From Prevotella scopos JCM 17725 (GTDB lineage: Bacteria > Bacteroidota > Bacteroidia > Bacteroidales > Bacteroidaceae): a stretch of 64,000 nt of DNA. The notes under the pieces are model-generated. The model was not told the DNA's origin, made no database searches, and was given only the letters and a program-made list of their open reading frames with translations. Positions 1 through 64,000 of the stretch are shown here, in pieces (position 1 is the stretch's first letter; the number at the start of each line of letters is the position of its first letter). The DNA lies in the NCBI RefSeq assembly GCF_018127785.1, contig NZ_CP072390.1, positions 124,001-188,000 of the forward strand. The letters run 5' to 3'. The position numbers were made by a program, and so were the translations under genes.

Positions 1-938
1 TCCATTCTCTAATCCCTACAATAGGTTTGAGTACAAATGCGACGGTTAGTCCATCTAATGGTATTGCAACAGACTTTTCTATTCCTGTTACATTCACTGT
101 CACTAATAATACTGCTTCTGCAATCTATACAGTAAAAGTAACAGCTATTGGTAAGCCTACTGCAGTCTTTGTTAGCTTGCCTGCTTCGATGAATGAACTC
201 AATTCTGAGGAATTAACTGCTTGTAAGTGGATGCTTCAGAATATTCCAAATTCATTATATGCATCATTTGCTGATATTAAGAATGGCACAGTAGATCTTA
301 GCGAGTGTAAAGTGATATGGTGGCATTATCATAAGGATGGAGGAGTAGATGGAAAAGAAGCTTTCGAAAGAAGTGCGCCTGAGGCTGTCAATGCAGCAGT
401 TGCTTTAAGAGACTATTATAATAATGGTGGTTCTTTCCTCTTCACTCGATATGCAACAAACATGCCAGCTGAGATTGGTGCAGTAGCAAACAATGCTGCT
501 CCAAATAATTGTTGGGGGCAGAACGAAGCTGATGCTGAGAAAGTAAGTGGTCCTTGGAACTTCTTTATTCAAGGGCATACGAGTCATCCTCTTTTCCAAA
601 ATCTTATAATGAAGAGTGGTGAGCCTAACGCTATTTATACTTGTGATGCAAATTACCGTATCACCAATTCAACTGCTCAATGGCATATTGGTACTGATTG
701 GGGTGGATATGATAACTTAAATAAATGGCGTACAGAGACTGGAGCACAAGATTTGGCCTATGGTGGTGATGGTGCTGTCGTTGCATGGGAATTCCCTGCA
801 ACTGGAACAAAGGGCAAGATTCTCTGTATTGGCTCTGGATGTTATGACTGGTACAGTGTAGATGATGTCCCAGCCTTTTACCACAATAACATTGCCAAGA
901 TGACACAGAACGCATTCAACTATCTAATGAATCATTAA
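1..938 (+). CDS. Surface glycan-binding protein with DUF4960-like C-terminus (5' truncated by window)
   Basis: The reading frame is open from the first bases, so the true start and any lipoprotein signal lie before the window; the TTG at 27 is internal. About 310 residues are visible: a short beta-rich segment ending near SAIYTVKV (end of an Ig/BACON-like domain), then an alpha/beta region with WWHYHKDGG, GGSFLFTRYAT and GKILCIGSGCYDWY that resembles DUF4960, found in surface glycan-binding proteins of Bacteroidales fructan loci. It is followed 16 bp later by a GH32 lipoprotein, which supports a role in holding fructan at the cell surface. The family call is from memory of the Bacteroides thetaiotaomicron fructan locus and is inferential; no enzyme motif is seen. 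Confidence 0.7.
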   Translation, partial: HSLIPTIGLSTNATVSPSNGIATDFSIPVTFTVTNNTASAIYTVKVTAIGKPTAVFVSLPASMNELNSEELTACKWMLQNIPNSLYASFADIKNGTVDLSECKVIWWHYHKDGGVDGKEAFERSAPEAVNAAVALRDYYNNGGSFLFTRYATNMPAEIGAVANNAAPNNCWGQNEADAEKVSGPWNFFIQGHTSHPLFQNLIMKSGEPNAIYTCDANYRITNSTAQWHIGTDWGGYDNLNKWRTETGAQDLAYGGDGAVVAWEFPATGTKGKILCIGSGCYDWYSVDDVPAFYHNNIAKMTQNAFNYLMNH

Positions 939-954
939 ATAAAGTATAATTGAT

Positions 955-2550
955 ATGAGAACTATGATATATTCTCTCGCTCTCATCGCATCTTTATCAG
1001 TCTCACTAACGAGCTGTAGCGATGATAAGACCATTGTTGAGGAAAAAGATTGGAATACAACAACTTATTTCAAGTCTACAGATGAAATGGGGCAAGCTAC
1101 CTTTTATAAGCCAACTGTTGGATTTGTTGGAGACCCAATGCCTTTCTTTGATCCTAAAACAAAGAATTTTAAAGTTATGTATTTACAGGACTTTCGTCCA
1201 AATCAGGCAGGTACTTATCATCCTATCTGGGCTGTAGAAACATCAGATGGAGCCAACTACCAATCACTTGGAGAGTTGATTCATTGTGGTGGTATCAATG
1301 AACAGGATGCAGCACTGGGTACAGGTTCTAGCGTTTATAATGATGCTGATGGGTTGTATTATACCTTCTATACAGGTCATAGATATCAAACATCTTCTAC
1401 CAATAATGGTGAGATGGTGATGATGGCAACATCATCCGACTTCAAAACATGGACTAAGAATCGTGTTTTCCGCTTGAAAGGTGATGATTACGGATATAGT
1501 AAAGATGATTTCCGTGATCCCTTTGTCTTCAAGGGCGATGATAATAAATGGCATATGCTTGTCTCAACTCTGAAAGGAAGTAAAGGTCATTTGGCTGAGT
1601 TTACATCAGATGATCTTAAGACGTGGACCCATGCCGGAACGTTCATGACCATGATGTGGGACCGATTCTATGAATGTCCTGATGTGTTCAAGATGGGTGA
1701 TTGGTGGTATCTTGTTTATAGTGAAAAGCATTCAGCTATCCGTCGTGTGCAGTATTTCAAAGGTAAGACTCTTAATGAACTGAAGGCTTGTACACAGAAT
1801 GATGCTGGTTTATGGCCTGATGGACATGAGGGATTCTTAGATAGTCGTGGCTTCTATGCAGGTAAAACTGCGAGTGATGGTCAGAATCGCTATATTTGGG
1901 GATGGTGTCCAACACGTCCAGGTAAGGATAATGCTGCTGTTGGTGCTGCTCCTAATGAACCTGAGTGGGCTGGCAACCTTGTTGTTCACCGTCTCATACA
2001 ACATGCCGATGGTACTCTTACCTTAGGAGAAGTAAAAGGGATTAGCGATAAATACGGCAAAAAACAAGAAGTAAAGGTTATGGCAAAGAGTGATAATGGT
2101 GTTGAGAATGTAACTGATGGCTATAAGCTTTCTGGTGATTCTTACCTACTTTTCAATCGCCTTGGCTATCACAATAAAATTTCCTTCACTATAACAACTT
2201 CTAATAACTGGGATAAGTTTGGTGTTTCATTCGTACGTGGCACAGATTCTGAGAAGTATTATTCTTTGGTGGTAAACCCTGAAAATGAACAGACACGTAA
2301 GATTAACTTCGAAGAGGAAGGTTCAGAGGGGCGTGGTTTCATAAATGGTATTGATGGTTACAACTTTACACGTCCTTCAGACAATACCTACCATGTGACC
2401 ATCTACACAGATAATAGTATAACGGTAATGTATATCAACGACATATGTTGCTACACTAACCGTGTTTATGGAATACAAAAGAACTGTTGGAGCATTAATA
2501 ATTATGGAGGCAACATTACCATCAGTAATCTTGCTGTAAGTCAGTATTAA
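955..2550 (+). CDS. GH32 family lipoprotein, levanase/inulinase-like
   Basis: This is a 531-residue lipoprotein: signal peptide with lipobox LTSC (Cys21), so it is probably anchored in the outer membrane. GH32 landmarks are present but divergent: DP at 60-61 (VGDPMPFFD) in the place of the usual WMNDPNG nucleophile block, RDP at 187-189 (DDFRDPFVF), and EC at 240-241 (FYECPDVFKMG) for the acid/base glutamate. The C-terminal 150 residues form a beta-sandwich-like module as in other GH32 enzymes. It probably cuts beta-fructan outside the cell. It is co-directional with the binding protein 16 bp upstream. The divergent first block could mean a changed substrate or activity. An alternative start is Met4. 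Confidence 0.85.
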   Translation: MRTMIYSLALIASLSVSLTSCSDDKTIVEEKDWNTTTYFKSTDEMGQATFYKPTVGFVGDPMPFFDPKTKNFKVMYLQDFRPNQAGTYHPIWAVETSDGANYQSLGELIHCGGINEQDAALGTGSSVYNDADGLYYTFYTGHRYQTSSTNNGEMVMMATSSDFKTWTKNRVFRLKGDDYGYSKDDFRDPFVFKGDDNKWHMLVSTLKGSKGHLAEFTSDDLKTWTHAGTFMTMMWDRFYECPDVFKMGDWWYLVYSEKHSAIRRVQYFKGKTLNELKACTQNDAGLWPDGHEGFLDSRGFYAGKTASDGQNRYIWGWCPTRPGKDNAAVGAAPNEPEWAGNLVVHRLIQHADGTLTLGEVKGISDKYGKKQEVKVMAKSDNGVENVTDGYKLSGDSYLLFNRLGYHNKISFTITTSNNWDKFGVSFVRGTDSEKYYSLVVNPENEQTRKINFEEEGSEGRGFINGIDGYNFTRPSDNTYHVTIYTDNSITVMYINDICCYTNRVYGIQKNCWSINNYGGNITISNLAVSQY

Positions 2551-2593
2551 GACTATAATTAATTTCATCAACAAAGATAGAATTAATAGGATT

Positions 2594-2660
2594 GAAAAAT
2601 CGTTTGTTCTGTGAGAAATTGCCTTTCATTGCAAAAATATCATTGAATGAACGATTTTTC
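2594..2660. repeat. 11-bp inverted repeat in the GH32-GH32 gap
   Basis: GAAAAATCGTT (2594-2604) is mirrored by AACGATTTTTC (2650-2660) with 45 bp between the arms. It lies just upstream of the promoter of the second GH32 gene, so a regulator-binding or transcript-structure role is possible; it has no T-run and is not a clear terminator. Confidence 0.4.
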
Positions 2661-2684
2661 TTACGAACTTATCAATAAAATGTC

Positions 2685-2692
2685 TATCTTTG
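2685..2692 (+). promoter_or_regulatory. -7 element TATCTTTG for GH32 gene
   Basis: Matches the Bacteroidetes -7 consensus TAnnTTTG and lies 37 bp before the ATG at 2730, so this GH32 gene probably has its own promoter. Confidence 0.6.
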
Positions 2693-2729
2693 TCTAACAG
2701 AAACTTAAAATGTAAATATACAACCTACA

Positions 2730-4424
2730 ATGAAAAGAAAGATTAATTTATTGGCTTTTTGCCTTCTCTTAACTTCTACGTTTATGTATGCACAATCATT
2801 CTTAAGTTCAAATCACGTAATAAAACGTGTGAAGTCAACCGATAAGTATATTCTTCTTCCTGTAGAGGAGGAAGAAGGTTATGCACATATTCTCGTTATC
2901 AAAGATAATCAAGTTGTAAAAGAATTCAATTGTAAACTTGCTATTAACAAGACTGATTATAATGTTCCACTTGATATCAGTGAGTATGGTGGTGATGTGT
3001 TGCTTGATATCCAGTTCTCAGGAGATAAGCGCAGTATCGGTTTAATCAATAATTTCGTTTGCTGGAAAGATATAAAAGCAACAAATGTGTTTGATTCCAA
3101 GAATCGTGAGAAGTTCCGTCCAATCTACCACCATACCCCAGCTTATGGTTGGATGAACGATCCTAATGGTATGTTCTACAAAGATGGTATATGGCATTTA
3201 TACTATCAGTATAACCCTTATGGTTCGCAGTGGGAGAATATGACGTGGGCACATAGCACCTCTACAGACCTCATGCACTGGAAAAATCAAGGAGAAGCTA
3301 TACAGCCAGATGCACTTGGTACTATTTTCAGTGGTAATAGTGTCGTTGATAAAGAAAATACCGCAGGGTTTGGAAAGGATGCTGTTGTTGCTTTTTACAC
3401 CTCCGCAGGAGCTGCGCAAACACAAAGTATTGCATATAGTACGGATAATGGTGAAACCTTTAAGAAGTATGCTAACAACCCAATTCTTACAAGTGATGTA
3501 CCTGACTTCCGTGATCCTAATGTTTTTTGGAATGAAGAAGTGAAGCAATGGAATCTTATTCTTGCAGCTGGACAGCAGATGAATATATATAGCTCAAAGA
3601 ACTTGAAAGATTGGAAGTTTGAGAGCTCTTTTGGAGAGGGGTATGGTAATCATGGAGGTGTTTGGGAATGTCCTGACTTGTTGAAGATGGGTGATAAGTG
3701 GGTACTTATCTGTAATATTAACCCTGGAGGTCCCTTTGGTGGTAGTGCAACTCAATACTTTGTAGGCTCATTTGATGGTCATAAATTCACTTGCGAATCA
3801 AAACCTGAGGTGACAAAGTGGATGGATTATGGAAAAGATCACTATGCAACTGTTTCGTTTAGTAATTCCCCTGATGGTAGAATTGTCGTTCTCCCTTGGA
3901 TGAGTAACTGGCAGTATGCAAATCAAGTTCCTACACAGCAGTTCCGTTCAGCCAATGGTTTGCCAAGAGACTTGGGGCTTTATAGTTACAATGGGGAAGA
4001 TTATGTTAGCGTAAAGGCATCACCAGAAGTCTTTGCTGCCTTTGAGAAGAAACCGTCTGGACGCCTCCAATCTGCTGCTTATATAGAAGTGACCAATATT
4101 AAGAGTAATGCTTCTATAGTGTTAAGTAATGACAAGGAAGAACGAGTTACAATGGTTTATGATGGAAAGAATGCTACTTTCAGTATGGATCGTACAGAGA
4201 GTGGTGTTACTGATTTCCATAGTGACTTTAAGGCTAAGACGGTAGCTCCAACTAATGGTGTTATTAAATCAATGCAAATATTTATAGACCGTTGTAGTAT
4301 TGAAGCTTTTGATACTGAAGGTAAAGTAGCAATGACTAACCTCGTTTTTCCGTCAAAGCCTTATGATAAGATAATAGTAAAGGGATGCAAAGTAAAGATT
4401 TATGAATTGAAGGATCAAAAGTAA
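2730..4424 (+). CDS. GH32 fructan hydrolase (DUF4980 + GH32)
   Basis: This 564-residue exported enzyme has a signal peptide ending near Ala21-Gln22. Residues about 25-110 form a beta domain of the DUF4980 type; the GH32 five-bladed propeller follows with all three signature blocks: WMNDPNG (nucleophile Asp144), FRDP (261-263) and WECPD (acid/base Glu313). The C-terminal beta-sandwich ends at KIYELK. It should hydrolyse inulin/levan oligosaccharides or sucrose to fructose, likely in the periplasm since no lipobox is seen. It precedes a sugar permease and a fructokinase, forming a complete route from fructan to fructose 6-phosphate. Endo versus exo specificity cannot be read from the sequence. 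Confidence 0.93.
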   Translation: MKRKINLLAFCLLLTSTFMYAQSFLSSNHVIKRVKSTDKYILLPVEEEEGYAHILVIKDNQVVKEFNCKLAINKTDYNVPLDISEYGGDVLLDIQFSGDKRSIGLINNFVCWKDIKATNVFDSKNREKFRPIYHHTPAYGWMNDPNGMFYKDGIWHLYYQYNPYGSQWENMTWAHSTSTDLMHWKNQGEAIQPDALGTIFSGNSVVDKENTAGFGKDAVVAFYTSAGAAQTQSIAYSTDNGETFKKYANNPILTSDVPDFRDPNVFWNEEVKQWNLILAAGQQMNIYSSKNLKDWKFESSFGEGYGNHGGVWECPDLLKMGDKWVLICNINPGGPFGGSATQYFVGSFDGHKFTCESKPEVTKWMDYGKDHYATVSFSNSPDGRIVVLPWMSNWQYANQVPTQQFRSANGLPRDLGLYSYNGEDYVSVKASPEVFAAFEKKPSGRLQSAAYIEVTNIKSNASIVLSNDKEERVTMVYDGKNATFSMDRTESGVTDFHSDFKAKTVAPTNGVIKSMQIFIDRCSIEAFDTEGKVAMTNLVFPSKPYDKIIVKGCKVKIYELKDQK

Positions 4425-4532
4425 TAAAAGAAAAAATACTAATTCTGTCTATTAATTATATGTAATCTTGTTAGAGATATATTTGTTGATATTAATGAAC
4501 GGAATTTCAAGGTTTCTTTCTTCGTAAAAAAG

Positions 4533-4540
4533 TAACTTTG
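4533..4540 (+). promoter_or_regulatory. -7 element TAACTTTG for permease-fructokinase unit
   Basis: TAnnTTTG match 49 bp before the ATG at 4590; indicates a second transcript for permease and fructokinase. Confidence 0.6.
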
Positions 4541-4589
4541 CAAGTATAATTAAAATAATAGAACTACACAAACTAAAAATTTAAAGATT

Positions 4590-5750
4590 ATGTCGAAAAC
4601 CAATAAACTCGCACTACTGCCCGTAATGCTTTGCTTCTTTGCGATGGGGTTCGTTGATTTGGTGGGTATTGCCTCCAATTATGTAAAGAACGATTTGCAA
4701 CTGTCGGATTCAACTGCAAATGTTTTTCCGTCCCTTGTTTTCTTTTGGTTCCTTATCTTTTCCGTACCAACTGGTATGTTGATGAATAAGATAGGACGCA
4801 AGAAAACGGTTCTTATTAGTCTTATTGTTACCTTGTTCTCCCTGCTTTTACCGATATTCGGTGAGTCCTACGGTTTGATGCTTGTTTCATTCTCATTGCT
4901 TGGAATAGGCAATGCTTTGATGCAAACATCGTTAAATCCATTGGTTTCAACGGTGATGAAAGGTGGAAATTTAGCTTCAACACTTACTTTCGGACAGTTT
5001 GTTAAGGCTATAGCATCCTTTATGGCACCTTATCTTGCTATATGGGGAGCGCAGGCAAGCATTCCTGCCTTTGGTCTTGGATGGCGTGTTCTTTTCCCAA
5101 TTTATTTGATTATAGGCACACTTGCTACGCTATTACTCTTCTCAACGCCTATAGAAGAAGAACCTATTGAAGGCAAAGCAAGCTCTTTTGCAGAATGTTT
5201 CAGCCTATTGGGTAAACCTATTGTGTTGCTTAGTTTCCTTGGTATTATGTGTCACGTTGGTATTGATGTTGGTACAAACACAACGGCCCCAAAGATTTTG
5301 ATGGAGCGTTTAGGTATGTCATTGAATGATGCAGCTTTTGCAACTTCCCTCTATTTTATCTTCCGTACTATCGGATGTCTGACCGGTTCCTTTTTCCTTC
5401 GTGTAATGAATAATAAGTTGTTCTTCATTATCTCTGTTGTGATGATGGCACTCTCTATGTGCGGCTTGGCTGTAGGAACATCAAAGACAGTGCTCTTTGT
5501 TGCGATAGCACTTGTGGGTTATGGTAACAGTAATATCTTCTCAATGGTCTTCGCACGTGCTTTGCAGAGTGTTCCAAACAAGCAGAATGAGGTGAGCGGA
5601 CTGATGATTATGGGTCTTTTCGGTGGTACCATCTTTCCACTCTTGATGGGTTTTGCCAGCGATGGATTCGGTCAGGTGGGTGCTGTTGTCGTAATGGCAG
5701 TGGGTGTACTCTACCTCTTTTCTTATATTCCAAAGATGAACAATAAATAA
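4590..5750 (+). CDS. MFS sugar permease (FHS/fucose-permease-like), probable fructose importer
   Basis: This 386-residue inner-membrane protein has about 12 hydrophobic segments and the MFS loop motif MLMNKIGRKK between segments 2 and 3. The overall pattern (FFAMGFVDLVGIASNYVKNDL at the N-terminus) resembles fucose/glucose/galactose-type symporters of Bacteroidetes. It ends 7 bp before the fructokinase gene, and GH32 genes lie upstream, so fructose or short fructan products are the likely substrate. Substrate assignment is from context only. Confidence 0.85.
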   Translation: MSKTNKLALLPVMLCFFAMGFVDLVGIASNYVKNDLQLSDSTANVFPSLVFFWFLIFSVPTGMLMNKIGRKKTVLISLIVTLFSLLLPIFGESYGLMLVSFSLLGIGNALMQTSLNPLVSTVMKGGNLASTLTFGQFVKAIASFMAPYLAIWGAQASIPAFGLGWRVLFPIYLIIGTLATLLLFSTPIEEEPIEGKASSFAECFSLLGKPIVLLSFLGIMCHVGIDVGTNTTAPKILMERLGMSLNDAAFATSLYFIFRTIGCLTGSFFLRVMNNKLFFIISVVMMALSMCGLAVGTSKTVLFVAIALVGYGNSNIFSMVFARALQSVPNKQNEVSGLMIMGLFGGTIFPLLMGFASDGFGQVGAVVVMAVGVLYLFSYIPKMNNK

Positions 5751-5757
5751 TACAGAT

Positions 5758-6639
5758 ATGAAACAGTTAATCGTTGGCCTCGGAGAGGCGTTGTGGGATT
5801 GTCTTCCAGAAGGACGAAAGCTTGGTGGCGCACCTGCTAACTTCGCTTATCATACAGGACAGTTTGGGCATGATTCGTTGGCTATTAGTGCTGTCGGAAA
5901 TGATGCTTTGGGTAAGGAAACACTCGATGAATTTGATAAAAAAGGCGTAAAGTACTTGATGCCAGAAGTGGATTATCAGACAGGAACGGTGCTGGTAGAG
6001 CTTGATGATGAGGGTATTCCTACCTATGATATCAAAGAGGGAGTAGCTTGGGATAATATACCATTTACTACGGAGATAGAAGAAGCTGCCAAGAACTGCC
6101 GTGCGGTATGCTTTGGCTCACTTGCACAGCGTAGTAGTGTAAGTCGTCAGACGATACAGACATTCCTCGAAGCAACGCCTAAGGACTGTCTGAAGATATT
6201 TGATATCAACCTTCGTCAGAACTTCTATACAAAGGAGATTATTACCTCTTCGCTGCAGCATGCTAATATTCTCAAGATTAATGATGAGGAACTTGTAACT
6301 ATCGGTCGTCTTTTTGGTTATCCAGGTCTTGATATTGAAAATAAGTGTTGGCTGATATTAGGAAAGTATAACCTTGATATGCTTGTGTTGACCTGCGGTG
6401 TCAATGGTTCGTATGTTTTTGCACCAAACCTCAAGTCGTTCCAAGAAACACCGAAGGTTGAGGTTGCTGATACTGTAGGTGCAGGTGATTCCTTTACAGG
6501 TGCTTTCACTTCAGCCATCCTTGCGGGTATGCCTATCACTGATGCTCATAAGTTAGCAGTAGAGGTTAGTGCCTATGTCTGCACACAGAATGGTGCTATG
6601 CCAAAGCTTCCTAAGGAGTTATTAGATAAAATAAAGTAA
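5758..6639 (+). CDS. Fructokinase (PfkB/ribokinase family)
   Basis: This 293-residue cytoplasmic sugar kinase has the N-terminal substrate-binding glycine motif KLGGAPANFAYH and the C-terminal PfkB signature DTVGAGDSFTGAF with the catalytic Asp of GAGD. It would phosphorylate the fructose delivered by the adjacent permease. It is the last gene of the fructan cluster; a strong hairpin terminator begins 107 bp downstream. Start ATG follows the permease stop by 7 bp, consistent with co-transcription. Confidence 0.9.
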   Translation: MKQLIVGLGEALWDCLPEGRKLGGAPANFAYHTGQFGHDSLAISAVGNDALGKETLDEFDKKGVKYLMPEVDYQTGTVLVELDDEGIPTYDIKEGVAWDNIPFTTEIEEAAKNCRAVCFGSLAQRSSVSRQTIQTFLEATPKDCLKIFDINLRQNFYTKEIITSSLQHANILKINDEELVTIGRLFGYPGLDIENKCWLILGKYNLDMLVLTCGVNGSYVFAPNLKSFQETPKVEVADTVGAGDSFTGAFTSAILAGMPITDAHKLAVEVSAYVCTQNGAMPKLPKELLDKIK

Positions 6640-6746
6640 ATTATTTCTTTCCTTTATACGTGATATTGTTTCCGTGTGGGATAATTTATGCTCATCGTAT
6701 TTAGTTCAATAGGCAAGGGATAATTGGTATTTAGACAAACTACATG

Positions 6747-6798
6747 GTCCGAATTGATTGAGTAAAGTGTGACTTTTCTCGATTAATTCGGACTTTTT
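6747..6798 (+). terminator. Terminator after fructan operon
   Basis: Arms 6747-6762 and 6778-6793 (GTCCGAATT... / ...AATTCGGAC) pair at 14 of 16 positions and are followed by five T. Confidence 0.75.
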
Positions 6799-6866
6799 AG
6801 TGTGTCAGTCTAGGAGTTCTTAATATGTAATTTATGACCTCCTTTTTCATTCAATGCCCCTCTCAT

Positions 6867-6958
6867 CGAATTACTTTCATGAAAATAAATCTTTTTTTTC
6901 ATGAAGATAAATATTTCTTTTCACGTAAATAATTATTTTTTTTCATGAAAGTAATTCG
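6867..6958. repeat. 92-bp phased palindrome element, copy 1
   Basis: Terminal inverted repeats CGAATTACTTTCATGAAA (6867-6884 and 6941-6958) match perfectly. Inside, CATG or CACG centres occur at 6878, 6900, 6922 and 6944, an exact 22-bp period, each in a TTTCATGAA-like palindrome joined by A/T-rich spacers. Three related copies of the same length occur at 26569, 43905 and 53777. It does not encode protein and I do not recognise the family. Confidence 0.85.
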
Positions 6959-7058
6959 CAAAGGGGGATGAATTGATACTTAATTTATATCTAAATCTCT
7001 ATCCTTCATTAAACGATAATGATATAGATAAGCCTTGTTAACTTTATGGTTTGGTGAT

Positions 7059-7151
7059 ATGTCTTATATTCTTGTAGGCATTTTATTAGCTTTTGTACCT
7101 TGGTATATCTCGGGCATAACTTACTCTGCCTACGTTGCAAAAAAGAAATAA
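7059..7151 (+). CDS. Possible 30-residue membrane peptide
   Basis: ATG-to-TAA frame encoding 30 residues: one hydrophobic segment (YILVGILLAFVPWYISGI) and a basic tail ending AYVAKKK, which is the layout of a single-pass small membrane protein with a cytoplasmic C-terminus. It lies alone between the 92-bp element and the HTH gene. No family is recognised and no promoter is evident; it could be chance. Confidence 0.35.
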   Translation: MSYILVGILLAFVPWYISGITYSAYVAKKK

Positions 7152-7264
7152 CCAGCTTAATGACATAACAAAAGATTGTTCTTAAATGAACCGATAGCGT
7201 TTAAATAGAGCGCAAAAATTTATTAAAAGTTTACTCAAAAGTGAAAAATCTAACTGTTAAGACC

Positions 7265-7272
7265 TACCTTTG
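7265..7272 (+). promoter_or_regulatory. -7 element TACCTTTG for HTH gene
   Basis: TAnnTTTG match 76 bp before the ATG at 7349. Confidence 0.5.
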
Positions 7273-7348
7273 TAAAGTTTTCTATTATGAGTAAATACAA
7301 TTCTGGAGAGTGTTAAAGTCTTTTTCTAATAGATTACAAGGACTCATT

Positions 7349-7615
7349 ATGGTAAAGAACGAGCTATTCAGACAGTGTCTTGCAGCAGTACCTGCAGAAC
7401 AAAAAGCCCAATTTGAACTTTCTTTTGGGATTGCAGAACGTATCCATGAAGTGTTATCTAAGAAAGGATTAATACAAAAGGACCTTGCAAAACAACTACA
7501 TAAACGTGAGTCAGAAATATCTAAATGGCTTACGGGGAGGCATAACTTTACAATGCAAACTATCGCTAAGATAGAAACTGCATTAGATTGTCAGTTGATT
7601 AAAATAGCACAATAA
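7349..7615 (+). CDS. XRE/HigA-like helix-turn-helix protein
   Basis: This protein has 88 residues from the ATG at 7349; a GTG 39 bp upstream is in frame but less likely. An XRE-type HTH occupies residues about 30-85 (LIQKDLAKQLHKRESEISKWLTGRHNFTMQTIAKIETAL). The compact size and the leading helical segment are typical of HigA-type antitoxins, yet no HigB-like toxin lies on either side: the nearest upstream frame is the 30-residue peptide at 7059, and a sulfatase follows. It may be an orphan antitoxin or a small DNA-binding regulator. Confidence 0.75.
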   Translation: MVKNELFRQCLAAVPAEQKAQFELSFGIAERIHEVLSKKGLIQKDLAKQLHKRESEISKWLTGRHNFTMQTIAKIETALDCQLIKIAQ

Positions 7616-7693
7616 AGAAGGTACAGGAATTCTGCTAAGGTTGAGCTTCTGTATCTCTTAGCCTAAAATAATGAAAACCTAAAACCTATAAAT

Positions 7694-9238
7694 ATGATTT
7701 CAAATTTTGTAAAAACGCTTTTACCACTCACAGCTTTTGGTTGTGTACAAGGGAATGCTGCGACTCCTAAGAAACAACAAAAGCCTAACATTATATACAT
7801 CATGTGTGATGATATGGGGTATGGCGACCTTGGCTGTTACGGACAACAGTACATCCTTACACCGAATATCGACCGAATGGCAAAGGAAGGTATGCGTTTT
7901 ACACAAGCGTATGCAGGTGCTCCGGTGAGTGCTCCATCGCGTGCCTGCTTTATGACAGGACAGCATTCTGGACATACGGAAGTACGAGGAAACAAGGAAT
8001 ATTGGGCACCAAGTAAACCTATCTATTACGGAAAAAATCGCGATTTCAGCGTTGTTGGTCAGCATCCTTACGATCCAGAGCATGTTATTTTGCCTGAGAT
8101 AATGAAAGAACAGGGCTATCGCACGGGTATGTTTGGTAAGTGGGCTGGAGGTTACGAAGGTTCTAAGTCAACACCAGATAAGCGAGGTGTCGATGAATTC
8201 TATGGATATATCTGTCAGTTCCAAGCACATCTTTATTATCCAAACTTCCTCAATGAATATAGCAGGGAGTGTGGAGACAGTGCAGTTAAACGTGTTGTGA
8301 TGCAGAATAATATCGATTATCCGATGTTTGGTGAGCAGTATGCACAACGTAAAGACTACTCAGCCGACCTCATACATCAGCACGCTTTGAGTTGGCTGAA
8401 ACGACAAAGTAAAGACAAACCATTCTTTGGTATCTTCACTTATACGCTTCCACATGCTGAGTTAGCACAACCAGAGGATTCACTAGTTGCATTCTATAAA
8501 AAGAAGTTCTTTGTAGATAAGACTTGGGGAGGGCAGGAAGCGTCGCGCTATAATGCTGTTGAACACACACATGCACAGTTTGCTGCAATGATAACACGCT
8601 TGGATACGTATGTAGGGGAAATCCTCCATGCGTTAGACGAACAAGGACTTGCGGAGAATACACTTGTCATCTTCACCAGTGATAATGGTCCTCATGAGGA
8701 GGGTGGCGCCGACCCAACGTTCTTCAACCGTGATGGAAAACTACGAGGGCTTAAACGTCAGTGTTACGAAGGTGGAATCCGTATTCCATTCATCGCACGC
8801 TGGAAGGGAAATATAAAGGAAAATGTGACGAATGATCTGCCCTTTGCTTTCTACGACCTAATGCCAACATTCTGTGATGTGGCTGGTGTGCGTAACTTCC
8901 CGAAACAATTCGTCAATAAGAAGAAGACTGTCGATTACTTCGATGGAATCTCTATTTTTCCAACCCTAATGAGCGATGAAAAGGCACAAAAGAAGCATCC
9001 GTACCTTTATTGGGAATTTGCTGAAACCAATCAGATAGCTGTACGCATGGGGGATTGGAAGTTGGTGGTTATTCGTGGTGTCCCACATCTGTATAATCTT
9101 GCGACCGACCTCCATGAAGACAGAGATGTGGCACAGGAGCACCCCAATGTCGTTGACCAAATGGTGAACATTATCTATCAGGAGCATGTTGATAACCCGT
9201 TGTTCCCAATAACAATGCCGATGAAAAGGGGAAAATAA
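7694..9238 (+). CDS. Serine-type sulfatase (arylsulfatase family)
   Basis: This 514-residue exported sulfatase has an N-terminal hydrophobic leader to about residue 23. The metal-binding DD pair is at 39-40 (MCDDMGYGD). The sulfatase signature PVSAPSRACFMTG places Ser79 where formylglycine is made, so it is of the S-x-P-S-R type that needs an anaerobic radical-SAM maturase; such a maturase is encoded at 21642. Further active-site landmarks are GKW (148-150), LPH (252-254) and SDNG with Asp330-Asn331. It would remove sulfate from a glycan or aryl ester in the periplasm; the substrate cannot be read. The gene stands alone, not next to glycoside hydrolases. Confidence 0.93.
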   Translation: MISNFVKTLLPLTAFGCVQGNAATPKKQQKPNIIYIMCDDMGYGDLGCYGQQYILTPNIDRMAKEGMRFTQAYAGAPVSAPSRACFMTGQHSGHTEVRGNKEYWAPSKPIYYGKNRDFSVVGQHPYDPEHVILPEIMKEQGYRTGMFGKWAGGYEGSKSTPDKRGVDEFYGYICQFQAHLYYPNFLNEYSRECGDSAVKRVVMQNNIDYPMFGEQYAQRKDYSADLIHQHALSWLKRQSKDKPFFGIFTYTLPHAELAQPEDSLVAFYKKKFFVDKTWGGQEASRYNAVEHTHAQFAAMITRLDTYVGEILHALDEQGLAENTLVIFTSDNGPHEEGGADPTFFNRDGKLRGLKRQCYEGGIRIPFIARWKGNIKENVTNDLPFAFYDLMPTFCDVAGVRNFPKQFVNKKKTVDYFDGISIFPTLMSDEKAQKKHPYLYWEFAETNQIAVRMGDWKLVVIRGVPHLYNLATDLHEDRDVAQEHPNVVDQMVNIIYQEHVDNPLFPITMPMKRGK

Positions 9239-9267
9239 GGTGTTGGGTGTTGGATGTTGGGTGATAA
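9239..9267. repeat. Short tandem GGTGTTGGGTGTTGGATG-type repeat
   Basis: Imperfect 7-8-bp units (GTGTTGG, GTTGGAT, GTTGGGT) follow the sulfatase stop. A very similar run occurs at 40730-40772. Confidence 0.5.
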
Positions 9268-9280
9268 GGGTATACAAAAA

Positions 9281-9303
9281 GGGATGCACGGTCTGTGCAT
9301 CCC
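9281..9303. terminator. Hairpin GGGATGCAC/GTGCATCCC between convergent genes
   Basis: Perfect 9-bp stem with a 5-nt loop in the gap between the sulfatase and the convergent esterase gene; likely a bidirectional terminator. A related hairpin is at 16258-16291. Confidence 0.6.
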
Positions 9304-9408
9304 TAAATTATATTGTGAAAAAGAATATTCTTAAAACGTCTTGTTGATACAAGTTTTACTATTGTAAGCGTAAGCTTGGAACGTTTGAAGGAGTTGTCTG
9401 ATGAGCGT

Positions 9409-10233
9409 TTAGAAACTCTTCAACCAAGCCTTCAGGTCCATCATCATTTCCTCGTGGTAACGGAAGCCAATCTTGCTACCCCAACCATGACCACCACCAG
9501 GATAAACATGGAGAGAACCACGGACGTCATTGCGGTAAAGCTCGGTGTAGAAGTTCACACCATTTGCTGGTGGAACAGTGTCGTCATCATCGCTGAGTGC
9601 AATGAACGTACGAGGTGTAACACGGCTCACGTTCATGTCAGCACTATACTTTTTCTCGTCGCGCTTGCTAGGGTTCTTACCAAGGAAGTTTAGACGACTT
9701 CTGTCGTGTCCGTAACCTTCCATCATTGAGATAACTGGATAGAAGAGAATCAAGAAGTTCGGTTTTGCCTCACCTTGGCTTCTTGTGGCAATTGTTGCTG
9801 CAAGATGACCACCAGCAGAGAAGCCCATGATACCGACATCGTTACGGTTAATCTTCCAGCTTGTTGCATTCAGGCGTACGAGTTTCATCGCTTGTTCAGC
9901 ATCTGAAACAGGGACTTCAGGTTGACCGTGTGGCATACGATACTTCAGGACGATGGCTGCAATACCCTGATTTTGAAAGAATTCTCCCCAGTCATAACCC
10001 TCTTTTTCCATTGAAAGTGTTTCGTATGCGCCACCAGGACATATCACTACTGCACGCCCAGTAGCTTGTTTCTCCATTGGAAGGAAGACACGAACCTTAG
10101 CCGTGTCGCTCTCATCACCATTGTTATAGGGAGGACGACCATTATAGAGTTTTACGTCAAAAGAACTCTGGGCAGACATCGTTATAGCAGCTGAAGCCAA
10201 TCCTATTACGAGAAAAAGTTTTCTTAATTTCAT
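9409..10233 (-). CDS. Secreted alpha/beta-hydrolase (esterase, BD-FAE-like)
   Basis: This protein has 274 residues from the ATG at 10233, chosen because it begins a clean signal peptide (MKLRKLF...TMSAQ). Alpha/beta-hydrolase landmarks are: CPGGAY oxyanion strand near 65-70, the nucleophile elbow GFSAGG (Ser139), a late Asp in the SDDDDTVPP segment and a final His in GGGHGW. This type in Bacteroidales is usually an acetyl- or feruloyl-esterase acting on plant glycan side chains; substrate unknown here. It is convergent with the sulfatase. Confidence 0.85.
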   Translation of the reverse strand: MKLRKLFLVIGLASAAITMSAQSSFDVKLYNGRPPYNNGDESDTAKVRVFLPMEKQATGRAVVICPGGAYETLSMEKEGYDWGEFFQNQGIAAIVLKYRMPHGQPEVPVSDAEQAMKLVRLNATSWKINRNDVGIMGFSAGGHLAATIATRSQGEAKPNFLILFYPVISMMEGYGHDRSRLNFLGKNPSKRDEKKYSADMNVSRVTPRTFIALSDDDDTVPPANGVNFYTELYRNDVRGSLHVYPGGGHGWGSKIGFRYHEEMMMDLKAWLKSF

Positions 10234-10367
10234 TCTATTCGTTATTTTTTGTTTGCTCATTTATCCTCTTCTTTTCAGTTATATTTAGCTGATCTTTATG
10301 AACAGAATAATATCAGTTACTGCCATCGAGAAGAGAAATAAATCGTAAGTTTTTAAATGTGCAGTTG

Positions 10368-10375
10368 CAAAGTTA
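10368..10375 (-). promoter_or_regulatory. -7 element TAACTTTG (minus) for esterase gene
   Basis: Reverse-strand TAnnTTTG match, about 135 bp upstream of the esterase ATG. Confidence 0.45.
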
Positions 10376-10418
10376 ACAAAAATATACGGTTTCAATGGTA
10401 GATGTTTAGAGTTTTTAT

Positions 10419-10426
10419 TATATTTG
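10419..10426 (+). promoter_or_regulatory. -7 element TATATTTG for NUDIX gene
   Basis: TAnnTTTG match about 100 bp upstream of the ATG at 10528, divergent from the esterase promoter. Confidence 0.5.
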
Positions 10427-10527
10427 CAGACAGAAATGACAAAAGGTTTGCTGTATAAACGATTTTTAATAATTTCGTGTTAGCGTTAACAACTTCCTTT
10501 CTGGTGCCGTTTTCTGGTATCATCAAT

Positions 10528-11091
10528 ATGCAAGAATCAATATACAATCAAAAGATGCACGTATTAGATAAATTTCGCTATTGTCCCGTCTGTGGGAGTA
10601 AGCACTTTGTTGAACAGAATGAAAAAAGTAAACGTTGTGCGAGTTGTGGCTTCGAGTATTTCTTAAATCCGAGTTCGGCTGTCGCTGCATTTATTCTGAA
10701 TGAGCAGGGTGAACTGCTTGTAACCCGTAGAAAACTCGACCCAGGACGAGGAACATTGGACCTCCCTGGTGGATTCTGTGATATTGACGAGACAATCGGA
10801 GAAGCGTTGATGCGTGAGGTGAAGGAGGAAACTAATCTTGTTATAAAGGAAAAACGCTACTTCTGTTCTCTTCCGAATAAGTATCGATATAGTGGTTTTG
10901 ATATCCCAACATTAGATGCCTTCTTTGTCTGCAGGGTAGAAGATGAGACAATACTCAAGGCTGCCGATGATGTCGCTGAGGCCTTTTGGCTACCATTATC
11001 GGAAGTGCATACCGAGCAGTTTGGACTCCGTTCAATCCGTCAAGCACTATATGATTTTCTACAAATAGAGTTGAAAAACTTAAAAAAGTAG
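10528..11091 (+). CDS. NUDIX hydrolase with N-terminal zinc ribbon
   Basis: This protein has 187 residues from the ATG at 10528; in-frame GTG at 10477 and ATG at 10555 are alternatives. An N-terminal four-cysteine ribbon (CPVCGS ... CASCGF) precedes a full Nudix box: GGFCDIDETIGEALMREVKEE, fitting Gx5Ex7REUxEE. The layout resembles NADH pyrophosphatase-type and related zinc-ribbon Nudix proteins, so hydrolysis of a nucleoside-diphosphate-linked compound is likely. The exact substrate is not evident. It lies upstream of topA in the same direction, which has its own promoter. Confidence 0.85.
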   Translation: MQESIYNQKMHVLDKFRYCPVCGSKHFVEQNEKSKRCASCGFEYFLNPSSAVAAFILNEQGELLVTRRKLDPGRGTLDLPGGFCDIDETIGEALMREVKEETNLVIKEKRYFCSLPNKYRYSGFDIPTLDAFFVCRVEDETILKAADDVAEAFWLPLSEVHTEQFGLRSIRQALYDFLQIELKNLKK

Positions 11092-11132
11092 AAAATTTGT
11101 CTATTATATAAGGTGTAAGCAAAAAGTTTAAG

Positions 11133-11140
11133 TACTTTTG
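11133..11140 (+). promoter_or_regulatory. -7 element TACTTTTG for topA
   Basis: TAnnTTTG match 29 bp before the topA ATG; it rules against a start at the in-frame TTG at 11146. Confidence 0.6.
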
Positions 11141-11169
11141 CGCCCTTGGAAAAAAGTACAAGATTGATT

Positions 11170-13506
11170 ATGCAAGAAAACTTGGTAATAGTAGAGAGCC
11201 CGGCAAAGGCTAAGACCATTGAGAAGTTCCTCGGTAAAGATTATAAGGTGATGTCATCTTATGGACATATCCGTGACTTGAAGAAAAAGGAACTTAGCAT
11301 TGACCTTGATACGTTAACTCCTGATTACGTCATTCCTGAGGAGAAGAAAAAAGTAGTCAGTGAACTGAAGAAAAGTGCGAAAGCAGCCAAGAAAGTTTGG
11401 TTGGCATCCGATGAGGACCGCGAAGGAGAGGCTATCAGCTGGCACCTTTGTGAGGTGTTGGGATTGGACGAAGATAAAACCAATCGCATTGTTTTTCATG
11501 AGATTACCAAACCAGCAATATTGAAAGCCATCGAGTCACCACGTCGTTTGGATATGAATCTTGTCAATGCACAGCAAGCGCGTCGTGTACTTGACCGATT
11601 GGTAGGCTTTCGCCTTTCACCCGTATTATGGCGCAAGGTGAAACCTGCTTTGAGTGCAGGACGTGTACAGAGTGTTGCCGTTAGGTTGATTGTTGAGCGT
11701 GAACGCGAGATACAAAACTTTAATACGGAACCTTACTATCGTCTGAACGCTGTCTTTGCTGTAACCAATGAGGATGGCTCGCAGAATGAAGTTAAGGCTG
11801 AGTTGAGCAAACGTTTTAAGACACATGAAGAGGCGTTGGAGTTCCTTGAACTATGTAAAAACGCTAAGTTTAAGGTTTCATCGATTGCTAAGAAACCTTT
11901 GAAGCGTATGCCAGCTCCTCCATTTACGACTTCAACACTTCAGCAGGAAGCGGCTAGAAAGCTTGGCTTTACAGTAAGTCAGACAATGATGGTTGCTCAG
12001 CGTTTGTATGAGGCAGGTCGTATCACCTACATGCGTACCGATAGTGTGAATCTCTCTTCATTGGCTATCAATACTTGTAAGCAAGAGATTGAACGACTCT
12101 ATGGAGAGAATTACGGAAAGGTAAGAAAATATCAGACACATAGTAAGGGCGCCCAAGAAGCACACGAGGCTATTCGTCCTACGTATATCGACCAGGTTTC
12201 TATTGAAGGAACAAGTCAGGAGAAGCGTCTGTATGACCTTATCTGGAAGCGTACTATTGCTTCGCAGATGGCTGACGCACAGATAGAAAAGACTACTGTA
12301 AACATATCTCTTGAAAGTGAAGAAGGCAAGAACGCTACAGATTTGCAGTTTGTTGCAAATGGCGAGGTAATTGCTTTTGAAGGTTTCTTGAAGGTTTATC
12401 ACGAGTCAACAGATGACGACGAAAACGCTGAAGAATTCTCACATGCACTGCCAGTAATGCACGAAGGTGAAGAGCTGGAACGTCGTGAGATTATCTCAAC
12501 AGAGCGTTACTCACAAGGTCCTAACCGTTACACGGAGGCAAGTCTTGTGCGTAAACTCGAAGAACTCGGTATTGGTCGTCCATCAACATACGCCCCAACA
12601 ATCTCTACCATTCAGCAGCGTGAGTACGTACAGAAAGGCGATCGCAAAGGAGAGGAACGTAAATATGTCGTTGATTCACTGCTTGGATTGAAGATTACAT
12701 CTAAGACCAAGAAGGAAATGGCTGGTGCTGATAAGGGTAAGCTTATCCCAACAGACATTGGTATCGTGGTAAACGACTTCTTGATGATAAGCTTCCCAGA
12801 CATCATGGACTATAACTTCACAGCAAAGGTGGAGCAGGAGTTCGATAAGATTGCAGAAGGAAAAGCTGAATGGAACAAAGAGATGAAGACTTTCTATCAG
12901 GATTTTGAACCTGAAGTAGAGAAGGTGATGAATGCTCGTTCAGAACATAAGGCTGGTGAACGCGAGTTGGGTATTGACCCTAAGTCTGGCAAACCAGTAT
13001 TTGTAAAGATTGGTCGTTTTGGGCCAGTGGTACAGATTGGTAGTGCTGACGATGAGGACAAGCCACGCTTCTCTCAGCTTCCTTCTGATAAGAGTATGGA
13101 AACGATTACCCTTGATGAGGCTTTGGAGTTGTTTAAGTTGCCACGTAACCTTGGACAGTTTGAAGGTACAGATGTCGTGATTGGTGCAGGACGTTTTGGT
13201 CCTTACGTACTCCACGATAAGAAGTACACATCACTACCAAAGGAGGAAGATCCACTCACGATTAGTCTTGATGCAGCAATCAACCTCATTCAGAAGAAGC
13301 GTTTGCAAGATGCACAGCGTCACTTGAAGACCTTCAGTGAAGATGCTAAGATGGAGGTGATGAATGGTCGTTATGGTCCTTATATTGCTTATGATGGTAA
13401 GAACTATCGTATGCCTAAGGCACTTCATGAGAAGGCAGCAGAGCTTACTTACGAACAGTGTATGGATATCGTAAAGAATGCACCAGAGCCAAAGCGTAAA
13501 AAGTAA
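11170..13506 (+). CDS. topA: DNA topoisomerase I
   Basis: This 778-residue type IA topoisomerase relaxes negative supercoils. The Toprim domain opens with LVIVESPAKAKTIEKFLG and carries the acidic triad in DEDREGEAIS (81-90). The catalytic tyrosine is Tyr287 in RITYMRTDS. The C-terminus has three copies of a GRFGPxV/GRYGPYI repeat (topoisomerase C-terminal repeats) and no cysteine zinc fingers, as in other Bacteroidetes enzymes. Start chosen at 11170 because the promoter element ends at 11140. Full length, no defects seen. Confidence 0.97.
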   Translation: MQENLVIVESPAKAKTIEKFLGKDYKVMSSYGHIRDLKKKELSIDLDTLTPDYVIPEEKKKVVSELKKSAKAAKKVWLASDEDREGEAISWHLCEVLGLDEDKTNRIVFHEITKPAILKAIESPRRLDMNLVNAQQARRVLDRLVGFRLSPVLWRKVKPALSAGRVQSVAVRLIVEREREIQNFNTEPYYRLNAVFAVTNEDGSQNEVKAELSKRFKTHEEALEFLELCKNAKFKVSSIAKKPLKRMPAPPFTTSTLQQEAARKLGFTVSQTMMVAQRLYEAGRITYMRTDSVNLSSLAINTCKQEIERLYGENYGKVRKYQTHSKGAQEAHEAIRPTYIDQVSIEGTSQEKRLYDLIWKRTIASQMADAQIEKTTVNISLESEEGKNATDLQFVANGEVIAFEGFLKVYHESTDDDENAEEFSHALPVMHEGEELERREIISTERYSQGPNRYTEASLVRKLEELGIGRPSTYAPTISTIQQREYVQKGDRKGEERKYVVDSLLGLKITSKTKKEMAGADKGKLIPTDIGIVVNDFLMISFPDIMDYNFTAKVEQEFDKIAEGKAEWNKEMKTFYQDFEPEVEKVMNARSEHKAGERELGIDPKSGKPVFVKIGRFGPVVQIGSADDEDKPRFSQLPSDKSMETITLDEALELFKLPRNLGQFEGTDVVIGAGRFGPYVLHDKKYTSLPKEEDPLTISLDAAINLIQKKRLQDAQRHLKTFSEDAKMEVMNGRYGPYIAYDGKNYRMPKALHEKAAELTYEQCMDIVKNAPEPKRKK

Positions 13507-13597
13507 ATGAAGATAAGCTCCACGGATAAGGTGATGGGAAATATCTAGCACGGCAAATGATAACGACAGACGGATGGATGATTAATAAATCGTGAGT

Positions 13598-14182
13598 ATG
13601 ACAGAATATTCAGATGAATACAAACCGCTTCGTATCATTCTTGTTGGTTATATGGGAGCCGGGAAGACGACAGTGGGGCGCGCTTTGTCGAAGGCGTTGA
13701 ACATTCCGTTCTACGATTTAGATTGGTATATTGAGAGCAGAATGCGCAAGACGGTGAAGCAAATCTTCGATGAAAAGGGAGAAAATGGCTTCCGCTTAAT
13801 AGAGCAGTCGATGCTTCACGAGGTGGCTGAATTTGAAAATGTTATTATCTCTTGTGGTGGTGGTACACCGTGTTTCTTTGATAATATGGAGTATATGAAT
13901 GGCCAAGCGGAGACGGTTTATCTGAAAGCTGAGACCGACGTTCTTTACAAGCATCTGCTGATGGGTAAGTCTATACGCCCCTTATTGCTCAACAAAACAC
14001 CTGACGAGGTAAACCTATTTATCCGCAAGCAATTGGAGCATCGTGAACCATTCTATGCGAAGGCTAAGCACGTTCTTGACGTTAGTCTTATGGATAGTTA
14101 CGACAAGATACAGATCTCTGTAACGCATCTCCTTGAGTTATTAAAGCTGGAGGCGTCAGAAAGTCAGAAGTTAAATAGCTGA
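13598..14182 (+). CDS. aroK: Shikimate kinase
   Basis: This 194-residue cytoplasmic P-loop kinase phosphorylates shikimate for chorismate synthesis. It has Walker A GYMGAGKTT (17-25), the shikimate-binding DLDWYIE segment with the usual D-D spacing, and the GGGTP loop (near 89-93), plus the lid arginine region RPLL. The ATG at 13598 was preferred over a GTG two codons earlier. It lies 91 bp after topA and 79 bp before speA in the same direction. Confidence 0.95.
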   Translation: MTEYSDEYKPLRIILVGYMGAGKTTVGRALSKALNIPFYDLDWYIESRMRKTVKQIFDEKGENGFRLIEQSMLHEVAEFENVIISCGGGTPCFFDNMEYMNGQAETVYLKAETDVLYKHLLMGKSIRPLLLNKTPDEVNLFIRKQLEHREPFYAKAKHVLDVSLMDSYDKIQISVTHLLELLKLEASESQKLNS

Positions 14183-14261
14183 AATTCAATAGTCGGAATT
14201 CAGACTTTCAAAACAATTTATTGATTAATTCTAGATTATATATAGGGACAGAAGAATAGAA

Positions 14262-16154
14262 ATGAAAAAGTGGACGATTGAAGATTCTCAAGAATTGTAC
14301 AATATCTCAGGATGGGGGACATCTTACTTTGGTATTAACAATAAGGGTGATGTGTTTGTAACACCTTGTAAAGACAATACGGAGGTTGACCTGCGTGATG
14401 TTATGGACGAACTTGCTCTGCGCGATGTGACACCTCCAGTGTTGCTCCGTTTCCCAGATATCCTCGATAATCGTATTGAGAAAACATCCTCTTGCTTTGA
14501 GAAAGCAAAGAAGGAGTATGATTTTAAAGCAGAGAACTTCATCATCTATCCTATTAAGGTAAATCAGATGCAACCAGTCGTTGAGGAGATTATTTCTCAT
14601 GGACGTAAGTTTAACTTAGGTCTGGAAGCTGGTTCAAAACCTGAATTACACGCTGTGATAGCTGTACAATGCCAGAGTGATTCGCTCATCATTTGTAATG
14701 GTTATAAGGATCAGAGTTATATAGAATTGGCTTTGTTAGCACAGAAGATGGGTAAGCGTATCTTCATTGTCGTAGAGAAACTTAACGAAATAGAACTCAT
14801 CGCACGGGCTGCAAAGAAGTTGAATGTTAAACCAAGCCTTGGTATTCGCATTAAACTTGCCTCTAGTGGTTCTGGTAAATGGGCTGATAGTGGTGGCGAT
14901 GCTTCTAAGTTTGGTCTTACTTCTTCTGAACTCCTGCAGGCTTTAGAGACTCTTGATAATAAGGGTTTGCATGATTGCTTGCGTCTCATCCACTTCCATA
15001 TTGGTTCACAGATTACGAAGATTCGTCGTATTCAGACAGCCCTCAACGAGGCAGCACAGTATTATGTTAACCTAAGAAAGATGGGATATAATGTTGACTT
15101 TGTTGATTGTGGTGGTGGCTTAGGTGTTGACTATGATGGCACACGCTCTGCCAGCAGTGAAAGTTCAGTGAATTATAGTATTCAAGAATATGTCAACGAT
15201 TGTGTTTATACCTTTGTTGATGCTGCCAACAAGAATGATATCCCACATCCAAACATCATTACTGAGAGCGGAAGAAGTCTTGCTGCTCATCACTCTGTCC
15301 TTGTAATTGATGTGCTTGAAACGGCCTCTTTGCCTGAAATGTCTGAAGATTTTGAGGCAAAAGATACTGATCACCAGTTGGTTAAAGACCTCTATGATAT
15401 ATGGGATAACCTTGATTCTCGCAATATGTTAGAGGATTGGCACGACGCAGAACAGATTCGTGAGGAGGCTTTAGAGTTGTTCTCTCATGGTATGGTTGAC
15501 CTGAAGACGCGAGCCGAGATTGAGGCAATGTACTGGAGTGTATGCCATGAAATTAATAATCTGGCAAAGAATATGAAGCATGTGCCAGATGAATTGCGTA
15601 ATCTGGATAAGCTCCTAGCAGATAAATACTTCTGTAACTTCTCACTCTTCCAGTCACTTCCAGACAGCTGGGCGATTGATCAACTCTTCCCAGTAATGCC
15701 ACTGCAGCGACTCAATGAACGTCCATCACGTAATGCAACCTTGCAGGATATTACTTGTGATAGCGATGGTAAGATATCAAACTTTGTTGCAATGGGACGT
15801 AGCAGTCATGTTCTGCCAATCCATGCATTGAAGAAGAATGAGCCTTATTACCTCGGAGTATTCCTTGTTGGCGCTTATCAGGAAATTTTAGGTGACATGC
15901 ATAATCTCTTTGGAGATACCAATGCAGTGCATATTTCAGTGAAGGATGGACGCTATCATATTGATCAGATCTTTGATGGTGAGACGGTAGAAGAAGTTTT
16001 GGAGTACGTTCAGTATAATCCTAAGAAACTCGTTCGCCAGCTTGAAATATGGGTGACAAAGAGTGTTAAGCAGGGAAAGATTTCTCTAGAAGAGGGTAAA
16101 GAATTCCTCAGTAACTATCGTAGCGGCCTCTATGGTTACACCTATTTGGAGTAA
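14262..16154 (+). CDS. speA: Biosynthetic arginine decarboxylase
   Basis: This 630-residue PLP enzyme converts arginine to agmatine for polyamine synthesis. It has the alanine-racemase-type fold III barrel with the PLP lysine at Lys99 (YPIKVNQ), the glycine-rich phosphate loop around DFVDCGGGLGVDYDG, and ESGRSLAAHHSVL. Length matches SpeA-type enzymes (about 630-660) rather than the shorter diaminopimelate or ornithine decarboxylases, and the helical insertion about residues 360-450 typical of SpeA is present. Downstream is a 480-bp non-coding stretch with a hairpin. Confidence 0.95.
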   Translation: MKKWTIEDSQELYNISGWGTSYFGINNKGDVFVTPCKDNTEVDLRDVMDELALRDVTPPVLLRFPDILDNRIEKTSSCFEKAKKEYDFKAENFIIYPIKVNQMQPVVEEIISHGRKFNLGLEAGSKPELHAVIAVQCQSDSLIICNGYKDQSYIELALLAQKMGKRIFIVVEKLNEIELIARAAKKLNVKPSLGIRIKLASSGSGKWADSGGDASKFGLTSSELLQALETLDNKGLHDCLRLIHFHIGSQITKIRRIQTALNEAAQYYVNLRKMGYNVDFVDCGGGLGVDYDGTRSASSESSVNYSIQEYVNDCVYTFVDAANKNDIPHPNIITESGRSLAAHHSVLVIDVLETASLPEMSEDFEAKDTDHQLVKDLYDIWDNLDSRNMLEDWHDAEQIREEALELFSHGMVDLKTRAEIEAMYWSVCHEINNLAKNMKHVPDELRNLDKLLADKYFCNFSLFQSLPDSWAIDQLFPVMPLQRLNERPSRNATLQDITCDSDGKISNFVAMGRSSHVLPIHALKKNEPYYLGVFLVGAYQEILGDMHNLFGDTNAVHISVKDGRYHIDQIFDGETVEEVLEYVQYNPKKLVRQLEIWVTKSVKQGKISLEEGKEFLSNYRSGLYGYTYLE

Positions 16155-16634
16155 ACGGTAACGTATTTGGGAAAGAGGATTCGTCAGAAAGGCTCTAAGT
16201 CCATATATCATTGACAAGCTATAGAGACGCACTGTCTGAGCATCGACATTAAATGTAACGTATAGGATGCACATGCTGTGCGTCCCTACGTTTATTTTAA
16301 TACATTAGTTCATATGTTCTTTTAGATTAGTATTTTTGCTCTGTGATTGCTCTTGTTCTTGCTTGTAAAAGAGTACCCTAGTCGAATTTCTATTCATAGA
16401 ATAATGTTTCCTTTTCATGAATAACAATGTCCCTCATTAAGTAAGATGTTCCCTTTCATTATGAAGAAAAATCATGATAAAAGGCTCATTAATAGGAGAA
16501 TAAGTCCAGTTGAATTGCTGTTTTAAGCTACTTTATTAGAATAGTTAGTGTGTTAACGAAGATTAAATATGTAGTTTTTTAGTCCATCCCTGTAACTTTC
16601 CCCCATAGATAAACGTCATTAAAACAGAGAGAAG
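16155..16634. other. Intergenic region speA to sigma factor
   Basis: Contains the hairpin above and, at 16382-16475, A/T-rich sequence with repeated TTTCAT/CATGAA words that loosely recalls the 92-bp elements but with irregular spacing. No gene seen. Confidence 0.5.
16258..16291. terminator. Hairpin GGATGCACA/TGTGCGTCC after speA
   Basis: Core stem 16265-16273 with 16277-16285 (8 of 9 pairs) extended by ACGTA/TACGT outer arms. Sequence resembles the hairpin at 9281-9303, so this may be a dispersed repeat reused as a terminator. Confidence 0.5.
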
Positions 16635-17147
16635 ATGAAGAAAGTCAGTTTCCGTAACGATGTGTTGCCGATGAAGAATGAACTCTTTCGGCTTGCACTC
16701 CGTATCACGCTCAATAGAGCTGAGGCTGAGGACATCGTTCAGGATACGCTGATAAAGGTTTGGAACCGTCGATATGAATGGGAAGACATTGATTCTATCG
16801 AAGCATTCAGTCTCACTATATGTCGAAACCTATCGCTAGACCGCATCAAGAAGAAAGAGAATAACAATGACTCTTTAGAAGATGTTAAAGTCGCAGAACC
16901 TTTCTCTTCATCTAATCCTCAAGATCGAATGATTCAAGCGGATAAGATAAATCTCGTAAAACAGATTGTAGATGCCCTCCCAGAGAAACAACGAAGCTGT
17001 ATGCAGCTGAGAGATTTTGAAGGTAAATCTTACAAAGAGATCGCAGAAGTCCTTGAAATCAGTGAAGAGCAAGTGAAGGTTAACATCTTTAGAGCTCGAC
17101 AAACGGTCAAACAAAAATATTTGAAATTAGACAATTATGGATTATAA
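16635..17147 (+). CDS. ECF-type RNA polymerase sigma factor
   Basis: This 170-residue sigma-70-family protein has region 2 (LRITLNRAEAEDIVQDTLIKVWNRR, with the DIVQDT core) at about 23-48 and region 4 (LPEKQRSCMQLRDFEGKSYKEIAEVLEISEEQVKVNIFRARQ) at about 116-158. No region 3, hence ECF class. Its last 11 bp overlap the next gene, a membrane protein, indicating translational coupling as for a sigma/anti-sigma pair. No TonB receptor follows, unlike the ECF system at 56-60 kb. Confidence 0.93.
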   Translation: MKKVSFRNDVLPMKNELFRLALRITLNRAEAEDIVQDTLIKVWNRRYEWEDIDSIEAFSLTICRNLSLDRIKKKENNNDSLEDVKVAEPFSSSNPQDRMIQADKINLVKQIVDALPEKQRSCMQLRDFEGKSYKEIAEVLEISEEQVKVNIFRARQTVKQKYLKLDNYGL

Positions 17148-17616
17148 GTATATCGATCAACTTTTAGAACGTTACTGGCGTGGCAAGACTTCTCTTCAAG
17201 AAGAGGAAATCTTGCGTATGTTCTTCTCACAGGAGGACATTCCAGCTGCGTTGCTACCTTATCGTGACCTGTTTGTCTATGAGCAGAACGAAAAGGAGAT
17301 GGAAAAGTTGGGTGATGACTTTGATCAAAGAATCCTTGGAATGATACAAGAAGACGAGCCTGTCAAGGCACGCGTGATAACAATGCGTCATCGTCTTATG
17401 CCACTCTTTAAGGCTGCTGCCGTAGTGGCAATTCTCCTTACCTTAGGTAATGCAATGCAGGCTGCTTTCTCTGATGGTGATGTACGTCAGGTGACCTCAA
17501 GCGCTGCAGCTGTTGAGCATTCTAGGAAGGGCCTATCTGTTGCAAAGGCTGACTCAGTAGTCAGTGATACCTTGCAACATAAGATGGAGTTACCTGTGTC
17601 AACCATTACAAAATAA
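17137..17616 (+). CDS. Probable anti-sigma-type single-pass membrane protein
   Basis: This 159-residue protein has an acidic/helical cytoplasmic N-terminus (about 1-85), one membrane segment about 89-108 (PLFKAAAVVAILLTLGNAMQ) and a short Ser/Ala/Val-rich outer tail. Its start overlaps the sigma gene by 11 bp. That topology and coupling are those of an anti-sigma factor, although it lacks a recognisable FecR or zinc-binding motif. Function is inferred from context. Confidence 0.65.
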   Translation: MDYKYIDQLLERYWRGKTSLQEEEILRMFFSQEDIPAALLPYRDLFVYEQNEKEMEKLGDDFDQRILGMIQEDEPVKARVITMRHRLMPLFKAAAVVAILLTLGNAMQAAFSDGDVRQVTSSAAAVEHSRKGLSVAKADSVVSDTLQHKMELPVSTITK

Positions 17617-17717
17617 GACAATTTCTATGCTTTCTCTATAAAATAATCATTTTAAGTAAAACAAAACGAGGCTGTGAAGTCTCAATTCTCTCAAATTTTT
17701 CATAACATACTAACGTA

Positions 17718-17752
17718 GAAGAGCCGATACTCCTTGTGAGTGTCGGCTCTTC
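17718..17752. terminator. Terminator after sigma/anti-sigma pair
   Basis: AAGAGCCGATACTC and GAGTGTCGGCTCTT form a 14-bp near-perfect stem with a 5-nt loop. Confidence 0.7.
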
Positions 17753-18063
17753 TTATGATCAGACGCTCTGTTTTAATCCATACCCCTTAATTCATAACTC
17801 ATAATTAGGCTCTGTAGGAAAAGGTGAAGAAATAGACACATAACAGGTTAACGATAAAAAGCACTTTCAAACTCTTGAATAACAAGTATTCCAAAATAAG
17901 AAAGAAATTATCGCATAAAACACGAGATTAGTTTTGTTTTAAGTTACTGTCATTTTTAACAGTTTAAGCATATTGTTGAAACTTAATGAGTTAAGCACCT
18001 ATTATAAATGACAGAAGTGAGAGGAACTTAGATTTATGAGTTGTCAGGTAAAACAAAAATAAC

Positions 18064-18344
18064 GGCTCTATAACGAATCGTGTGGGTAATTCGTCATAGA
18101 GCATAAAATATTGTTGAAAGGTATAGCCTCCAACTATACACAATTCCAGATTGACCTTAGTTTTAATACGCTTAACTCACATTAAATCCCTACCCATCCA
18201 TATACGGCAATGGTGTTAACCCTTCGCACATGTGGTGCATACCATCCGCACCATTAGTGCTAAGCACCAGCACCACATGTGCTGAGCACCCGCACCAAAT
18301 CGATGGAATATCAATACACAACCCACACGATTCGTTATAGAGCC
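18064..18344. mobile_element. 281-bp MITE-like element with 23-bp terminal inverted repeats
   Basis: Perfect 23-bp inverted repeats at 18064-18086 and 18322-18344 (outer end GGCTCTATAACGAATCG) enclose non-coding DNA. The left end can also fold on itself: 18065-18078 pairs with 18089-18102 at 13 of 14 positions. Inside (18217-18297) is a cluster of GCACCA/TGGTGC words related to repeats at 32110 and 43713. No target-site duplication is obvious, so it may be an old insertion or a different type of repeat. Confidence 0.6.
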
Positions 18345-18387
18345 ATCAAAGAATTTCCCCCAATTAACTCAAGTTGCCAAGCAAAAA

Positions 18388-18422
18388 TAAACGCCGAGAC
18401 TCTCAACGAGCTTCGGCGTTAT
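18388..18422. terminator. Hairpin AACGCCGA/TCGGCGTT
   Basis: 8-bp stem around a loop of about 16 nt, 360 bp before the glycosyltransferase gene; could be a terminator of an unseen transcript through 17.6-18.4 kb. Confidence 0.4.
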
Positions 18423-18724
18423 TAGTATGTTTAACTAAGAAATCTTTTTATAATGAAAGGGAACCTCACGGCCACCTTTGTCATCCTAGATCAATCGTTA
18501 AACTTTTACCTTAATAAAATAACTAAAAACCTAAATCTATTACTACTAACCTAAACAATCTATTAACCTTTTGACGATGCAAAGGTAGATGTTTTTCAAA
18601 TCTTGTACAATATTTCAAAACTCTTTTGTTGTAAATTAGCCCTTTTCTTGACGCATATCAAGTCTTTGTGTGCGCAAACAATCAATATTTGGTTACTTTT
18701 CTTGGCTTTTTATCAGTTTTCTTG

Positions 18725-18732
18725 TAACTTTG
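18725..18732 (+). promoter_or_regulatory. -7 element TAACTTTG for glycosyltransferase pair
   Basis: Lies 17 bp before the ATG at 18750 and inside a longer in-frame extension starting at 18603, which therefore is not the real start. Confidence 0.6.
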
Positions 18733-18749
18733 CTTCAAATGATATATCA

Positions 18750-20024
18750 ATGAGAATACTGATTGTAAATACCAGTGAGAAAACAGGTGGGGCTGCCGTT
18801 GCAGCTAACCGGCTCAAAGATGCTCTGAATAACAACGGAGTAAAAGCAAAGATGTTGGTACGTGATAAGTTGACTGACGACATTACTGTGGTTAGCCTTG
18901 GTCACGAATGGAGAAATCAGTGGAATCTATTATGGGAGCGTTTCTGTGTCTTCTGGAACCTTCATTTCTCTCGTAAGCATCTCTTTGAGATTGATATCGC
19001 CAATGCCGGAGCAGATATTACGAAGTTACGTGAATTCAAAGAAGCTGATATTATTCATCTCTCTTGGATTAATCAAGGTATGCTATCGTTGAATAGTATC
19101 AAGAAAATTTTGAGTTCTGGCAAACCCGTTGTTTGGACAATGCATGACCTTTGGCCAGCATCAGGTATCTGTCATTATGCCCACGGCTGTCATCGTTATG
19201 AAAATGGCTGTGGTAATTGTCCGCTTTTACCAGGTAGAGGAAGTAGAAATGACTTATCAGCAAAGGTCTGGAAGCGCAAGAAAGCTACCTATTGTTGCGG
19301 TAATATGTGGTTTGTAACTTGTAGTCAATGGCTCGCACGACAGGCAAAGCGCAGTGGCATCTTGCGTGATTTTAGTGTATCAAGTATTCCTAATCCTATA
19401 GACACACACGTATTTCAACCACAGGATAAGCAAGAGGCGCGAAAGAGATTACACCTTCCGCAGGACAAACGCATCGTACTCTTTGTCTCTCAGCGTGTGA
19501 CAGATCAGCGTAAGGGCATGGATTATTTTGTTGAAGCTATCGAAAAGATGGTCGTTGAACATCCTGAGATGAAGGAGAATACGGGTATCGCTATCCTTGG
19601 CGGTCATGCTGAAGAACTTGAAGGGAAACTCGCTTTACGAGTTTATCCAATCGGTTATGTGACCGATCAACAACAAATCCGTGATGTTTATAATGCCGCT
19701 GATGTCTTTGTGCTTCCATCGCTTGAAGACAACCTTCCTAACACGATTATGGAGGCTATGGCATGCGGAGTGCCCTGCGTAGGCTTTAAGGTGGGTGGAA
19801 TACCAGAGATGATCGATCACATTAAGAATGGTTATGTTGCTACAGAACGTGATGCAAATGACCTTGCAAAAGGCATCCATTGGGTACTTGATGAGGCCGA
19901 TTATGCAAGCCTTTCAGAAGCCGCTGTGGGGAAAGTCTTACGCAGTTATTCACAGCGTAGTGTTGCAATGCAATATCTTGAAATATATAATGAGGCACTT
20001 GCCTATAAGAACTTTCGATTATGA
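18750..20024 (+). CDS. Glycosyltransferase family 4 (GT-B)
   Basis: This protein has 424 residues from the ATG at 18750. It begins MRILIVNTSEKTGGAAVAANRL, the GT-B N-terminal strand with the GGA loop, contains a cysteine-rich stretch (CHYAHGCHRYENGCGNC) common in this subgroup, and has the GT4 C-terminal nucleotide-sugar motif in VFVLPSLEDNLPNTIMEAMACGVP with the ExxxxE-type glutamates. It probably adds a sugar in surface polysaccharide or lipopolysaccharide synthesis. It overlaps the next glycosyltransferase by 4 bp (ATGA). Confidence 0.9.
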   Translation: MRILIVNTSEKTGGAAVAANRLKDALNNNGVKAKMLVRDKLTDDITVVSLGHEWRNQWNLLWERFCVFWNLHFSRKHLFEIDIANAGADITKLREFKEADIIHLSWINQGMLSLNSIKKILSSGKPVVWTMHDLWPASGICHYAHGCHRYENGCGNCPLLPGRGSRNDLSAKVWKRKKATYCCGNMWFVTCSQWLARQAKRSGILRDFSVSSIPNPIDTHVFQPQDKQEARKRLHLPQDKRIVLFVSQRVTDQRKGMDYFVEAIEKMVVEHPEMKENTGIAILGGHAEELEGKLALRVYPIGYVTDQQQIRDVYNAADVFVLPSLEDNLPNTIMEAMACGVPCVGFKVGGIPEMIDHIKNGYVATERDANDLAKGIHWVLDEADYASLSEAAVGKVLRSYSQRSVAMQYLEIYNEALAYKNFRL

Positions 20025-20800
20025 TCACATTTTCAGTAGTCACTATAACCTATAATGCAGCTGCTGTTCTGCAGCCGACACTCGATAGTGTGCTCATGCA
20101 GGACTATCCTCATGTGGAGCATATCATTATTGATGGAGCTTCAACTGACGATACGTTAGAGATAGCGAAAGCCTATCAGAAACAGTCTGATGAGACGGAT
20201 AACGAACATGTTGTACGTATTCAAAGCGAACCAGATGATGGTCTTTATGACGCCATGAATAAAGGCTTACAGCAAGCAACAGGCGATTACATCGTCTTTT
20301 TGAATGCTGGCGACCGCTTCCCTGCACATGATACATTGGAGAAAGTCGTACTAGCTGCAGTCGTTGGGGATGGAGAGGAGTTGCCAGCCGTCCTTTTTGG
20401 TGATACTGACATCATTGATGAGAAGGGCAACTTTCTTTATCATCGTCGGCTCAGTCCGTCAGAAAGACTCACTTGGCGTTCTTTCCGTTATGGTATGTTA
20501 GTTTGTCATCAGTCTTTTTATGCTCGTTTAGATATAGCGCGTTCGCTACTTTATGATACCTCCTATCGTTATTCAGCAGATGTCGATTGGTGTATTCGTG
20601 TGATGAAGGAGGGTGAACGTCAGCAGCTTCTCTTACGCAATGTTCATGCAGTAGTTGCTAATTATGTGCAGGAGGGGCAGACAACACTTCACCATAAGGA
20701 GTCGCTTCGTGAGCGTTTCGATATCATGCGTAAACATTATGGCTTGCTTCAGACGCTGTTGCTTCATTCATGGTTTGCCGTTCGGAGTCTTATTAAATAA
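20021..20800 (+). CDS. Glycosyltransferase family 2 (GT-A)
   Basis: This 259-residue protein has a GT-A fold: FSVVTITYNAAAVLQPTLDSV at the N-terminus, IIIDGASTDDT, the DDGLYDAMNKGLQQATGDYIVFLNAGDRF block (DxD-like region), and a late RYSADVDWCIRV segment. It resembles colanic-acid WcaE-type transferases. Translationally coupled to the GT4 gene; together they likely extend one surface glycan. A terminator (20822-20853) follows. Confidence 0.88.
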   Translation: MITFSVVTITYNAAAVLQPTLDSVLMQDYPHVEHIIIDGASTDDTLEIAKAYQKQSDETDNEHVVRIQSEPDDGLYDAMNKGLQQATGDYIVFLNAGDRFPAHDTLEKVVLAAVVGDGEELPAVLFGDTDIIDEKGNFLYHRRLSPSERLTWRSFRYGMLVCHQSFYARLDIARSLLYDTSYRYSADVDWCIRVMKEGERQQLLLRNVHAVVANYVQEGQTTLHHKESLRERFDIMRKHYGLLQTLLLHSWFAVRSLIK

Positions 20801-20821
20801 GTCAGGTCCTTTCGTTTAAAT

Positions 20822-20860
20822 GCCCTTAATACGTCCTATTGATTGTTAAGGGCTGCAATT
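20822..20860 (+). terminator. Terminator after glycosyltransferases
   Basis: GCCCTTAA (20822-20829) pairs with TTAAGGGC (20846-20853), followed by a T-rich run. Confidence 0.65.
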
Positions 20861-20960
20861 TTTGCCTTGTTTAATCGTTAGTCTAATAGGTTGTATAAAA
20901 TCTGGGGAACTATAGAGCGGTTCTATGCCTTTCTCCTTCCACCTAATAAAACTTACGACA

Positions 20961-21404
20961 ATGGAAAGAATAAGAATTAAAATGTTAGTTGCTTTGTTGT
21001 TGCTGTGCCTCTCGGTATCAGCTCAGACAGAGTATAGTGGTATTGCTGGAGCCTCACCACGTATGGTTAAAGCGAATAAGCAGAGTTCATCTAAGCAGAC
21101 TACTCATAGTACGAAGGCGGGGACCTCGTCAACTACGATGAAGTCAAAACCTGCAAACGTTAGTAATGCGGATAGCAATAACTCAACCTATGCACCACTC
21201 CCTGACGACAAACAGACAGGTGAGACCGAAGTGAAAGATGGCTTCAAAACCTTCTCACGTGGTATGGGGAAAGTCATTAAACGTGAAACAAAGTCGATGG
21301 GAGAAGCAGCACGTAAGATAGGTGCTGACGGTAAAAAGTTCTTCCAGAAACTTGGTAAAGGTATCTCTGACTCCTTTAAACCAGATAGCACTACCTCCAA
21401 ATAG
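20961..21404 (+). CDS. Secreted low-complexity protein, unknown function
   Basis: This protein has 147 residues from the ATG at 20961, which starts a signal peptide (MERIRIKML...LSVSAQ). The middle (about 30-75) is rich in Ser, Thr and Lys; the C-terminal half has repeated basic-amphipathic segments (FSRGMGKVIKRETKSMGEAARKIGADGKKFFQKLGKGI). No family recognised. It has its own terminator downstream. Confidence 0.6.
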   Translation: MERIRIKMLVALLLLCLSVSAQTEYSGIAGASPRMVKANKQSSSKQTTHSTKAGTSSTTMKSKPANVSNADSNNSTYAPLPDDKQTGETEVKDGFKTFSRGMGKVIKRETKSMGEAARKIGADGKKFFQKLGKGISDSFKPDSTTSK

Positions 21405-21432
21405 AACTTCGTTTCATACTATATAATGCATG

Positions 21433-21487
21433 TTCCAAGACTAAGGCCATTATTGGTCAGTGGTCTTGGAATATTTCTTTTTTTTCT
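21433..21487 (+). terminator. Terminator with T-run
   Basis: TTCCAAGAC (21433-21441) pairs with GTCTTGGAA (21463-21471), then a T-rich tract. Confidence 0.75.
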
Positions 21488-21613
21488 GTTCTCGACAAAA
21501 GAAAACGGCTTGAAAGATAACCTTAATGATGGGTACTTTTGCCTTATCATGAAATCTGTTGAGGGCAATGAAATAAGTCATTTGTAATGTTTTGCCATTC
21601 GTAAATAATTGAC

Positions 21614-21621
21614 TACCTTTG
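21614..21621 (+). promoter_or_regulatory. -7 element TACCTTTG for sulfatase maturase
   Basis: Lies 20 bp before the ATG at 21642; excludes the in-frame TTG at 21609 as start. Confidence 0.6.
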
Positions 21622-21641
21622 CCGTCCGAAACAAGATTGTT

Positions 21642-22856
21642 ATGAATACCATCATTCCTTTTAGTCATCCCATGTATATCATGCTGAAGCCTGCTGGTTC
21701 GCTTTGTAACCTCAGGTGTAAATATTGCTATTATTTGGAGAAGAGTAAGCTATACGACAATAATAAAAACCATGTAATCACCGATGCCTTACTTGAGAAG
21801 TTTGTTAAGGAATACATAGAGGCACAGACGACACCGCAGGTGCTTTTTACATGGCACGGAGGTGAGACCTTAATGCGTCCCATCTCCTTCTATCGTCGTG
21901 CGTTGGAACTGCAACGTTATTATGGACGTGGCCGTCAGATAGACAATAGTATTCAGACGAATGGTATTCTGTTGAATGATGAGTGGTGTCGTTTTTTTAA
22001 AGAGAATAATTTTCTTGTGGGTGTATCTATTGATGGGCCACAGGAGTTTCATGATGAGTATCGTCGCAATGCAATGGGGAAGCCATCCTTTCATCAGGTG
22101 ATGAAAGGTATTAACCTGTTGAACAAGCATGGGGTAGAGTGGAATGCGCTTGCCGTTGTCAATGATTTCAATGCAGACTATCCGTTGGATTTCTATCACT
22201 TCTTTAAGGAGATTGGTTGCCGTTACATTCAGTTTACGCCTATTGTTGAGCGAATCGTAAATCGTGAGGATGGTTTGACCTTAGCACCTGGTATGCAGGA
22301 GGGGGGTGAACTGACCGACTTCTCTGTTACTGCTGAGCAATGGGGTAACTTCCTTTGTACTATCTTTGACGAGTGGGTACATCATGATGTCGGAGAGTAT
22401 TACATACAGCTCTTTGACGCTACTTTGGCCAACTGGGTTGGTGTTGCGCCTGGCATTTGTACGATGGCAAAGGAATGTGGTCATGCAGGTGTAATGGAAT
22501 ACAATGGTGATGTCTATTCTTGTGACCACTTTGTTTATCCTGAACATAAGCTTGGAAATCTGTCTTATCAAACAATCTATGAGATGATGAATAGTGACCG
22601 ACAGAAAGAATTTTCCAAGATGAAGTATCGACTCCTTCCACAACAATGTAAAGAGTGTAAGTATCAGTTCGCTTGTCATGGTGAGTGTCCTAAGAATCGT
22701 TTTATACGCGATTGTTATGGTAATCCTGGTCTTAACTATCTTTGTAAGGGCTATTATCAATTCTTTGAGCACGTAGCACCTTATATGGACTTTATGAAGA
22801 ATGAGTTGGAGAATCAACGCCCACCCGCTAACGTGATGAATCAGGTTTTTGGGTAA
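21642..22856 (+). CDS. Anaerobic sulfatase-maturating enzyme (radical SAM/SPASM)
   Basis: This 404-residue radical-SAM enzyme oxidises the active-site Ser or Cys of sulfatases to formylglycine without oxygen. The SAM-cluster motif CNLRCKYC gives Cys22, Cys26 and Cys29; GGETL follows. The C-terminal SPASM region has CKECKYQFACHGECPKNRF plus nearby cysteines (CGHAGVMEYNGDVYSCDHFV) for two auxiliary clusters. Length matches the AnSME family. Its likely client in the window is the Ser-type sulfatase at 7694, about 12 kb away. It is transcribed alone. Confidence 0.94.
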   Translation: MNTIIPFSHPMYIMLKPAGSLCNLRCKYCYYLEKSKLYDNNKNHVITDALLEKFVKEYIEAQTTPQVLFTWHGGETLMRPISFYRRALELQRYYGRGRQIDNSIQTNGILLNDEWCRFFKENNFLVGVSIDGPQEFHDEYRRNAMGKPSFHQVMKGINLLNKHGVEWNALAVVNDFNADYPLDFYHFFKEIGCRYIQFTPIVERIVNREDGLTLAPGMQEGGELTDFSVTAEQWGNFLCTIFDEWVHHDVGEYYIQLFDATLANWVGVAPGICTMAKECGHAGVMEYNGDVYSCDHFVYPEHKLGNLSYQTIYEMMNSDRQKEFSKMKYRLLPQQCKECKYQFACHGECPKNRFIRDCYGNPGLNYLCKGYYQFFEHVAPYMDFMKNELENQRPPANVMNQVFG

Positions 22857-22953
22857 ATTGAGATTTGATAATTCAGGATTATGATTACCTTTGTCTGCTG
22901 TGGTTTATTGCAATAGGCAGCTTTTCATGCTTTATAAAACAGTCAATAAAGCA

Positions 22954-22993
22954 AACAGCTCCGATAGTCGTGAGGACGACCATCGGAGCTGTT
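22954..22993. terminator. Bidirectional terminator
   Basis: Perfect 12-bp stem AACAGCTCCGAT / ATCGGAGCTGTT between the convergent maturase and peptidase genes. Confidence 0.8.
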
Positions 22994-23012
22994 CATATAT
23001 TATGGAGAATGT

Positions 23013-24017
23013 TTACTTGAAAATTGATAGTAATTGACCTTCTGTTATTCGGGTAAACTTACCTAAGCGATTCTGACGACATAATTGTTCAATACTTACG
23101 CCATGCTGTTTGGCTATTGTTTCCAAAGTCTCGCCATTGAGAACCTTATGGTAGATAATCTTTCCATTGTCAGCCGTTGGTTCCGTACGTGGCGTGTGGT
23201 TTGAGAAATCTGTGTTGTAGTGTCTTTCTTGACGTGGACTATAACTTTGATTACCTCTACCCTGTATGTTCTCACGAGAGTAACCAAGGCTTGATGAGGT
23301 ACCACGAACAGCGGTTGCACGTTCAGACTCTTGTGCTACGGTGCTACGACGATAAACATAGTAGTCGCCTGTAACATCTTGATTAGCGAAGTCGAAGAAG
23401 AGTGCAGGGTTCAATGCTACACCTGCCAAACGAGTTTCGAAGTGGAGGTGAGAACCTGTTGAACGTCCCGTATTACCACCCAATCCGATTGGCTGACCAG
23501 CACGAACAGTCATGTTTGGACTAACAATCTGTTTAGAAAGGTGACCATAAATGGTTTCAAGTCCATTATTATGACGGATGACGATGTATTTACCATATCC
23601 GTTAGCATCATATTTTACTACGCGCACTTTACCTGCGAAAGCAGCACGGATGGTATCACCAATATACACTTTAATGTCCAATCCTTGATGACGACGACCC
23701 CAACGGCGTCCGAAATTACTTGTAATAACGCGGCTCGGTGTTGGCATGTGGAAGCCACGAAGATCAATCTTATATACATCTGGAAGGTTACCTCCACGAT
23801 GTGCATAGTTGTTATTCCAATCGTTATAGAGCTCTGATGATGGTTCTTCTATTTCTTCTGCTTCGCGAAGACGATTGATAACCATTGTATCTAATGCTTT
23901 GGCACGTCTGTCGATAGGTGCTTGACGGGCAAGCAGGTCTTGTGCATTTGCTGAATGAGCTGTCAAGGTTAAGAGAGATGTTAGTGCAAAAGCTCTAACT
24001 ATTTTCTTAAAAGTCAT
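23013..24017 (-). CDS. M23 peptidase with LysM domain (cell-wall endopeptidase)
   Basis: This protein has 334 residues from the ATG at 24017, the start of a signal peptide ending HSANAQ. M23 zinc site: His110 and Asp114 (HQGLD), His159 (YGHLS) and HLH at 190-192 (GSHLHFE). A LysM module at about 290-334 (KVLNGETLETIAKQHGVSIEQLC...) binds peptidoglycan. It likely trims peptide crosslinks in the wall or activates other hydrolases; all zinc ligands are present so it is probably active. Confidence 0.92.
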   Translation of the reverse strand: MTFKKIVRAFALTSLLTLTAHSANAQDLLARQAPIDRRAKALDTMVINRLREAEEIEEPSSELYNDWNNNYAHRGGNLPDVYKIDLRGFHMPTPSRVITSNFGRRWGRRHQGLDIKVYIGDTIRAAFAGKVRVVKYDANGYGKYIVIRHNNGLETIYGHLSKQIVSPNMTVRAGQPIGLGGNTGRSTGSHLHFETRLAGVALNPALFFDFANQDVTGDYYVYRRSTVAQESERATAVRGTSSSLGYSRENIQGRGNQSYSPRQERHYNTDFSNHTPRTEPTADNGKIIYHKVLNGETLETIAKQHGVSIEQLCRQNRLGKFTRITEGQLLSIFK

Positions 24018-24142
24018 AATCAAGTTGTTTAGTTTCAAACTCTGATGCCTGATAGGCACGGGACAGATTTTCATATCCCTTTCTAACGACAAAATTGCAG
24101 ATAAACTTCAGAAAGTACGCAATTTTTTATCGAAAGACCTCG

Positions 24143-24150
24143 CAAAGATA
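24143..24150 (-). promoter_or_regulatory. -7 element TATCTTTG (minus) for M23 gene
   Basis: Reverse-strand TAnnTTTG match about 125 bp upstream of the peptidase ATG. Confidence 0.45.
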
Positions 24151-24291
24151 ACGAAAAAATATCGAATAAATTGCACATTCGCTATTTTTTTACCCTGTTT
24201 AACAAAGAGATAGCACGTTTTTAAGCCCTCACATGATTTATGCCAAATCGCTAAAACAGGGCTGTTTGAGCCAGTTTGATTGTCTTTTATA

Positions 24292-26389
24292 CTATGAGAT
24301 TGCAGCCCAGTTAATATTAGTTTTTCTTAACGCTTTAAGCCTGTTCCATAATAAGTTATATTCCATTTTCTGACACGTCGGGTCATCATCAATGATTTTC
24401 TGTGCTTCTTCGCGTGCCAATTGTACAATTTGCCCATCACGTGCAATGTCGGCTATCTTAAGGTCGAAGGCTATACCACTTTGTTGTGTACCCTCTAAAT
24501 CACCGGGGCCACGCAACTTTAGGTCGGCTTCAGCTATTTCAAATCCATCGTTCGTATCACACATGATATCAATACGTTTTCTGGTTTCCTTGCTGAGTTT
24601 ATGGTTGGTAACGAGGATACAATAACTTTGTTCAGCACCACGACCTACACGACCACGCAATTGATGGAGTTGAGAAAGTCCGAAACGCTGGGCATCAAGG
24701 ATAACCATCACACTGGCGTTCGGTACGTTCACACCTACTTCAATTACTGTCGTGGCAACGAGTATCTGGGTCTGACCACTGACAAACTTCTGCATCTCAG
24801 TCTCTTTTTCCTTATCTTTCATCTTTCCGTGAATCTTACTTAATTGAAATTCAGGGAAGATTTCTTGCATTGCGTTGAAGCCATCTTCGAGGTTTTTGAG
24901 GTCCATACGTTCGCTTTCCTTGATGAGCGGATAGACGATATACACCTGACGACCAAGATTTATCTGCTGTCGGATACCGCTATAAAGGCTTGCCATCTGG
25001 TCATCATACTTATGGATTGTCTGTATTGGCTTACGTCCTGGGGGTAATTCGTCGATGATAGAGACATCAAGGTCACCATAGATAGTCATTGCAAGTGTAC
25101 GTGGTATAGGCGTGGCAGTCATGACTAATACATGTGGAGGGTTCTCACCCTTACTCCATAGCTTAGCTCGTTGCTCCACACCAAAGCGGTGTTGCTCGTC
25201 TATGACTGCCATACCGAGATGCTGGAACTGCACTTTTTCCTCTATGATAGCGTGTGTGCCAACAACGATATTAATAGAACCGTCAATGAGTCCATCTAAT
25301 ACTTCTTGTCGTTTCTTCCCCTTCACGATACCCGTCAACAATTCAACACGTAAGTTCATTTCCTTGAGAAATTCCTTAATCGTCTGGAGATGTTGCTCAG
25401 CAAGAATCTCCGTTGGTGCCATCATACAAGCTTGATAGCCGTTGTCGATGGCAATTAGCATGGACATCAGGGCAACGAGGGTCTTGCCGGAGCCTACATC
25501 ACCTTGTAGCAAACGATTCATCTGACGCCCACTTGCCATGTCTGCACGTATCTCGTGCATCACTCGTTTCTGCGCCCCTGTAAGTTCAAAGGGTAGATTC
25601 TGGGTGTAAAACCAATTAAATTGGGCCCCAATTCGATTGAAGATATAACCACGATATTTACGACGATGGTCGCTTGCATAGCGAAGGATGTTCAGCTGGA
25701 CGTAGAAGAGTTCTTCAAACTTCAAACGGACACGAGCGCGCTGCGTGTCATCAACCGACTTCGGGTAATGAATCTTGCGCATGGCAGCATCACGTGAGAT
25801 GAGGTGCAAATGAGTGGTGATGAAAGGAGGGAGCGTCTCTTCTAAAGGTTCGTTGAGTTTGCTAATGAGCATCTTCGTTAGTTTCTCCATGGCACGTGAG
25901 GTGATACCTGCCTTCTTCATCCTTTCTGTTGTCACATAGAATGGTTGCATTCCCATGTCGTTGAGTTGCAACTGCGAAGCGTCGTCAATGTCAGGGTGTG
26001 AAAACTGAAACCTGCCATTGAAGAAAGTTGGTTTACCAAAGATGATATATTCCTGATTTACCTTGTAGTTCTGATAGATATACTTTGAGCCATTAAACCA
26101 AACGATGTCACAAACGCCATGCCCATCAGTGAAATGGGCAATAATACGTTTTTTTTCGCTTTCCCATATCAACTTCTTCAAAGCTGAGGATTCTTCCTTT
26201 GATTTGCACAAATGGCATATCTTGTGAAAGTTCAGAGATAAGATATAGCTTTGTTCGGTCAACATATTTGTAGGGGAAGTATTCCAGTAGGTCACGATAG
26301 GTGTGAATTTCAAGCTCTTTGCCCAGAATCTCCTTGCGGTGTGGTCCTACACCCGGTAAATACATTATGTCTTGCGAGAGTATATCCAT
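24292..26389 (-). pseudogene. recG: ATP-dependent DNA helicase RecG, frameshifted at an A8 run
   Basis: Two frames together give a full RecG of about 698 residues. The first (from ATG 26389) starts MDILSQDIMYLPGVGPHRK and runs to VDMGKRKK; the second continues RIIAHFTDGHGV to the end and contains the wedge domain, Walker A GDVGSGKT, DEQH box and motif VI QLRGRVGRG. The junction is a run of eight A on the coding strand (26149-26156); one A fewer would join the frames. It may be a real mutation, a phase-variable tract, slippage decoding, or a sequencing error. RecG remodels stalled replication forks and recombination intermediates. The gene is otherwise undamaged. Confidence 0.9.
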
Positions 26390-26827
26390 TAGTTTAATTT
26401 AGAATTCAGAATTCAGAATTATGATTACTGATGTTGCTGTTTTATAAAACATATAACGAGATAGACTCGTTTACTTCCTTACTTATATCCGACCATCCTT
26501 TAGCTTGCAGTGGTGTGTAAATAAACACGTTCTTCAGCTTTCTTTTTTGCGTTAGAATTTGTTTGTTACGAATTATTTTCATGAAAAGAAATATTTATTT
26601 TCATGAAGATAAATAATTATTTGCATGAAAATAATTTCTTTTTTACGTGAAAATAATTCGGAAAGAACGCGCTTTACACTTCTTATTCCTATGTTCTACA
26701 CTGCTTAGGTGTACTATTAATCAGTAATAAACACCATCTTTACTTTCCCATCTTTACGTCCCCATTATTTAGTTCTTCTTATCCAATAACCTCATCAAAC
26801 TCAGTGATTATAATTGTGAATTATCAA
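26390..26827. other. Intergenic region recG/ispD
   Basis: Holds the 92-bp element, flanked near each end by inverted copies of an AATTCAGAATT/AATTCTGAATT-type A/T-rich repeat (26402-26425 and 26815-26844). No gene seen. Confidence 0.5.
26569..26660. repeat. 92-bp phased palindrome element, copy 2
   Basis: Starts CGAATTATTTTCATGAAAA and ends ACGTGAAAATAATTCG, near-perfect terminal inverted repeats. CATG-like centres at 26580, 26602, 26624 and 26646: exact 22-bp period, same total length as copy 1. Confidence 0.85.
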
Positions 26828-27520
26828 TTATGAATTCTGAATTAAAAGAACTTCAGCCACTTTCAAGTCGAATGGGTTTGTGATCTTGATATTCTCACGA
26901 TTCCCTTCCACCATTGTTACCGCTTGTCCGAGTAGCTCAACTACGCTCGCGTCATCGGTGAAATCGGCACTTTCTTCCTGTTCGTAAGCCTTTTTGATGA
27001 GCTGGATGTCAAAGACCTGTGGCGTTTGCACGGTTCTATAGTCGCTGCGTTGTACGTTTCTTCCACTTGGGGAGTCTGCGATAAAACGAAGCGTATCAGT
27101 AACTGGCAATACGGGGATAACCGCTTTGGCTGTCTCTGCAGTATCAAAACAACGTACAATGGTTTCACAAGAGACGAAAGGACGCACACCATCGTGGATG
27201 GCAACGAGTCCGATAGCATCAGTTGGTATCATCGAAATACCATTCTTGCACGATTGAAAACGACTTGCACCACCATCTGCCAGCAGATACTCCTCGTTGA
27301 AATGATACTGTTCACATAGCTCCAGCCAATAAGCTTGTTGCTCTTTCGGTAAGACGAGGATTACCTTCAAATCCTTGTCGTAGGTATGAAAGCGGCTGAT
27401 GGTGTGCATAAGGACAGGCATGCCACCAATAGGTAAAAACTGTTTGGGGATGTCTGCCCCCATTCTCAACCCCTTACCGCCAGCGACGATGATGGTATAT
27501 TTTGACGTTTTATGAGACAC
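26828..27520 (-). CDS. ispD: 2-C-methyl-D-erythritol 4-phosphate cytidylyltransferase
   Basis: This 230-residue enzyme of the MEP isoprenoid pathway couples MEP to CTP. It has the N-terminal CTP-binding signature [21 protein letters not shown] with the conserved Lys, [11 protein letters not shown] in the middle, and the C-terminal segment [15 protein letters not shown]. Length fits the family. It begins 23 bp downstream of the DJ-1 family gene stop on the same strand, so the two may be co-transcribed. Confidence 0.95.
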
Positions 27521-27543
27521 AATTCTGATGTATAAATACTATT

Positions 27544-28113
27544 TTAGGAATTTAGAAGTTGATTGTAAATCATTCCCTTCTTTATCTCTTCCACCTTCTC
27601 CTCTGGTAAGAAGTAACTTAGAAGCTTATATCCGTATGGGAAAGAAGCAGCAGGACCAGCACCCGTTGTTACGTTTCCGTCCTCTTGAACAAGTGCAGCT
27701 GTGTATTCGGCGTCCTCACCTAGATGACTTTCCATACCTGGGTAGATGGTTGCTTTCTTACCTTTCAGCAAGCCGACAGATGCCAGTATTAATGGTGCAG
27801 CACAGACTGCAGCTACACGCTTACCCTTTTCAAACTGTTCTTTGAGAGCCTTGCGTACGCCTTCGTGCTCATTTAGGTTCTTTGAGCCAGGCATGCCGCC
27901 CGGCAACATCAGGAGGTCTGCGTCAGAGAAGTCGGCTATGTCCTCGAAAAGGAGGTCGGCTTTAACAACAACACCATGTGATGATTCAACGAGATTGCTC
28001 CCAGTAACACTGACCATCTTTACCTCTACGCCTCCGCGACGCAAAATATCGACTGGTGCCAAAGCTTCAACTTCTTCAAAGCCATTAGCGAGAAACTCAT
28101 ATACCTTAGCCAT
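27544..28113 (-). CDS. DJ-1/PfpI family protein
   Basis: This protein has 189 residues from the ATG at 28113. DJ-1/ThiJ landmarks: Glu16 in GFEEVEALAPVD, GGMPG near 72-76, and the nucleophile elbow VCAAP with Cys104. Members act as glyoxalase/deglycase-like or redox chaperone proteins; the precise role is unknown. It is divergent from NAD kinase with a shared promoter region and lies directly upstream of ispD. Confidence 0.88.
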   Translation of the reverse strand: MAKVYEFLANGFEEVEALAPVDILRRGGVEVKMVSVTGSNLVESSHGVVVKADLLFEDIADFSDADLLMLPGGMPGSKNLNEHEGVRKALKEQFEKGKRVAAVCAAPLILASVGLLKGKKATIYPGMESHLGEDAEYTAALVQEDGNVTTGAGPAASFPYGYKLLSYFLPEEKVEEIKKGMIYNQLLNS

Positions 28114-28153
28114 AATTATTTTGTTTTTAAGTAATAAATCCAATAAAAATCTT

Positions 28154-28161
28154 TAATTTTG
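28154..28161 (+). promoter_or_regulatory. -7 element TAATTTTG for NAD kinase
   Basis: Plus-strand TAnnTTTG match 86 bp before the ATG at 28248. Confidence 0.5.
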
Positions 28162-28178
28162 CAAATGATTAGTGTCTG

Positions 28179-28186
28179 CAAATATA
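28179..28186 (-). promoter_or_regulatory. -7 element TATATTTG (minus) for DJ-1/ispD
   Basis: Minus-strand TAnnTTTG match 65 bp upstream of the DJ-1 ATG; overlapping divergent promoters with NAD kinase. Confidence 0.5.
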
Positions 28187-28247
28187 CTAATTATTCGTGG
28201 TATCGTGTGGCTTGTAAGACTAAAAGAATTTAAAAAGGCACGTTTTT

Positions 28248-29138
28248 ATGGCAGAAAAGAAACTTAGTTTTGCTATTTTTGGCAATACTTCCAAAGCTTT
28301 TAACACGCCTCAGATTGTTGAAATTTTAGACTATCTGAAAGCGCGTGAGGCTGATATATATATCGAGCAGAATTTCTATCATGTTCTACTAAAAGAACTG
28401 AAAAAGGATTTCTCAATAGCAGGACTATTTGAAGGAGGAAACTTTGACGTTGATTATGTTATCTCCTTAGGCGGCGATGGTACCTTTTTACGGGCTGCAG
28501 GTAGGGTTGGTGCGAAGCAAATACCAATCATTGGCGTGAACATGGGGCGATTAGGCTTCCTTGCCAATGTAACTCTAGAAGCGGTTAGGGACGTGCTTGA
28601 TAATGTTTATGATGGGAAGTTTGAGATAGAGGAACGCGCTGTTATTCAGCTTGAAGCTGATGGAGTGACCCTCGAAAATTGTCCTTTTGCCTTGAATGAT
28701 ATTGCTATTTTGAAACGCGATAATGCGGCAATGATATCGATAAAGACAAGTGTCAATGGCAAATACTTAGTAACTTATTTGGCTGATGGACTCGTTATCA
28801 GTACGCCAACAGGTTCAACAGCTTACTCTCTGTCTGTTGGTGGTCCGATAATCGTACCACAATCGGGTATTTTAAGTATGACACCTGTAGCACCACATAG
28901 TCTGAATATTCGTCCGATTGTTATAAGTGATGAGGCTGAGATAAAGCTGGAAGTACAGAGCAGAAGTCACAATTTTCTGGCAGCCGTCGATGGGCGGTCA
29001 GAGAAACTATCTGAGGGAGTAACGTTGAAAATAACGAAAGCGCGACACACAGTGCATATAGTGCGGGTTGAGGGACAGCAATTCTTCTCAACATTGCGGG
29101 AGAAACTGATGTGGGGCGTTGATACGCGACAAATTTAG
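28248..29138 (+). CDS. nadK: NAD kinase
   Basis: This 296-residue enzyme phosphorylates NAD to NADP. It has the family signature SLGGDGTFLRAAGRV with the catalytic Asp of GGDGT, the NDIAILKRDNAAMI (NE/D) segment, and TPTGSTAYSLSVGGPI. Length is normal. It is followed by a terminator and then the ABC exporter. Confidence 0.95.
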   Translation: MAEKKLSFAIFGNTSKAFNTPQIVEILDYLKAREADIYIEQNFYHVLLKELKKDFSIAGLFEGGNFDVDYVISLGGDGTFLRAAGRVGAKQIPIIGVNMGRLGFLANVTLEAVRDVLDNVYDGKFEIEERAVIQLEADGVTLENCPFALNDIAILKRDNAAMISIKTSVNGKYLVTYLADGLVISTPTGSTAYSLSVGGPIIVPQSGILSMTPVAPHSLNIRPIVISDEAEIKLEVQSRSHNFLAAVDGRSEKLSEGVTLKITKARHTVHIVRVEGQQFFSTLREKLMWGVDTRQI

Positions 29139-29163
29139 GTGGCTGATTGCTTGAAGTATAAGG

Positions 29164-29209
29164 TCTAGGGACCTAGGATCCCAAGGTCTCCTAGGCCCCC
29201 TAGATTTTT
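29164..29209 (+). terminator. Terminator after NAD kinase
   Basis: TCTAGGGACCTAGG (29164-29177) pairs with the CCTAGG..CCTAGA arm at 29190-29204, followed by five T. Confidence 0.65.
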
Positions 29210-29239
29210 ACCCCCCAATAAAAACAAAAATAAAAGAAA

Positions 29240-30922
29240 GTGATGATAACTAAGATAAAGAAACTCTTCCAAATCCCTGAAACGCATTACACAAGCAAGG
29301 AAATCTTTCGTTGGTTGTGGAATGCTTGGCGAGGAAATCGCAAGCAAGCTGGACTGAATGCTTTGATAGGTATTCTCAGTGTCATCGTTTCTTTGGCTAC
29401 AGTATGGGCAGTCCAACATGCTATTGATGTGGCTTCTCATGTGAGGGAGGGTAGCATTTATACTGCTGTCAGCATCATGGGAGCGTTGATTCTTTGTGAC
29501 TTTGCCTTGAGTATTGCAGCTATATGGGTGAAAAACTTATTGGGTATCAAGGCACAGAATCGTATGCAACAGCGTATGCTCGATCGTATTCTACGTTCAG
29601 AATGGCATGGTAAGGAGCGGCATCACAGTGGTGACGTGTTAAACCGATTGGAGATTGACGTTGCTAATGTGGTCAGTTTCTTGACAGAGACGATACCAAG
29701 TTCCGTCTCAACATTGGCAATGTTTCTTGGTGCTTTCTTCTATCTGATGTCGATGGATTGGCGACTTGCCATCATCATTGTCGTTATGATTCCTCTGTTT
29801 GTCTTAATCAGTAAGGTTTATGTACGACAGATGCGACGCTTGACACGTGAGGTCCGCGACTCCGACTCGAAGGTTCAGAGTGTGCTGCAAGAAACGATTC
29901 AGCACCGCATGCTCATCAAAACGCTTGAAAGTGACGAGATGATAGTGGGGAAGTTAGAGGGAACCCAACACGAATTACGCCGTAAGGTGGTGCGTAGAAC
30001 AAAGTTCTCTGTCTTCTCCAACCTCGTTTTGAACTTTGGATTTGCTTTTGGTTATCTTGTTGCTTTTACATGGGCAGCCCTCCGCATGTCGGCTCATTCG
30101 CTGACCTTCGGTGGTATGACGGCCTTCTTACAGTTGGTAAATAAGATTCAGAACCCTGCTCGTCAATTAACGAAATTAGTACCTGCTTTCGTCTCAGTGT
30201 TCACTGCGGCCGAACGATTAATGGAGTTAGAGGAAAACCCTTTGGAGGAACAAGGCGACCCAATAGAACTTGCTGGTCCTTGTGGTATTCGTCTGAACCA
30301 TGTTGATTATCGTTATGATGATGCCGAACGAGAAATCTTAAAGGACCTCGATTTCGACTTCTATCCAGGCTCTTGTACGGCTATTCTTGGCGAGACAGGT
30401 GCTGGAAAGACAACACTTGTACGTTTATTGCTTGCCTTGATAAAACCGAATAAGGGTTCTGTGCAGATTTACAACACAAAAGAATGTAAAGAACTGACAC
30501 CGCTGATGCGTACTAATTTCGTCTATGTCCCACAAGGCAACACGCTTCTGAGCGGTACAATTCGTGAAAATCTACTTCTCGGTAAGGTCGATGCAACGGA
30601 AGAGGAGATGATTGCTGCCTTAAAGAAGAGTTGTGCCGACTTTGTTTTCCATCTACCGCTAGGACTTGAAACGCTTTGTTCAGAGCAGGGTGGTGGACTT
30701 AGCGAGGGGCAGGCACAACGTATTGCGATAGCCCGTTCACTGCTGCGTGACCGTAGTATCATGATATTTGATGAGGCTACATCGGCTCTTGACCCGCAGA
30801 CCGAGCGTGACCTCTTGAAGAATATACTCTTCAATCACGATAAAACAGTGATTTTCATAACGCATCGTCCTGCTGTTGTTGACTATTGCGACCAGACCTT
30901 GACCATAGAAAAAATACAATGA
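29240..30922 (+). CDS. ABC transporter, fused permease and ATPase (exporter type)
   Basis: This 560-residue half-transporter has six predicted membrane helices in about residues 35-320, then the nucleotide-binding domain with Walker A GETGAGKTT (about 384-392), Q-loop in FVYVPQGN, signature LSEGQ (about 487), Walker B IMIFDEATSALD and H-loop ITHRPA. It would act as a homodimer exporting a lipid, peptide or drug. Substrate unknown; no partner gene adjacent. Confidence 0.92.
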   Translation: MMITKIKKLFQIPETHYTSKEIFRWLWNAWRGNRKQAGLNALIGILSVIVSLATVWAVQHAIDVASHVREGSIYTAVSIMGALILCDFALSIAAIWVKNLLGIKAQNRMQQRMLDRILRSEWHGKERHHSGDVLNRLEIDVANVVSFLTETIPSSVSTLAMFLGAFFYLMSMDWRLAIIIVVMIPLFVLISKVYVRQMRRLTREVRDSDSKVQSVLQETIQHRMLIKTLESDEMIVGKLEGTQHELRRKVVRRTKFSVFSNLVLNFGFAFGYLVAFTWAALRMSAHSLTFGGMTAFLQLVNKIQNPARQLTKLVPAFVSVFTAAERLMELEENPLEEQGDPIELAGPCGIRLNHVDYRYDDAEREILKDLDFDFYPGSCTAILGETGAGKTTLVRLLLALIKPNKGSVQIYNTKECKELTPLMRTNFVYVPQGNTLLSGTIRENLLLGKVDATEEEMIAALKKSCADFVFHLPLGLETLCSEQGGGLSEGQAQRIAIARSLLRDRSIMIFDEATSALDPQTERDLLKNILFNHDKTVIFITHRPAVVDYCDQTLTIEKIQ

Positions 30923-30950
30923 TGTATTTGCGTTATTCAAAATAAGGTCG

Positions 30951-30958
30951 TATATTTG
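30951..30958 (+). promoter_or_regulatory. -7 element TATATTTG for thioredoxin-fusion gene
   Basis: TAnnTTTG match 92 bp before the ATG at 31051. Confidence 0.5.
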
Positions 30959-31050
30959 CAACATAACTGAAAACTGAAAGGAGCCCCAAAAACTGCAAAA
31001 ACCAATTTTATTGGTGGATGATAAACTAAGATAATAGAATACAATAAGAT

Positions 31051-31980
31051 ATGAAAAGAATTCTTTTAGCAGCTGCTTGTGCACTTTTTATGTCGGCACC
31101 AGTGACTTTTGCACAAACAACAAACGTTGAACAGACGAAAGATTTAGATGCGAAGTATGCTACAAATATGCTCAAACCTGGCACACGTGCGCCTGAGTTT
31201 AAGTTGAAGACATACGATGGTAGAGAAATACGTCTAAGCCAGTATCGTGGTAGCTATGTTGTGTTAGACTTCTGGGCAAGTTGGTGCCCTGATTGTCGTC
31301 GTGATATTCCTGCAATGAAAGCCCTTTACGAGCAGTTCCGTGACTATGGAGTACAATTTATAGGCATCTCTTTCGATACCGATCGAGAGGTTTGGGCACA
31401 GACTTATTGGGGTAAGTATCAGATGCACTGGACACAGGTGAGCGAACTAAAGAAGTTCAGAAAGAATACTGTTATCGACAAGTTGTATAAGATTGATTGG
31501 ATCCCTTCAATGTATCTTGTTGACCCAGATGGCAAAATTGTCATGGGAACAGTGGAGATTGATAAGCTGAAAGCTAAATTAGAATCACTTCCGCTTGCTC
31601 CAGAGGTAAGCAAGACAGAGGTGCTCCCAACCTTTGAAGGTGGTCAGGAAGCTATTAATAACTATTTTGCACAGAGTCAGCGTCGCAGTATTCAGTCATT
31701 CCGTTCAAAGGTACAGGCAGAGATGACCGTTGTTTTCAATGTTGAGATGGATGGCACTGTTACTGGTGCTCGTGTCGTTGACGTAAAGAATGTGAAGGGT
31801 ACAAGTAAGCACTTTATGAAGATGGATGCTGAGAAACAGAAGCGTGTGTTGAACAACTGCGTTGAATATTACAAAGAGCAGGCAGTTCGTCTTACGAATA
31901 ATATGCCTAAGTGGAATCCTGCTATGCAGAATGGTCGCCCTGTAAAGAGTAAGACAACAGTGAATATTGTTTTCCAGTAA
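31051..31980 (+). CDS. Exported TlpA-like thioredoxin fused to a TonB C-terminal-like domain
   Basis: This 309-residue protein has a signal peptide to about Ala21. Residues about 42-185 form an AhpC/TlpA-type thioredoxin domain with active site WCPDC (78-82) and the cis-Pro segment WIPSMYLVD. Residues about 195-309 resemble a TonB C-terminal domain: LPTFEGGQEAINNYF, AEMTVVFNVEMDGTVTGARVVDV and a closing MPKWNPAMQNGRPVKSKTTVNIVF. There is no membrane anchor as in true TonB, so energy transduction is unlikely; the second domain may bind a partner in the periplasm. Thiol oxidoreductase role in the periplasm is inferred. Confidence 0.85.
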   Translation: MKRILLAAACALFMSAPVTFAQTTNVEQTKDLDAKYATNMLKPGTRAPEFKLKTYDGREIRLSQYRGSYVVLDFWASWCPDCRRDIPAMKALYEQFRDYGVQFIGISFDTDREVWAQTYWGKYQMHWTQVSELKKFRKNTVIDKLYKIDWIPSMYLVDPDGKIVMGTVEIDKLKAKLESLPLAPEVSKTEVLPTFEGGQEAINNYFAQSQRRSIQSFRSKVQAEMTVVFNVEMDGTVTGARVVDVKNVKGTSKHFMKMDAEKQKRVLNNCVEYYKEQAVRLTNNMPKWNPAMQNGRPVKSKTTVNIVFQ

Positions 31981-32020
31981 TAGACGGATTGGACAACAAT
32001 TAAGTTCTAAATAAGATGTA

Positions 32021-32056
32021 CAAGGCTGTCCTAACGAGGGCAGCCTTGTGTTTTTT
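32021..32056 (+). terminator. Terminator after thioredoxin fusion
   Basis: CAAGGCTGTCC and GGGCAGCCTTG (32021-32048) pair around a short loop, followed by a T-rich run. Confidence 0.75.
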
Positions 32057-32231
32057 ATCCCTTGAAAAACGCTCTTTTTGAACCCACTTCAGCTTTATCA
32101 TCTATCGTGTTAGTACTCCGCACCATTGGTGCTTACCCTCCGCACGCTATGTGCTAAGCACTAATACGTATAGAAAAGATGGGTAAGACGAACTTTTGTT
32201 GGCAATGTTTGGAAACAAGAATATTAATGCT

Positions 32232-32239
32232 TACTTTTG
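32232..32239 (+). promoter_or_regulatory. -7 element TACTTTTG for lipoprotein gene
   Basis: TAnnTTTG match 116 bp before the ATG at 32356. Confidence 0.4.
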
Positions 32240-32355
32240 TGAAAGGTATATAAGGAAAGGTAATGGTCGATAGTCGCATTGTTTTACTGTGTCTTGCATT
32301 TCGATATAGTTAGTAGAAGCGCTTGATAATGGTTGAATTTTTTATTTTTAGAGGG

Positions 32356-32853
32356 ATGAATAAGTTATTATGGTTGTGTGGAATAATTGCCTTCGCAGTC
32401 GTCAGTTGTACAGAAGGTAATCGAGGTAGTATCAAGAAAAAGGATACACTCAGTGCGTATGACTCCGTTCTTATTGAACGTGATCCCGGCTTTAGTTTAC
32501 ATCTTACGGAGGTTTATTGGATGTTATATAAGGATGGTATTGTAACGAAATGTACGCGATCAATATTTGCATCTGACGATGGTAAAGACACAATCAGAAC
32601 AGTTCGGTTTAGTGATGATAGTGCTCATCGTGTACAAGAACTTGTTGATGATATATATGTCAAGGGTACTGCAAAGGACATTGTGGCTGTAGTAGATAAC
32701 AACCATTGCAGTGATTTGGGTGGACTCTACATTTATTTCTATTATCCCGGAAAGACAGTTCAATATCAATATGATTGGGGGCGAACTGGAGTAAAATACT
32801 CCTCCGAGTTCGATGAACTTATGGATCTATTAAAAGTGTATGATGCTGAATAG
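32356..32853 (+). CDS. Hypothetical lipoprotein
   Basis: This protein has 165 residues from the ATG at 32356, preceded by GAGGG and giving a compact lipoprotein signal (MNKLLWLCGIIAFAVVSC). The mature part is a small beta-rich domain with no family I recognise (DPGFSLHLTEVYWMLYKDG ... DNNHCSDLGGLYIYFYYPGKTVQYQYDWGRTG). Monocistronic, with a terminator just downstream. Confidence 0.6.
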   Translation: MNKLLWLCGIIAFAVVSCTEGNRGSIKKKDTLSAYDSVLIERDPGFSLHLTEVYWMLYKDGIVTKCTRSIFASDDGKDTIRTVRFSDDSAHRVQELVDDIYVKGTAKDIVAVVDNNHCSDLGGLYIYFYYPGKTVQYQYDWGRTGVKYSSEFDELMDLLKVYDAE

Positions 32854-32872
32854 GGAGAAAGACGTATAAAAG

Positions 32873-32903
32873 CAGCGAGAAGAGCGTTCGTACTGTCTCG
32901 CTG
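32873..32903 (+). terminator. Hairpin CAGCGAGA/TCTCGCTG
   Basis: Perfect 8-bp stem with a 15-nt loop, 20 bp after the lipoprotein stop. Confidence 0.6.
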
Positions 32904-33374
32904 TTGTGTCAATAGATGAGTTATCCGACTTCTCATTTGGCATGGTCATTCTACTTTATTACTTCTGTCTTTCGTTGCTCCCTAAACAGCTTGAAATGTT
33001 CATGGAAATTGAGGACTCTGCCAATGTGCTGAGTCTGTATTCGATATGATTTCTTTTTATCTAAAACAAAAGTTGCTGTCACTGCTGTCATTCAAAGTCA
33101 TCATATAACTGTTTAGTTTACAGTAGGGTTACACGAAGTGTTAAATGTGACAGCAAACACAAATAAAACTTATTCTTGTATAAATTGAATAAGTATCTAC
33201 TATTAGAGAGGCTTTATCATTACATGGCTCTGGAGAACCTTGTATATCTATTAAAAAACTTTTTTAAGGAGTGAATAAGTTGTATGCAATAATCTTTCAA
33301 AACCTCTTTATGGTCAATAGATTAGGTTAATTTGGATGAAAATAATAGGAGGCAGTGAAAGTTTCTTTGATTTA

Positions 33375-33406
33375 TTTGTAACTATCCAATAAAAAATGTA
33401 CTTTTG
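33375..33406 (+). promoter_or_regulatory. Promoter TTTG-20 bp-TACTTTTG
   Basis: Both elements of the Bacteroidetes promoter are present with a 20-bp spacer (TTTG 33375-33378, TACTTTTG 33399-33406), giving a leader of about 120 nt before 33535. Confidence 0.65.
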
Positions 33407-33534
33407 TGTTCAGTAAGTTAAAACTCTAAAAGGAGGATGAAGAGAGCCTAAAATTATATAGTGTAACGAACTTTTAGATAGTTCTAAAAAGATAAAGACA
33501 ATCTTAATCATTAACTATTAACGATAAAGTAATT

Positions 33535-34983
33535 ATGAGAACTCTGCTATTATGTGTTATTGCGTTGTGCTCTCAGGTGATGAGTATGACTGCTCAGGTG
33601 ACAGGAAGAATAGAGTATCCTCACCGTGCCGACTATGAAGATCAGGTCGTGTTGCCTGTGGATGACAAGGGACTGGTCATTCAGTCGTTTGCTAAGGACA
33701 GCAAAGAGGGTAAGCGTTACTTCAAGACAGAATTTTATTCAACTGCAATGAAGCTGATAAGTACCGATTCAATATTGATTGATAAGGGTATGTATTTCTA
33801 TTCAGATGTGGTTGAGAGTGGTGTGCTTTATACTGTTTTGCGCCAGAAGGATGGTTCGTTTATGATCGTTGCTTTCAATCCTGCAACACATAAAATAACC
33901 ACAACGGATGGTGAATACACCCGTAAAGGGTCGATGAGAAATCTCGTTATTGCGAATGGATCAGTCGTTTTCAGTTCAACACAGAAGAAATTAGACCGCA
34001 TTGGCATCATTGATTTGAAGACGGGTAACTGTCGATTTACTGATATTCACTTCCCAAAAGTGAAGGATAAGAATATCTTTGTGCTTGAAAATACCGTGAT
34101 AGACAATACTATCTATGCGTTGGTAGGAGTAGAGACCGACGTCTATCTGCTTCGTCTGGATATGCAGGGCAATCAGTTAGGAGCAAACAATCTCACTGCT
34201 GATATTGCTGAACGAATCATCTCGGCATCAGTCTCAAAGGCTGGAAATAAGTTCTTTGTTACAGGAACTTACTCTAAGTCGAAGAAAGGTGGGGCGGAAG
34301 GTATTTTCTTCTCAGAGCTGAAAGATGATAGGTTTAATAATATCAAGTTCTATAACTTCTTAAAGTTGAAGAACTTTACGGAGTATATGAGCGACCGTAA
34401 GCAAGCAAAGATTGAACGCAGAAAGGAAAAGGCAGAGAAGGCTGGTAAGGAGTATTCGCTGAGGTATCTGATGGCTTCTCATCGTATTATGACGGATGGT
34501 AAGGATTACTTCTATCTTGGTGAGGCTTACTATCCAGTTTATCGGACAACCTGGATTGGTAATACAATGATTACAACCTTCGCAGGTTATAACTATACAC
34601 ACGCTGTTCTTGCAAAGTTTGATGTTGCAGGTAATCTGCTTTGGGACGAATGCTTCCCTATGGAGCCACGCCTCATGCCGATGTATGTAAAGCATTTTGT
34701 TTCTGCAAGTATGAAGGGGAATAATGTGAATCTTCTCTTTACTGATAAGAACAGACTGGTATCAAAGCTCTTTAGAAATGCTGATGGAAATGTGATTCAA
34801 GACCGTACGTCGGAGATTATAGAAACGGATAACGAAGACGAAGATGTTAAGAAGATGCGTTACTCTAACTCTCAGCACTGGTATGGAGATAACTTCCTCG
34901 TCTATGGAACGCAGGTGGTGAAGAATACTAAGACTGGTGAACGCCGTAAAGTGTTTGCTGTTACAAAGTACACTATAAAATAA
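33535..34983 (+). CDS. Secreted protein of unknown function, possible beta-propeller
   Basis: This 482-residue protein has a signal peptide (MRTLLLCVIALCSQVMSMTAQ). The mature region shows repeated beta-strand blocks (VLRQKDGSFMIVAFNPATHKI, RIGIIDLKTGNCRF, VYLLRLDMQGNQL, HAVLAKFDVAGNLLWDECF), the rhythm of a beta-propeller. A charged helical insert (SDRKQAKIERRKEKAEKAGKEY) lies near 285-310. No catalytic motif seen. It is followed after 7 bp by a predicted outer-membrane beta-barrel gene, so the two probably work together. Confidence 0.6.
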   Translation: MRTLLLCVIALCSQVMSMTAQVTGRIEYPHRADYEDQVVLPVDDKGLVIQSFAKDSKEGKRYFKTEFYSTAMKLISTDSILIDKGMYFYSDVVESGVLYTVLRQKDGSFMIVAFNPATHKITTTDGEYTRKGSMRNLVIANGSVVFSSTQKKLDRIGIIDLKTGNCRFTDIHFPKVKDKNIFVLENTVIDNTIYALVGVETDVYLLRLDMQGNQLGANNLTADIAERIISASVSKAGNKFFVTGTYSKSKKGGAEGIFFSELKDDRFNNIKFYNFLKLKNFTEYMSDRKQAKIERRKEKAEKAGKEYSLRYLMASHRIMTDGKDYFYLGEAYYPVYRTTWIGNTMITTFAGYNYTHAVLAKFDVAGNLLWDECFPMEPRLMPMYVKHFVSASMKGNNVNLLFTDKNRLVSKLFRNADGNVIQDRTSEIIETDNEDEDVKKMRYSNSQHWYGDNFLVYGTQVVKNTKTGERRKVFAVTKYTIK

Positions 34984-34990
34984 TTGAGCT

Positions 34991-35524
34991 ATGAAGATGA
35001 TGAGATATATTGATAAATTCCGTCTCTATCAATGGCTTTTACTGCTTGGTTGTCTGCTTTGTGTTCCGCATAGCGCACAGGCACAGGCGTGGGACGGAGA
35101 AGGAGATATTAAAGTTTATGCTGGTTATGCCAATGTTGGAGGGAGGTCTGGTATAGAGTTGGGCAGCGATTATGCGCTTAGCGACTTTGTCTCAGTAGGC
35201 GGACAGCTAACTTATGTCAACGTGAAGGACTATGACGAGGGACGTGATAGAGCCTTTATGGGGTATGATTTCAGCTTGACGGGTAACTATCATTGGGCTG
35301 AAGTACTGAAACTACCATCCGTACTGGATATTTATAGTGGTGTTTCCGTCGGCTTGCGAACAGCTGGTTTGCAGGCAGGTGTGCGCTATAACTTTAGTGA
35401 GACATTCGGACTTTATGGGCAGGTGCGGCAGAATCTCGTCAAGACTTTTGGCGATGATGTGGAACATGGACGCGTCTATCAAGGCAAAACAGCTCTCTCT
35501 GTGGGTCTGACTGTTACGTTTTAA
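34991..35524 (+). CDS. Small outer-membrane beta-barrel protein
   Basis: This 177-residue protein has a signal peptide ending SAQAQA and then alternating amphipathic strands (DIKVYAGYANVG, SVGGQLTYVNV, YDFSLTGNYHW, AGVRYNFSETFGLYGQVRQNL) closing with the C-terminal aromatic of ALSVGLTVTF, as expected for an outer-membrane barrel of about eight strands. Second gene of a two-gene unit with the predicted propeller. Function unknown. Confidence 0.65.
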   Translation: MKMMRYIDKFRLYQWLLLLGCLLCVPHSAQAQAWDGEGDIKVYAGYANVGGRSGIELGSDYALSDFVSVGGQLTYVNVKDYDEGRDRAFMGYDFSLTGNYHWAEVLKLPSVLDIYSGVSVGLRTAGLQAGVRYNFSETFGLYGQVRQNLVKTFGDDVEHGRVYQGKTALSVGLTVTF

Positions 35525-35592
35525 AGCTATTTATCCACTACTGTTTTGTGATGTTTGAATGTCAGAGTGGTGAAGTACGTGTGTAAATAAAC

Positions 35593-35627
35593 AATAAAGG
35601 CTATCGGAAACTCCGATAGCCTTTATT
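35593..35627. terminator. Bidirectional terminator, perfect 16-bp stem
   Basis: AATAAAGGCTATCGGA / TCCGATAGCCTTTATT around a 3-nt loop between convergent genes. Confidence 0.85.
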
Positions 35628-35644
35628 GGATGATAATAGTCTTT

Positions 35645-35827
35645 TTATTGATACTGACGGTGTCTGGCAATAATGTCTTCCGCTGGAATGCTAACAATAT
35701 TACCGTTTTCATCACAATTGATGACAGGCTCATTTTTGGCAGCTTTCTCTTTTAACAAGATTCGTTCTGACTCAATAAACCCTTCTTCAATAGTTTTTAA
35801 ATAGGCTTCTATTTCTTTATTTGACAT
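35645..35827 (-). CDS. 60-residue partner of zeta-like kinase (possible antitoxin)
   Basis: This small acidic protein starts MSNKEIEAYLKTIEEGFIESERILLKEKAAK, a helical segment, and ends with IPAEDIIARHRQYQ. Its first 11 bp overlap the end of the zeta-like gene, so it is translated from the same message, after the kinase. It does not look like epsilon antitoxin by sequence; a regulatory or antitoxin role is inferred from gene arrangement and size only. Confidence 0.6.
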   Translation of the reverse strand: MSNKEIEAYLKTIEEGFIESERILLKEKAAKNEPVINCDENGNIVSIPAEDIIARHRQYQ

Positions 35828-36392
35828 AACTTCTTATCTTTCTAAATTTTACTTCATTACTAATTCTGGTTCTTATACTATTTCCTCCAAAAGCAATACG
35901 CTCTTTAGGCTGTATGCTATTATCATATATTGACCATATATCCACCTTATTCATAAACAAGTTAAATAGGTTTGATATTCCCAATACATATCTTCTGTAT
36001 ATTGTGTCTTTAGGAATGTTGTGTCCACCATTTCTTACTCTTTCAGTTACACGTATGCTTGCAAGCTCTGGTGATGGTAGCCAAAAGAATAAGAGATTGA
36101 CTACGAATCCTCTTTGATGTGCCTTCTCTATGAGTTTAATATAAGAGCGAGTGGCAAGTGTTGTTTCAATAGAAAATGACTCATCTTTGTTTAAGAGGTA
36201 ATCTATTCGTTGAAGCATCAACCTCCCGGCTTCAATGGCTGCACCTTCAGGGTTGAGTGGTGACAATCCTTTTGCTATTTCATCAGCATTGACAAACTCC
36301 TTTACCAAAAGAGTTTTTGGTAATATTGTCATAGAAGCTGTTGTCTTTCCAGCCCCATTACATCCTGCTATGATATATAAATGTTTTACCAT
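35817..36392 (-). CDS. Zeta-toxin-like P-loop kinase
   Basis: This protein has 191 residues from the ATG at 36392. It has Walker A GCNGAGKT (10-17), NADEIA (35-40) with the Asp expected to act as base in zeta kinases, SIETTL (74-79) and the basic lid RVRNGGHNIP. Zeta-type enzymes phosphorylate UDP-N-acetylglucosamine or related compounds; this short chromosomal group may act on another substrate. It is co-transcribed with a 60-residue protein downstream. The -7 promoter element ends only 6 nt before the ATG, so the message may be leaderless; an ATG at 36401 overlaps the promoter and is excluded. Confidence 0.82.
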   Translation of the reverse strand: MVKHLYIIAGCNGAGKTTASMTILPKTLLVKEFVNADEIAKGLSPLNPEGAAIEAGRLMLQRIDYLLNKDESFSIETTLATRSYIKLIEKAHQRGFVVNLLFFWLPSPELASIRVTERVRNGGHNIPKDTIYRRYVLGISNLFNLFMNKVDIWSIYDNSIQPKERIAFGGNSIRTRISNEVKFRKIRSYVK

Positions 36393-36398
36393 TCGATG

Positions 36399-36406
36399 CA
36401 AAGATA
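36399..36406 (-). promoter_or_regulatory. -7 element TATCTTTG (minus) for zeta-like gene
   Basis: Lies 6 nt from the ATG at 36392, suggesting a leaderless or near-leaderless transcript. Confidence 0.5.
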
Positions 36407-36560
36407 ATCTTTTATTATGAATAAAACAAGTGAGTAGCCTTTTTATTAATAGGTCATTTCTTTTTTGTTCTTTTCTTAATTGTACCTAAAATTGATAGTG
36501 TTTGTAATAAGTTCTTGGTATGTTTGAAGGTAATATTTACTCAATAAGGAAGAAAAATAA

Positions 36561-36598
36561 AGGCAATAGCAACCAAATAGAGTTGGTAGCCATTGCCT
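36561..36598 (-). terminator. Terminator of malQ-pulA-susA operon
   Basis: AGGCAAT ... ATTGCCT arms with additional inner pairing (CAACCAA/TTGGTAG), 84 bp after the neopullulanase stop on the minus strand. Confidence 0.6.
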
Positions 36599-36681
36599 AT
36601 ATATACAGTGTATGAAAAGTTTTTGGGCTATTGTCTAATGCGTAATTAATAATTATATAATCCTTCTAACTTACAGAGGAG

Positions 36682-38661
36682 TTAGAAGCTGAGCACCATT
36701 GCTTGTCGTTGTGTCAAAGGAATGTTCTTTGTAAGGTCTACAGTAGTCCCTGTAAGGATATCGGTTGCGGTGGTGTGTGAGCCTATCACCTCGGCATAGC
36801 GGGCTACATCTACTTGGTTATCAGCTTTCTTTCCATTGAGGATGGTGAGGATCGTCTTGCCATTATGTTGACGTGCAAGTACATAAACGCCATGTTGCGG
36901 AATGAATTGTGTTTGTGAACCATTGATGATTACATCGTTGTTCTGTCTCCAATGGAGGAGACGACGGGTCCAATCAAACATGGCATTCTCGGCTTTCGTA
37001 CGACCTTCTGGTGTGAACTTATTGACTTTATCACCAGGAAAACCACCAGGGAAGTCTTGTCGTACATTGCCATCTGTTTCCGCTTTCGTACCGTTCATCA
37101 GAATCTCCGTACCATAATAAAGCTGCGGGATACGCTTCATTGTCAGCAAGAGGGCGTACGCCTGCTTCAAAGCCGTTGAATCCTTGCCATTGCCAAGGAA
37201 GCGGTCTGTATCGTGATTTTCGATGAATGCCATCACAGAAGATGGGTCCGTATAGAGGTAATCATAGCAAAGAGAGTTGTAAATGCGGTTCCATCCCTTC
37301 CACCAATCATCTGTTTCCTCGTTCTTTGCCTGCGAAAGACGATCGAAAAAGGCGAAGTCCATCACCGTCTTTAGATTGCTGTTAATGTCAGAGAGTTTGC
37401 TGTCTTTCTGCCAAGCTGCCGTATAAGCAGGTTCTGTTACCCATGTTTCGCCAACGGTGTTGAAGTTAGGATATTCCTTGTTGAGTACCTTCATCCAATC
37501 AGCCATGGCTTGTCGGTCTGCGTAAGGATAAGTATCCATACGGATTCCATCGATACCTACGGTTTCAATCCACCAAATAGAATTCTGAATCAGATACTTA
37601 ATAACGTGTGGGTTGCGCTGGTTGAGGTCAGGCATAGAGGGTACAAACCATCCGTCAACAGTCTCTTTCATATCCACTTTGCTGGCGTATGGGTCGAGGA
37701 CTGGAGTAAGCTTGTAGCTTGTTTGCAGCCCATAGTTAGGACTATTAAACCAATCCTTTGATGGATAGTCTTTGATTGTCTTGCCGTTTTCATCAACTCG
37801 TGTGCCCTTAGCCCATGGATGATAGTCTCCGCAATGGTTGAAAATCATATCCATAACCACCTTTAATCCCTTCTTATGACATTCGTCAACGAGGACTTTA
37901 TACTCCTCATTTGTACCGAAGCGAGGGTCAACACGATAGTAGTCGGTTGTAGCATAGCCGTGATAAGTACTGTGTTTGCCACCATCGGCAGGGCGATCAT
38001 TCTCCAATACTGGCGTCAACCAGAGAGCAGTAACACCAAGGTTAGTGAAGTAATCGAGGTGTTGGCGGAGTCCTTCAAGGTCGCCACCGTGTCGAAGACT
38101 TGGCTCATTGCGGTTGCATAGTTGGTCTTCCATCCCTTTGATTACATCGTTCTTTGGGTTACCATTAGCGAAACGATCGGGCATAAGCATATAAAGAACA
38201 TCCGAAATATCGAAGCCTTTTCGGTCTGCTCCTGCCATCTCACGTGCCTTTAGTTGGAACTTCTTCGTAGTCTTTTTACCATTCTTATTAGCGAAGGTAA
38301 GGGTTATCTCACCCGGTTTTGCCCCTTTTAAGTTAAGATAAACAAGGAGATAATTAGGTGAATCGAGGCGTACGAGCGAGTCAATCTTTACATTAGGGTA
38401 GTCCGTTGTGACGTCAGCAAACTTGATATCCTTGCCATATACCATCAGCTGTAACGTTGGGTCCTGCATGTCAGCAAACCAGTTGGTAGGGTCAATGCGG
38501 GTAACGTTTGGTGTAGCTGTTCGATTATTGGCTTTCTTTTGAGTAGCCGTGCTATTCTGAGCGGTCATAGGAGATGATAAAAGAAGTAAGAATAATAAAA
38601 TCTTCCAAGTCTTTTGAAAGAGAGGAAGATTAGATTCGTTCGTTAGTTGTCTGCAGTTCAT
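36682..38661 (-). CDS. GH13 neopullulanase/cyclomaltodextrinase (SusA-like)
   Basis: This 659-residue exported enzyme has a signal segment of about 35 residues, an N-terminal cyclomaltodextrinase-type beta domain (about 45-140, IDPTNWFADMQDPTLQLMVYG), then the GH13 barrel. Catalytic regions: DMIFNHCGD (I), GIRMDTYPYAD with the nucleophile Asp (II), NTVGETWV with the acid Glu (III) and IENHDTDRFLG (IV). It should cut maltodextrins/pullulan in the periplasm. Third gene of the malQ-pulA-susA operon; the start after a long n-region is the only in-frame ATG before the signal. Confidence 0.92.
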   Translation of the reverse strand: MNCRQLTNESNLPLFQKTWKILLFLLLLSSPMTAQNSTATQKKANNRTATPNVTRIDPTNWFADMQDPTLQLMVYGKDIKFADVTTDYPNVKIDSLVRLDSPNYLLVYLNLKGAKPGEITLTFANKNGKKTTKKFQLKAREMAGADRKGFDISDVLYMLMPDRFANGNPKNDVIKGMEDQLCNRNEPSLRHGGDLEGLRQHLDYFTNLGVTALWLTPVLENDRPADGGKHSTYHGYATTDYYRVDPRFGTNEEYKVLVDECHKKGLKVVMDMIFNHCGDYHPWAKGTRVDENGKTIKDYPSKDWFNSPNYGLQTSYKLTPVLDPYASKVDMKETVDGWFVPSMPDLNQRNPHVIKYLIQNSIWWIETVGIDGIRMDTYPYADRQAMADWMKVLNKEYPNFNTVGETWVTEPAYTAAWQKDSKLSDINSNLKTVMDFAFFDRLSQAKNEETDDWWKGWNRIYNSLCYDYLYTDPSSVMAFIENHDTDRFLGNGKDSTALKQAYALLLTMKRIPQLYYGTEILMNGTKAETDGNVRQDFPGGFPGDKVNKFTPEGRTKAENAMFDWTRRLLHWRQNNDVIINGSQTQFIPQHGVYVLARQHNGKTILTILNGKKADNQVDVARYAEVIGSHTTATDILTGTTVDLTKNIPLTQRQAMVLSF

Positions 38662-38685
38662 TTTAGGTAATTTGTTTTGCTGTGG

Positions 38686-38733
38686 GATTGGGCTTATTAG
38701 CCTTATTAGCCTAATAGGGCTAAAAGCCCAATC
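38686..38733. repeat. Intercistronic hairpin between pulA and susA
   Basis: GATTGGGCTT pairs with AAGCCCAATC, and inner TTAGCC with GGCTAA, giving a long stem in the 149-bp gap. It has no T-run on the operon strand, so it could stabilise the upstream message end or attenuate. Confidence 0.55.
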
Positions 38734-38810
38734 TCCTTAATTGCTATTAATAATCTGCTGAATGATCAGCAATCCTCCTTTTTGGGAAAAGAGTGGAAGG
38801 TTATAGCTCC

Positions 38811-40724
38811 TTAATCATGTAGGATGAGGGCTGACTGGGCGTCAACCATCACCTCCCCACCTTCCATTTTGCCTAATCCAGCCTCATTCACTTCACCATT
38901 AGCACATACAATCGTATATTGTCCCTTAGGGATGTTGACGGTGCGAAGCTCCTTGTTGGCATTAAGGATAACATAGATATTCTTCCACTTGTCACCACCA
39001 GCATTGTCTTTTAGGCGGAAAGCAACCAAACAGTCCTGTACAGGAAGGAACTCAAGATGCTTGCGAACGAGGTCGGCTTTGCCCAATCGGAAGGCAGGAT
39101 GTGCCTTGCGAAGGTTGATGAGTCCACTGTAATAGTTGAATACCTGTGGATAAGTCTTGAGGTTATTCCAGTCGAGGTGATTGATGCTATCGGGTGAATT
39201 ATACGAGTTATGCACTCCTTTCTTGTTACGAAGCATCTCCTCACCAGAGAGCATGAAAGGTACACCTTGTGATGTGAAGATAGCCGTTTGGCCAAGTTCG
39301 TTCAATCGAATCAGCTCATTCTCATCGTATTCTGCCTCTGGAATAGAAGCCTTCAAGCGGTCAACAAGACACATATCATCGTGACAGCTGACGTAAGCAA
39401 TCATCTGAGTAGGTTCAAGGGCATAAGGTTTCTTAGAATAGTTTACCTTTGAGTAGTCTACCTGTGGGTGCTCAATCATACCCGCAATACCCGCCTTCAA
39501 GCTCTCTTCCAAGCCTGTAACACCACCAAGCATACCGGGCTTATGGTCGTCAGAGAAGGGTCCACGCAAGGCATCACGGATGTCATCAGAGAACGCTGCG
39601 ATGCCCGGCATCTGTGAAACAGCAGCTTTCATCGCTAGCTTCTCATGAGGATAAGCACATGTACCTGCGCTCCATCCCTCACCATAGACAAATATCTCTG
39701 GGTCGATAGCATTGAGTTCACGACGGATATCATTCATCGTCTGAATGTCGTGTACTCCCATGAGATCGACACGGAAACCATCAATATGATACTCTTTCAC
39801 CCAATACTTCATTGACTCCAGCATATAATCGCGCATCAAAGGACGCTCACTTGCTGTCTCATTACCACATCCTGTGCCATCAGATGGTGTACCATCAGCT
39901 TTGTATCGGTAGTAAGCCTTAGGATAAGTACGCTCAAAGTTACTATTTGTAAGGTCGAAAGTATGGTTGTAAACAACGTCGAGGATAACTCTGATACCTG
40001 CCTTGTGCAATGCTTGTACCATCTGCTTGAACTCCATGATACGGCGTGTAGGCAGGTTAGCATCGTATGAATAGCTTCCCTCTGGTACGTTGTAGTTCAA
40101 TGGGTCATATCCCCAATTATACTGTGGCACGTCCGGTTTGGATTCATCTACCGAGGCAAAATCGAACGAAGGGAGGATATGCACAGCGTTAATACCCAAC
40201 TTCTTCAAGTGATTAATAGCCTTCTGCTCTGTCAAAGCAAGGTATTTACCCTTGTGCATCAAGCCCGATGAAGGATCAATAGAGAAGTCACGGTGGTGCA
40301 ACTCATAGATAATGAGATCTGCCGGACTCTTAGTCGGTACACGACGATCGCTTTCCCAGCCCGTTGGGTTAGTTTCCTTCATGTCAACAACGGCACCACG
40401 ACCGCCATTACAGCCGACTGCTTTGGCAAAGACACCTGGTGTCTCACCGTGTCCGATATCGAAAGTATAGAACTTACCTTTGAGGTCACCCTTTACAGTA
40501 GCTGTCCAAGTGTTGTCACCATTCTGTGTGAGTTTTATCTTCTTGTAGGCTTTCCCACCTAGTCCTGCCTCATAAAGGCGGAGCGTTGGCTTAGAGGGAG
40601 CGTTGAGGCGGAAGGTTGTCTCATTCGGAGAATAAGATATCTCGTTGAACCGCTGTTGTGCAACAACGTTCTGTGCGAAGATGAATGCAGCGACTGATGC
40701 TGTAAGTTTATATTTTATTTTCAT
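38811..40724 (-). CDS. pulA: Type I pullulanase (GH13)
   Basis: This 637-residue exported debranching enzyme has a signal peptide ending NVVAQ, an N-terminal CBM48-like beta domain (about 25-115), and a GH13 barrel with the pullulanase signature YNWGYDP. Catalytic regions: DVVYNHTF (I), GFRVDLMGVHD with the nucleophile (II), IFVYGEGWSAG with the acid Glu (III), SCHDDMCLVDRL (IV). It hydrolyses alpha-1,6 branches. It sits between malQ and the neopullulanase gene, so linear and branched maltodextrins can be fully processed. Confidence 0.93.
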   Translation of the reverse strand: MKIKYKLTASVAAFIFAQNVVAQQRFNEISYSPNETTFRLNAPSKPTLRLYEAGLGGKAYKKIKLTQNGDNTWTATVKGDLKGKFYTFDIGHGETPGVFAKAVGCNGGRGAVVDMKETNPTGWESDRRVPTKSPADLIIYELHHRDFSIDPSSGLMHKGKYLALTEQKAINHLKKLGINAVHILPSFDFASVDESKPDVPQYNWGYDPLNYNVPEGSYSYDANLPTRRIMEFKQMVQALHKAGIRVILDVVYNHTFDLTNSNFERTYPKAYYRYKADGTPSDGTGCGNETASERPLMRDYMLESMKYWVKEYHIDGFRVDLMGVHDIQTMNDIRRELNAIDPEIFVYGEGWSAGTCAYPHEKLAMKAAVSQMPGIAAFSDDIRDALRGPFSDDHKPGMLGGVTGLEESLKAGIAGMIEHPQVDYSKVNYSKKPYALEPTQMIAYVSCHDDMCLVDRLKASIPEAEYDENELIRLNELGQTAIFTSQGVPFMLSGEEMLRNKKGVHNSYNSPDSINHLDWNNLKTYPQVFNYYSGLINLRKAHPAFRLGKADLVRKHLEFLPVQDCLVAFRLKDNAGGDKWKNIYVILNANKELRTVNIPKGQYTIVCANGEVNEAGLGKMEGGEVMVDAQSALILHD

Positions 40725-40729
40725 TGGGT

Positions 40730-40814
40730 GTTAGGTGTTGAATATTGGGTGTTGAATGTTGAATATTAGGTGATGATGGATTGTTATAACAATTTACAAT
40801 AGCCATCATCACCT
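40730..40814. repeat. Tandem GTGTTGAAT-type repeat plus long hairpin between malQ and pulA
   Basis: Units such as GGGTGTTGAATATTGGGTG repeat imperfectly at 40730-40772, like the run at 9239. AGGTGATGATGG (40768-40779) pairs perfectly with CCATCATCACCT (40803-40814), and the loop starts with the palindrome ATTGTTATAACAAT (40780-40793). Confidence 0.6.
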
Positions 40815-40821
40815 ATTCTTT

Positions 40822-43515
40822 TTATCGCCCCGCCTGATAGATAAGGTCTGTCATCTGCTCATTGAAAGCTTTATTCTTCATCAGGTCCTCAATGCTAACG
40901 TGCATACGGTAACGCCAGTAATGCTTAGGGTTAGAGGGGACATTGATACGTTCTGCATTAGGGTCAGCCAAACGCAATTCCTCATCAATACTCATCCAGT
41001 CCTGAATACCGAGGATACAGAGTAGACTTGGGGATGTTAGGTGACGGCTAACGATGTCTCTTGCCAACCAACCTGGCAGTGGATGAGGTGCTGGACCACC
41101 GCGATGTAACATACTATTGAAGTAGTCCTGCGCACGTTCCCAGTCTTCATCCCACCACTGACGTAGTGTTGCCATGTCATGAGTAGAGATGGTGCTAACA
41201 CTACGATAAGGGTTCTCACTAAGATGACCGAAGCGAACCTTAGGGTCCTTTGGCATACTCTGAATCTCAAGACTGAGGATGCGTAGTTCGTTCATTACCC
41301 ATGCCACGCAATCAGGAACCATTCCCAAGTCTTCTGCACAGACAAGCATACGAGTCGCATTGACTAACTTTGGTAGTTTTTTCATTGCTTCCTGATACCA
41401 GAACTGGTTGTTACGACGATAGTAGTAATCGTTGTAAAGCTTATTGAATATAGCCTTATCGCTATCGTAGAGACTCTCATAAATGAAGTCGAACTGTACG
41501 CAGATACGTGGATGGAAACGGTTTGGATCCTTATGGTCACGAACGAAGAGTACATTACTAATCAATGCGTAAAGACCATCGCGCAGCCAGATATCAACAT
41601 CTGAGTTCTTACCAGCAAATGCTTTCTCAACCTTTCGCTGTGTATCATATGCTGGACGCATCTTGTATCTGTCGCCCCATACGTGTTCCACATACTTCTG
41701 TCTCACCTCATCAGCGTGCTCACGGAAGATGCGGTCGAGTACCCAATCTGCAATGAATGGCTCTGTGAAGAGTTCTTCCTGCCAGTGCAGACCATAGCCT
41801 TCAATCTCCTCACGGCTCATACCAAGCGATGGAGCGAACTGTCCAAGCAGTCCGTGTACCGAATGAATAGGAATCTCCCAGATACGGAAGAAGCCGAGTA
41901 CGTGGTCAATACGATAAGCATCAAAGTACTGCGCCATATTCTGGAAGCGGTTTACCCACCACTGACAGCCGTCCTTAATCATCTCATCCCAGTTGTAAGT
42001 AGGGAACCCCCAGTTCTGACCGTTTACTGAGAAGTCATCAGGTGGAGCACCCGCCTGTCCGTTAAGGTTGAAGTAACGTGGTTCTGTCCATACGTCACAG
42101 CCATAGCGGTTGACACCAATAGGAATGTCACCCTTGAGGATTATCTTATGTGCCTGTGCATATTCGTGCACGGCTTTCAGCTGACTACTCAGCACGAATT
42201 GTACATAATAGAAGAATGCTACCTCCTTATAAGCCTTATCCTTAGGGTTAGACAATGCCTTGCGGTCTGCTTCATCCCATTGCTTATGATCTGGCCAGTG
42301 AGAGAAATCGGCTGTGCCGAACTTATCTCTCATATATGAATATTGTGCGTAAGGGACAAGCCAACTCTCAGTTTCAGCAAAGAAGGTTTTGAAAGTACTG
42401 CTTTCGAGTACCTTAGCACCCTCCTGTTCAAAAAGCAGATGGAGATATTCATTCTTCGCATCGTTCACGCGCTCATAGTCAATCTGTGGCAGTGCGTTGA
42501 GCTCTTTGCGCAGTTTCTCGAACTTCTCACTCTGTTTCTTGTCCTTCAACGCAGGTAATGCTGTAAGGTTAGCATACTGTGGATGGAGGGCAAAGATAGA
42601 GATACAGCTATATGGATAAGAGTCTGTCCAAGTGTGAGTGATAGTTGTGTCGTTGATAGGGAGAATCTGCAGCGCACGCTGGTTGGTCATACTTACCCAG
42701 TCAATCATCTTCTTTAAATCACCGAAGTCGCCGATACCGAAGCTTGTTTCCGAACGAAGTGAGAAAACAGGAACCAATGTTCCAGCAACGCGAATAGCAG
42801 GAAGTGGGAAAGCAGCCTCTGTCAACTCATAAACAACAACGTCGCCTTCATCCATTGTTGGCAATAGTAAGGTGCGGTTGTCGCTATATTCCCAAACGAG
42901 ATTCTCATTACTATCATTGCTCTTGACGAAGAACTTTAGCTCAATCTGGTCGCCAACAAGCTTTGTTGCATCTAAGGTATAACTCCACTCGTTGATATTA
43001 TGCTGTACCATCTTCAATGCCTTCTTCACGTTCCAAGCACCTAATGCAGACTCAGCACCTACAAGGAAAAGCTCATCCGTAGCACCTAACTGTGGCGCAC
43101 GCACCTTCAGCGTGACAGCTTTGTTGTAGTTATTGAGTTTTCCCTTCAGTAACTTCTTACCCGCAACACAATCGGTAATAGCAGAAGTATAGAGATAAGC
43201 ATTGTCCGGAATGTCACTCCAATGGTCGTAAACACGATAATTAAGACTGCGTTCTGTATCAAAATCCAGTCGGTGATTGATTACGCCCCATTCCTTTCGC
43301 TGTTCGGTATCGCCACAGAGAATGCTGTAGAAATATTCGATATGCGTTCCTGGCTTTGCATCTTTCTTCACTTCCACCTCCCAGTGGTAGCCGTCAGCAG
43401 TGCGCATTCTATACTGTGAGGCCTCAACAGCCCCGTTGTGTTGACCTGTAATAATATTCAGGACAAGGTCTTGCCCATAGTAGGTCTGGTAGTTTATGTG
43501 AAACTGTATGTTCAT
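40822..43515 (-). CDS. malQ: 4-alpha-glucanotransferase (GH77, with N-terminal CBM20-like modules)
   Basis: This protein has 897 residues from the ATG at 43515; an ATG at 43542 overlaps the promoter and is excluded. Two starch-binding CBM20-like beta modules span about 1-115 and 125-230 (GAWNVKKALKM, EWSYTLD). The GH77 domain contains SETSFGIGDFGDL, the nucleophile in YRIDHVLGFFRIWEIP, the acid Glu in VCAEDLGMVPDCV and ISTHDMATLRQWW. This architecture matches DPE2-type disproportionating enzymes. No signal peptide, so it acts in the cytoplasm on imported maltodextrin. First gene of the malQ-pulA-susA operon, with a LacI-type operator upstream. Confidence 0.95.
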   Translation of the reverse strand: MNIQFHINYQTYYGQDLVLNIITGQHNGAVEASQYRMRTADGYHWEVEVKKDAKPGTHIEYFYSILCGDTEQRKEWGVINHRLDFDTERSLNYRVYDHWSDIPDNAYLYTSAITDCVAGKKLLKGKLNNYNKAVTLKVRAPQLGATDELFLVGAESALGAWNVKKALKMVQHNINEWSYTLDATKLVGDQIELKFFVKSNDSNENLVWEYSDNRTLLLPTMDEGDVVVYELTEAAFPLPAIRVAGTLVPVFSLRSETSFGIGDFGDLKKMIDWVSMTNQRALQILPINDTTITHTWTDSYPYSCISIFALHPQYANLTALPALKDKKQSEKFEKLRKELNALPQIDYERVNDAKNEYLHLLFEQEGAKVLESSTFKTFFAETESWLVPYAQYSYMRDKFGTADFSHWPDHKQWDEADRKALSNPKDKAYKEVAFFYYVQFVLSSQLKAVHEYAQAHKIILKGDIPIGVNRYGCDVWTEPRYFNLNGQAGAPPDDFSVNGQNWGFPTYNWDEMIKDGCQWWVNRFQNMAQYFDAYRIDHVLGFFRIWEIPIHSVHGLLGQFAPSLGMSREEIEGYGLHWQEELFTEPFIADWVLDRIFREHADEVRQKYVEHVWGDRYKMRPAYDTQRKVEKAFAGKNSDVDIWLRDGLYALISNVLFVRDHKDPNRFHPRICVQFDFIYESLYDSDKAIFNKLYNDYYYRRNNQFWYQEAMKKLPKLVNATRMLVCAEDLGMVPDCVAWVMNELRILSLEIQSMPKDPKVRFGHLSENPYRSVSTISTHDMATLRQWWDEDWERAQDYFNSMLHRGGPAPHPLPGWLARDIVSRHLTSPSLLCILGIQDWMSIDEELRLADPNAERINVPSNPKHYWRYRMHVSIEDLMKNKAFNEQMTDLIYQAGR

Positions 43516-43539
43516 AGAGTTGGGATAGTTATTTTTCGT

Positions 43540-43547
43540 CAAAGATA
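43540..43547 (-). promoter_or_regulatory. -7 element TATCTTTG (minus) for malQ operon
   Basis: Lies 24 bp upstream of the malQ ATG. No TTTG -33 box at the usual distance; the operator at 43601-43616 is 53 bp further upstream. Confidence 0.65.
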
Positions 43548-43600
43548 ATAATATTAATTTGAATAAGCAATACCCTTTTATATGATTTATATCAATTCTT

Positions 43601-43616
43601 GCGCAATCGTTTGCAT
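43601..43616. promoter_or_regulatory. LacI-type operator, malQ copy
   Basis: GCGCAATCGTTTGCAT, identical over 16 bp to the copy at 48811. The core GCAATCGTTTGC is an imperfect palindrome with a central CG as in LacI-family sites. Confidence 0.75.
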
Positions 43617-43904
43617 GGTGATGAACAGGAAGAAGTTCATGGCTAAAGAACTAATGCTCTATAAGTATAAATAAAATAATTTTTGATGCTCACCAATGTT
43701 ACTTTGTTTTCGTGTTAGTGCTTAACACCAATGGTGCGTGGCTGCAACACAGTCGTTAGAAATGGTAAACGAACTTTGCGATTAGGACTATATGAATTGT
43801 AAACTGCGAATGGCAAACTTGAAAGAGGATGTTTGTTAACTGATGATAGTTATTTATTTGCTTAGAAAAGAATACTTTGTTGGGATTAACTTCTCAGTGG
43901 TTTA

Positions 43905-43996
43905 TCATTTCTTATCATGATGATAAATATTTATTTATGTGAGAAGAAATATTTCTTTTCATGAAGAAAAATATTTTTTTTCATGAAAATAATTTG
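43905..43996. repeat. 92-bp phased palindrome element, copy 3 (degenerate)
   Basis: Centres at 43916 (CATG), 43938 (TGTG), 43960 (CATG) and 43982 (CATG) keep the exact 22-bp period, but the left terminal repeat has diverged. It ends about 20 bp before the left inverted repeat of the insertion sequence. Confidence 0.7.
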
Positions 43997-44018
43997 ATAG
44001 GGAGGGGTAGATAGGGGC

Positions 44019-46128
44019 TAACCCAAGTTTAACCGGCAAAAATATTTTTCATAAATTTTCGGGATGTTTTATGTAGTATTAATTTCATAAAAGACTGATA
44101 ATCAGGCATAGGGTATTGTAACGAGGAGTAAAATCTGATTTGTAGGACACCGTCATATCAAAATTATTTTGTTACTTTGCACTCATGCACGCAAATGTAC
44201 AGACACGATTCAACCCTGCAACAGGTGACATGGCTCCTTATTATCGCATTAAGGAGTCATATCGTGACGTGCAGGGTCATGTACATTCGCTAATTCTGTT
44301 GAACATCGGGTTCGAACCTTCACTTACAGCCGTACAGGTTCGAAAAATTGCATACGCACTTACCGAACGCTTCAAAAACAGAAGTACACCCTCGCTTTTC
44401 AAGGAACATCTTGACGGACTTACTCCTATTGAACAGGCAAAGGCTGACGAATGGTGGAGCCGTATGGAGAACGAAGGTGGAATTGATAGGTTTAACAAGG
44501 AAGAGCAGAAATCGCTGAGAAAATATGAGAACTACGTTGACCTTGAGACGGCAAAATATACTGACGCAAGGAATGTCGGTGCTGAGTGGCTCTGCAAGCA
44601 GACGATAGACAAACTGCAATTAGAGGGTTTCCTGCGCAAAAACGGCTGGACGGAGAATACAATACACACAGCTTTGTCAGCATTGATTGTTCGCACAGTA
44701 TATGCTGTTTCTGAACGTTCGTCTTATTATTATTTGCGTGATAACTCGGCTGCTGGTGAACTTTATAGTGGAGTTCCTGGCTGGACACCAGGAATCAATT
44801 CTCTGTATAAAGTCACTGACAAATTATATGAACTAAAGGAACAGTTAGAGCGTCATCTGTGCAACGTTACTGACGATCTCTTTAATATAGACAACAAGTT
44901 GATGCTCTTCGACTTAACCAACTTCTATTTCGAGGGCAGCAAGCGTAACAGCAACAAGGCCAAGTTCGGCCGATCAAAAGAAAAACGCTCTGACTGTAAG
45001 CTACTTGTACTTGCACTATGTATCAATAAAGAAGGTTTTATACGTTATTCTTCTATCTTGGAGGGTAATACAGCAGACCCTAAGTCTCTGCCCAATATGA
45101 TTGATACGTTAGCAAAGAGGAATCCATCACGGACAAAAGATACGCTCGTTGTCATGGATGCAGGTGTTGCCACGGAAGAGAACTTGGAGCTGATCAAAAG
45201 AAAAGGTTACAATTATCTCTGCGTATCCCGTACAAAGATGAAGGACTATACGCTCAGTGATGATAACAAGAGTGTTACGGTAATGGATGCCCGTCGGCAG
45301 AAAATAACGCTGAAAGAGGTTAAGACAGAAGATGACAAGGATTATTATCTCGAAATAACATCTCCTTCGAAAGCTATGACAGAGTCGTCTATGAACAGGG
45401 TCTGGAGAGAGCGTTTTGAGATGGAACTGAAGAGAATAAACGATGGAATCTCCAAGAAAGGTGGAACAAAAACCTATGAAAAGGTTGTTGAACGTACAGG
45501 ACGTGCCATACAGAAGTACCCATCTATAGCGAAGTTCTATCAGATAAGCTACATAAAAGATGAGAAGAAACCCAAGCAGATGCTGCGCGTAGACTGGGAG
45601 ATAAAAGACCTCTCTGCAATGGAGTCCGGTCACGGAGTCTACTTCCTCCGCAGCAATGTCAGGACACTTTCTGAGCGTGTGACATGGGAATACTACAATC
45701 TCATTCGTGAGATAGAATGCACGAACAGGCAACTTAAGAATGACCTCAACCTCCGTCCTATCTATCATCAGAAAGATGAGCGAAGCGACGCACACCTCTT
45801 CTTCGGTTTATTAGCCTATTGGGTGGTAAACACCATCCGCTGTCAATTAAAACGAGAAGGAGAATCCTGTTACTGGACTGAGATTGTACGACGTATGAGC
45901 ACCCAGAAGCTCGTCACAACAAAAGGGAAAAATCCATTAGGTGAGAACATCGAGATGCGCCAATGTAGTAGTCCTTCGAAGCAAGCAAAACAGATATACG
46001 ATAAGTTGAACTTAAAACACTCACCATACAAAAAGAATAAAATTTGTAGGACACAGAGTCCATAAGAAAAACGAGGAGAGTACGGTGACTGCAAGAAATA
46101 GGCGAAAGTGGGGGTTAAACTTGGGCTA
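44019..46128 (+). mobile_element. IS4-superfamily (IS1634-like) insertion sequence
   Basis: Inverted repeats TAACCCAAGTTTAACC (44019-44034) and GGTTAAACTTGGGCTA (46113-46128) match at 15 of 16 positions and enclose one transposase gene. Direct copies of TTTGTAGGACAC occur inside each end (44140 and 46045). No clear target duplication was found, and the outermost bases are uncertain by a few positions. It separates the malQ operon from the permease-LacI unit. Confidence 0.8.
44185..46065 (+). CDS. IS4-superfamily DDE transposase
   Basis: This 626-residue transposase has DDE residues Asp243 (LFDLTNFYFEGS), Asp325 (VVMDAGVATEEN) and Glu511 in LIREIECTNRQLK, where E-x6-K fits the IS4-type YREK signature. 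The DLTNFYFE motif is typical of IS1634/IS1549-like elements. The reading frame is intact, so it may be active. Confidence 0.9.
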   Translation: MHANVQTRFNPATGDMAPYYRIKESYRDVQGHVHSLILLNIGFEPSLTAVQVRKIAYALTERFKNRSTPSLFKEHLDGLTPIEQAKADEWWSRMENEGGIDRFNKEEQKSLRKYENYVDLETAKYTDARNVGAEWLCKQTIDKLQLEGFLRKNGWTENTIHTALSALIVRTVYAVSERSSYYYLRDNSAAGELYSGVPGWTPGINSLYKVTDKLYELKEQLERHLCNVTDDLFNIDNKLMLFDLTNFYFEGSKRNSNKAKFGRSKEKRSDCKLLVLALCINKEGFIRYSSILEGNTADPKSLPNMIDTLAKRNPSRTKDTLVVMDAGVATEENLELIKRKGYNYLCVSRTKMKDYTLSDDNKSVTVMDARRQKITLKEVKTEDDKDYYLEITSPSKAMTESSMNRVWRERFEMELKRINDGISKKGGTKTYEKVVERTGRAIQKYPSIAKFYQISYIKDEKKPKQMLRVDWEIKDLSAMESGHGVYFLRSNVRTLSERVTWEYYNLIREIECTNRQLKNDLNLRPIYHQKDERSDAHLFFGLLAYWVVNTIRCQLKREGESCYWTEIVRRMSTQKLVTTKGKNPLGENIEMRQCSSPSKQAKQIYDKLNLKHSPYKKNKICRTQSP

Positions 46129-46198
46129 AGTAGGAGGTAGAAAAGGTTTGTTTTGTTGATCGATAAGAGGTGTAAAAAGCATTTGTATAAAAGGAAAA

Positions 46199-46226
46199 GG
46201 TGTGCTGAAACACTTTTCAGCACACC
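46199..46226 (-). terminator. Terminator of lacI-permease unit
   Basis: Perfect 12-bp stem GGTGTGCTGAAA / TTTCAGCACACC with a 4-nt loop, 34 bp after the permease stop on the minus strand. Confidence 0.8.
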
Positions 46227-46259
46227 CTTAAATTCAGAGAGATTATAAAAAAGTTATTG

Positions 46260-47594
46260 TTACCCTTGCTCTGCAGGACGATGTACCTTTATGAATCCAA
46301 CGGACATTGCACCGAGGAATAGAGAAACGCCTGCAACAATCATCATATTACTTTGTACAGAACCAACCAACTGAAGTATCACGCCACCAATAGCAGCAGC
46401 GATAATCTGTGGAATACAGATGGTTCCGTTGAACAAGCCAAGATAAGTTCCCAAGTGGCCATAACCCTCGAGCGCATTCGTCACTAAGGTGAATGGCATT
46501 GCCAATATCGCCGCCCAAGCGCATCCGATGAGGAGGAATGGGATGAACATCACGTACTGATTGTGCACGAAGGCTGCGAGAACAAAGCCTGCTCCACCTA
46601 AGATAAGCGAGAAGGAGTATGCGAGTTTGGTATTCTTGAACTGTGGAAGAACCATTGCCCAGACCACTGAACCAATGGCTTGTACGGCAAACAAGATTCC
46701 TACCCAATTGCCTGCTTCTTGATAATCCTTTGTCATCGTTGCATCATGAGCAAGCATGTCAACACCCCAGCAGTTTGCTGCTACGGTTCCATTGGTGTAA
46801 GTCCACATATACATAAAGGCGAACCAGCAGAAGAACTGTACCAAACCAACTTTCCAGAAGGTAGATGGTGCAGACTTTAATAAGGTGAAGAGATTAGACT
46901 TTGTAGTCTCTTCTTTTTTCTGTAAAGAATGGTATTCGGCATAAACCTTTGGTGGCATCTCCTTTACCATGGTTGTGGTATAGATAACACAAAGGATGAG
47001 GATGGCTGCACCGATATAGAAAGAATAGACTACTGAGTCTGGTACTACACCTGATGGAGCTTGGTTAGAGATACCCAAGAAGGTGAAGAGGAAAGGAAAA
47101 ACATAACCTGCAATAGAACCTGCATTGCAGAGGAAACTCTGAATAGAGTAGGCGAGTGTCTTCTGTTTCTCGTTGACCATGTCTCCCACCAACATCTTAA
47201 AGGGTTGCATAGCCATATTGATACTTGTGTCGAGGAACATCAATGAGACGAGTCCAAACACCATAGCAGTTGACACAGCCATACCTAAAGAGCCTGCATT
47301 TGGCAATAGACACATCACGAGGACGGATATAGCTGCACCTACGAAAAGGTAAGGAATGCGGCGTCCGAAGCGTGTCCATGTTTTATCTGAGAATGAACCT
47401 ACAATAGGCTGCACGACGATACCCATCAGCGGAGGAAGTATCCAAAAATAGCTAAGATTATGAGGATCAGCACCTAAAGTCGCAAAGATACGTGAGATGT
47501 TGGCACTCTGTAGTGCGTATGCAATCTGTACTCCGAAGAACCCGAAGCTGAGGTTCCAAAGTTGCCAGAAGCTTAAGTTAGGCTTTTGTTTCAT
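46260..47594 (-). CDS. MFS disaccharide/maltodextrin permease (SLC45-like)
   Basis: This protein has 444 residues from the ATG at 47594. It has twelve hydrophobic segments; the pattern LSFGFFGVQIAYALQSANISRIF ... GSFSDKTWTRFGRRIPY resembles SLC45/GPH-like sucrose and maltose transporters of Bacteroidetes. The RxGRR loop follows helix 2. It probably brings maltose or maltodextrin from periplasm to cytoplasm, where MalQ acts. It is 85 bp downstream of the LacI gene on the same strand without a clear promoter in between. Confidence 0.88.
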   Translation of the reverse strand: MKQKPNLSFWQLWNLSFGFFGVQIAYALQSANISRIFATLGADPHNLSYFWILPPLMGIVVQPIVGSFSDKTWTRFGRRIPYLFVGAAISVLVMCLLPNAGSLGMAVSTAMVFGLVSLMFLDTSINMAMQPFKMLVGDMVNEKQKTLAYSIQSFLCNAGSIAGYVFPFLFTFLGISNQAPSGVVPDSVVYSFYIGAAILILCVIYTTTMVKEMPPKVYAEYHSLQKKEETTKSNLFTLLKSAPSTFWKVGLVQFFCWFAFMYMWTYTNGTVAANCWGVDMLAHDATMTKDYQEAGNWVGILFAVQAIGSVVWAMVLPQFKNTKLAYSFSLILGGAGFVLAAFVHNQYVMFIPFLLIGCAWAAILAMPFTLVTNALEGYGHLGTYLGLFNGTICIPQIIAAAIGGVILQLVGSVQSNMMIVAGVSLFLGAMSVGFIKVHRPAEQG

Positions 47595-47679
47595 TGTTAT
47601 ATTTGTTTTTAGAATATTATTGGACTTATCAGACTTTTGGGCTAATTGACTCAATTGGGCTAATAAATGCTAAGATAAA

Positions 47680-48705
47680 TTACCTTGTAGTCCCCCTGAT
47701 AATCAGCCTTGTTCTCACTACTCGTTTCTCTATTTTATCCTTAGGCAATCTTCCTTCCACCTGATCGATGAGAATACTTGCTGCCTCTTCTCCTATGCGG
47801 ATTCCTCTTTGTTCCACAGTTGTCAGCATTGGGTCGCAGGCAATGGCACGTTGGCCATTAGTGAACCCACAGATAGAGATGTCTTCTGGTACACGGAAAC
47901 CTAATCGTTTGCAGGAATAAAGAATACCAATAGCCGTATCATCATTGACGGCAAAGAAGGCATCTGGTGGTTCGGGAAGTCGCATTATGCTTGGCGTGAT
48001 AAGCTCGGCTTCTGATCTGTTGTCGCAGTTCTTTATCAGTTGCTCGTTAGGATGCATACCATTTTTCAGTAAGGCGTCAAGATATCCATTATAACGATTC
48101 TTTGCGATTTGCATTGTTAAGGACGTGCCGTAATAAGCAATACGCTTGCAACCAGTATTAATAAGGTGTGTGACGGCAGAGAAAGCACCCATATAGTCAT
48201 CAACAACTACTCGGCTCGCATTTATACCCGTACTGATACGATCGTAGAATACCAAAGGAATACCCTTGTCAATGAGCGTTTGGAAATGATCGTACTTCAT
48301 AGTGTTCTTGGCTTGAGAGACAATAATTCCGCAAACCTTACTTTCCGAAAATGCTCGGCAGATCTTCACTTCGTCCTCATAGCTCTCTCGGCTCTGTGCA
48401 ACCATAATTCGATAGCCACGTGAAGAAGCCTCTTCTTCGATACCAGAAAGAATAGATGAGAAGTAGAAGTGGTCAAGCTGTGGCACGATGACACCGATAA
48501 CCTTAATCGGTTGTACCTTACTTTTGCGCAGACTCTCAGCAAGAAAGTTAGGATAGAAGTTATGTTCTTGTGCATACTTCTTTATTGCCTCACGTTTTTC
48601 AGCAGAGATACGAGGGCTGTCTTTGAGCGCACGAGAGACGGTAGCGACCGAAACACCTAGGTCTCGAGCTATATCTTTCATTGTTATGTTAGTTTCGTCA
48701 CTCAT
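47680..48705 (-). CDS. LacI-family regulator of the starch genes
   Basis: This protein has 341 residues from the ATG at 48705; an ATG at 48750 overlaps the promoter. The N-terminal HTH and hinge are ITMKDIARDLGVSVATVSRALKDSPRISAEKREAIKKYA, with the hinge helix near AESLRK. The rest is a periplasmic-binding-protein-like sensor (IGVIVPQLDHFYFSSILSGIEEEA, FFAVNDDTAIGILYSCKRLG, ICGFTNGQ) for a sugar ligand. Matching operators stand upstream of malQ, lacI/susC and the amylase gene, all at the same distance from the promoter, so it probably activates them. Confidence 0.92.
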   Translation of the reverse strand: MSDETNITMKDIARDLGVSVATVSRALKDSPRISAEKREAIKKYAQEHNFYPNFLAESLRKSKVQPIKVIGVIVPQLDHFYFSSILSGIEEEASSRGYRIMVAQSRESYEDEVKICRAFSESKVCGIIVSQAKNTMKYDHFQTLIDKGIPLVFYDRISTGINASRVVVDDYMGAFSAVTHLINTGCKRIAYYGTSLTMQIAKNRYNGYLDALLKNGMHPNEQLIKNCDNRSEAELITPSIMRLPEPPDAFFAVNDDTAIGILYSCKRLGFRVPEDISICGFTNGQRAIACDPMLTTVEQRGIRIGEEAASILIDQVEGRLPKDKIEKRVVRTRLIIRGTTR

Positions 48706-48747
48706 GCGATTTAACTTTGTTTTTAGTCTGCTAACTGTTTTATATCG

Positions 48748-48755
48748 CAAATATA
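48748..48755 (-). promoter_or_regulatory. -7 element TATATTTG (minus) for lacI-permease
   Basis: Lies 42 bp upstream of the lacI ATG; the shared operator begins 55 bp further upstream. Confidence 0.6.
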
Positions 48756-48810
48756 CATATTTTCTAGTAATTTTTTGACTTATGTCAATTTAATTATATT
48801 ATATTTATTT

Positions 48811-48826
48811 GCGCAATCGTTTGCAT
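48811..48826. promoter_or_regulatory. LacI-type operator between lacI and susC
   Basis: GCGCAATCGTTTGCAT. It is 54 bp from the susC -7 element and 55 bp from the lacI -7 element, placed almost exactly midway between the divergent promoters. Confidence 0.8.
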
Positions 48827-48880
48827 TGATTTTAATAACGATTTTAAAACGAAAAAAGTATAAAGTAGCTTAATATCAAC

Positions 48881-48888
48881 TATCTTTG
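48881..48888 (+). promoter_or_regulatory. -7 element TATCTTTG for susC operon
   Basis: TAnnTTTG match with a 100-nt leader to susC; no TTTG -33 box at the usual spacing. Confidence 0.65.
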
Positions 48889-48988
48889 CAACCGAAAAAG
48901 CCCACGAAACGGCTATTAACCTAACGTTTTAATCGAACTAAACGATATAACTTTAATCAATTTATAAATTACTTTAACAATAACAAAG

Positions 48989-51900
48989 ATGAAGCAGGTA
49001 AAATGCAAAATTCCTGTAAGGATATTGACTCTATTGTTGGGTCTATTCCTTTCAGTTAGTGCCTTTGCACAGTCTATGATTACAGGACAGGTGAAGGATG
49101 CTACTGGCGAGCCAGTCATTGGTGCTTCTGTCCTTATCAATGGGACAAGTAATGGTACAGTGACCGACCTTGATGGTAACTTCTCTGTCAATGTACAGCC
49201 AGGTGCTACTTTGACAATCTCTTACATTGGATTCCAGAAACAACAGGTGGCTGCAACCAATGGTATGGTAATTACACTTCAGGAAGACCAAGCACAGCAG
49301 ATGAATGAGGTTGTTGTCATTGGTTATGGTGCTGTTAAGAAGAGCGACCTTACAGGTTCGGTGACAGCCTTAAAGCCAGATGGCAAGAATAAGGGTCTTG
49401 TTGTTAATGCACAGGACATGCTTGCTGGTAAGGTTGCCGGTGTGAGTGTAACGAGCGATGGTGGTACTCCTGGTGGCGGTGCTAACATTCGTATTCGTGG
49501 TGGTTCTTCTTTGAACGCATCTAACAATCCATTGATTGTGATTGATGGTGTGGCTATGGACCAGACTGGTATTAAGGGTGTTAGCAATCCTTTGTCACTT
49601 GTAAACCCACAGGATATTGAGTCTTTCAACGTTTTGAAGGATGCTTCTGCTACTGCAATCTATGGTTCTCGTGGTTCAAATGGTGTTATCATCATTACAA
49701 CCAAGAAAGGACGTCGTGGCTTGCAGGTGTCTTATAATGGTAGCTTCACCGTTAGTAAGAATTCAAAGAACCTTGACGTCTTGTCTGCCGATGAGTATCG
49801 TAGCCTCATAGCAAACAAGTTTGGTACTGATCTTTATACCCTCGATGCTAATGGTAATCAAGTTCCAACAGCTTACTCACGCCTTGGTAAGGCAAATACT
49901 AATTGGCAGAATGAAATCTTCCGCACTGCTTTTAGCCACGACCATAACGTAGCCGTTTCTGGTCAAGTTGCTAACTGGTTGCCTTATCGTGTTAGTGCAG
50001 GCTACACAAATCAGCAGGGTATCATCAAGACTTCTAACTTTGAGCGTTTCACTGGAGCGTTGACATTGAGCCCTTCTTTCTTGAATGACCACTTGAAGGT
50101 TACGTTGAATGCTAAGGGAATGTGGACAAAGAATCGCTATGCTGATGGTGAGGCTATCAAGGCAGCACGTCAGTTTGACCCAACACAGCCAGTCTATGCG
50201 TCTGGTTATGACAACTTCGGTGGCTACTACCAGTGGCTTGATGATGGTACAGCGCTCAATGATAGCAGTTGGCCAAAGACCTATTATTCATTGGCAACAA
50301 AGAATCCTGTGTCTATTCTTAACCTAAAGAACGACCGTGCTATCAGCCGCGACTTCCTTGGTAGTGCCGATGTTGATTATAAAGTTCATGGCTTTGAAGA
50401 CCTCCGTTTCCACGTTACTGCAGGTGTTGATGTTGCTAAGGGACGTCAGGTAACAGATGTTGATCCAGCCTCTCCACAGGCTATCTATTATGGTTCTTAT
50501 GGATGGGAATCACAGTTGAAACGTAACATGCAGCTCTCTGCATACGCTCAGTACTACCACGATTTCAATGATAAAGCAAAGAATCACTTCGATATCATGG
50601 CTGGTTATGAGTGGGCACACTTCTGGCATAACACTAAAAACGCTTATTGGAGTTACTATCCATCAACAAACGGTGATGCAACTCTTGCTGGCAAACAACG
50701 CAACTATGCACCTTATTACTATGCAACAGAGAACTATCTTGTATCCTTCTTCGGCCGTGCAAACTGGTCTTTGATGGATGGTCGTTATATGGTAACAGCA
50801 ACCGTACGTAATGATGGTTCTTCACGCTTCAAGGAGCATTGGGCAACGTTCCCATCATTCGCTTTCGCATGGCGTATCAATGAAGAGAATCTTTTCAAGC
50901 AGATTGACTGGTTGTCAGACTTGAAACTTCGCCTTAGCTGGGGTATGACTGGTCAGCAGGAAGGTATCGGCGACTATAATTACTTTGCTATATACGAAAT
51001 GAATAAAGGTAATGAATCTTACTATCCAATCGCTGGTGATGGTTCTTTGGCTCGTCCAAAGGCATATGATCCAAACTTGAAGTGGGAGACTACTACCTCT
51101 TATAACGTAGGACTTGATTGGGGTATTCTCAAGCAGCGCCTCACTGGTAGCATTGATTGGTACTATCGCAAGACCAACGACTTGCTCAACAATGCAACCG
51201 TACCAGCAGGTGCTAACTTCCGTAATCAGGTAATGAGCAACATTGGTTCTATGTATAATATGGGTGTTGAAACAAGTCTCCACTGGTTGGCAGTGAACGC
51301 TAAGGACTTCAACTGGACAATGGATTACAACTTCACCTATAACTATAATAAGATTACGAACCTCAATGGTGGTAGCGATCCAAACTATTTCGTACCAACA
51401 GGAGGTATCTCTGCTGGTACAGGTGGTAACATCCAGGCACAGCATGTAGGTAATGCAGTTAACTCTTTCCACGTATTCCAGCAGGCATATGATAAGAATG
51501 GCAAGCCGTTGGAGGGCGTAGTTGTCGACCGCAACAGCGATGGTAAGATTACCGATGCAGATAAGTACTACTACAAGGCACCTGCAGCACCTGTAACGAT
51601 GGGCTTTGCTTCTCGTTTCGAGTATCGTAACTGGGACCTTGGTTTCGCACTCCGTGCAAGTCTTGGTAACTATGTTTACAATGATGCTTTTGCAAGTACT
51701 TCTAATATGTCTAACTCAGAAATATTTGTAAAGAGCAAGTTCCTCGTGAACCGTCCTACAGATGTAGTAGCAGACAACTGGTTGTCAACCGAGACTACAT
51801 CTACTCAGACAGACTACTGGGTACAGAATGCTTCTTTCTTGAAGTTGGATAATGTAACCTTGGGTTATAGCTTCGCTAATCTTCTCAAGCAGGGTTCATG

Positions 51901-52054
51901 GAATGGAATCACTGGTCGTATTTATGGAACTGTGAATAACGTGTTCTGCCTTACTAAGTATAAAGGTCTCGACCCAGAGGTGTTCAATGGTATTGACAAC
52001 AACCTCTATCCACGTCCAATCTCATTCATCTTGGGTTTGAACCTGAATTTCTAA
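48989..52054 (+). CDS. SusC-like TonB-dependent starch oligosaccharide transporter
   Basis: This 1021-residue outer-membrane protein has a signal peptide to about residue 28, a carboxypeptidase-D-like regulatory beta domain (MITGQVKDATGEPVIGASVLINGT...), a TonB-box region (MNEVVVIGYGAVKKSDLTGSV), the plug with NVLKDASATAIYGSRGSNGVIIITTKKG, and a 22-strand barrel ending IGL...LNLNF-like (SFILGLNLNF). Pairs with the SusD protein 21 bp downstream to import maltooligosaccharides. Regulated by the LacI operator upstream. Confidence 0.95.
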   Translation: MKQVKCKIPVRILTLLLGLFLSVSAFAQSMITGQVKDATGEPVIGASVLINGTSNGTVTDLDGNFSVNVQPGATLTISYIGFQKQQVAATNGMVITLQEDQAQQMNEVVVIGYGAVKKSDLTGSVTALKPDGKNKGLVVNAQDMLAGKVAGVSVTSDGGTPGGGANIRIRGGSSLNASNNPLIVIDGVAMDQTGIKGVSNPLSLVNPQDIESFNVLKDASATAIYGSRGSNGVIIITTKKGRRGLQVSYNGSFTVSKNSKNLDVLSADEYRSLIANKFGTDLYTLDANGNQVPTAYSRLGKANTNWQNEIFRTAFSHDHNVAVSGQVANWLPYRVSAGYTNQQGIIKTSNFERFTGALTLSPSFLNDHLKVTLNAKGMWTKNRYADGEAIKAARQFDPTQPVYASGYDNFGGYYQWLDDGTALNDSSWPKTYYSLATKNPVSILNLKNDRAISRDFLGSADVDYKVHGFEDLRFHVTAGVDVAKGRQVTDVDPASPQAIYYGSYGWESQLKRNMQLSAYAQYYHDFNDKAKNHFDIMAGYEWAHFWHNTKNAYWSYYPSTNGDATLAGKQRNYAPYYYATENYLVSFFGRANWSLMDGRYMVTATVRNDGSSRFKEHWATFPSFAFAWRINEENLFKQIDWLSDLKLRLSWGMTGQQEGIGDYNYFAIYEMNKGNESYYPIAGDGSLARPKAYDPNLKWETTTSYNVGLDWGILKQRLTGSIDWYYRKTNDLLNNATVPAGANFRNQVMSNIGSMYNMGVETSLHWLAVNAKDFNWTMDYNFTYNYNKITNLNGGSDPNYFVPTGGISAGTGGNIQAQHVGNAVNSFHVFQQAYDKNGKPLEGVVVDRNSDGKITDADKYYYKAPAAPVTMGFASRFEYRNWDLGFALRASLGNYVYNDAFASTSNMSNSEIFVKSKFLVNRPTDVVADNWLSTETTSTQTDYWVQNASFLKLDNVTLGYSFANLLKQGSWNGITGRIYGTVNNVFCLTKYKGLDPEVFNGIDNNLYPRPISFILGLNLNF

Positions 52055-52075
52055 ATCTATAAAAGAGTAAAGACA

Positions 52076-53707
52076 ATGAATACTAAATTCAAATATATAT
52101 TCTCTACAGCAGCACTTTTGCTGTCAGTAGGGTTCACCTCTTGTATAGGCGATTTGGATGTAAAACCAATTGATCCAAACCTTAATACAAAGGAAAATAC
52201 GTCGCCAGAAAGCGCATTCAATAAGTGCTATGCTCATATTGCTATGGCTGGTAACGGTGGAGCTAATGGTGATAGCGATGTTGATGGTATCGATGGTGGA
52301 ACCAGTGGTTACGTACGTCAGCTATTCAATTCACAGGAGTTGACCACTGATGAGGCTATCTGCGCATGGGGTGATGAGGGTATTTCTAACATGAACTTCG
52401 ATAGTTATGACGCTTCACATCCAATGTTGAAGGGTTTTTACTATCGTCTTTATGCGGGTATCACCTATTGCAATCAGTATCTTGCAGACTTCGGTGACTA
52501 CAACGCAACGATGTCAGCAGAGGTTCGTTTCATCCGTGCTTTGAATTATTACTATCTCTTGGACGGATGGGGTAATGTTCCTTTCACAACAGCAATATCT
52601 TCTGCTAAGCCAGCTCGCATCCAGCGTGCAGACCTTTATAAGTGGCTTATTGATGAATTGAAGAATGAGGTTGAGCCTAATTTGAACGATGCAAGTCCTA
52701 AGACTTCAGCCACTACTGGTTATGGTCGTGTCGACAAAGCTGCTGCTTGGATGCTCTTGGCTCGTCTTTATATGAATGCTGAGGTTTATACAGGTACTGC
52801 TGATTGGACTAATGCTAAGTTATATGCAAAGAAGGTTATCGACTCTCCTTATAAGCTCTATACCACCAAGAAGGGTCAGTGGAGTGCTTATCAGCAACTC
52901 TTTATGGGCGATAATGGTGAGAATGGTGCTTCTGTTGAGGCTATCTTCCCTATCCTTCAGGATGGTTTGAAGACTACTTCATATGGTACAACCCTCTATC
53001 TCATGGCTGGTTCTAACGACAACAGCGAGCATATCAAGAGTGCTACCGTTGCAGGTAACAATACAACTGGTGGTTGGGCTGGTAACCGTATGCGTACAGA
53101 CCTCGTATTGAAGTTCTTCCCAAATAACGATGCTCCTAATGTTGCTGCATACGCTATGCCAGCAGCTGCAGATGACGATCGTGCCCTCTTTGATGGTGAA
53201 GGTCGTAATGTAAGCAATGGTGACGATGAGAAGGGTGTAAAGGTATTTACCAACGGATTCTCTGTTTGTAAGTTTAATAACTTTAAGACGGACGGCAGTG
53301 CAGGTCATAACTCGCTCTTCCCAGACGCCGACTTCTTCCTCATGCGTGCTGCTGAGGCTTACTTGATGTATGCTGAAGCAGATGCACGTCAGAACAATGG
53401 AACGACAACTGCACAGGGAACTGCTTATATCAATGCGCTCCGTACACGTGCTAATGCTACTACTCAGACCGCTTATTCACTCCGCCAGATCTGTGACGAG
53501 TGGAGTCGTGAGTTCTACTTCGAAGGCTTGCGTCGTACAACACTTATCCGTTTCGGCTACTTCGGTGGTAATGTTAATTACAACTGGAGCTGGAAGGGTG
53601 GTGTGAAGAACGGCCGTAACTTCGACTCTCATCTTAACCTCTTCCCAATTCCGACAAGTGATATGGTTGCTAATAAAGCCAACTTGATTCAGAATCCGGG
53701 CTATTAA
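52076..53707 (+). CDS. SusD-like outer-membrane starch-binding lipoprotein
   Basis: This 543-residue lipoprotein has lipobox FTSC (Cys23). The all-helical SusD fold shows IRALNYYYLLDGWGNVPFTTA in the first half and the C-terminal DEWSREFYFEGLRRTTLIRFG helix plus LFPIPTSDM...NPGY ending, all hallmarks of the RagB/SusD family. It acts as the lid of the SusC pore. The next gene is 279 bp away with a 92-bp repeat element in between. Confidence 0.95.
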   Translation: MNTKFKYIFSTAALLLSVGFTSCIGDLDVKPIDPNLNTKENTSPESAFNKCYAHIAMAGNGGANGDSDVDGIDGGTSGYVRQLFNSQELTTDEAICAWGDEGISNMNFDSYDASHPMLKGFYYRLYAGITYCNQYLADFGDYNATMSAEVRFIRALNYYYLLDGWGNVPFTTAISSAKPARIQRADLYKWLIDELKNEVEPNLNDASPKTSATTGYGRVDKAAAWMLLARLYMNAEVYTGTADWTNAKLYAKKVIDSPYKLYTTKKGQWSAYQQLFMGDNGENGASVEAIFPILQDGLKTTSYGTTLYLMAGSNDNSEHIKSATVAGNNTTGGWAGNRMRTDLVLKFFPNNDAPNVAAYAMPAAADDDRALFDGEGRNVSNGDDEKGVKVFTNGFSVCKFNNFKTDGSAGHNSLFPDADFFLMRAAEAYLMYAEADARQNNGTTTAQGTAYINALRTRANATTQTAYSLRQICDEWSREFYFEGLRRTTLIRFGYFGGNVNYNWSWKGGVKNGRNFDSHLNLFPIPTSDMVANKANLIQNPGY

Positions 53708-53776
53708 TTAAGGTGTAATCAATGGCTGGAAGGTCTGATGAAAGCTGAGAATTAACTTCTTGATAATCATCTACGG

Positions 53777-53868
53777 CAAATTCTTTTCATGAAAACAAAT
53801 ATTTTTCTTCATGAAAATAAATATTTCCACTCGTGAAAATAATTATTTCTTTTCATGAAAAGAATTCG
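53777..53868. repeat. 92-bp phased palindrome element, copy 4 (inside the susCDEF operon)
   Basis: Terminal repeats CAAATTCTTTTCATGAAA (53777-) and TTTCATGAAAAGAATTCG (-53868) match at all but one position. Centres at 53788, 53810, 53832 and 53854: exact 22-bp period. It lies in the 279-bp gap between the susD and susE genes. Confidence 0.85.
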
Positions 53869-53986
53869 CCAACAAGACTCTAATATGACCTACTTCGTGG
53901 TTAATAAAGACGTTCTTGGGACTTAAAAGGCATTGAAAAGACGTACTATTGAATAATAGAAAGTAAACGATTAAAGAATAATCAAT

Positions 53987-55165
53987 ATGAAATCAATAAT
54001 TAAGTCATCGTTGCTGTTGTGTGCAGGTGTGGCACTGTTCTCTGCCTGTGACAAGGACCTGGACAATAATCCAGTTCTTCAGTCACCAAAGACATTTGTT
54101 CTGAACACACCAGCTTACGCTGCACAAACAATAGATTTAAAGGTTGCTGAGAGCCTGAAGTTCACATGGTCGCAGCCTGAATATGGTTTCCCTGTAGCTG
54201 CTGAATATGGTATGCAGTTCTCAACTACCAACACTTGGACAAAGTCTGTGGACGCTGTTGTTGATATGGATGCTGAACGTGGTAACTATGCTGCTGTTGG
54301 TTCGCCAACAGGTACAGCTTCTACCTCTGTTCCTGCAGCTGATCTTGCAACGGCTATTCAGAAGATGGAACGCTATGAGGAGACTACTGTCCCTGCAACA
54401 CAGGAACTCTACGCACGTGTTTACTCATTAGTAAATGGTGATACAATCTACTCTAACCCTGTAAAGATGAGTGTTGCTCCTTATTATATTGAGCTTTCTG
54501 ACGCTCCTGTTGAGACTTGGTATCTCGTCGGTGGTAACTTCGGTGATGGCTCATGGGGTAATAGTCAGGTGGTTCCATTGTTGCCAATGGAAGGCCAGGA
54601 GTATGATAAGAAGACAGGTAAGGGCGTAATTTCTTGGACTGGTTATCTGTCAACAGCAGGCTTCAAACTGAAGAAGAACCCAGAGAATTGGGATGCTGGT
54701 CAGGTTGGTCAGGGCGCAAGCTATGGCGAGTTCCTTTATAATGATGGCGGTTCTTCTGATATCAAGGTTCCAACAGCTGGTTACTATACCATTACTTTTG
54801 ATACTAAGAATGTGAAACTGACAATCGCAGAGTACACTGGTGCTACACCTACTGTTTACAACTCTATGGGTCTTCCTGGTAAGCATGACAGCTGGAATGC
54901 TGCAGGAACACCAATGACTGCACAGACAACTGTTGTAGAGAATCATGATTGGAAGGCTACTGTGACCTTCAATGAGAAGTCTACTGGTGCTGATGGTGAG
55001 GGCTGTAAGTTCGCTGCTAACGGTACTTGGGACGTAAACTGGGGTTCTGAAGCATTCCCATATGGTGTTGCAACGAAGGGCGGTAAGAATGTTCGCAATG
55101 GTAAGGGTACTTACACTGTTTACTTCAACGACATCACAGGTCAGTATTCTTTCGTAAAGCAGTAA
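53987..55165 (+). CDS. SusE-like starch-binding lipoprotein
   Basis: This 392-residue lipoprotein has lipobox FSAC (Cys21). An N-terminal SusE-type Ig domain (about 30-165: SLKFTWSQPEYGFPVAAEYGMQFST) is followed by two starch-binding beta modules (WYLVGGNFGDGSWGNSQVVPL ... and GLPGKHDSWNAAGTPMTAQ...) in which aromatic residues could stack on glucan. It would hold starch at the surface for the SusCD pair. No catalytic site. Confidence 0.88.
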   Translation: MKSIIKSSLLLCAGVALFSACDKDLDNNPVLQSPKTFVLNTPAYAAQTIDLKVAESLKFTWSQPEYGFPVAAEYGMQFSTTNTWTKSVDAVVDMDAERGNYAAVGSPTGTASTSVPAADLATAIQKMERYEETTVPATQELYARVYSLVNGDTIYSNPVKMSVAPYYIELSDAPVETWYLVGGNFGDGSWGNSQVVPLLPMEGQEYDKKTGKGVISWTGYLSTAGFKLKKNPENWDAGQVGQGASYGEFLYNDGGSSDIKVPTAGYYTITFDTKNVKLTIAEYTGATPTVYNSMGLPGKHDSWNAAGTPMTAQTTVVENHDWKATVTFNEKSTGADGEGCKFAANGTWDVNWGSEAFPYGVATKGGKNVRNGKGTYTVYFNDITGQYSFVKQ

Positions 55166-55186
55166 TTTATTAAAGATGATAATAGA

Positions 55187-55226
55187 GGGTGTGTCAGCAG
55201 GCACAATTAGTATGACACACCCTTTT
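55187..55226 (+). terminator. Hairpin with T-run between susE and susF
   Basis: GGGTGTGTCA (55187-55196) pairs perfectly with TGACACACCC (55213-55222), then TTTT. It may be an attenuator that lowers susF expression relative to susE. Confidence 0.65.
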
Positions 55227-55247
55227 CACATAACAAGAAGAATCGAA

Positions 55248-56254
55248 ATGAAGAAATTATTAATCATGGCAAGTGCCGCATTGTTACTTGCTTCTTGCGG
55301 TAGCGATGAATATGAAGCATGGACTGCACCACAGAGTAACAGCGCAGAGACTGCCAGTACGGTTACATTCACTGTAAGCCAAGCAGCAGCCATCGACTTC
55401 AATACAGAGACAGCAGACTCTGTTCAGTTGTTTGTTCCAAAGGTGGTGTCAACAGACTCTGTCGCTTCTCAAACCTTAACAGCTGTACTTTCTTATAACA
55501 ACAAGACGGCTACACTTAACGCAAGCAAAGGGGTAAGGTGAAGAGTACAGAACTCGTTTCTGCCGTAGAAAGCCTCTATGGTAAGAATGGCGACCTCCAT
55601 CAGGTTGCTTTGACCGTAACAGATAAAGTGAAGTTGCTCCGTGGTGAAGGCTTCAGACTTTCTCAGAGTGTGACTGCAAACGTTACTTGTGTTGCACCAG
55701 CTTTCACTCAGTATCTTTATATGTCAGGTGATGCTAATGGCTGGTCATTTAGCAATCCGCTTTATAGCGCAGCTGCTGATGGTAAGTACACTGGCTTTAT
55801 GTATCTCAATCAGAATGGCTTTAAGTTTGCTACTCAGCAGGATTGGAATGGTACTGATTATGGTACTGATCTCGTTGAGAAGGGTAGTAATATCGTGATG
55901 ACTGAACCAGCAGGTTTCTATAAGGTGGATATTGACCTCACATCACAGGCTCTTACCTACACAGCTATCAATCGCATTGGTATTATTGGTTCTGCAACTC
56001 CAAACGGATGGAACAGCGATCAGGCAATGACTTACAACGCTACTGAGAAGTGTTGGGAGATTAAGGGCATCACACTGACTGCTGGTGAGATGAAGTTCCG
56101 TGCGAATAGCGATTGGGTGTTAGATTGGGGTGGCTCATTAGCTGATATTACTCTCAAGGGTGGTAACATTAATGTTACAGCTGGTAAGTATAATATTAAG
56201 CTCTATCTCTTGTGTGATACGAAGTCACACTGTACAATGGAACTTGTTCCTTAG
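55248..56254 (+). pseudogene. SusF-like starch-binding lipoprotein, frameshifted
   Basis: The first frame (ATG 55248) gives a lipoprotein signal with lipobox LASC (Cys17) and an N-terminal Ig-like domain up to NASKGVR, ending at a TGA at 55539-55541. The second frame, from about 55530 to 56254, continues KSTELVSAVESLYGKNGDLHQVAL and carries two carbohydrate-binding modules (LYMSGDANGWSFSNPLYS; IGIIGSATPNGWNSDQAM). One extra G in the GGGG at 55532-55535 would restore KGGKVKSTEL. So the protein is disrupted at a short G run, by mutation or sequencing error. It is the last gene of the sus operon; a terminator follows. Confidence 0.82.
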
Positions 56255-56281
56255 ACTTTAAACATCAAAATACATATTTAG

Positions 56282-56320
56282 GGTGCGTTGGCTTAGTCTT
56301 GCTCAACGCACCTTTTTTCG
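56282..56320 (+). terminator. Terminator of susCDEF operon
   Basis: GGTGCGTTG (56282-56290) pairs with CAACGCACC (56304-56312), followed by TTTTTT. Confidence 0.8.
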
Positions 56321-56486
56321 TGCTTCCTATACGTGTCTGAGAATCAGTAAGAACAATGCATTGTTTTAGTTCCATAAGCTTGGGACAGAAGTTACTTGCC
56401 TTTGCTAATTTAATTACTATGAAGTGCCGTTTACTGTATTTTGTCCCAACTCTGATAGCTTTTTCTTCTTAGTCAGGACAATTCGT

Positions 56487-59033
56487 TTACAATCTGGACT
56501 TCTCTGCATTGCCAGCACCCGTACCTTTGTATTTACTTCGCTTAGCATTAAAGTTGTAAGTGATGGTCAGTGAGACAGCGCGGGAGTAGTTGTAGCAATC
56601 TTTGTCTAATGTTGTTCCATAGCCACGAAGTGTCCATTGTTCTCGTTCGGACTTGAAGATATCGTCCGCAGAGAGTATGAATATTAGACGATTATTGTAG
56701 AATGTTTTGCGTAAGGCGAGATTCATCCTTGCCCAACCATTGGATGTTTGGAAACCATCATATATCTTTGTGCGTGCTCTGAAGTCAACTCTTGCTATGA
56801 AAGTCTTAGAGAAAGAAAACTGATTACGTAGTGAGATTACAAAGCAGGGATTGTTTTTTACTAATGTACCATTATCTAATGGTGCATGGAAACGCTGTTG
56901 GATATAATTGATTTCTGCTGTTGGCTGGTAGATTCCGAACTTAGGAGAAGCCGAGATACTTGCATAAAGGTTCTCAGAATGGTCGTAGTTGTAGGTTGAA
57001 GAGAATGAGATAGCCTGATTCTTGTATAGTTTATGGGTCCAGAACATCACGTCTTTGTAGTACTTATAGCCTATCGAGAGACTCAACCAACGATATATCC
57101 CGTTTATTTCTACGTTGTGTATCTGTTCAGGATGCAGTTCCGGATTACCCCCTTCATAGGCATAACGATTGTTATACTGTATGAAGTTGCGCAGAGTACG
57201 GTAGCTTGGACGATGGATTTTACTGTTATAATTGAGTTGAAAGCTACATTTCTCATGATTCCATGATAGGGAAAAGGAAGGGAAGAGATTGCTGTAATGT
57301 TTACTGGCATCGTCTTGTTTCACTCCAAAAGAGTAATAGTTGGAGGTTACATGCTCATATCGTAGTCCTGTGTTAAGTATGAAATTGCCGAAAGAATGGG
57401 TATATTCAGTGAATAGCGCATGATACCTTTCCTTGATATTGGTCTCTGATGCCGCTACAATCTGCTCTTTGTTATTGAAATCCCCACGTGAGTTTGTGCT
57501 GGAAAGTTCCGTTCCCCAGTATATATTTCCGCCCCATAATGGGTGACTAAGAACCAGTTTCCCTGCCCAGAGGTTGCTGTGTTGGTTACCCGTGGAGTGT
57601 ACTTCACGATTAGGGAACTCGTTGGAGTGTTCCGATTGGACGTGCCTTTCTTTTGTGCCTATACTCATGTAAGAAGCATTGAAGTCTATGCTAAGTTTTC
57701 CAAGCTGTCCCACATAATACAAGTCTGCCTGATGTCGAGCAGGAACACGCACTTCCACGTCTCCTTTCTGTGCTATTGTTCCTTCTAAAGTACCATTCTT
57801 ATAGATGTTTTGGTTGTTATCTATAGACCCATCCATGTGATAGTCGGTGTAATAACGATAAGCTCCACCGATGGTATTGCTATCATTTATCAAATAAGAA
57901 GCACCAATATTTTCAGAAAGGATATTATGGTTACTCTCGTATCTGATATGTTGTTGCGTCTCAATATCCTCTCTACTGGTATGTATTTGAGAGCAGAGAT
58001 AATTCTTCTCTTGGTCTTTATAGTTCATCCAAGTGATGTTATTGAAAAGCTCCCAGTGCTTAGTTCTATAGGTAAACTTGGTTGCCTCCGAACCTGTCCA
58101 CTGTCCATTGTATTCTATCCGAGTATCATTGTGAAAGCTAAGACCATCAGCTTGCCTACGAATAGTTTTGATTCGGATGACAGACTGTACTTGTGCATCG
58201 TATTGCGCACCGGGACTTGTAATGACTTCTACACTCTTTATGTTGTCAGACTTTAGTTCCGTAAGTTCTTTCATATCGCTTATTCTGCGATTATTGACGT
58301 ATATAAGCGGTGTACCCTTGGCAAACACCTGCACATTATCACCATTGGTTGTGACACGAGGGAGCTGTCCTAAGACATCCATAGCTGTTCCTAATTTCGA
58401 TAAAAGGGAATTTTCAACGTTGATACTCATCCCTCCATTGGTCTGTTTGTATAGTGGATGGGACGTTTTAATGGTCACTTCCTTCAGTTTTAAGGCATCG
58501 GGTTGAAGCTGAATGATACCTGCTTGTTCTGTTGAAAAGGTACGATAAACTGGTTTATAACCCACGTAACTAATGCGGGCGATGACCTTTGATGGCTCAA
58601 ATGGTACTACGAAGACACCACTCTCATTACTAACTCCACCTGATATAGCACTGGAGTCGACAACAGACAATAGTAGAACATTAGCGTAAGGTACTGGCTG
58701 TCCAGTCTCATCAATGACCTTTCCTGTCAAATGTCGCCTTGTTTTGTGTGTACATTCCACCATGATAACGTCTCCGCGACATGTCATCCGAATGGGATAG
58801 AAGCCTATGAGTTGTCCAATAGCATCTGGAACACTTTTATTCCTGATGTTAGTAGTGATGCGGAAGTCCTCTAAGTCGTTGTAAATGAAGTTTACGGTGT
58901 ATCGGTTTTGCAGTTGGTTTAACTCCTTCAACGCCTGTGCCATGGATACATTATTATATTGTCGACTGATACGTTGGGCTGATACTCCATGCGAGCCGAT
59001 GAGGAGTAGCAGAATAATAAGATACCTTTCCAT
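56487..59033 (-). CDS. TonB-dependent receptor with STN signalling domain
   Basis: This 848-residue outer-membrane protein has a signal peptide to about Ala19, then an STN-like N-terminal signalling domain (about 28-92), a carboxypeptidase-regulatory beta domain (LTGKVIDETGQPVPYANVLLL...), a plug segment (LGTAMDVLGQLPRVTTNGD) and a barrel of the outer-membrane OMP_b-brl_2 type. It is the third gene of an ECF sigma/anti-sigma/receptor operon. The STN domain would pass the ligand signal to the anti-sigma protein. It is not a SusC of the usual 1000-residue kind, so the ligand is unclear. Confidence 0.88.
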   Translation of the reverse strand: MERYLIILLLLIGSHGVSAQRISRQYNNVSMAQALKELNQLQNRYTVNFIYNDLEDFRITTNIRNKSVPDAIGQLIGFYPIRMTCRGDVIMVECTHKTRRHLTGKVIDETGQPVPYANVLLLSVVDSSAISGGVSNESGVFVVPFEPSKVIARISYVGYKPVYRTFSTEQAGIIQLQPDALKLKEVTIKTSHPLYKQTNGGMSINVENSLLSKLGTAMDVLGQLPRVTTNGDNVQVFAKGTPLIYVNNRRISDMKELTELKSDNIKSVEVITSPGAQYDAQVQSVIRIKTIRRQADGLSFHNDTRIEYNGQWTGSEATKFTYRTKHWELFNNITWMNYKDQEKNYLCSQIHTSREDIETQQHIRYESNHNILSENIGASYLINDSNTIGGAYRYYTDYHMDGSIDNNQNIYKNGTLEGTIAQKGDVEVRVPARHQADLYYVGQLGKLSIDFNASYMSIGTKERHVQSEHSNEFPNREVHSTGNQHSNLWAGKLVLSHPLWGGNIYWGTELSSTNSRGDFNNKEQIVAASETNIKERYHALFTEYTHSFGNFILNTGLRYEHVTSNYYSFGVKQDDASKHYSNLFPSFSLSWNHEKCSFQLNYNSKIHRPSYRTLRNFIQYNNRYAYEGGNPELHPEQIHNVEINGIYRWLSLSIGYKYYKDVMFWTHKLYKNQAISFSSTYNYDHSENLYASISASPKFGIYQPTAEINYIQQRFHAPLDNGTLVKNNPCFVISLRNQFSFSKTFIARVDFRARTKIYDGFQTSNGWARMNLALRKTFYNNRLIFILSADDIFKSEREQWTLRGYGTTLDKDCYNYSRAVSLTITYNFNAKRSKYKGTGAGNAEKSRL

Positions 59034-59037
59034 AGCT

Positions 59038-59730
59038 TTACTCTATTGTTAATGTGTTATCAGAATAGCTAACTTTTACGCGGTCAAAGGCATTCAGCAG
59101 TTCTATATTCTGTTGAAGACTACACTGCCTATCCCATTTGAAGTAGAGGCGGATGTGTGTTGATACAGGATTTAGTGCTTTCACGTCGACATGATAATAT
59201 GCTGCCATAGCATCAACGATGGTCTTCAAAGATGTATCCTCAAACACAATAGGTTGCGGAGGAATACTATCTGTCTTGTGAAGGAGTACTCGGCTAAGGC
59301 TGTCTGAAACTGCTTGGCGTTCTGCCTGCACCTTCTTTATAGAGTCTGTAGCCGTTAGATGAGGAGTTTTTGGGTGTGTTTCAACCTCCTCTTTACTATT
59401 AAAGAAAGGCAGAATACCCAACTGAACTGTAGCAGCAAACGCCAAGCCTGATATAAAGATGATACCGATAGTAGATGCCGCAATCCGCTTCCAGTTACGT
59501 CTTTGTGGTATAGAATGTTCTATCGCAAAGCGTTCCCACTCGGTATTCACGTCTATGTCCTCATCTTCATGAAGTTTCATTGCACGTTTAGTCATAGCCA
59601 GATTGGATGCAAACGAGCTTATCTCCTCATCCGCAAGCAGTGTTTCTATCTCTTTCGTGGTGTATTTCTCAGGATGGTCCAGCATGTTGAGGAATATCCT
59701 TTGTTTCTCTTCTGATTGCTTGTTGTTCAT
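59038..59730 (-). CDS. FecR-like anti-sigma protein
   Basis: This 230-residue protein has a cytoplasmic N-terminus (1-82), one membrane helix at about 83-104 (IAASTIGIIFISGLAFAATVQ), and a periplasmic C-terminal domain of the DUF4974 type (VFEDTSLKTIVDAMAAYYHVDVKAL ... LYFKWDRQCSLQQNIELLNAF). It is shorter than classical FecR proteins, lacking the central FecR beta domain. It starts 4 bp inside the sigma gene and ends 4 bp before the receptor gene, so all three are co-expressed. Confidence 0.88.
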   Translation of the reverse strand: MNNKQSEEKQRIFLNMLDHPEKYTTKEIETLLADEEISSFASNLAMTKRAMKLHEDEDIDVNTEWERFAIEHSIPQRRNWKRIAASTIGIIFISGLAFAATVQLGILPFFNSKEEVETHPKTPHLTATDSIKKVQAERQAVSDSLSRVLLHKTDSIPPQPIVFEDTSLKTIVDAMAAYYHVDVKALNPVSTHIRLYFKWDRQCSLQQNIELLNAFDRVKVSYSDNTLTIE

Positions 59731-60221
59731 TGTTTTGCTTGGTTAAGTTGCCTTTTAATGATGTTAATAGCCTCTGAAAGATGGTGATACACAGTTACTC
59801 TGCTCACTCCTAAGTCATCGGCAATGCGCTGAAAGGGTAGTCCTTGCACATGGCGTAGGCGTAGAATCTGACGACGAATAGGCGGCTCTAAATGTTCAAT
59901 GAGTAGCATTAGGCGGTCAAGTAGTGTTTCGTCATGTTCGGAGAGAATAGTCTTTGCATCATTCAAAAGTAGTTTTGAGGTCCTTTCTCGTATGTCTTTA
60001 TGTGCAATAATATTCAGACAACGATTGCGGACAGCCCTTATCAAATAGCCTTCCTCCGTCTCTGGAAGCAGTATTATACCCTCTTCAAAGACCTTGGCAA
60101 ATACATCACTCACCACGTCTTTACATTCATCTTGATCGTAGAGAATCCCTTTTGCCACCCGATACATCGGTTGGTAATAACGCTTGAAAAGCCTTTCTAT
60201 GTCAGTATTTTCATGTATCAT
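59727..60221 (-). CDS. ECF-type RNA polymerase sigma factor
   Basis: This 164-residue sigma factor has region 2 (YQPMYRVAKGILYDQDECKDVVSDVFAKVFEE) and region 4 (LEPPIRRQILRLRHVQGLPFQRIADDLGVSRVTVYHHLSEAI). Typical of the Bacteroidetes ECF group paired with FecR-like anti-sigma and TonB receptors. Overlaps the anti-sigma gene by 4 bp. Confidence 0.93.
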   Translation of the reverse strand: MIHENTDIERLFKRYYQPMYRVAKGILYDQDECKDVVSDVFAKVFEEGIILLPETEEGYLIRAVRNRCLNIIAHKDIRERTSKLLLNDAKTILSEHDETLLDRLMLLIEHLEPPIRRQILRLRHVQGLPFQRIADDLGVSRVTVYHHLSEAINIIKRQLNQAKQ

Positions 60222-60288
60222 ACACTATTCTTACAGCTCAGAAGGTGGAAATGTAAAGCTTAACAATGATTTTTATTGTATTAGATTA

Positions 60289-60296
60289 CAAAGGTA
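60289..60296 (-). promoter_or_regulatory. -7 element TACCTTTG (minus) for sigma operon
   Basis: Minus-strand TAnnTTTG match 67 bp upstream of the sigma ATG. Confidence 0.5.
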
Positions 60297-60447
60297 ACGA
60301 TTATACTTTAATAAGCTGTTTACTATCAAGAAAAACGTTAAAGTATGCTGTTTGTATATCATTACGACTTATCTTCTCTCTTCAATGGCTATCTTTTTCG
60401 TTATTGGTATTCATTGTTTGTTTAAGGCATAGCCGTTGTTATCTATA

Positions 60448-60513
60448 TTACAAGCCTCCTGTAAGGGTGTTACAAGCCTTTTGTAAGGGTGTTACAAGCC
60501 TTTTGTAATGAAT
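60448..60513. repeat. Three-unit 22-bp tandem array of TTACAA-n5-TTGTAA palindromes
   Basis: Units start at 60448, 60470 and 60492, exactly 22 bp apart: TTACAAGCCTCCTGTAAGGG, then TTACAAGCCTTTTGTAAGGG, then TTACAAGCCTTTTGTAATGA. Each contains an inverted repeat TTACAA/TTGTAA around a 5-bp centre. It lies between the divergent sigma operon and amylase gene. Confidence 0.8.
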
Positions 60514-60620
60514 CGGAATGTTATCTTTTAATCAAAGTTTAGCATGTTCTATGCAGAAATGGTTGATGGTGAGGGTGAGAATCTGATGTTAGTTCTTCAC
60601 TTAATAAACCTATGTTCAAA

Positions 60621-60636
60621 GTGCAAACGTTTGCAT
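60621..60636. promoter_or_regulatory. LacI-type operator, amylase copy
   Basis: GTGCAAACGTTTGCAT; TGCAAACGTTTGCA is a perfect 14-bp palindrome, the most symmetrical of the three copies, 53 bp before the amylase -7 element. Confidence 0.8.
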
Positions 60637-60689
60637 GAAAAATAATGAAAGACGTGTGGTGGGTAGCAATATTATGTATTGAAAATCAC

Positions 60690-60697
60690 TAACTTTG
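60690..60697 (+). promoter_or_regulatory. -7 element TAACTTTG for amylase gene
   Basis: TAnnTTTG match 37 bp before the ATG at 60735; no TTTG -33 box at the normal spacing. Confidence 0.65.
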
Positions 60698-60734
60698 TAC
60701 TTATCAACAAGAGATAACTAAAATCGAAATCTAT

Positions 60735-62765
60735 ATGAAACGTATTTTGACAAGTTTATGTACACTTTTTGTGTGCTTGAGTGCCATATCACAAGGTTGG
60801 CCTGCTGGTTATGGTGGCGTAATGTTACAAGGCTTTTATTGGGATTCGTTCTACGATTCGCAGTGGACTGTATTGGAGAAGAAAGCTAATGACTTCTCTG
60901 GTTACTTCGATCTTGTATGGGTTCCACAGAGTGGTAAGGCTGCCGCAACGAAGTCAATGGGCTATGATCCGCTCTATTACTTCAATCAGAACTCGTCGTT
61001 CGGTACGGAGGCGGAGTTGAGGAGTATGATTACTACCTTTAAGAACAAGCAGATTGGGACGATTGCAGATGTAGTGATTAATCATCACGGAACGAATAAT
61101 GGATGGTTTGGATTCCCTGCAGAAGTATATAAGGGAGTAACTTATCAGAACCTTTCTACGGATGTTTGTGCTGATGATGACGGTGGAGCAGCTGCCACAG
61201 AAGCAAGAAGAACAGGCACTCAGCTCAGTCAGAACAATGACGATGGAGAAGGTTGGGGCGGTATGCGAGACCTTGATCATAAGAGTGCGAACGTTCAGAA
61301 GATAGTGAAAGCATACGAAAACTACTTGCTTAACGACCTTGGTTATGCTGGATTCCGTTATGATATGGTGAAGGGATTTGCCGCTTCTCATGTTGGTAAT
61401 TATAATACAGCGGCTAACGTTACTTATTCCGTAGGTGAGTATTGGGACGGCAATGTGAATACGGTAAAGGCGTGGATTGATGGTACAGGAAAACGTAGTG
61501 CAGCCTTCGACTTTGCTTTCCGCTATGCTGTTCGTGATGCTATCAATCAGAATAACTGGAGTGTACTTAGTGATTCAAGACCTACTGGCATCAATGTTGA
61601 TAATGGAACTTATAAGCAGTATGCCGTTACCTTCGTTGAAAATCATGATGTTCAAGACAGAGGAACGACGAGCGGTTACACTCCAGACCCTATTCGGAAA
61701 GATACGCTTGCTGCTAATGCTTACTTGTTGGCTATGCCTGGAACACCTTGTGTTTTCTATACCCATTACCTCGCTTATCCAAAGGAAATAAAGGCAATGA
61801 TTGATGCTCGTAAGTTGGCTGGTGTAACGAATACGAGCAGTTATCAGAACTACCGCGCTTCTACTGGCTATTATGCGAATGTTGTTACGGGTACGAACGG
61901 AAAGCTTTTGGTCGTTGTGGGTAGCAATGCTAACCAACTGATAGTTCCTACTTCACGTTATACAAAGCTCTTGAGTGGTTATCACTATGCTTATTATTTG
62001 ACTAATGATGCTGAGACTGCTTGGGCTGACAAGGCGAGTGGAGCGTATGAAGGTGAGAACTTAAAGGTTAAGCTAACTGCCGTTTCTGCCAATGCGGGAG
62101 TAAAACTTGTTTATACAACGAATGGTACAACACCAACGGCAAGTAGCACGCAGGTGGCTTCTGGAACGGAGATAACGCTTCCTGAGGGCGAAACAACCTT
62201 GAAGGTAGCCTTGTTGGCAGGTGGTGTTGTGGGTAAGGTTATTACTCGTAGCTATAAGATTACGGCTCCTGTCCCCTTCACACCAGAGACGATTCGTGTC
62301 TATGTGAATACTGATCAGGTGGGTTGGAACTCATACGTGAACTATCATTCATGGGGTGGTACGCATACTGGTACAGCATGGCCAGGTGATAAGGTTACTA
62401 CAACTGCAACGATAAATGGCAAGACTTGGTTCTATAAGGACTATACACTCCATAAAGCTGATGACTACGTAAATTTCGTCTTCAATATTGGTACAGCTTC
62501 TACTGCTAGTGTCAACCAGTCAGTCGATATTGAACGTGTGAAGAAAACGTCATTCTTTGAAGTCTCATCAACGAAGGAGAATGGTAAGTTCGCCATCAAC
62601 AATGTAACGGAGATAGTTATGGGTATTGAGGATGTCAAAGCTGCAGTTCAGCAGCAGAAAGGCGGTGAGTATTACTATACACTCTCTGGTCAACGACTCA
62701 CGGGTAAACCAACGCAACGTGGAGTCTATATTCATGATGGTAAAAAGATAGTTGTGAAAGAGTAA
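60735..62765 (+). CDS. Secreted alpha-amylase (GH13) with CBM26-like module and C-terminal tail
   Basis: This 676-residue exported enzyme has a signal peptide ending SAISQ. The GH13 barrel has DVVINHHG (region I), GFRYDMVKG with nucleophile Asp210, VGEYWDG with acid Glu235 and VENHDVQDR with Asp305. Next come a chitobiase-like beta domain (VKLVYTTNGTTPTASSTQV) and a CBM26-like starch-binding module (IRVYVNTDQVGWNSYVNYHSWGG...WPG). It ends in a tail with YTLSGQRLTGKPTQRGVYIH...GKKIVVKE, common on Prevotella secreted proteins and possibly a sorting signal. It likely starts starch breakdown outside the cell or at its surface. Confidence 0.94.
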   Translation: MKRILTSLCTLFVCLSAISQGWPAGYGGVMLQGFYWDSFYDSQWTVLEKKANDFSGYFDLVWVPQSGKAAATKSMGYDPLYYFNQNSSFGTEAELRSMITTFKNKQIGTIADVVINHHGTNNGWFGFPAEVYKGVTYQNLSTDVCADDDGGAAATEARRTGTQLSQNNDDGEGWGGMRDLDHKSANVQKIVKAYENYLLNDLGYAGFRYDMVKGFAASHVGNYNTAANVTYSVGEYWDGNVNTVKAWIDGTGKRSAAFDFAFRYAVRDAINQNNWSVLSDSRPTGINVDNGTYKQYAVTFVENHDVQDRGTTSGYTPDPIRKDTLAANAYLLAMPGTPCVFYTHYLAYPKEIKAMIDARKLAGVTNTSSYQNYRASTGYYANVVTGTNGKLLVVVGSNANQLIVPTSRYTKLLSGYHYAYYLTNDAETAWADKASGAYEGENLKVKLTAVSANAGVKLVYTTNGTTPTASSTQVASGTEITLPEGETTLKVALLAGGVVGKVITRSYKITAPVPFTPETIRVYVNTDQVGWNSYVNYHSWGGTHTGTAWPGDKVTTTATINGKTWFYKDYTLHKADDYVNFVFNIGTASTASVNQSVDIERVKKTSFFEVSSTKENGKFAINNVTEIVMGIEDVKAAVQQQKGGEYYYTLSGQRLTGKPTQRGVYIHDGKKIVVKE

Positions 62766-62837
62766 TGAGGGACTGATGGCAAGTTAAATCATAGCCAAAG
62801 TAATCGTATTACAAAGCTCTTATTAATTGATAACGCG

Positions 62838-62865
62838 GCGGTTAGATACATTTGTGTCTAACCGC
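62838..62865 (+). terminator. Terminator of amylase gene
   Basis: GCGGTTAGA (62838-62846) pairs with TCTAACCGC (62857-62865). Confidence 0.65.
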
Positions 62866-62923
62866 TTCTAGGTTTATGAAAATCTTAAATAATGTAAAGA
62901 TTGAAATATTTACAAGTGGAAAG

Positions 62924-62955
62924 TTTGTTTCTTTCGGAAAATAGATATATCTTTG
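62924..62955 (+). promoter_or_regulatory. Promoter TTTG-20 bp-TATCTTTG for superoxide reductase
   Basis: TTTG at 62924-62927 and TATCTTTG at 62948-62955 with the standard 20-bp spacer; 30 bp before the ATG. Confidence 0.65.
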
Positions 62956-62985
62956 CAGACATAAAACATTAAGAAATAATTTATT

Positions 62986-63354
62986 ATGGCAAAAAGAAAC
63001 GAATTATATAAGTGTTCAGAGAGTGGTCAGATCGTTGAAGTATTGGTAGACGGTGAGTGTGGTGTTGCTGGTATGGAGCATGTAGTTGAGAATACTACTG
63101 ATGCTGCAACAGAGAAGCACGTACCAGTTGTTGAGAAGATTGAAGGTGGCTACCGCGTAACAATTGGTGAGGTTGAGCACCCAATGACAGAGGCGCACTC
63201 TATCCTTTGGATTGAGTTGGTAACTAATAACAACGAGGTTCTCCGCAAGTATCTTGAGCCCACAGACCGCCCTGTAGCTGAGTTTAAGACTGATGCAACT
63301 GAGGTTTACGCACGTGAGTACTGCAATCTCCATGGTCTTTGGCGTTCAAAGTAA
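62986..63354 (+). CDS. Superoxide reductase (desulfoferrodoxin family, centre I site lost)
   Basis: This 122-residue protein reduces superoxide to hydrogen peroxide, important for an anaerobe. The catalytic iron ligands are intact: His45 (KHVP), His65 (EHPM), His71 (AHS), Cys113 and His116 (YCNLHG), with Glu43-Lys44 before the first His. The N-terminal desulforedoxin-like part keeps only Cys10 and Cys25 of the four cysteines (CSES in place of CxxC, ECGV in place of CC), so it probably has no rubredoxin-type iron and acts as a one-iron enzyme. Single gene with strong terminator. Confidence 0.9.
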   Translation: MAKRNELYKCSESGQIVEVLVDGECGVAGMEHVVENTTDAATEKHVPVVEKIEGGYRVTIGEVEHPMTEAHSILWIELVTNNNEVLRKYLEPTDRPVAEFKTDATEVYAREYCNLHGLWRSK

Positions 63355-63384
63355 AAGTTACTTTTCAAACTGACATATAATAAT

Positions 63385-63430
63385 GGGTGTGTGTAACTCC
63401 TTAAGCAGGAGAACATGCACCCTTTTTTTT
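63385..63430 (+). terminator. Terminator with T-run after superoxide reductase
   Basis: GGGTGTGTGTAACTCC and GGAGAACATGCACCC (63385-63422) pair, followed by eight T. Confidence 0.8.
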
Positions 63431-63494
63431 CTTATTAGCCTAATTGGCCCAATATCATTATTCTGCCCCTTTTCTAAAATTCCTAAAAACAAAA

Positions 63495-63522
63495 AAAAGG
63501 AATTACTTTCGTAATTCCTTTT
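63495..63522 (-). terminator. Terminator downstream of tRNA-Asn
   Basis: Perfect 12-bp stem AAAAGGAATTAC / GTAATTCCTTTT with loop TTTC; read on the minus strand it ends in a T-run (63491-63498 complement). Confidence 0.75.
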
Positions 63523-63526
63523 GATG

Positions 63527-63600
63527 CGCTCCAGGATGGGCTTGAACCAACGACCCCCTGATTAACAGTCAGGTGCTCTAACCAACTGAGCTACTGAAGC
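63527..63600 (-). tRNA. tRNA-Asn (anticodon GTT)
   Basis: On the minus strand the acceptor arms GCTTCAG / CTGGAGC pair (with one G-T), the D arm is GCTC...GAGC, the anticodon stem CCTGA/TCAGG encloses CTGTTAA with anticodon GTT, and the T loop is TTCAAGC. The T stem GTTGG/CCATC has one T-T mismatch. The 3' CCA is not encoded. A perfect hairpin terminator follows at 63495-63522, and a -7 element lies upstream. Confidence 0.93.
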
Positions 63601-63631
63601 AGTTATATTACTTATTTCTTGTAAGCGGTTG

Positions 63632-63639
63632 CAAAGGTA
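63632..63639 (-). promoter_or_regulatory. -7 element TACCTTTG (minus) for tRNA-Asn
   Basis: Minus-strand TAnnTTTG match 31 bp upstream of the mature tRNA start. Confidence 0.55.
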
Positions 63640-63744
63640 GTATGTTTCTTTGAAACTACCAAATGTTTTTGAAGAAAATTTTAATAAAATCGTAATTTTC
63701 TTTATTTTCATTGTCATAAAGGCATGTTTTCCATTATAATAATG

Positions 63745-63752
63745 TACTTTTG
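63745..63752 (+). promoter_or_regulatory. -7 element TACTTTTG for S41 protease gene
   Basis: TAnnTTTG match 43 bp before the ATG at 63796. Confidence 0.55.
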
Positions 63753-63795
63753 TCCTGTTATAACAGCAATAAATAATAAACAGATAAAATATATA

Positions 63796-64000
63796 ATGAG
63801 AAAATTGTTTTTGGCTTTCGGACTCTGGCTGCTTGCTTTCAGTGGGTCTGTTATGGCACAAAGCACTGCAGAAAAAGAACATAACTTCAAGGTAGCAAAG
63901 AATCTTGAGACTTTTTCGGCTATTTACAAGTATCTTGACTTGATGTATGTTGATAGCCTCAACGCCGACGAGGTAATCGGGACGGGTATCAATTACATGC
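63796..64000 (+). CDS. S41-family C-terminal processing protease (3' truncated by window)
   Basis: The first 68 residues are visible: signal peptide MRKLFLAFGLWLLAFSGSVMAQ, then FKVAKNLETFSAIYKYLDLMYVDSLNADEVIGTGINYM, the N-terminal helical segment typical of periplasmic S41 (CtpA-like) proteases of Bacteroidales. The PDZ and catalytic domains lie beyond the window, so the call rests on this segment only. Confidence 0.6.
   Translation, partial: MRKLFLAFGLWLLAFSGSVMAQSTAEKEHNFKVAKNLETFSAIYKYLDLMYVDSLNADEVIGTGINYM

Follow-up and report, generated by a model that had tools for sequence, protein, structure and literature searches.

Members of the LacI family are mostly repressors. MalR of Lactococcus lactis is a LacI-family maltose activator, and a LacI-type maltose activator as such is therefore already known. 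In Bacteroides thetaiotaomicron, SusR responds to maltose by activating the starch genes (PMC3878776). Predicted sus loci without SusR in Bacteroides fragilis and B. uniformis carry a LacI-type regulator with an MFS transporter (PMC11633381). KdgR, UxaR, UxuR, and UxmR are described as LacI-family sugar regulators of Bacteroides (PMC3878776).

The starch locus and its LacI-family regulator

The window analyzed here is a stretch of 64,000 nucleotides from Prevotella scopos JCM 17725 (contig NZ_CP072390.1, positions 124,001 to 188,000). On its minus strand lie genes for a neopullulanase-like GH13 protein with cyclomaltodextrinase-type N- and C-terminal domains (36682-38661; PF00128, PF09087, PF10438), a type I pullulanase downstream of malQ (38811-40724; TIGR02104 over cut-off), the 4-alpha-glucanotransferase MalQ with CBM20 (40822-43515; PF02446, E 1.8e-147), and an MFS sugar transporter (46260-47594; PF07690/PF13347), which follows lacI. 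The plus strand encodes a susC-type TonB-dependent transporter (48989-52054; TIGR04056 over cut-off), susD (52076-53707; PF07980), a susE-type surface protein (53987-55165; PF14292), and an alpha-amylase (60735-62765; PF00128).

The lacI gene (47680-48705, minus strand, ATG at 48705) encodes a LacI/GalR-family regulator of 341 aa, our candidate activator. It consists of an N-terminal LacI-type helix-turn-helix (PF00356, residues 8-53, E 1.9e-15, 56.8 bits against a cut-off of 27) and a periplasmic-binding-protein-like sugar domain (PF13377, E 1.5e-29, 103.7 bits against a cut-off of 26.5). Its domains are LacI-type throughout, with no membrane-bound sensor of the SusR kind among them. Only two LacI-type DNA-binding domains were found in the genome, one of which is in this regulator.

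Operators and predicted promoters in the window

A preliminary description of this DNA had reported three near-identical operators upstream of malQ, susC, lacI, and the amylase gene. All three match GYGCAAWCGTTTGCAT with 0 mismatches: GCGCAATCGTTTGCAT of malQ (43601-43616), GCGCAATCGTTTGCAT common to lacI and susC (48811-48826), and GTGCAAACGTTTGCAT of the amylase gene (60621-60636), each located by exact match and given without a strand. With up to three mismatches allowed, GYGCAAWCGTTTGCAT has 5 matches in the window against 1.74 expected. Because 5 of 100 shuffles equal that number, the motif alone is unremarkable, and the remarkable part is the spacing. In the whole genome, TGCAAWCGTTTGCA occurs at six places with 0 or 1 mismatch, three of which are the operators of the window. 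The matches at C1:282132 and C2:974105 are inside open reading frames and were left out of the regulon. Also not counted was the match at C2:1759524, which partly coincides with the end of a TATCTTTG box ahead of an epimerase-like gene; the 150 bp downstream of this match hold no box on either strand.

The TAnnTTTG -7 boxes were predicted from sequence rather than from mapped starts, and distances were measured from the operator centre to the first T of the box. The boxes are TATCTTTG for malQ (43540-43547, minus strand, first T at 43547), TATCTTTG for susC (48881-48888, plus strand, first T at 48881), TATATTTG for lacI (48748-48755, minus strand, first T at 48755), and TAACTTTG for the amylase gene (60690-60697, plus strand, first T at 60690). 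The corresponding distances are 61.5, 62.5, 63.5, and 61.5 bp, which agrees with the 61.5-63.5 bp placement originally proposed. The operator at 48811 had been described as serving two divergent promoters, 54 and 55 bp away; these gaps follow from the box coordinates. At the local TAnnTTTG density (6 in 3690 strand-bases), the probability that at least four of six slots in the window fall at 61.5-63.5 bp by chance is approximately 8e-9.

As had also been stated, a TTTG -33 box is missing from the malQ, susC, lacI, and amylase promoters. The malQ promoter contains an ATTG whose TTG is at -23, the commonest TTG place in other promoters, so its -33 element is weak rather than absent. All three operators are clear of the predicted boxes, and the overlap that marks a classical LacI-type repressor was not seen in the window.

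Spacing and promoter architecture in related loci

We compared 108 loci with a LacI homologue, from which the stretches of the own genome without this lacI (L001-L004) had been dropped before counting; species overlap among the loci (for example, L024 and L088 look alike), and the counts are not independent. Of the 108, 105 have an operator in the 300 bp upstream of lacI; L018, L034, and L078 have none there. The lacI-side box is 60.5-63.5 bp from the operator in 104 of these 105 loci and the other-side box, usually that of susC, 61.5-62.5 bp in 90, while neither kind of box is found at 60-65 bp on the susC side in 11. The distance from the operator to the lacI start, by contrast, ranges from 76.5 to 210.5 bp. 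The lacI and susC operators were then left out on purpose, and among 60 further operators (80 named loci) boxes at 60-64 bp numbered 37 by the strict and 54 by the relaxed definition, compared with 0.09 and 0.7 expected from bins at 70-202 bp. Where identified, the downstream gene was malQ, an amylase gene, or susC. The scan of relatives that had been proposed as a check thus bears out the conservation of operator and spacing, at lacI and again at malQ, amylase, and susC genes. At most sites, the operator has a fixed position upstream of the predicted -33/-7 region, as for a class I activator.

The operator-plus-promoter pattern was found in 76 of 399 genomes, whereas the backward control gave 2 matches found by eye in the rows. 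In 151 genomes, regulator and pattern occurred together in 26, the LacI protein only in 2, the pattern only in 4, and neither in 119. The CG-centred palindrome, the predicted binding site of the regulator, is kept beside the regulator gene and co-occurs with it.

Median spacer identity between loci was 0.31 for amylase, 0.36 for malQ, 0.37 for lacI, and 0.45 for susC, compared with 0.28-0.33 after shuffling. Spacer sequence is therefore weakly conserved, and spacer length is kept far better. It is highly improbable that the pattern arose by chance or that one ancestral promoter was inherited without selection on spacing. The loci are related and susC spacers do retain some identity (0.45 against 0.33 shuffled), but the lacI, malQ, and amylase spacers are near shuffled identity and yet equal in length, the spacing is common to four different genes, and both the chance figure for the window alone and the genome counts with their backward control argue against this explanation.

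A TTTG at -33 was present in 3 of 155 regulon promoters, compared with 31 of 102 non-regulon promoters from these sequences (P 3e-11); after clustering at 60% identity, the numbers were 2 of 86 and 29 of 94 (P 1.6e-7). Such a poor -35/-33 element is typical of the target promoters of a class I activator, although malQ of the window retains its TTG. Beside one-sided operators, at +12.5 to +14.5 from the centre (offsets picked after inspecting the data), 107 of 111 bases were A/T on the promoter side compared with 75 of 111 on the other (P 1e-8). A column-by-column comparison revealed no strong motif common to all four gene classes between operator and box. An A-rich stretch (-29 to -25) occurs in susC promoters alone, and susC, malQ, and amylase promoters, but not those of lacI, share a weak C at -20. 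A second operator with 1 mismatch lies over the promoter in 1 of 190 cases, and 17 more have 2-3 mismatches. These 18 of 190 compare with 1.8 expected and are mostly at the lacI -7 box, which is preceded by TGCA in 14 of 77 cases. This weak operator-like sequence could reflect autorepression.

E. coli GalR, bound at -60.5, represses galP1 by contact, and CytR represses by blocking another activator. A fixed upstream site can therefore also mean contact repression, which likewise needs a fixed phase. A repressor that acts from the upstream site in either way and is released by malto-oligosaccharides would fit the habit of the family and the operator-like lacI box of some lineages. We regard it as unlikely, however: promoters with no -33 box should be weak without help, the region between operator and box holds no strong motif in all four gene classes, and a near-perfect second operator over the promoter is as rare as noted above. 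We also think it quite unlikely that the protein is a dual regulator, which activates when sugar-loaded and, in the empty state, keeps the promoter off, using one site for both. Such a protein fits all the geometry, and both modes are stated for some LacI-family proteins (PMC4451989), but no sequence feature calls for the repressing function.

The spacing rule fades and becomes patchy outside the family. Among 15 order-level homologues (up to three mismatches, without a chance control), the 60.5-63.5 bp distance was present in 5 and not in 10. The five (L174, L183, L185, L187, and, at its second tandem site, L180) all belong to the 8 loci that have a susC-type gene as neighbour. In a different LacI subgroup from the order, six loci with CGTGTnCGnACACG-type palindromes that were grouped by eye, 4 of 6 loci have boxes at 24.5, 25.5, 43.5, or 46.5 bp, distances that look repressor-like. 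None of 27 phylum homologues (35-43% identity) had a box at 60-64 bp, and 15 had an operator-like site with up to two mismatches. A further 20 loci, mostly with Flavobacterium-like LacI in other gene contexts, contained one operator-like site and no box at 60-64 bp. The idea that the geometry is general to LacI-family proteins of Bacteroidota was therefore unsupported.

Proposed regulation and comparison with known systems

The operators, their near-fixed and conserved spacing, the missing -33 box, the one-sided A/T block, and the co-occurrence of regulator and operator are probably best explained by a cytoplasmic LacI-family activator of the starch genes, where B. thetaiotaomicron uses SusR. 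The preliminary description had suggested an activator, and the fixed spacing across a weakly conserved spacer, the -33 depletion, and the rarity of promoter-overlapping second operators make a strong, though indirect, argument for it.

In the mechanism that we propose, the LacI-family protein would bind as a dimer to the CG-centred palindrome TGCAAWCGWTTGCA, whose centre would lie approximately 74 bp ahead of the transcription start, the position of a class I activator. From there it would activate RNA polymerase in a class I-like manner at promoters that have a TAnnTTTG -7 box and lack a proper -33 box, namely those of malQ, susC, the amylase gene, and, by positive autoregulation, its own gene. 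Most likely, the polymerase alpha C-terminal domain would dock onto the A/T-rich DNA beside the operator. The regulator may be a cytoplasmic sensor of maltose or malto-oligosaccharide fed by the neighbouring MFS transporter, and would thereby do the job of the membrane-bound SusR. We set aside DNA looping among the three operators, because every promoter is served by an operator of its own at the fixed distance. The length of the protein also disfavours it: the domain match extends to residue 340 of 341, leaving no C-terminal extension beyond the sugar domain, and tetramers are presumably not formed.

In Flavobacterium IR1, insertions in susC, in the adjoining LacI-type gene, and in the neighbouring maltose transporter gave identical phenotypes (PMC9131120). 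This would be expected if the IR1 regulator were positive, bearing in mind that this phenotype was the basis on which the mutants had been selected and that the authors allow for polar effects (PMC9131120).

We lean toward a wider reading in which a dedicated LacI-family class I activator controls the starch regulon throughout Prevotella, Segatella, Hoylesella, and related genera. Its rigid cis-code would consist of an operator centred 62 ± 1.5 bp from the -7 box, an A/T dock at +13.5, and the absence of a -33 box. The activator would replace membrane-bound SusR and move sensing from the periplasm to the cytoplasm, and the two-sided operator would activate the divergent lacI and susC genes simultaneously. 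Such a system would offer a simple promoter code for the starch genes of a large bacterial group from gut, mouth, and rumen and, if true, a clean case of an activator's job done by a repressor-type family. It predicts that the signal is sensed inside the cell, compared with the periplasm for SusR. The 62-bp rule could help to identify members of the regulon and to design sugar-inducible promoters for commensal Prevotella.

CcpA and PurR were among the solved structures found by sequence for the regulator. Their operators are CG-centred palindromes, the same type as the window operator, but the regulator scores far below their NCBIfam equivalog cut-offs. MalR of L. lactis resembles the proposed regulator as a LacI-type maltose activator and differs in its Gram-positive promoter type; we know of no fixed-spacing regulon with SusC/SusD for it. 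The literature searched, mostly outside subscription journals and seen in part, yielded no recognised report of a LacI-family activator at these promoters. KdgR, UxaR, UxuR, and UxmR control uronate pathways, and their list contains no starch LacI (PMC3878776). The B. fragilis and B. uniformis loci share the LacI-type regulator and the MFS transporter with the window, in a passage that gives no operator, spacing, or sign of regulation (PMC11633381). SusR is a membrane protein with a periplasmic sensor, whereas the regulator of the window has LacI-type domains only.

Operators and promoters of the starch locus

The three operators are CG-centred LacI-type palindromes at 43601 (malQ), 48811 (shared by the divergent lacI and susC) and 60621 (amylase), as the preliminary description had placed them. 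Its claim of a near-constant distance between the operator centre and the first T of the -7 box, TAnnTTTG, was also borne out (malQ, 61.5 bp; susC, 62.5 bp; lacI, 63.5 bp; amylase, 61.5 bp), and family searches matched its starch gene names: LacI-family regulator (47680-48705, minus strand), SusC, malQ and alpha-amylase. These searches further revealed an MFS transporter, CBM20 on the GH77 malQ, a type I pullulanase, GH13, SusD and SusE. The operator motif alone is mildly enriched in the window (5 versus 1.74 expected, 3 mismatches), and the joint spacing of operators and boxes has a chance probability of ~8e-9; the improbable feature is this joint spacing, not the motif by itself. In the genome, which has two large contigs (1.86 and 1.44 Mb), the search picked up just two LacI-type DNA-binding domains, and the second protein gave no match to the starch-locus LacI at E 1e-10.

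Several other features were observed. An element (44019-46128) with 16-nt terminal inverted repeats (44019-44034 and 46113-46128), encoding an IS1634-family transposase (44185-46065), separates the MFS gene from the malQ operator; in Prevotella jejuni (locus L005), the MFS-malQ interval is free of open reading frames reaching 200 aa. The gene in the SusF position (labelled by eye; 55176-56254) consists of two frames (55176-55541 and 55538-56254), and its counterpart in the same P. jejuni locus is one frame of 353 aa; the split is either real or a sequencing error. Between the sus genes and amylase, 56487-60221 holds three minus-strand genes resembling, by eye, an outer-membrane receptor, a FecR-like anti-sigma factor and an ECF sigma factor. 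About 110 bp before the amylase operator are three direct repeats with a 22-bp period (60431-60508), bearing TTACAAGCC..TGTAA half-sites. On contig C2 of the same genome, a perfect TGCAAACGTTTGCA at 1759524 (2025-2038 of stretch L001) runs into the end of a TATCTTTG box that precedes an epimerase-like gene, reflecting either a repressor-like place or chance.

Conservation of the operator-box distance

Conservation in related genomes, put forward as a check of the initial reading, was confirmed: operator and spacing are kept across the family loci. We compared 108 loci with a LacI homologue (49 to 100% identity to that of the window), 80 from a scan of named genomes and 28 from a search of 151 family genomes. 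The operator (at most 2 mismatches) was present within 300 bp upstream of lacI in 105 of the 108. The lacI-side box was at 60.5 (6 loci), 61.5 (37), 62.5 (46) or 63.5 bp (15) in 104 of these 105, and the other-side box at 61.5 (47) or 62.5 bp (43) in 90; the 15 misses comprised two with a strict box at 64.5 bp, two with TAATTTTA at 61.5 or 62.5 bp and 11 with neither. Unlike this distance, that from operator to lacI start varied from 76.5 to 210.5 bp. Boxes on the lacI side lying one helical turn nearer (51.5-52.5 bp) occurred in only three loci, each also with a box at 61.5-63.5 bp, which argues that the position is fixed and not merely the helical face. Upstream of lacI in L024, L028, L088, L174, L180 and L187, two overlapping operator-like sites with 12-bp spacing were seen instead of one.

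With the lacI/susC operator left out, the 80 named loci contained 60 other operators (at most 1 mismatch), whose identified downstream genes were malQ, amylase or susC. Strict TAnnTTTG stood at 60-64 bp in 37 of the 60 (0.09 expected from bins at 70-202 bp), and TAnnTT[TC][GA] in 54 (0.7 expected). Of the 23 without a strict box, 17 carried TAnnTTTA or TAnnTTCG in its position (malQ or amylase follows in 16), and six (L008, L026, L027, L031, L039, L082) had neither. Median spacer identity was 0.31 for amylase, 0.36 for malQ, 0.37 for lacI and 0.45 for susC (shuffled, 0.28-0.33). Of 399 family genomes, 76 contained an operator followed by 50-62 bases and TAnnTTTG; the backward control of the pattern gave 2 matches, counted by eye. 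In the 151 genomes, with the regulator called at E 1e-80 or better, LacI and pattern occurred together in 26, LacI only in 2, pattern only in 4 and neither in 119.

Among 27 LacI homologues from the phylum, 15 had an operator-like site, but a box at 60-64 bp was seen in none; the respective numbers for 20 further loci were one and none. In other families of the order, looser criteria revealed a distance of 60.5-63.5 bp in 5 of 15 homologues, all five beside a susC-type gene, and three other susC-linked loci among the 15 were without it. The spacing rule is thus strict inside the family and weakens outside it. In the order, a different LacI subgroup (L166, L167, L170, L171, L176, L177) has CGTGTnCGnACACG-type palindromes, with boxes 24.5-46.5 bp away in 4 of 6 loci.

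Promoter architecture and mode of regulation

We compared TAnnTTTG boxes, in the window and the 80 loci, that lie 12-150 bases before an open reading frame of 150 codons or more. The expected -33 element, TTTG between -25 and -17, accompanied 31 of 102 boxes without an operator, in which TTG was most frequent at -23 and -22, but only 3 of 155 boxes with one (Fisher 3e-11). After clustering of similar sequences, the numbers were 29/94 and 2/86, respectively (P 1.6e-7). By class, TTTG was present in 2/77 lacI, 1/73 susC, 0/23 malQ and 0/14 amylase promoters of the named loci; the more distant loci L094-L112 had it in 2/32 promoters. The malQ promoter of the window keeps ATTG at the -33 place. 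In the named loci, position -20 relative to the -7 box shows a weak C in susC (43/73), malQ (13/23) and amylase (6/14), not in lacI.

For the 37 operators with a strict box in named loci that were treated as one-sided (malQ 23, amylase 14), A/T was more frequent on the promoter side than on the other at 12.5-14.5 (107 versus 75 of 111, P 1e-8) and 22.5-24.5 from the operator centre (93 versus 65 of 111, P 5e-5), these P values being optimistic because the offsets were picked after profile inspection. At 17.5-19.5, the two sides of these operators were alike (65 versus 74, P 0.27). The two-sided lacI/susC operator is A/T-rich at these offsets on both flanks. The outer block, also present in ordinary promoters, could be an UP-like feature of promoters in general. 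In the regulon, the inner block is stronger (A/T 0.95 and 0.94 at -48 and -47, versus 0.71 and 0.61), and we infer that the alpha C-terminal domain of the polymerase docks there, adjoining the regulator.

A transcript-start study of Flavobacterium psychrophilum places TAnnTTTG at -12 to -5 (PMC9723704), so the operator would be centred at about -73.5 to -75.5, where it should not directly block the promoter. The missing -33 box, the fixed distance and the one-sided A/T block together point, with fair confidence, to class I-like activation as the best reading: LacI at the upstream operator would activate promoters that have no -33 box, with the polymerase alpha C-terminal domain sitting on the A/T block next to it. 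GalR represses by contact, and such contact repression, or anti-activation, from the upstream site would equally require a fixed phase but leaves the missing -33 box unexplained.

Operator-like sequences (at most 3 mismatches) lay over the promoter in 18 of 190 cases, versus 1.8 expected from shuffling. One is a real second operator with 1 mismatch (L070), four start where the -7 box ends (three susC, one amylase), and 13 are lacI -7 boxes of the form TGCATAnnTTTGCA or close to it. TGCA directly preceded the box, giving it an operator-like form (TGCATAnnTTTGCA), in 14/77 lacI promoters (L024, L029, L038, L040, L041, L044, L045, L060, L067, L077 and others), and in 0/73 susC, 0/23 malQ, 0/14 amylase and 0/102 background promoters. 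In some lineages, TGCA and the lacI box together may be a weak site of autoregulation, which speaks to some extent against lacI being under pure activation.

Comparison with known systems

Lactococcus MalR is a member of the LacI family and a known precedent for a maltose activator of this family, as proposed here for LacI. MalR is described as activating maltose genes (PMC4451989). In a Bacteroides regulon study, the four LacI regulators are all for uronate and the starch regulator is SusR (PMC3878776). Predicted sus loci without SusR in B. fragilis and B. uniformis are described, in another report, with LacI-type regulators and MFS and GH65 genes (PMC11633381), and share a LacI-type regulator and MFS with the locus of the window. 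For Flavobacterium IR1, one study reports identical phenotypes from insertions in susC, the adjoining LacI-type gene and the maltose transporter, in mutants selected for that phenotype and with polarity possible (PMC9131120). Given these precedents, novelty lies neither in the presence of a LacI protein in a sus locus nor in a maltose activator from the LacI family. A 2006 paper on a B. fragilis starch operon could hold a closer precedent; as far as our literature search shows, what is new is that the spacing rule is conserved, that the -33 box is missing and that an activator acting across the lineage is thereby predicted.
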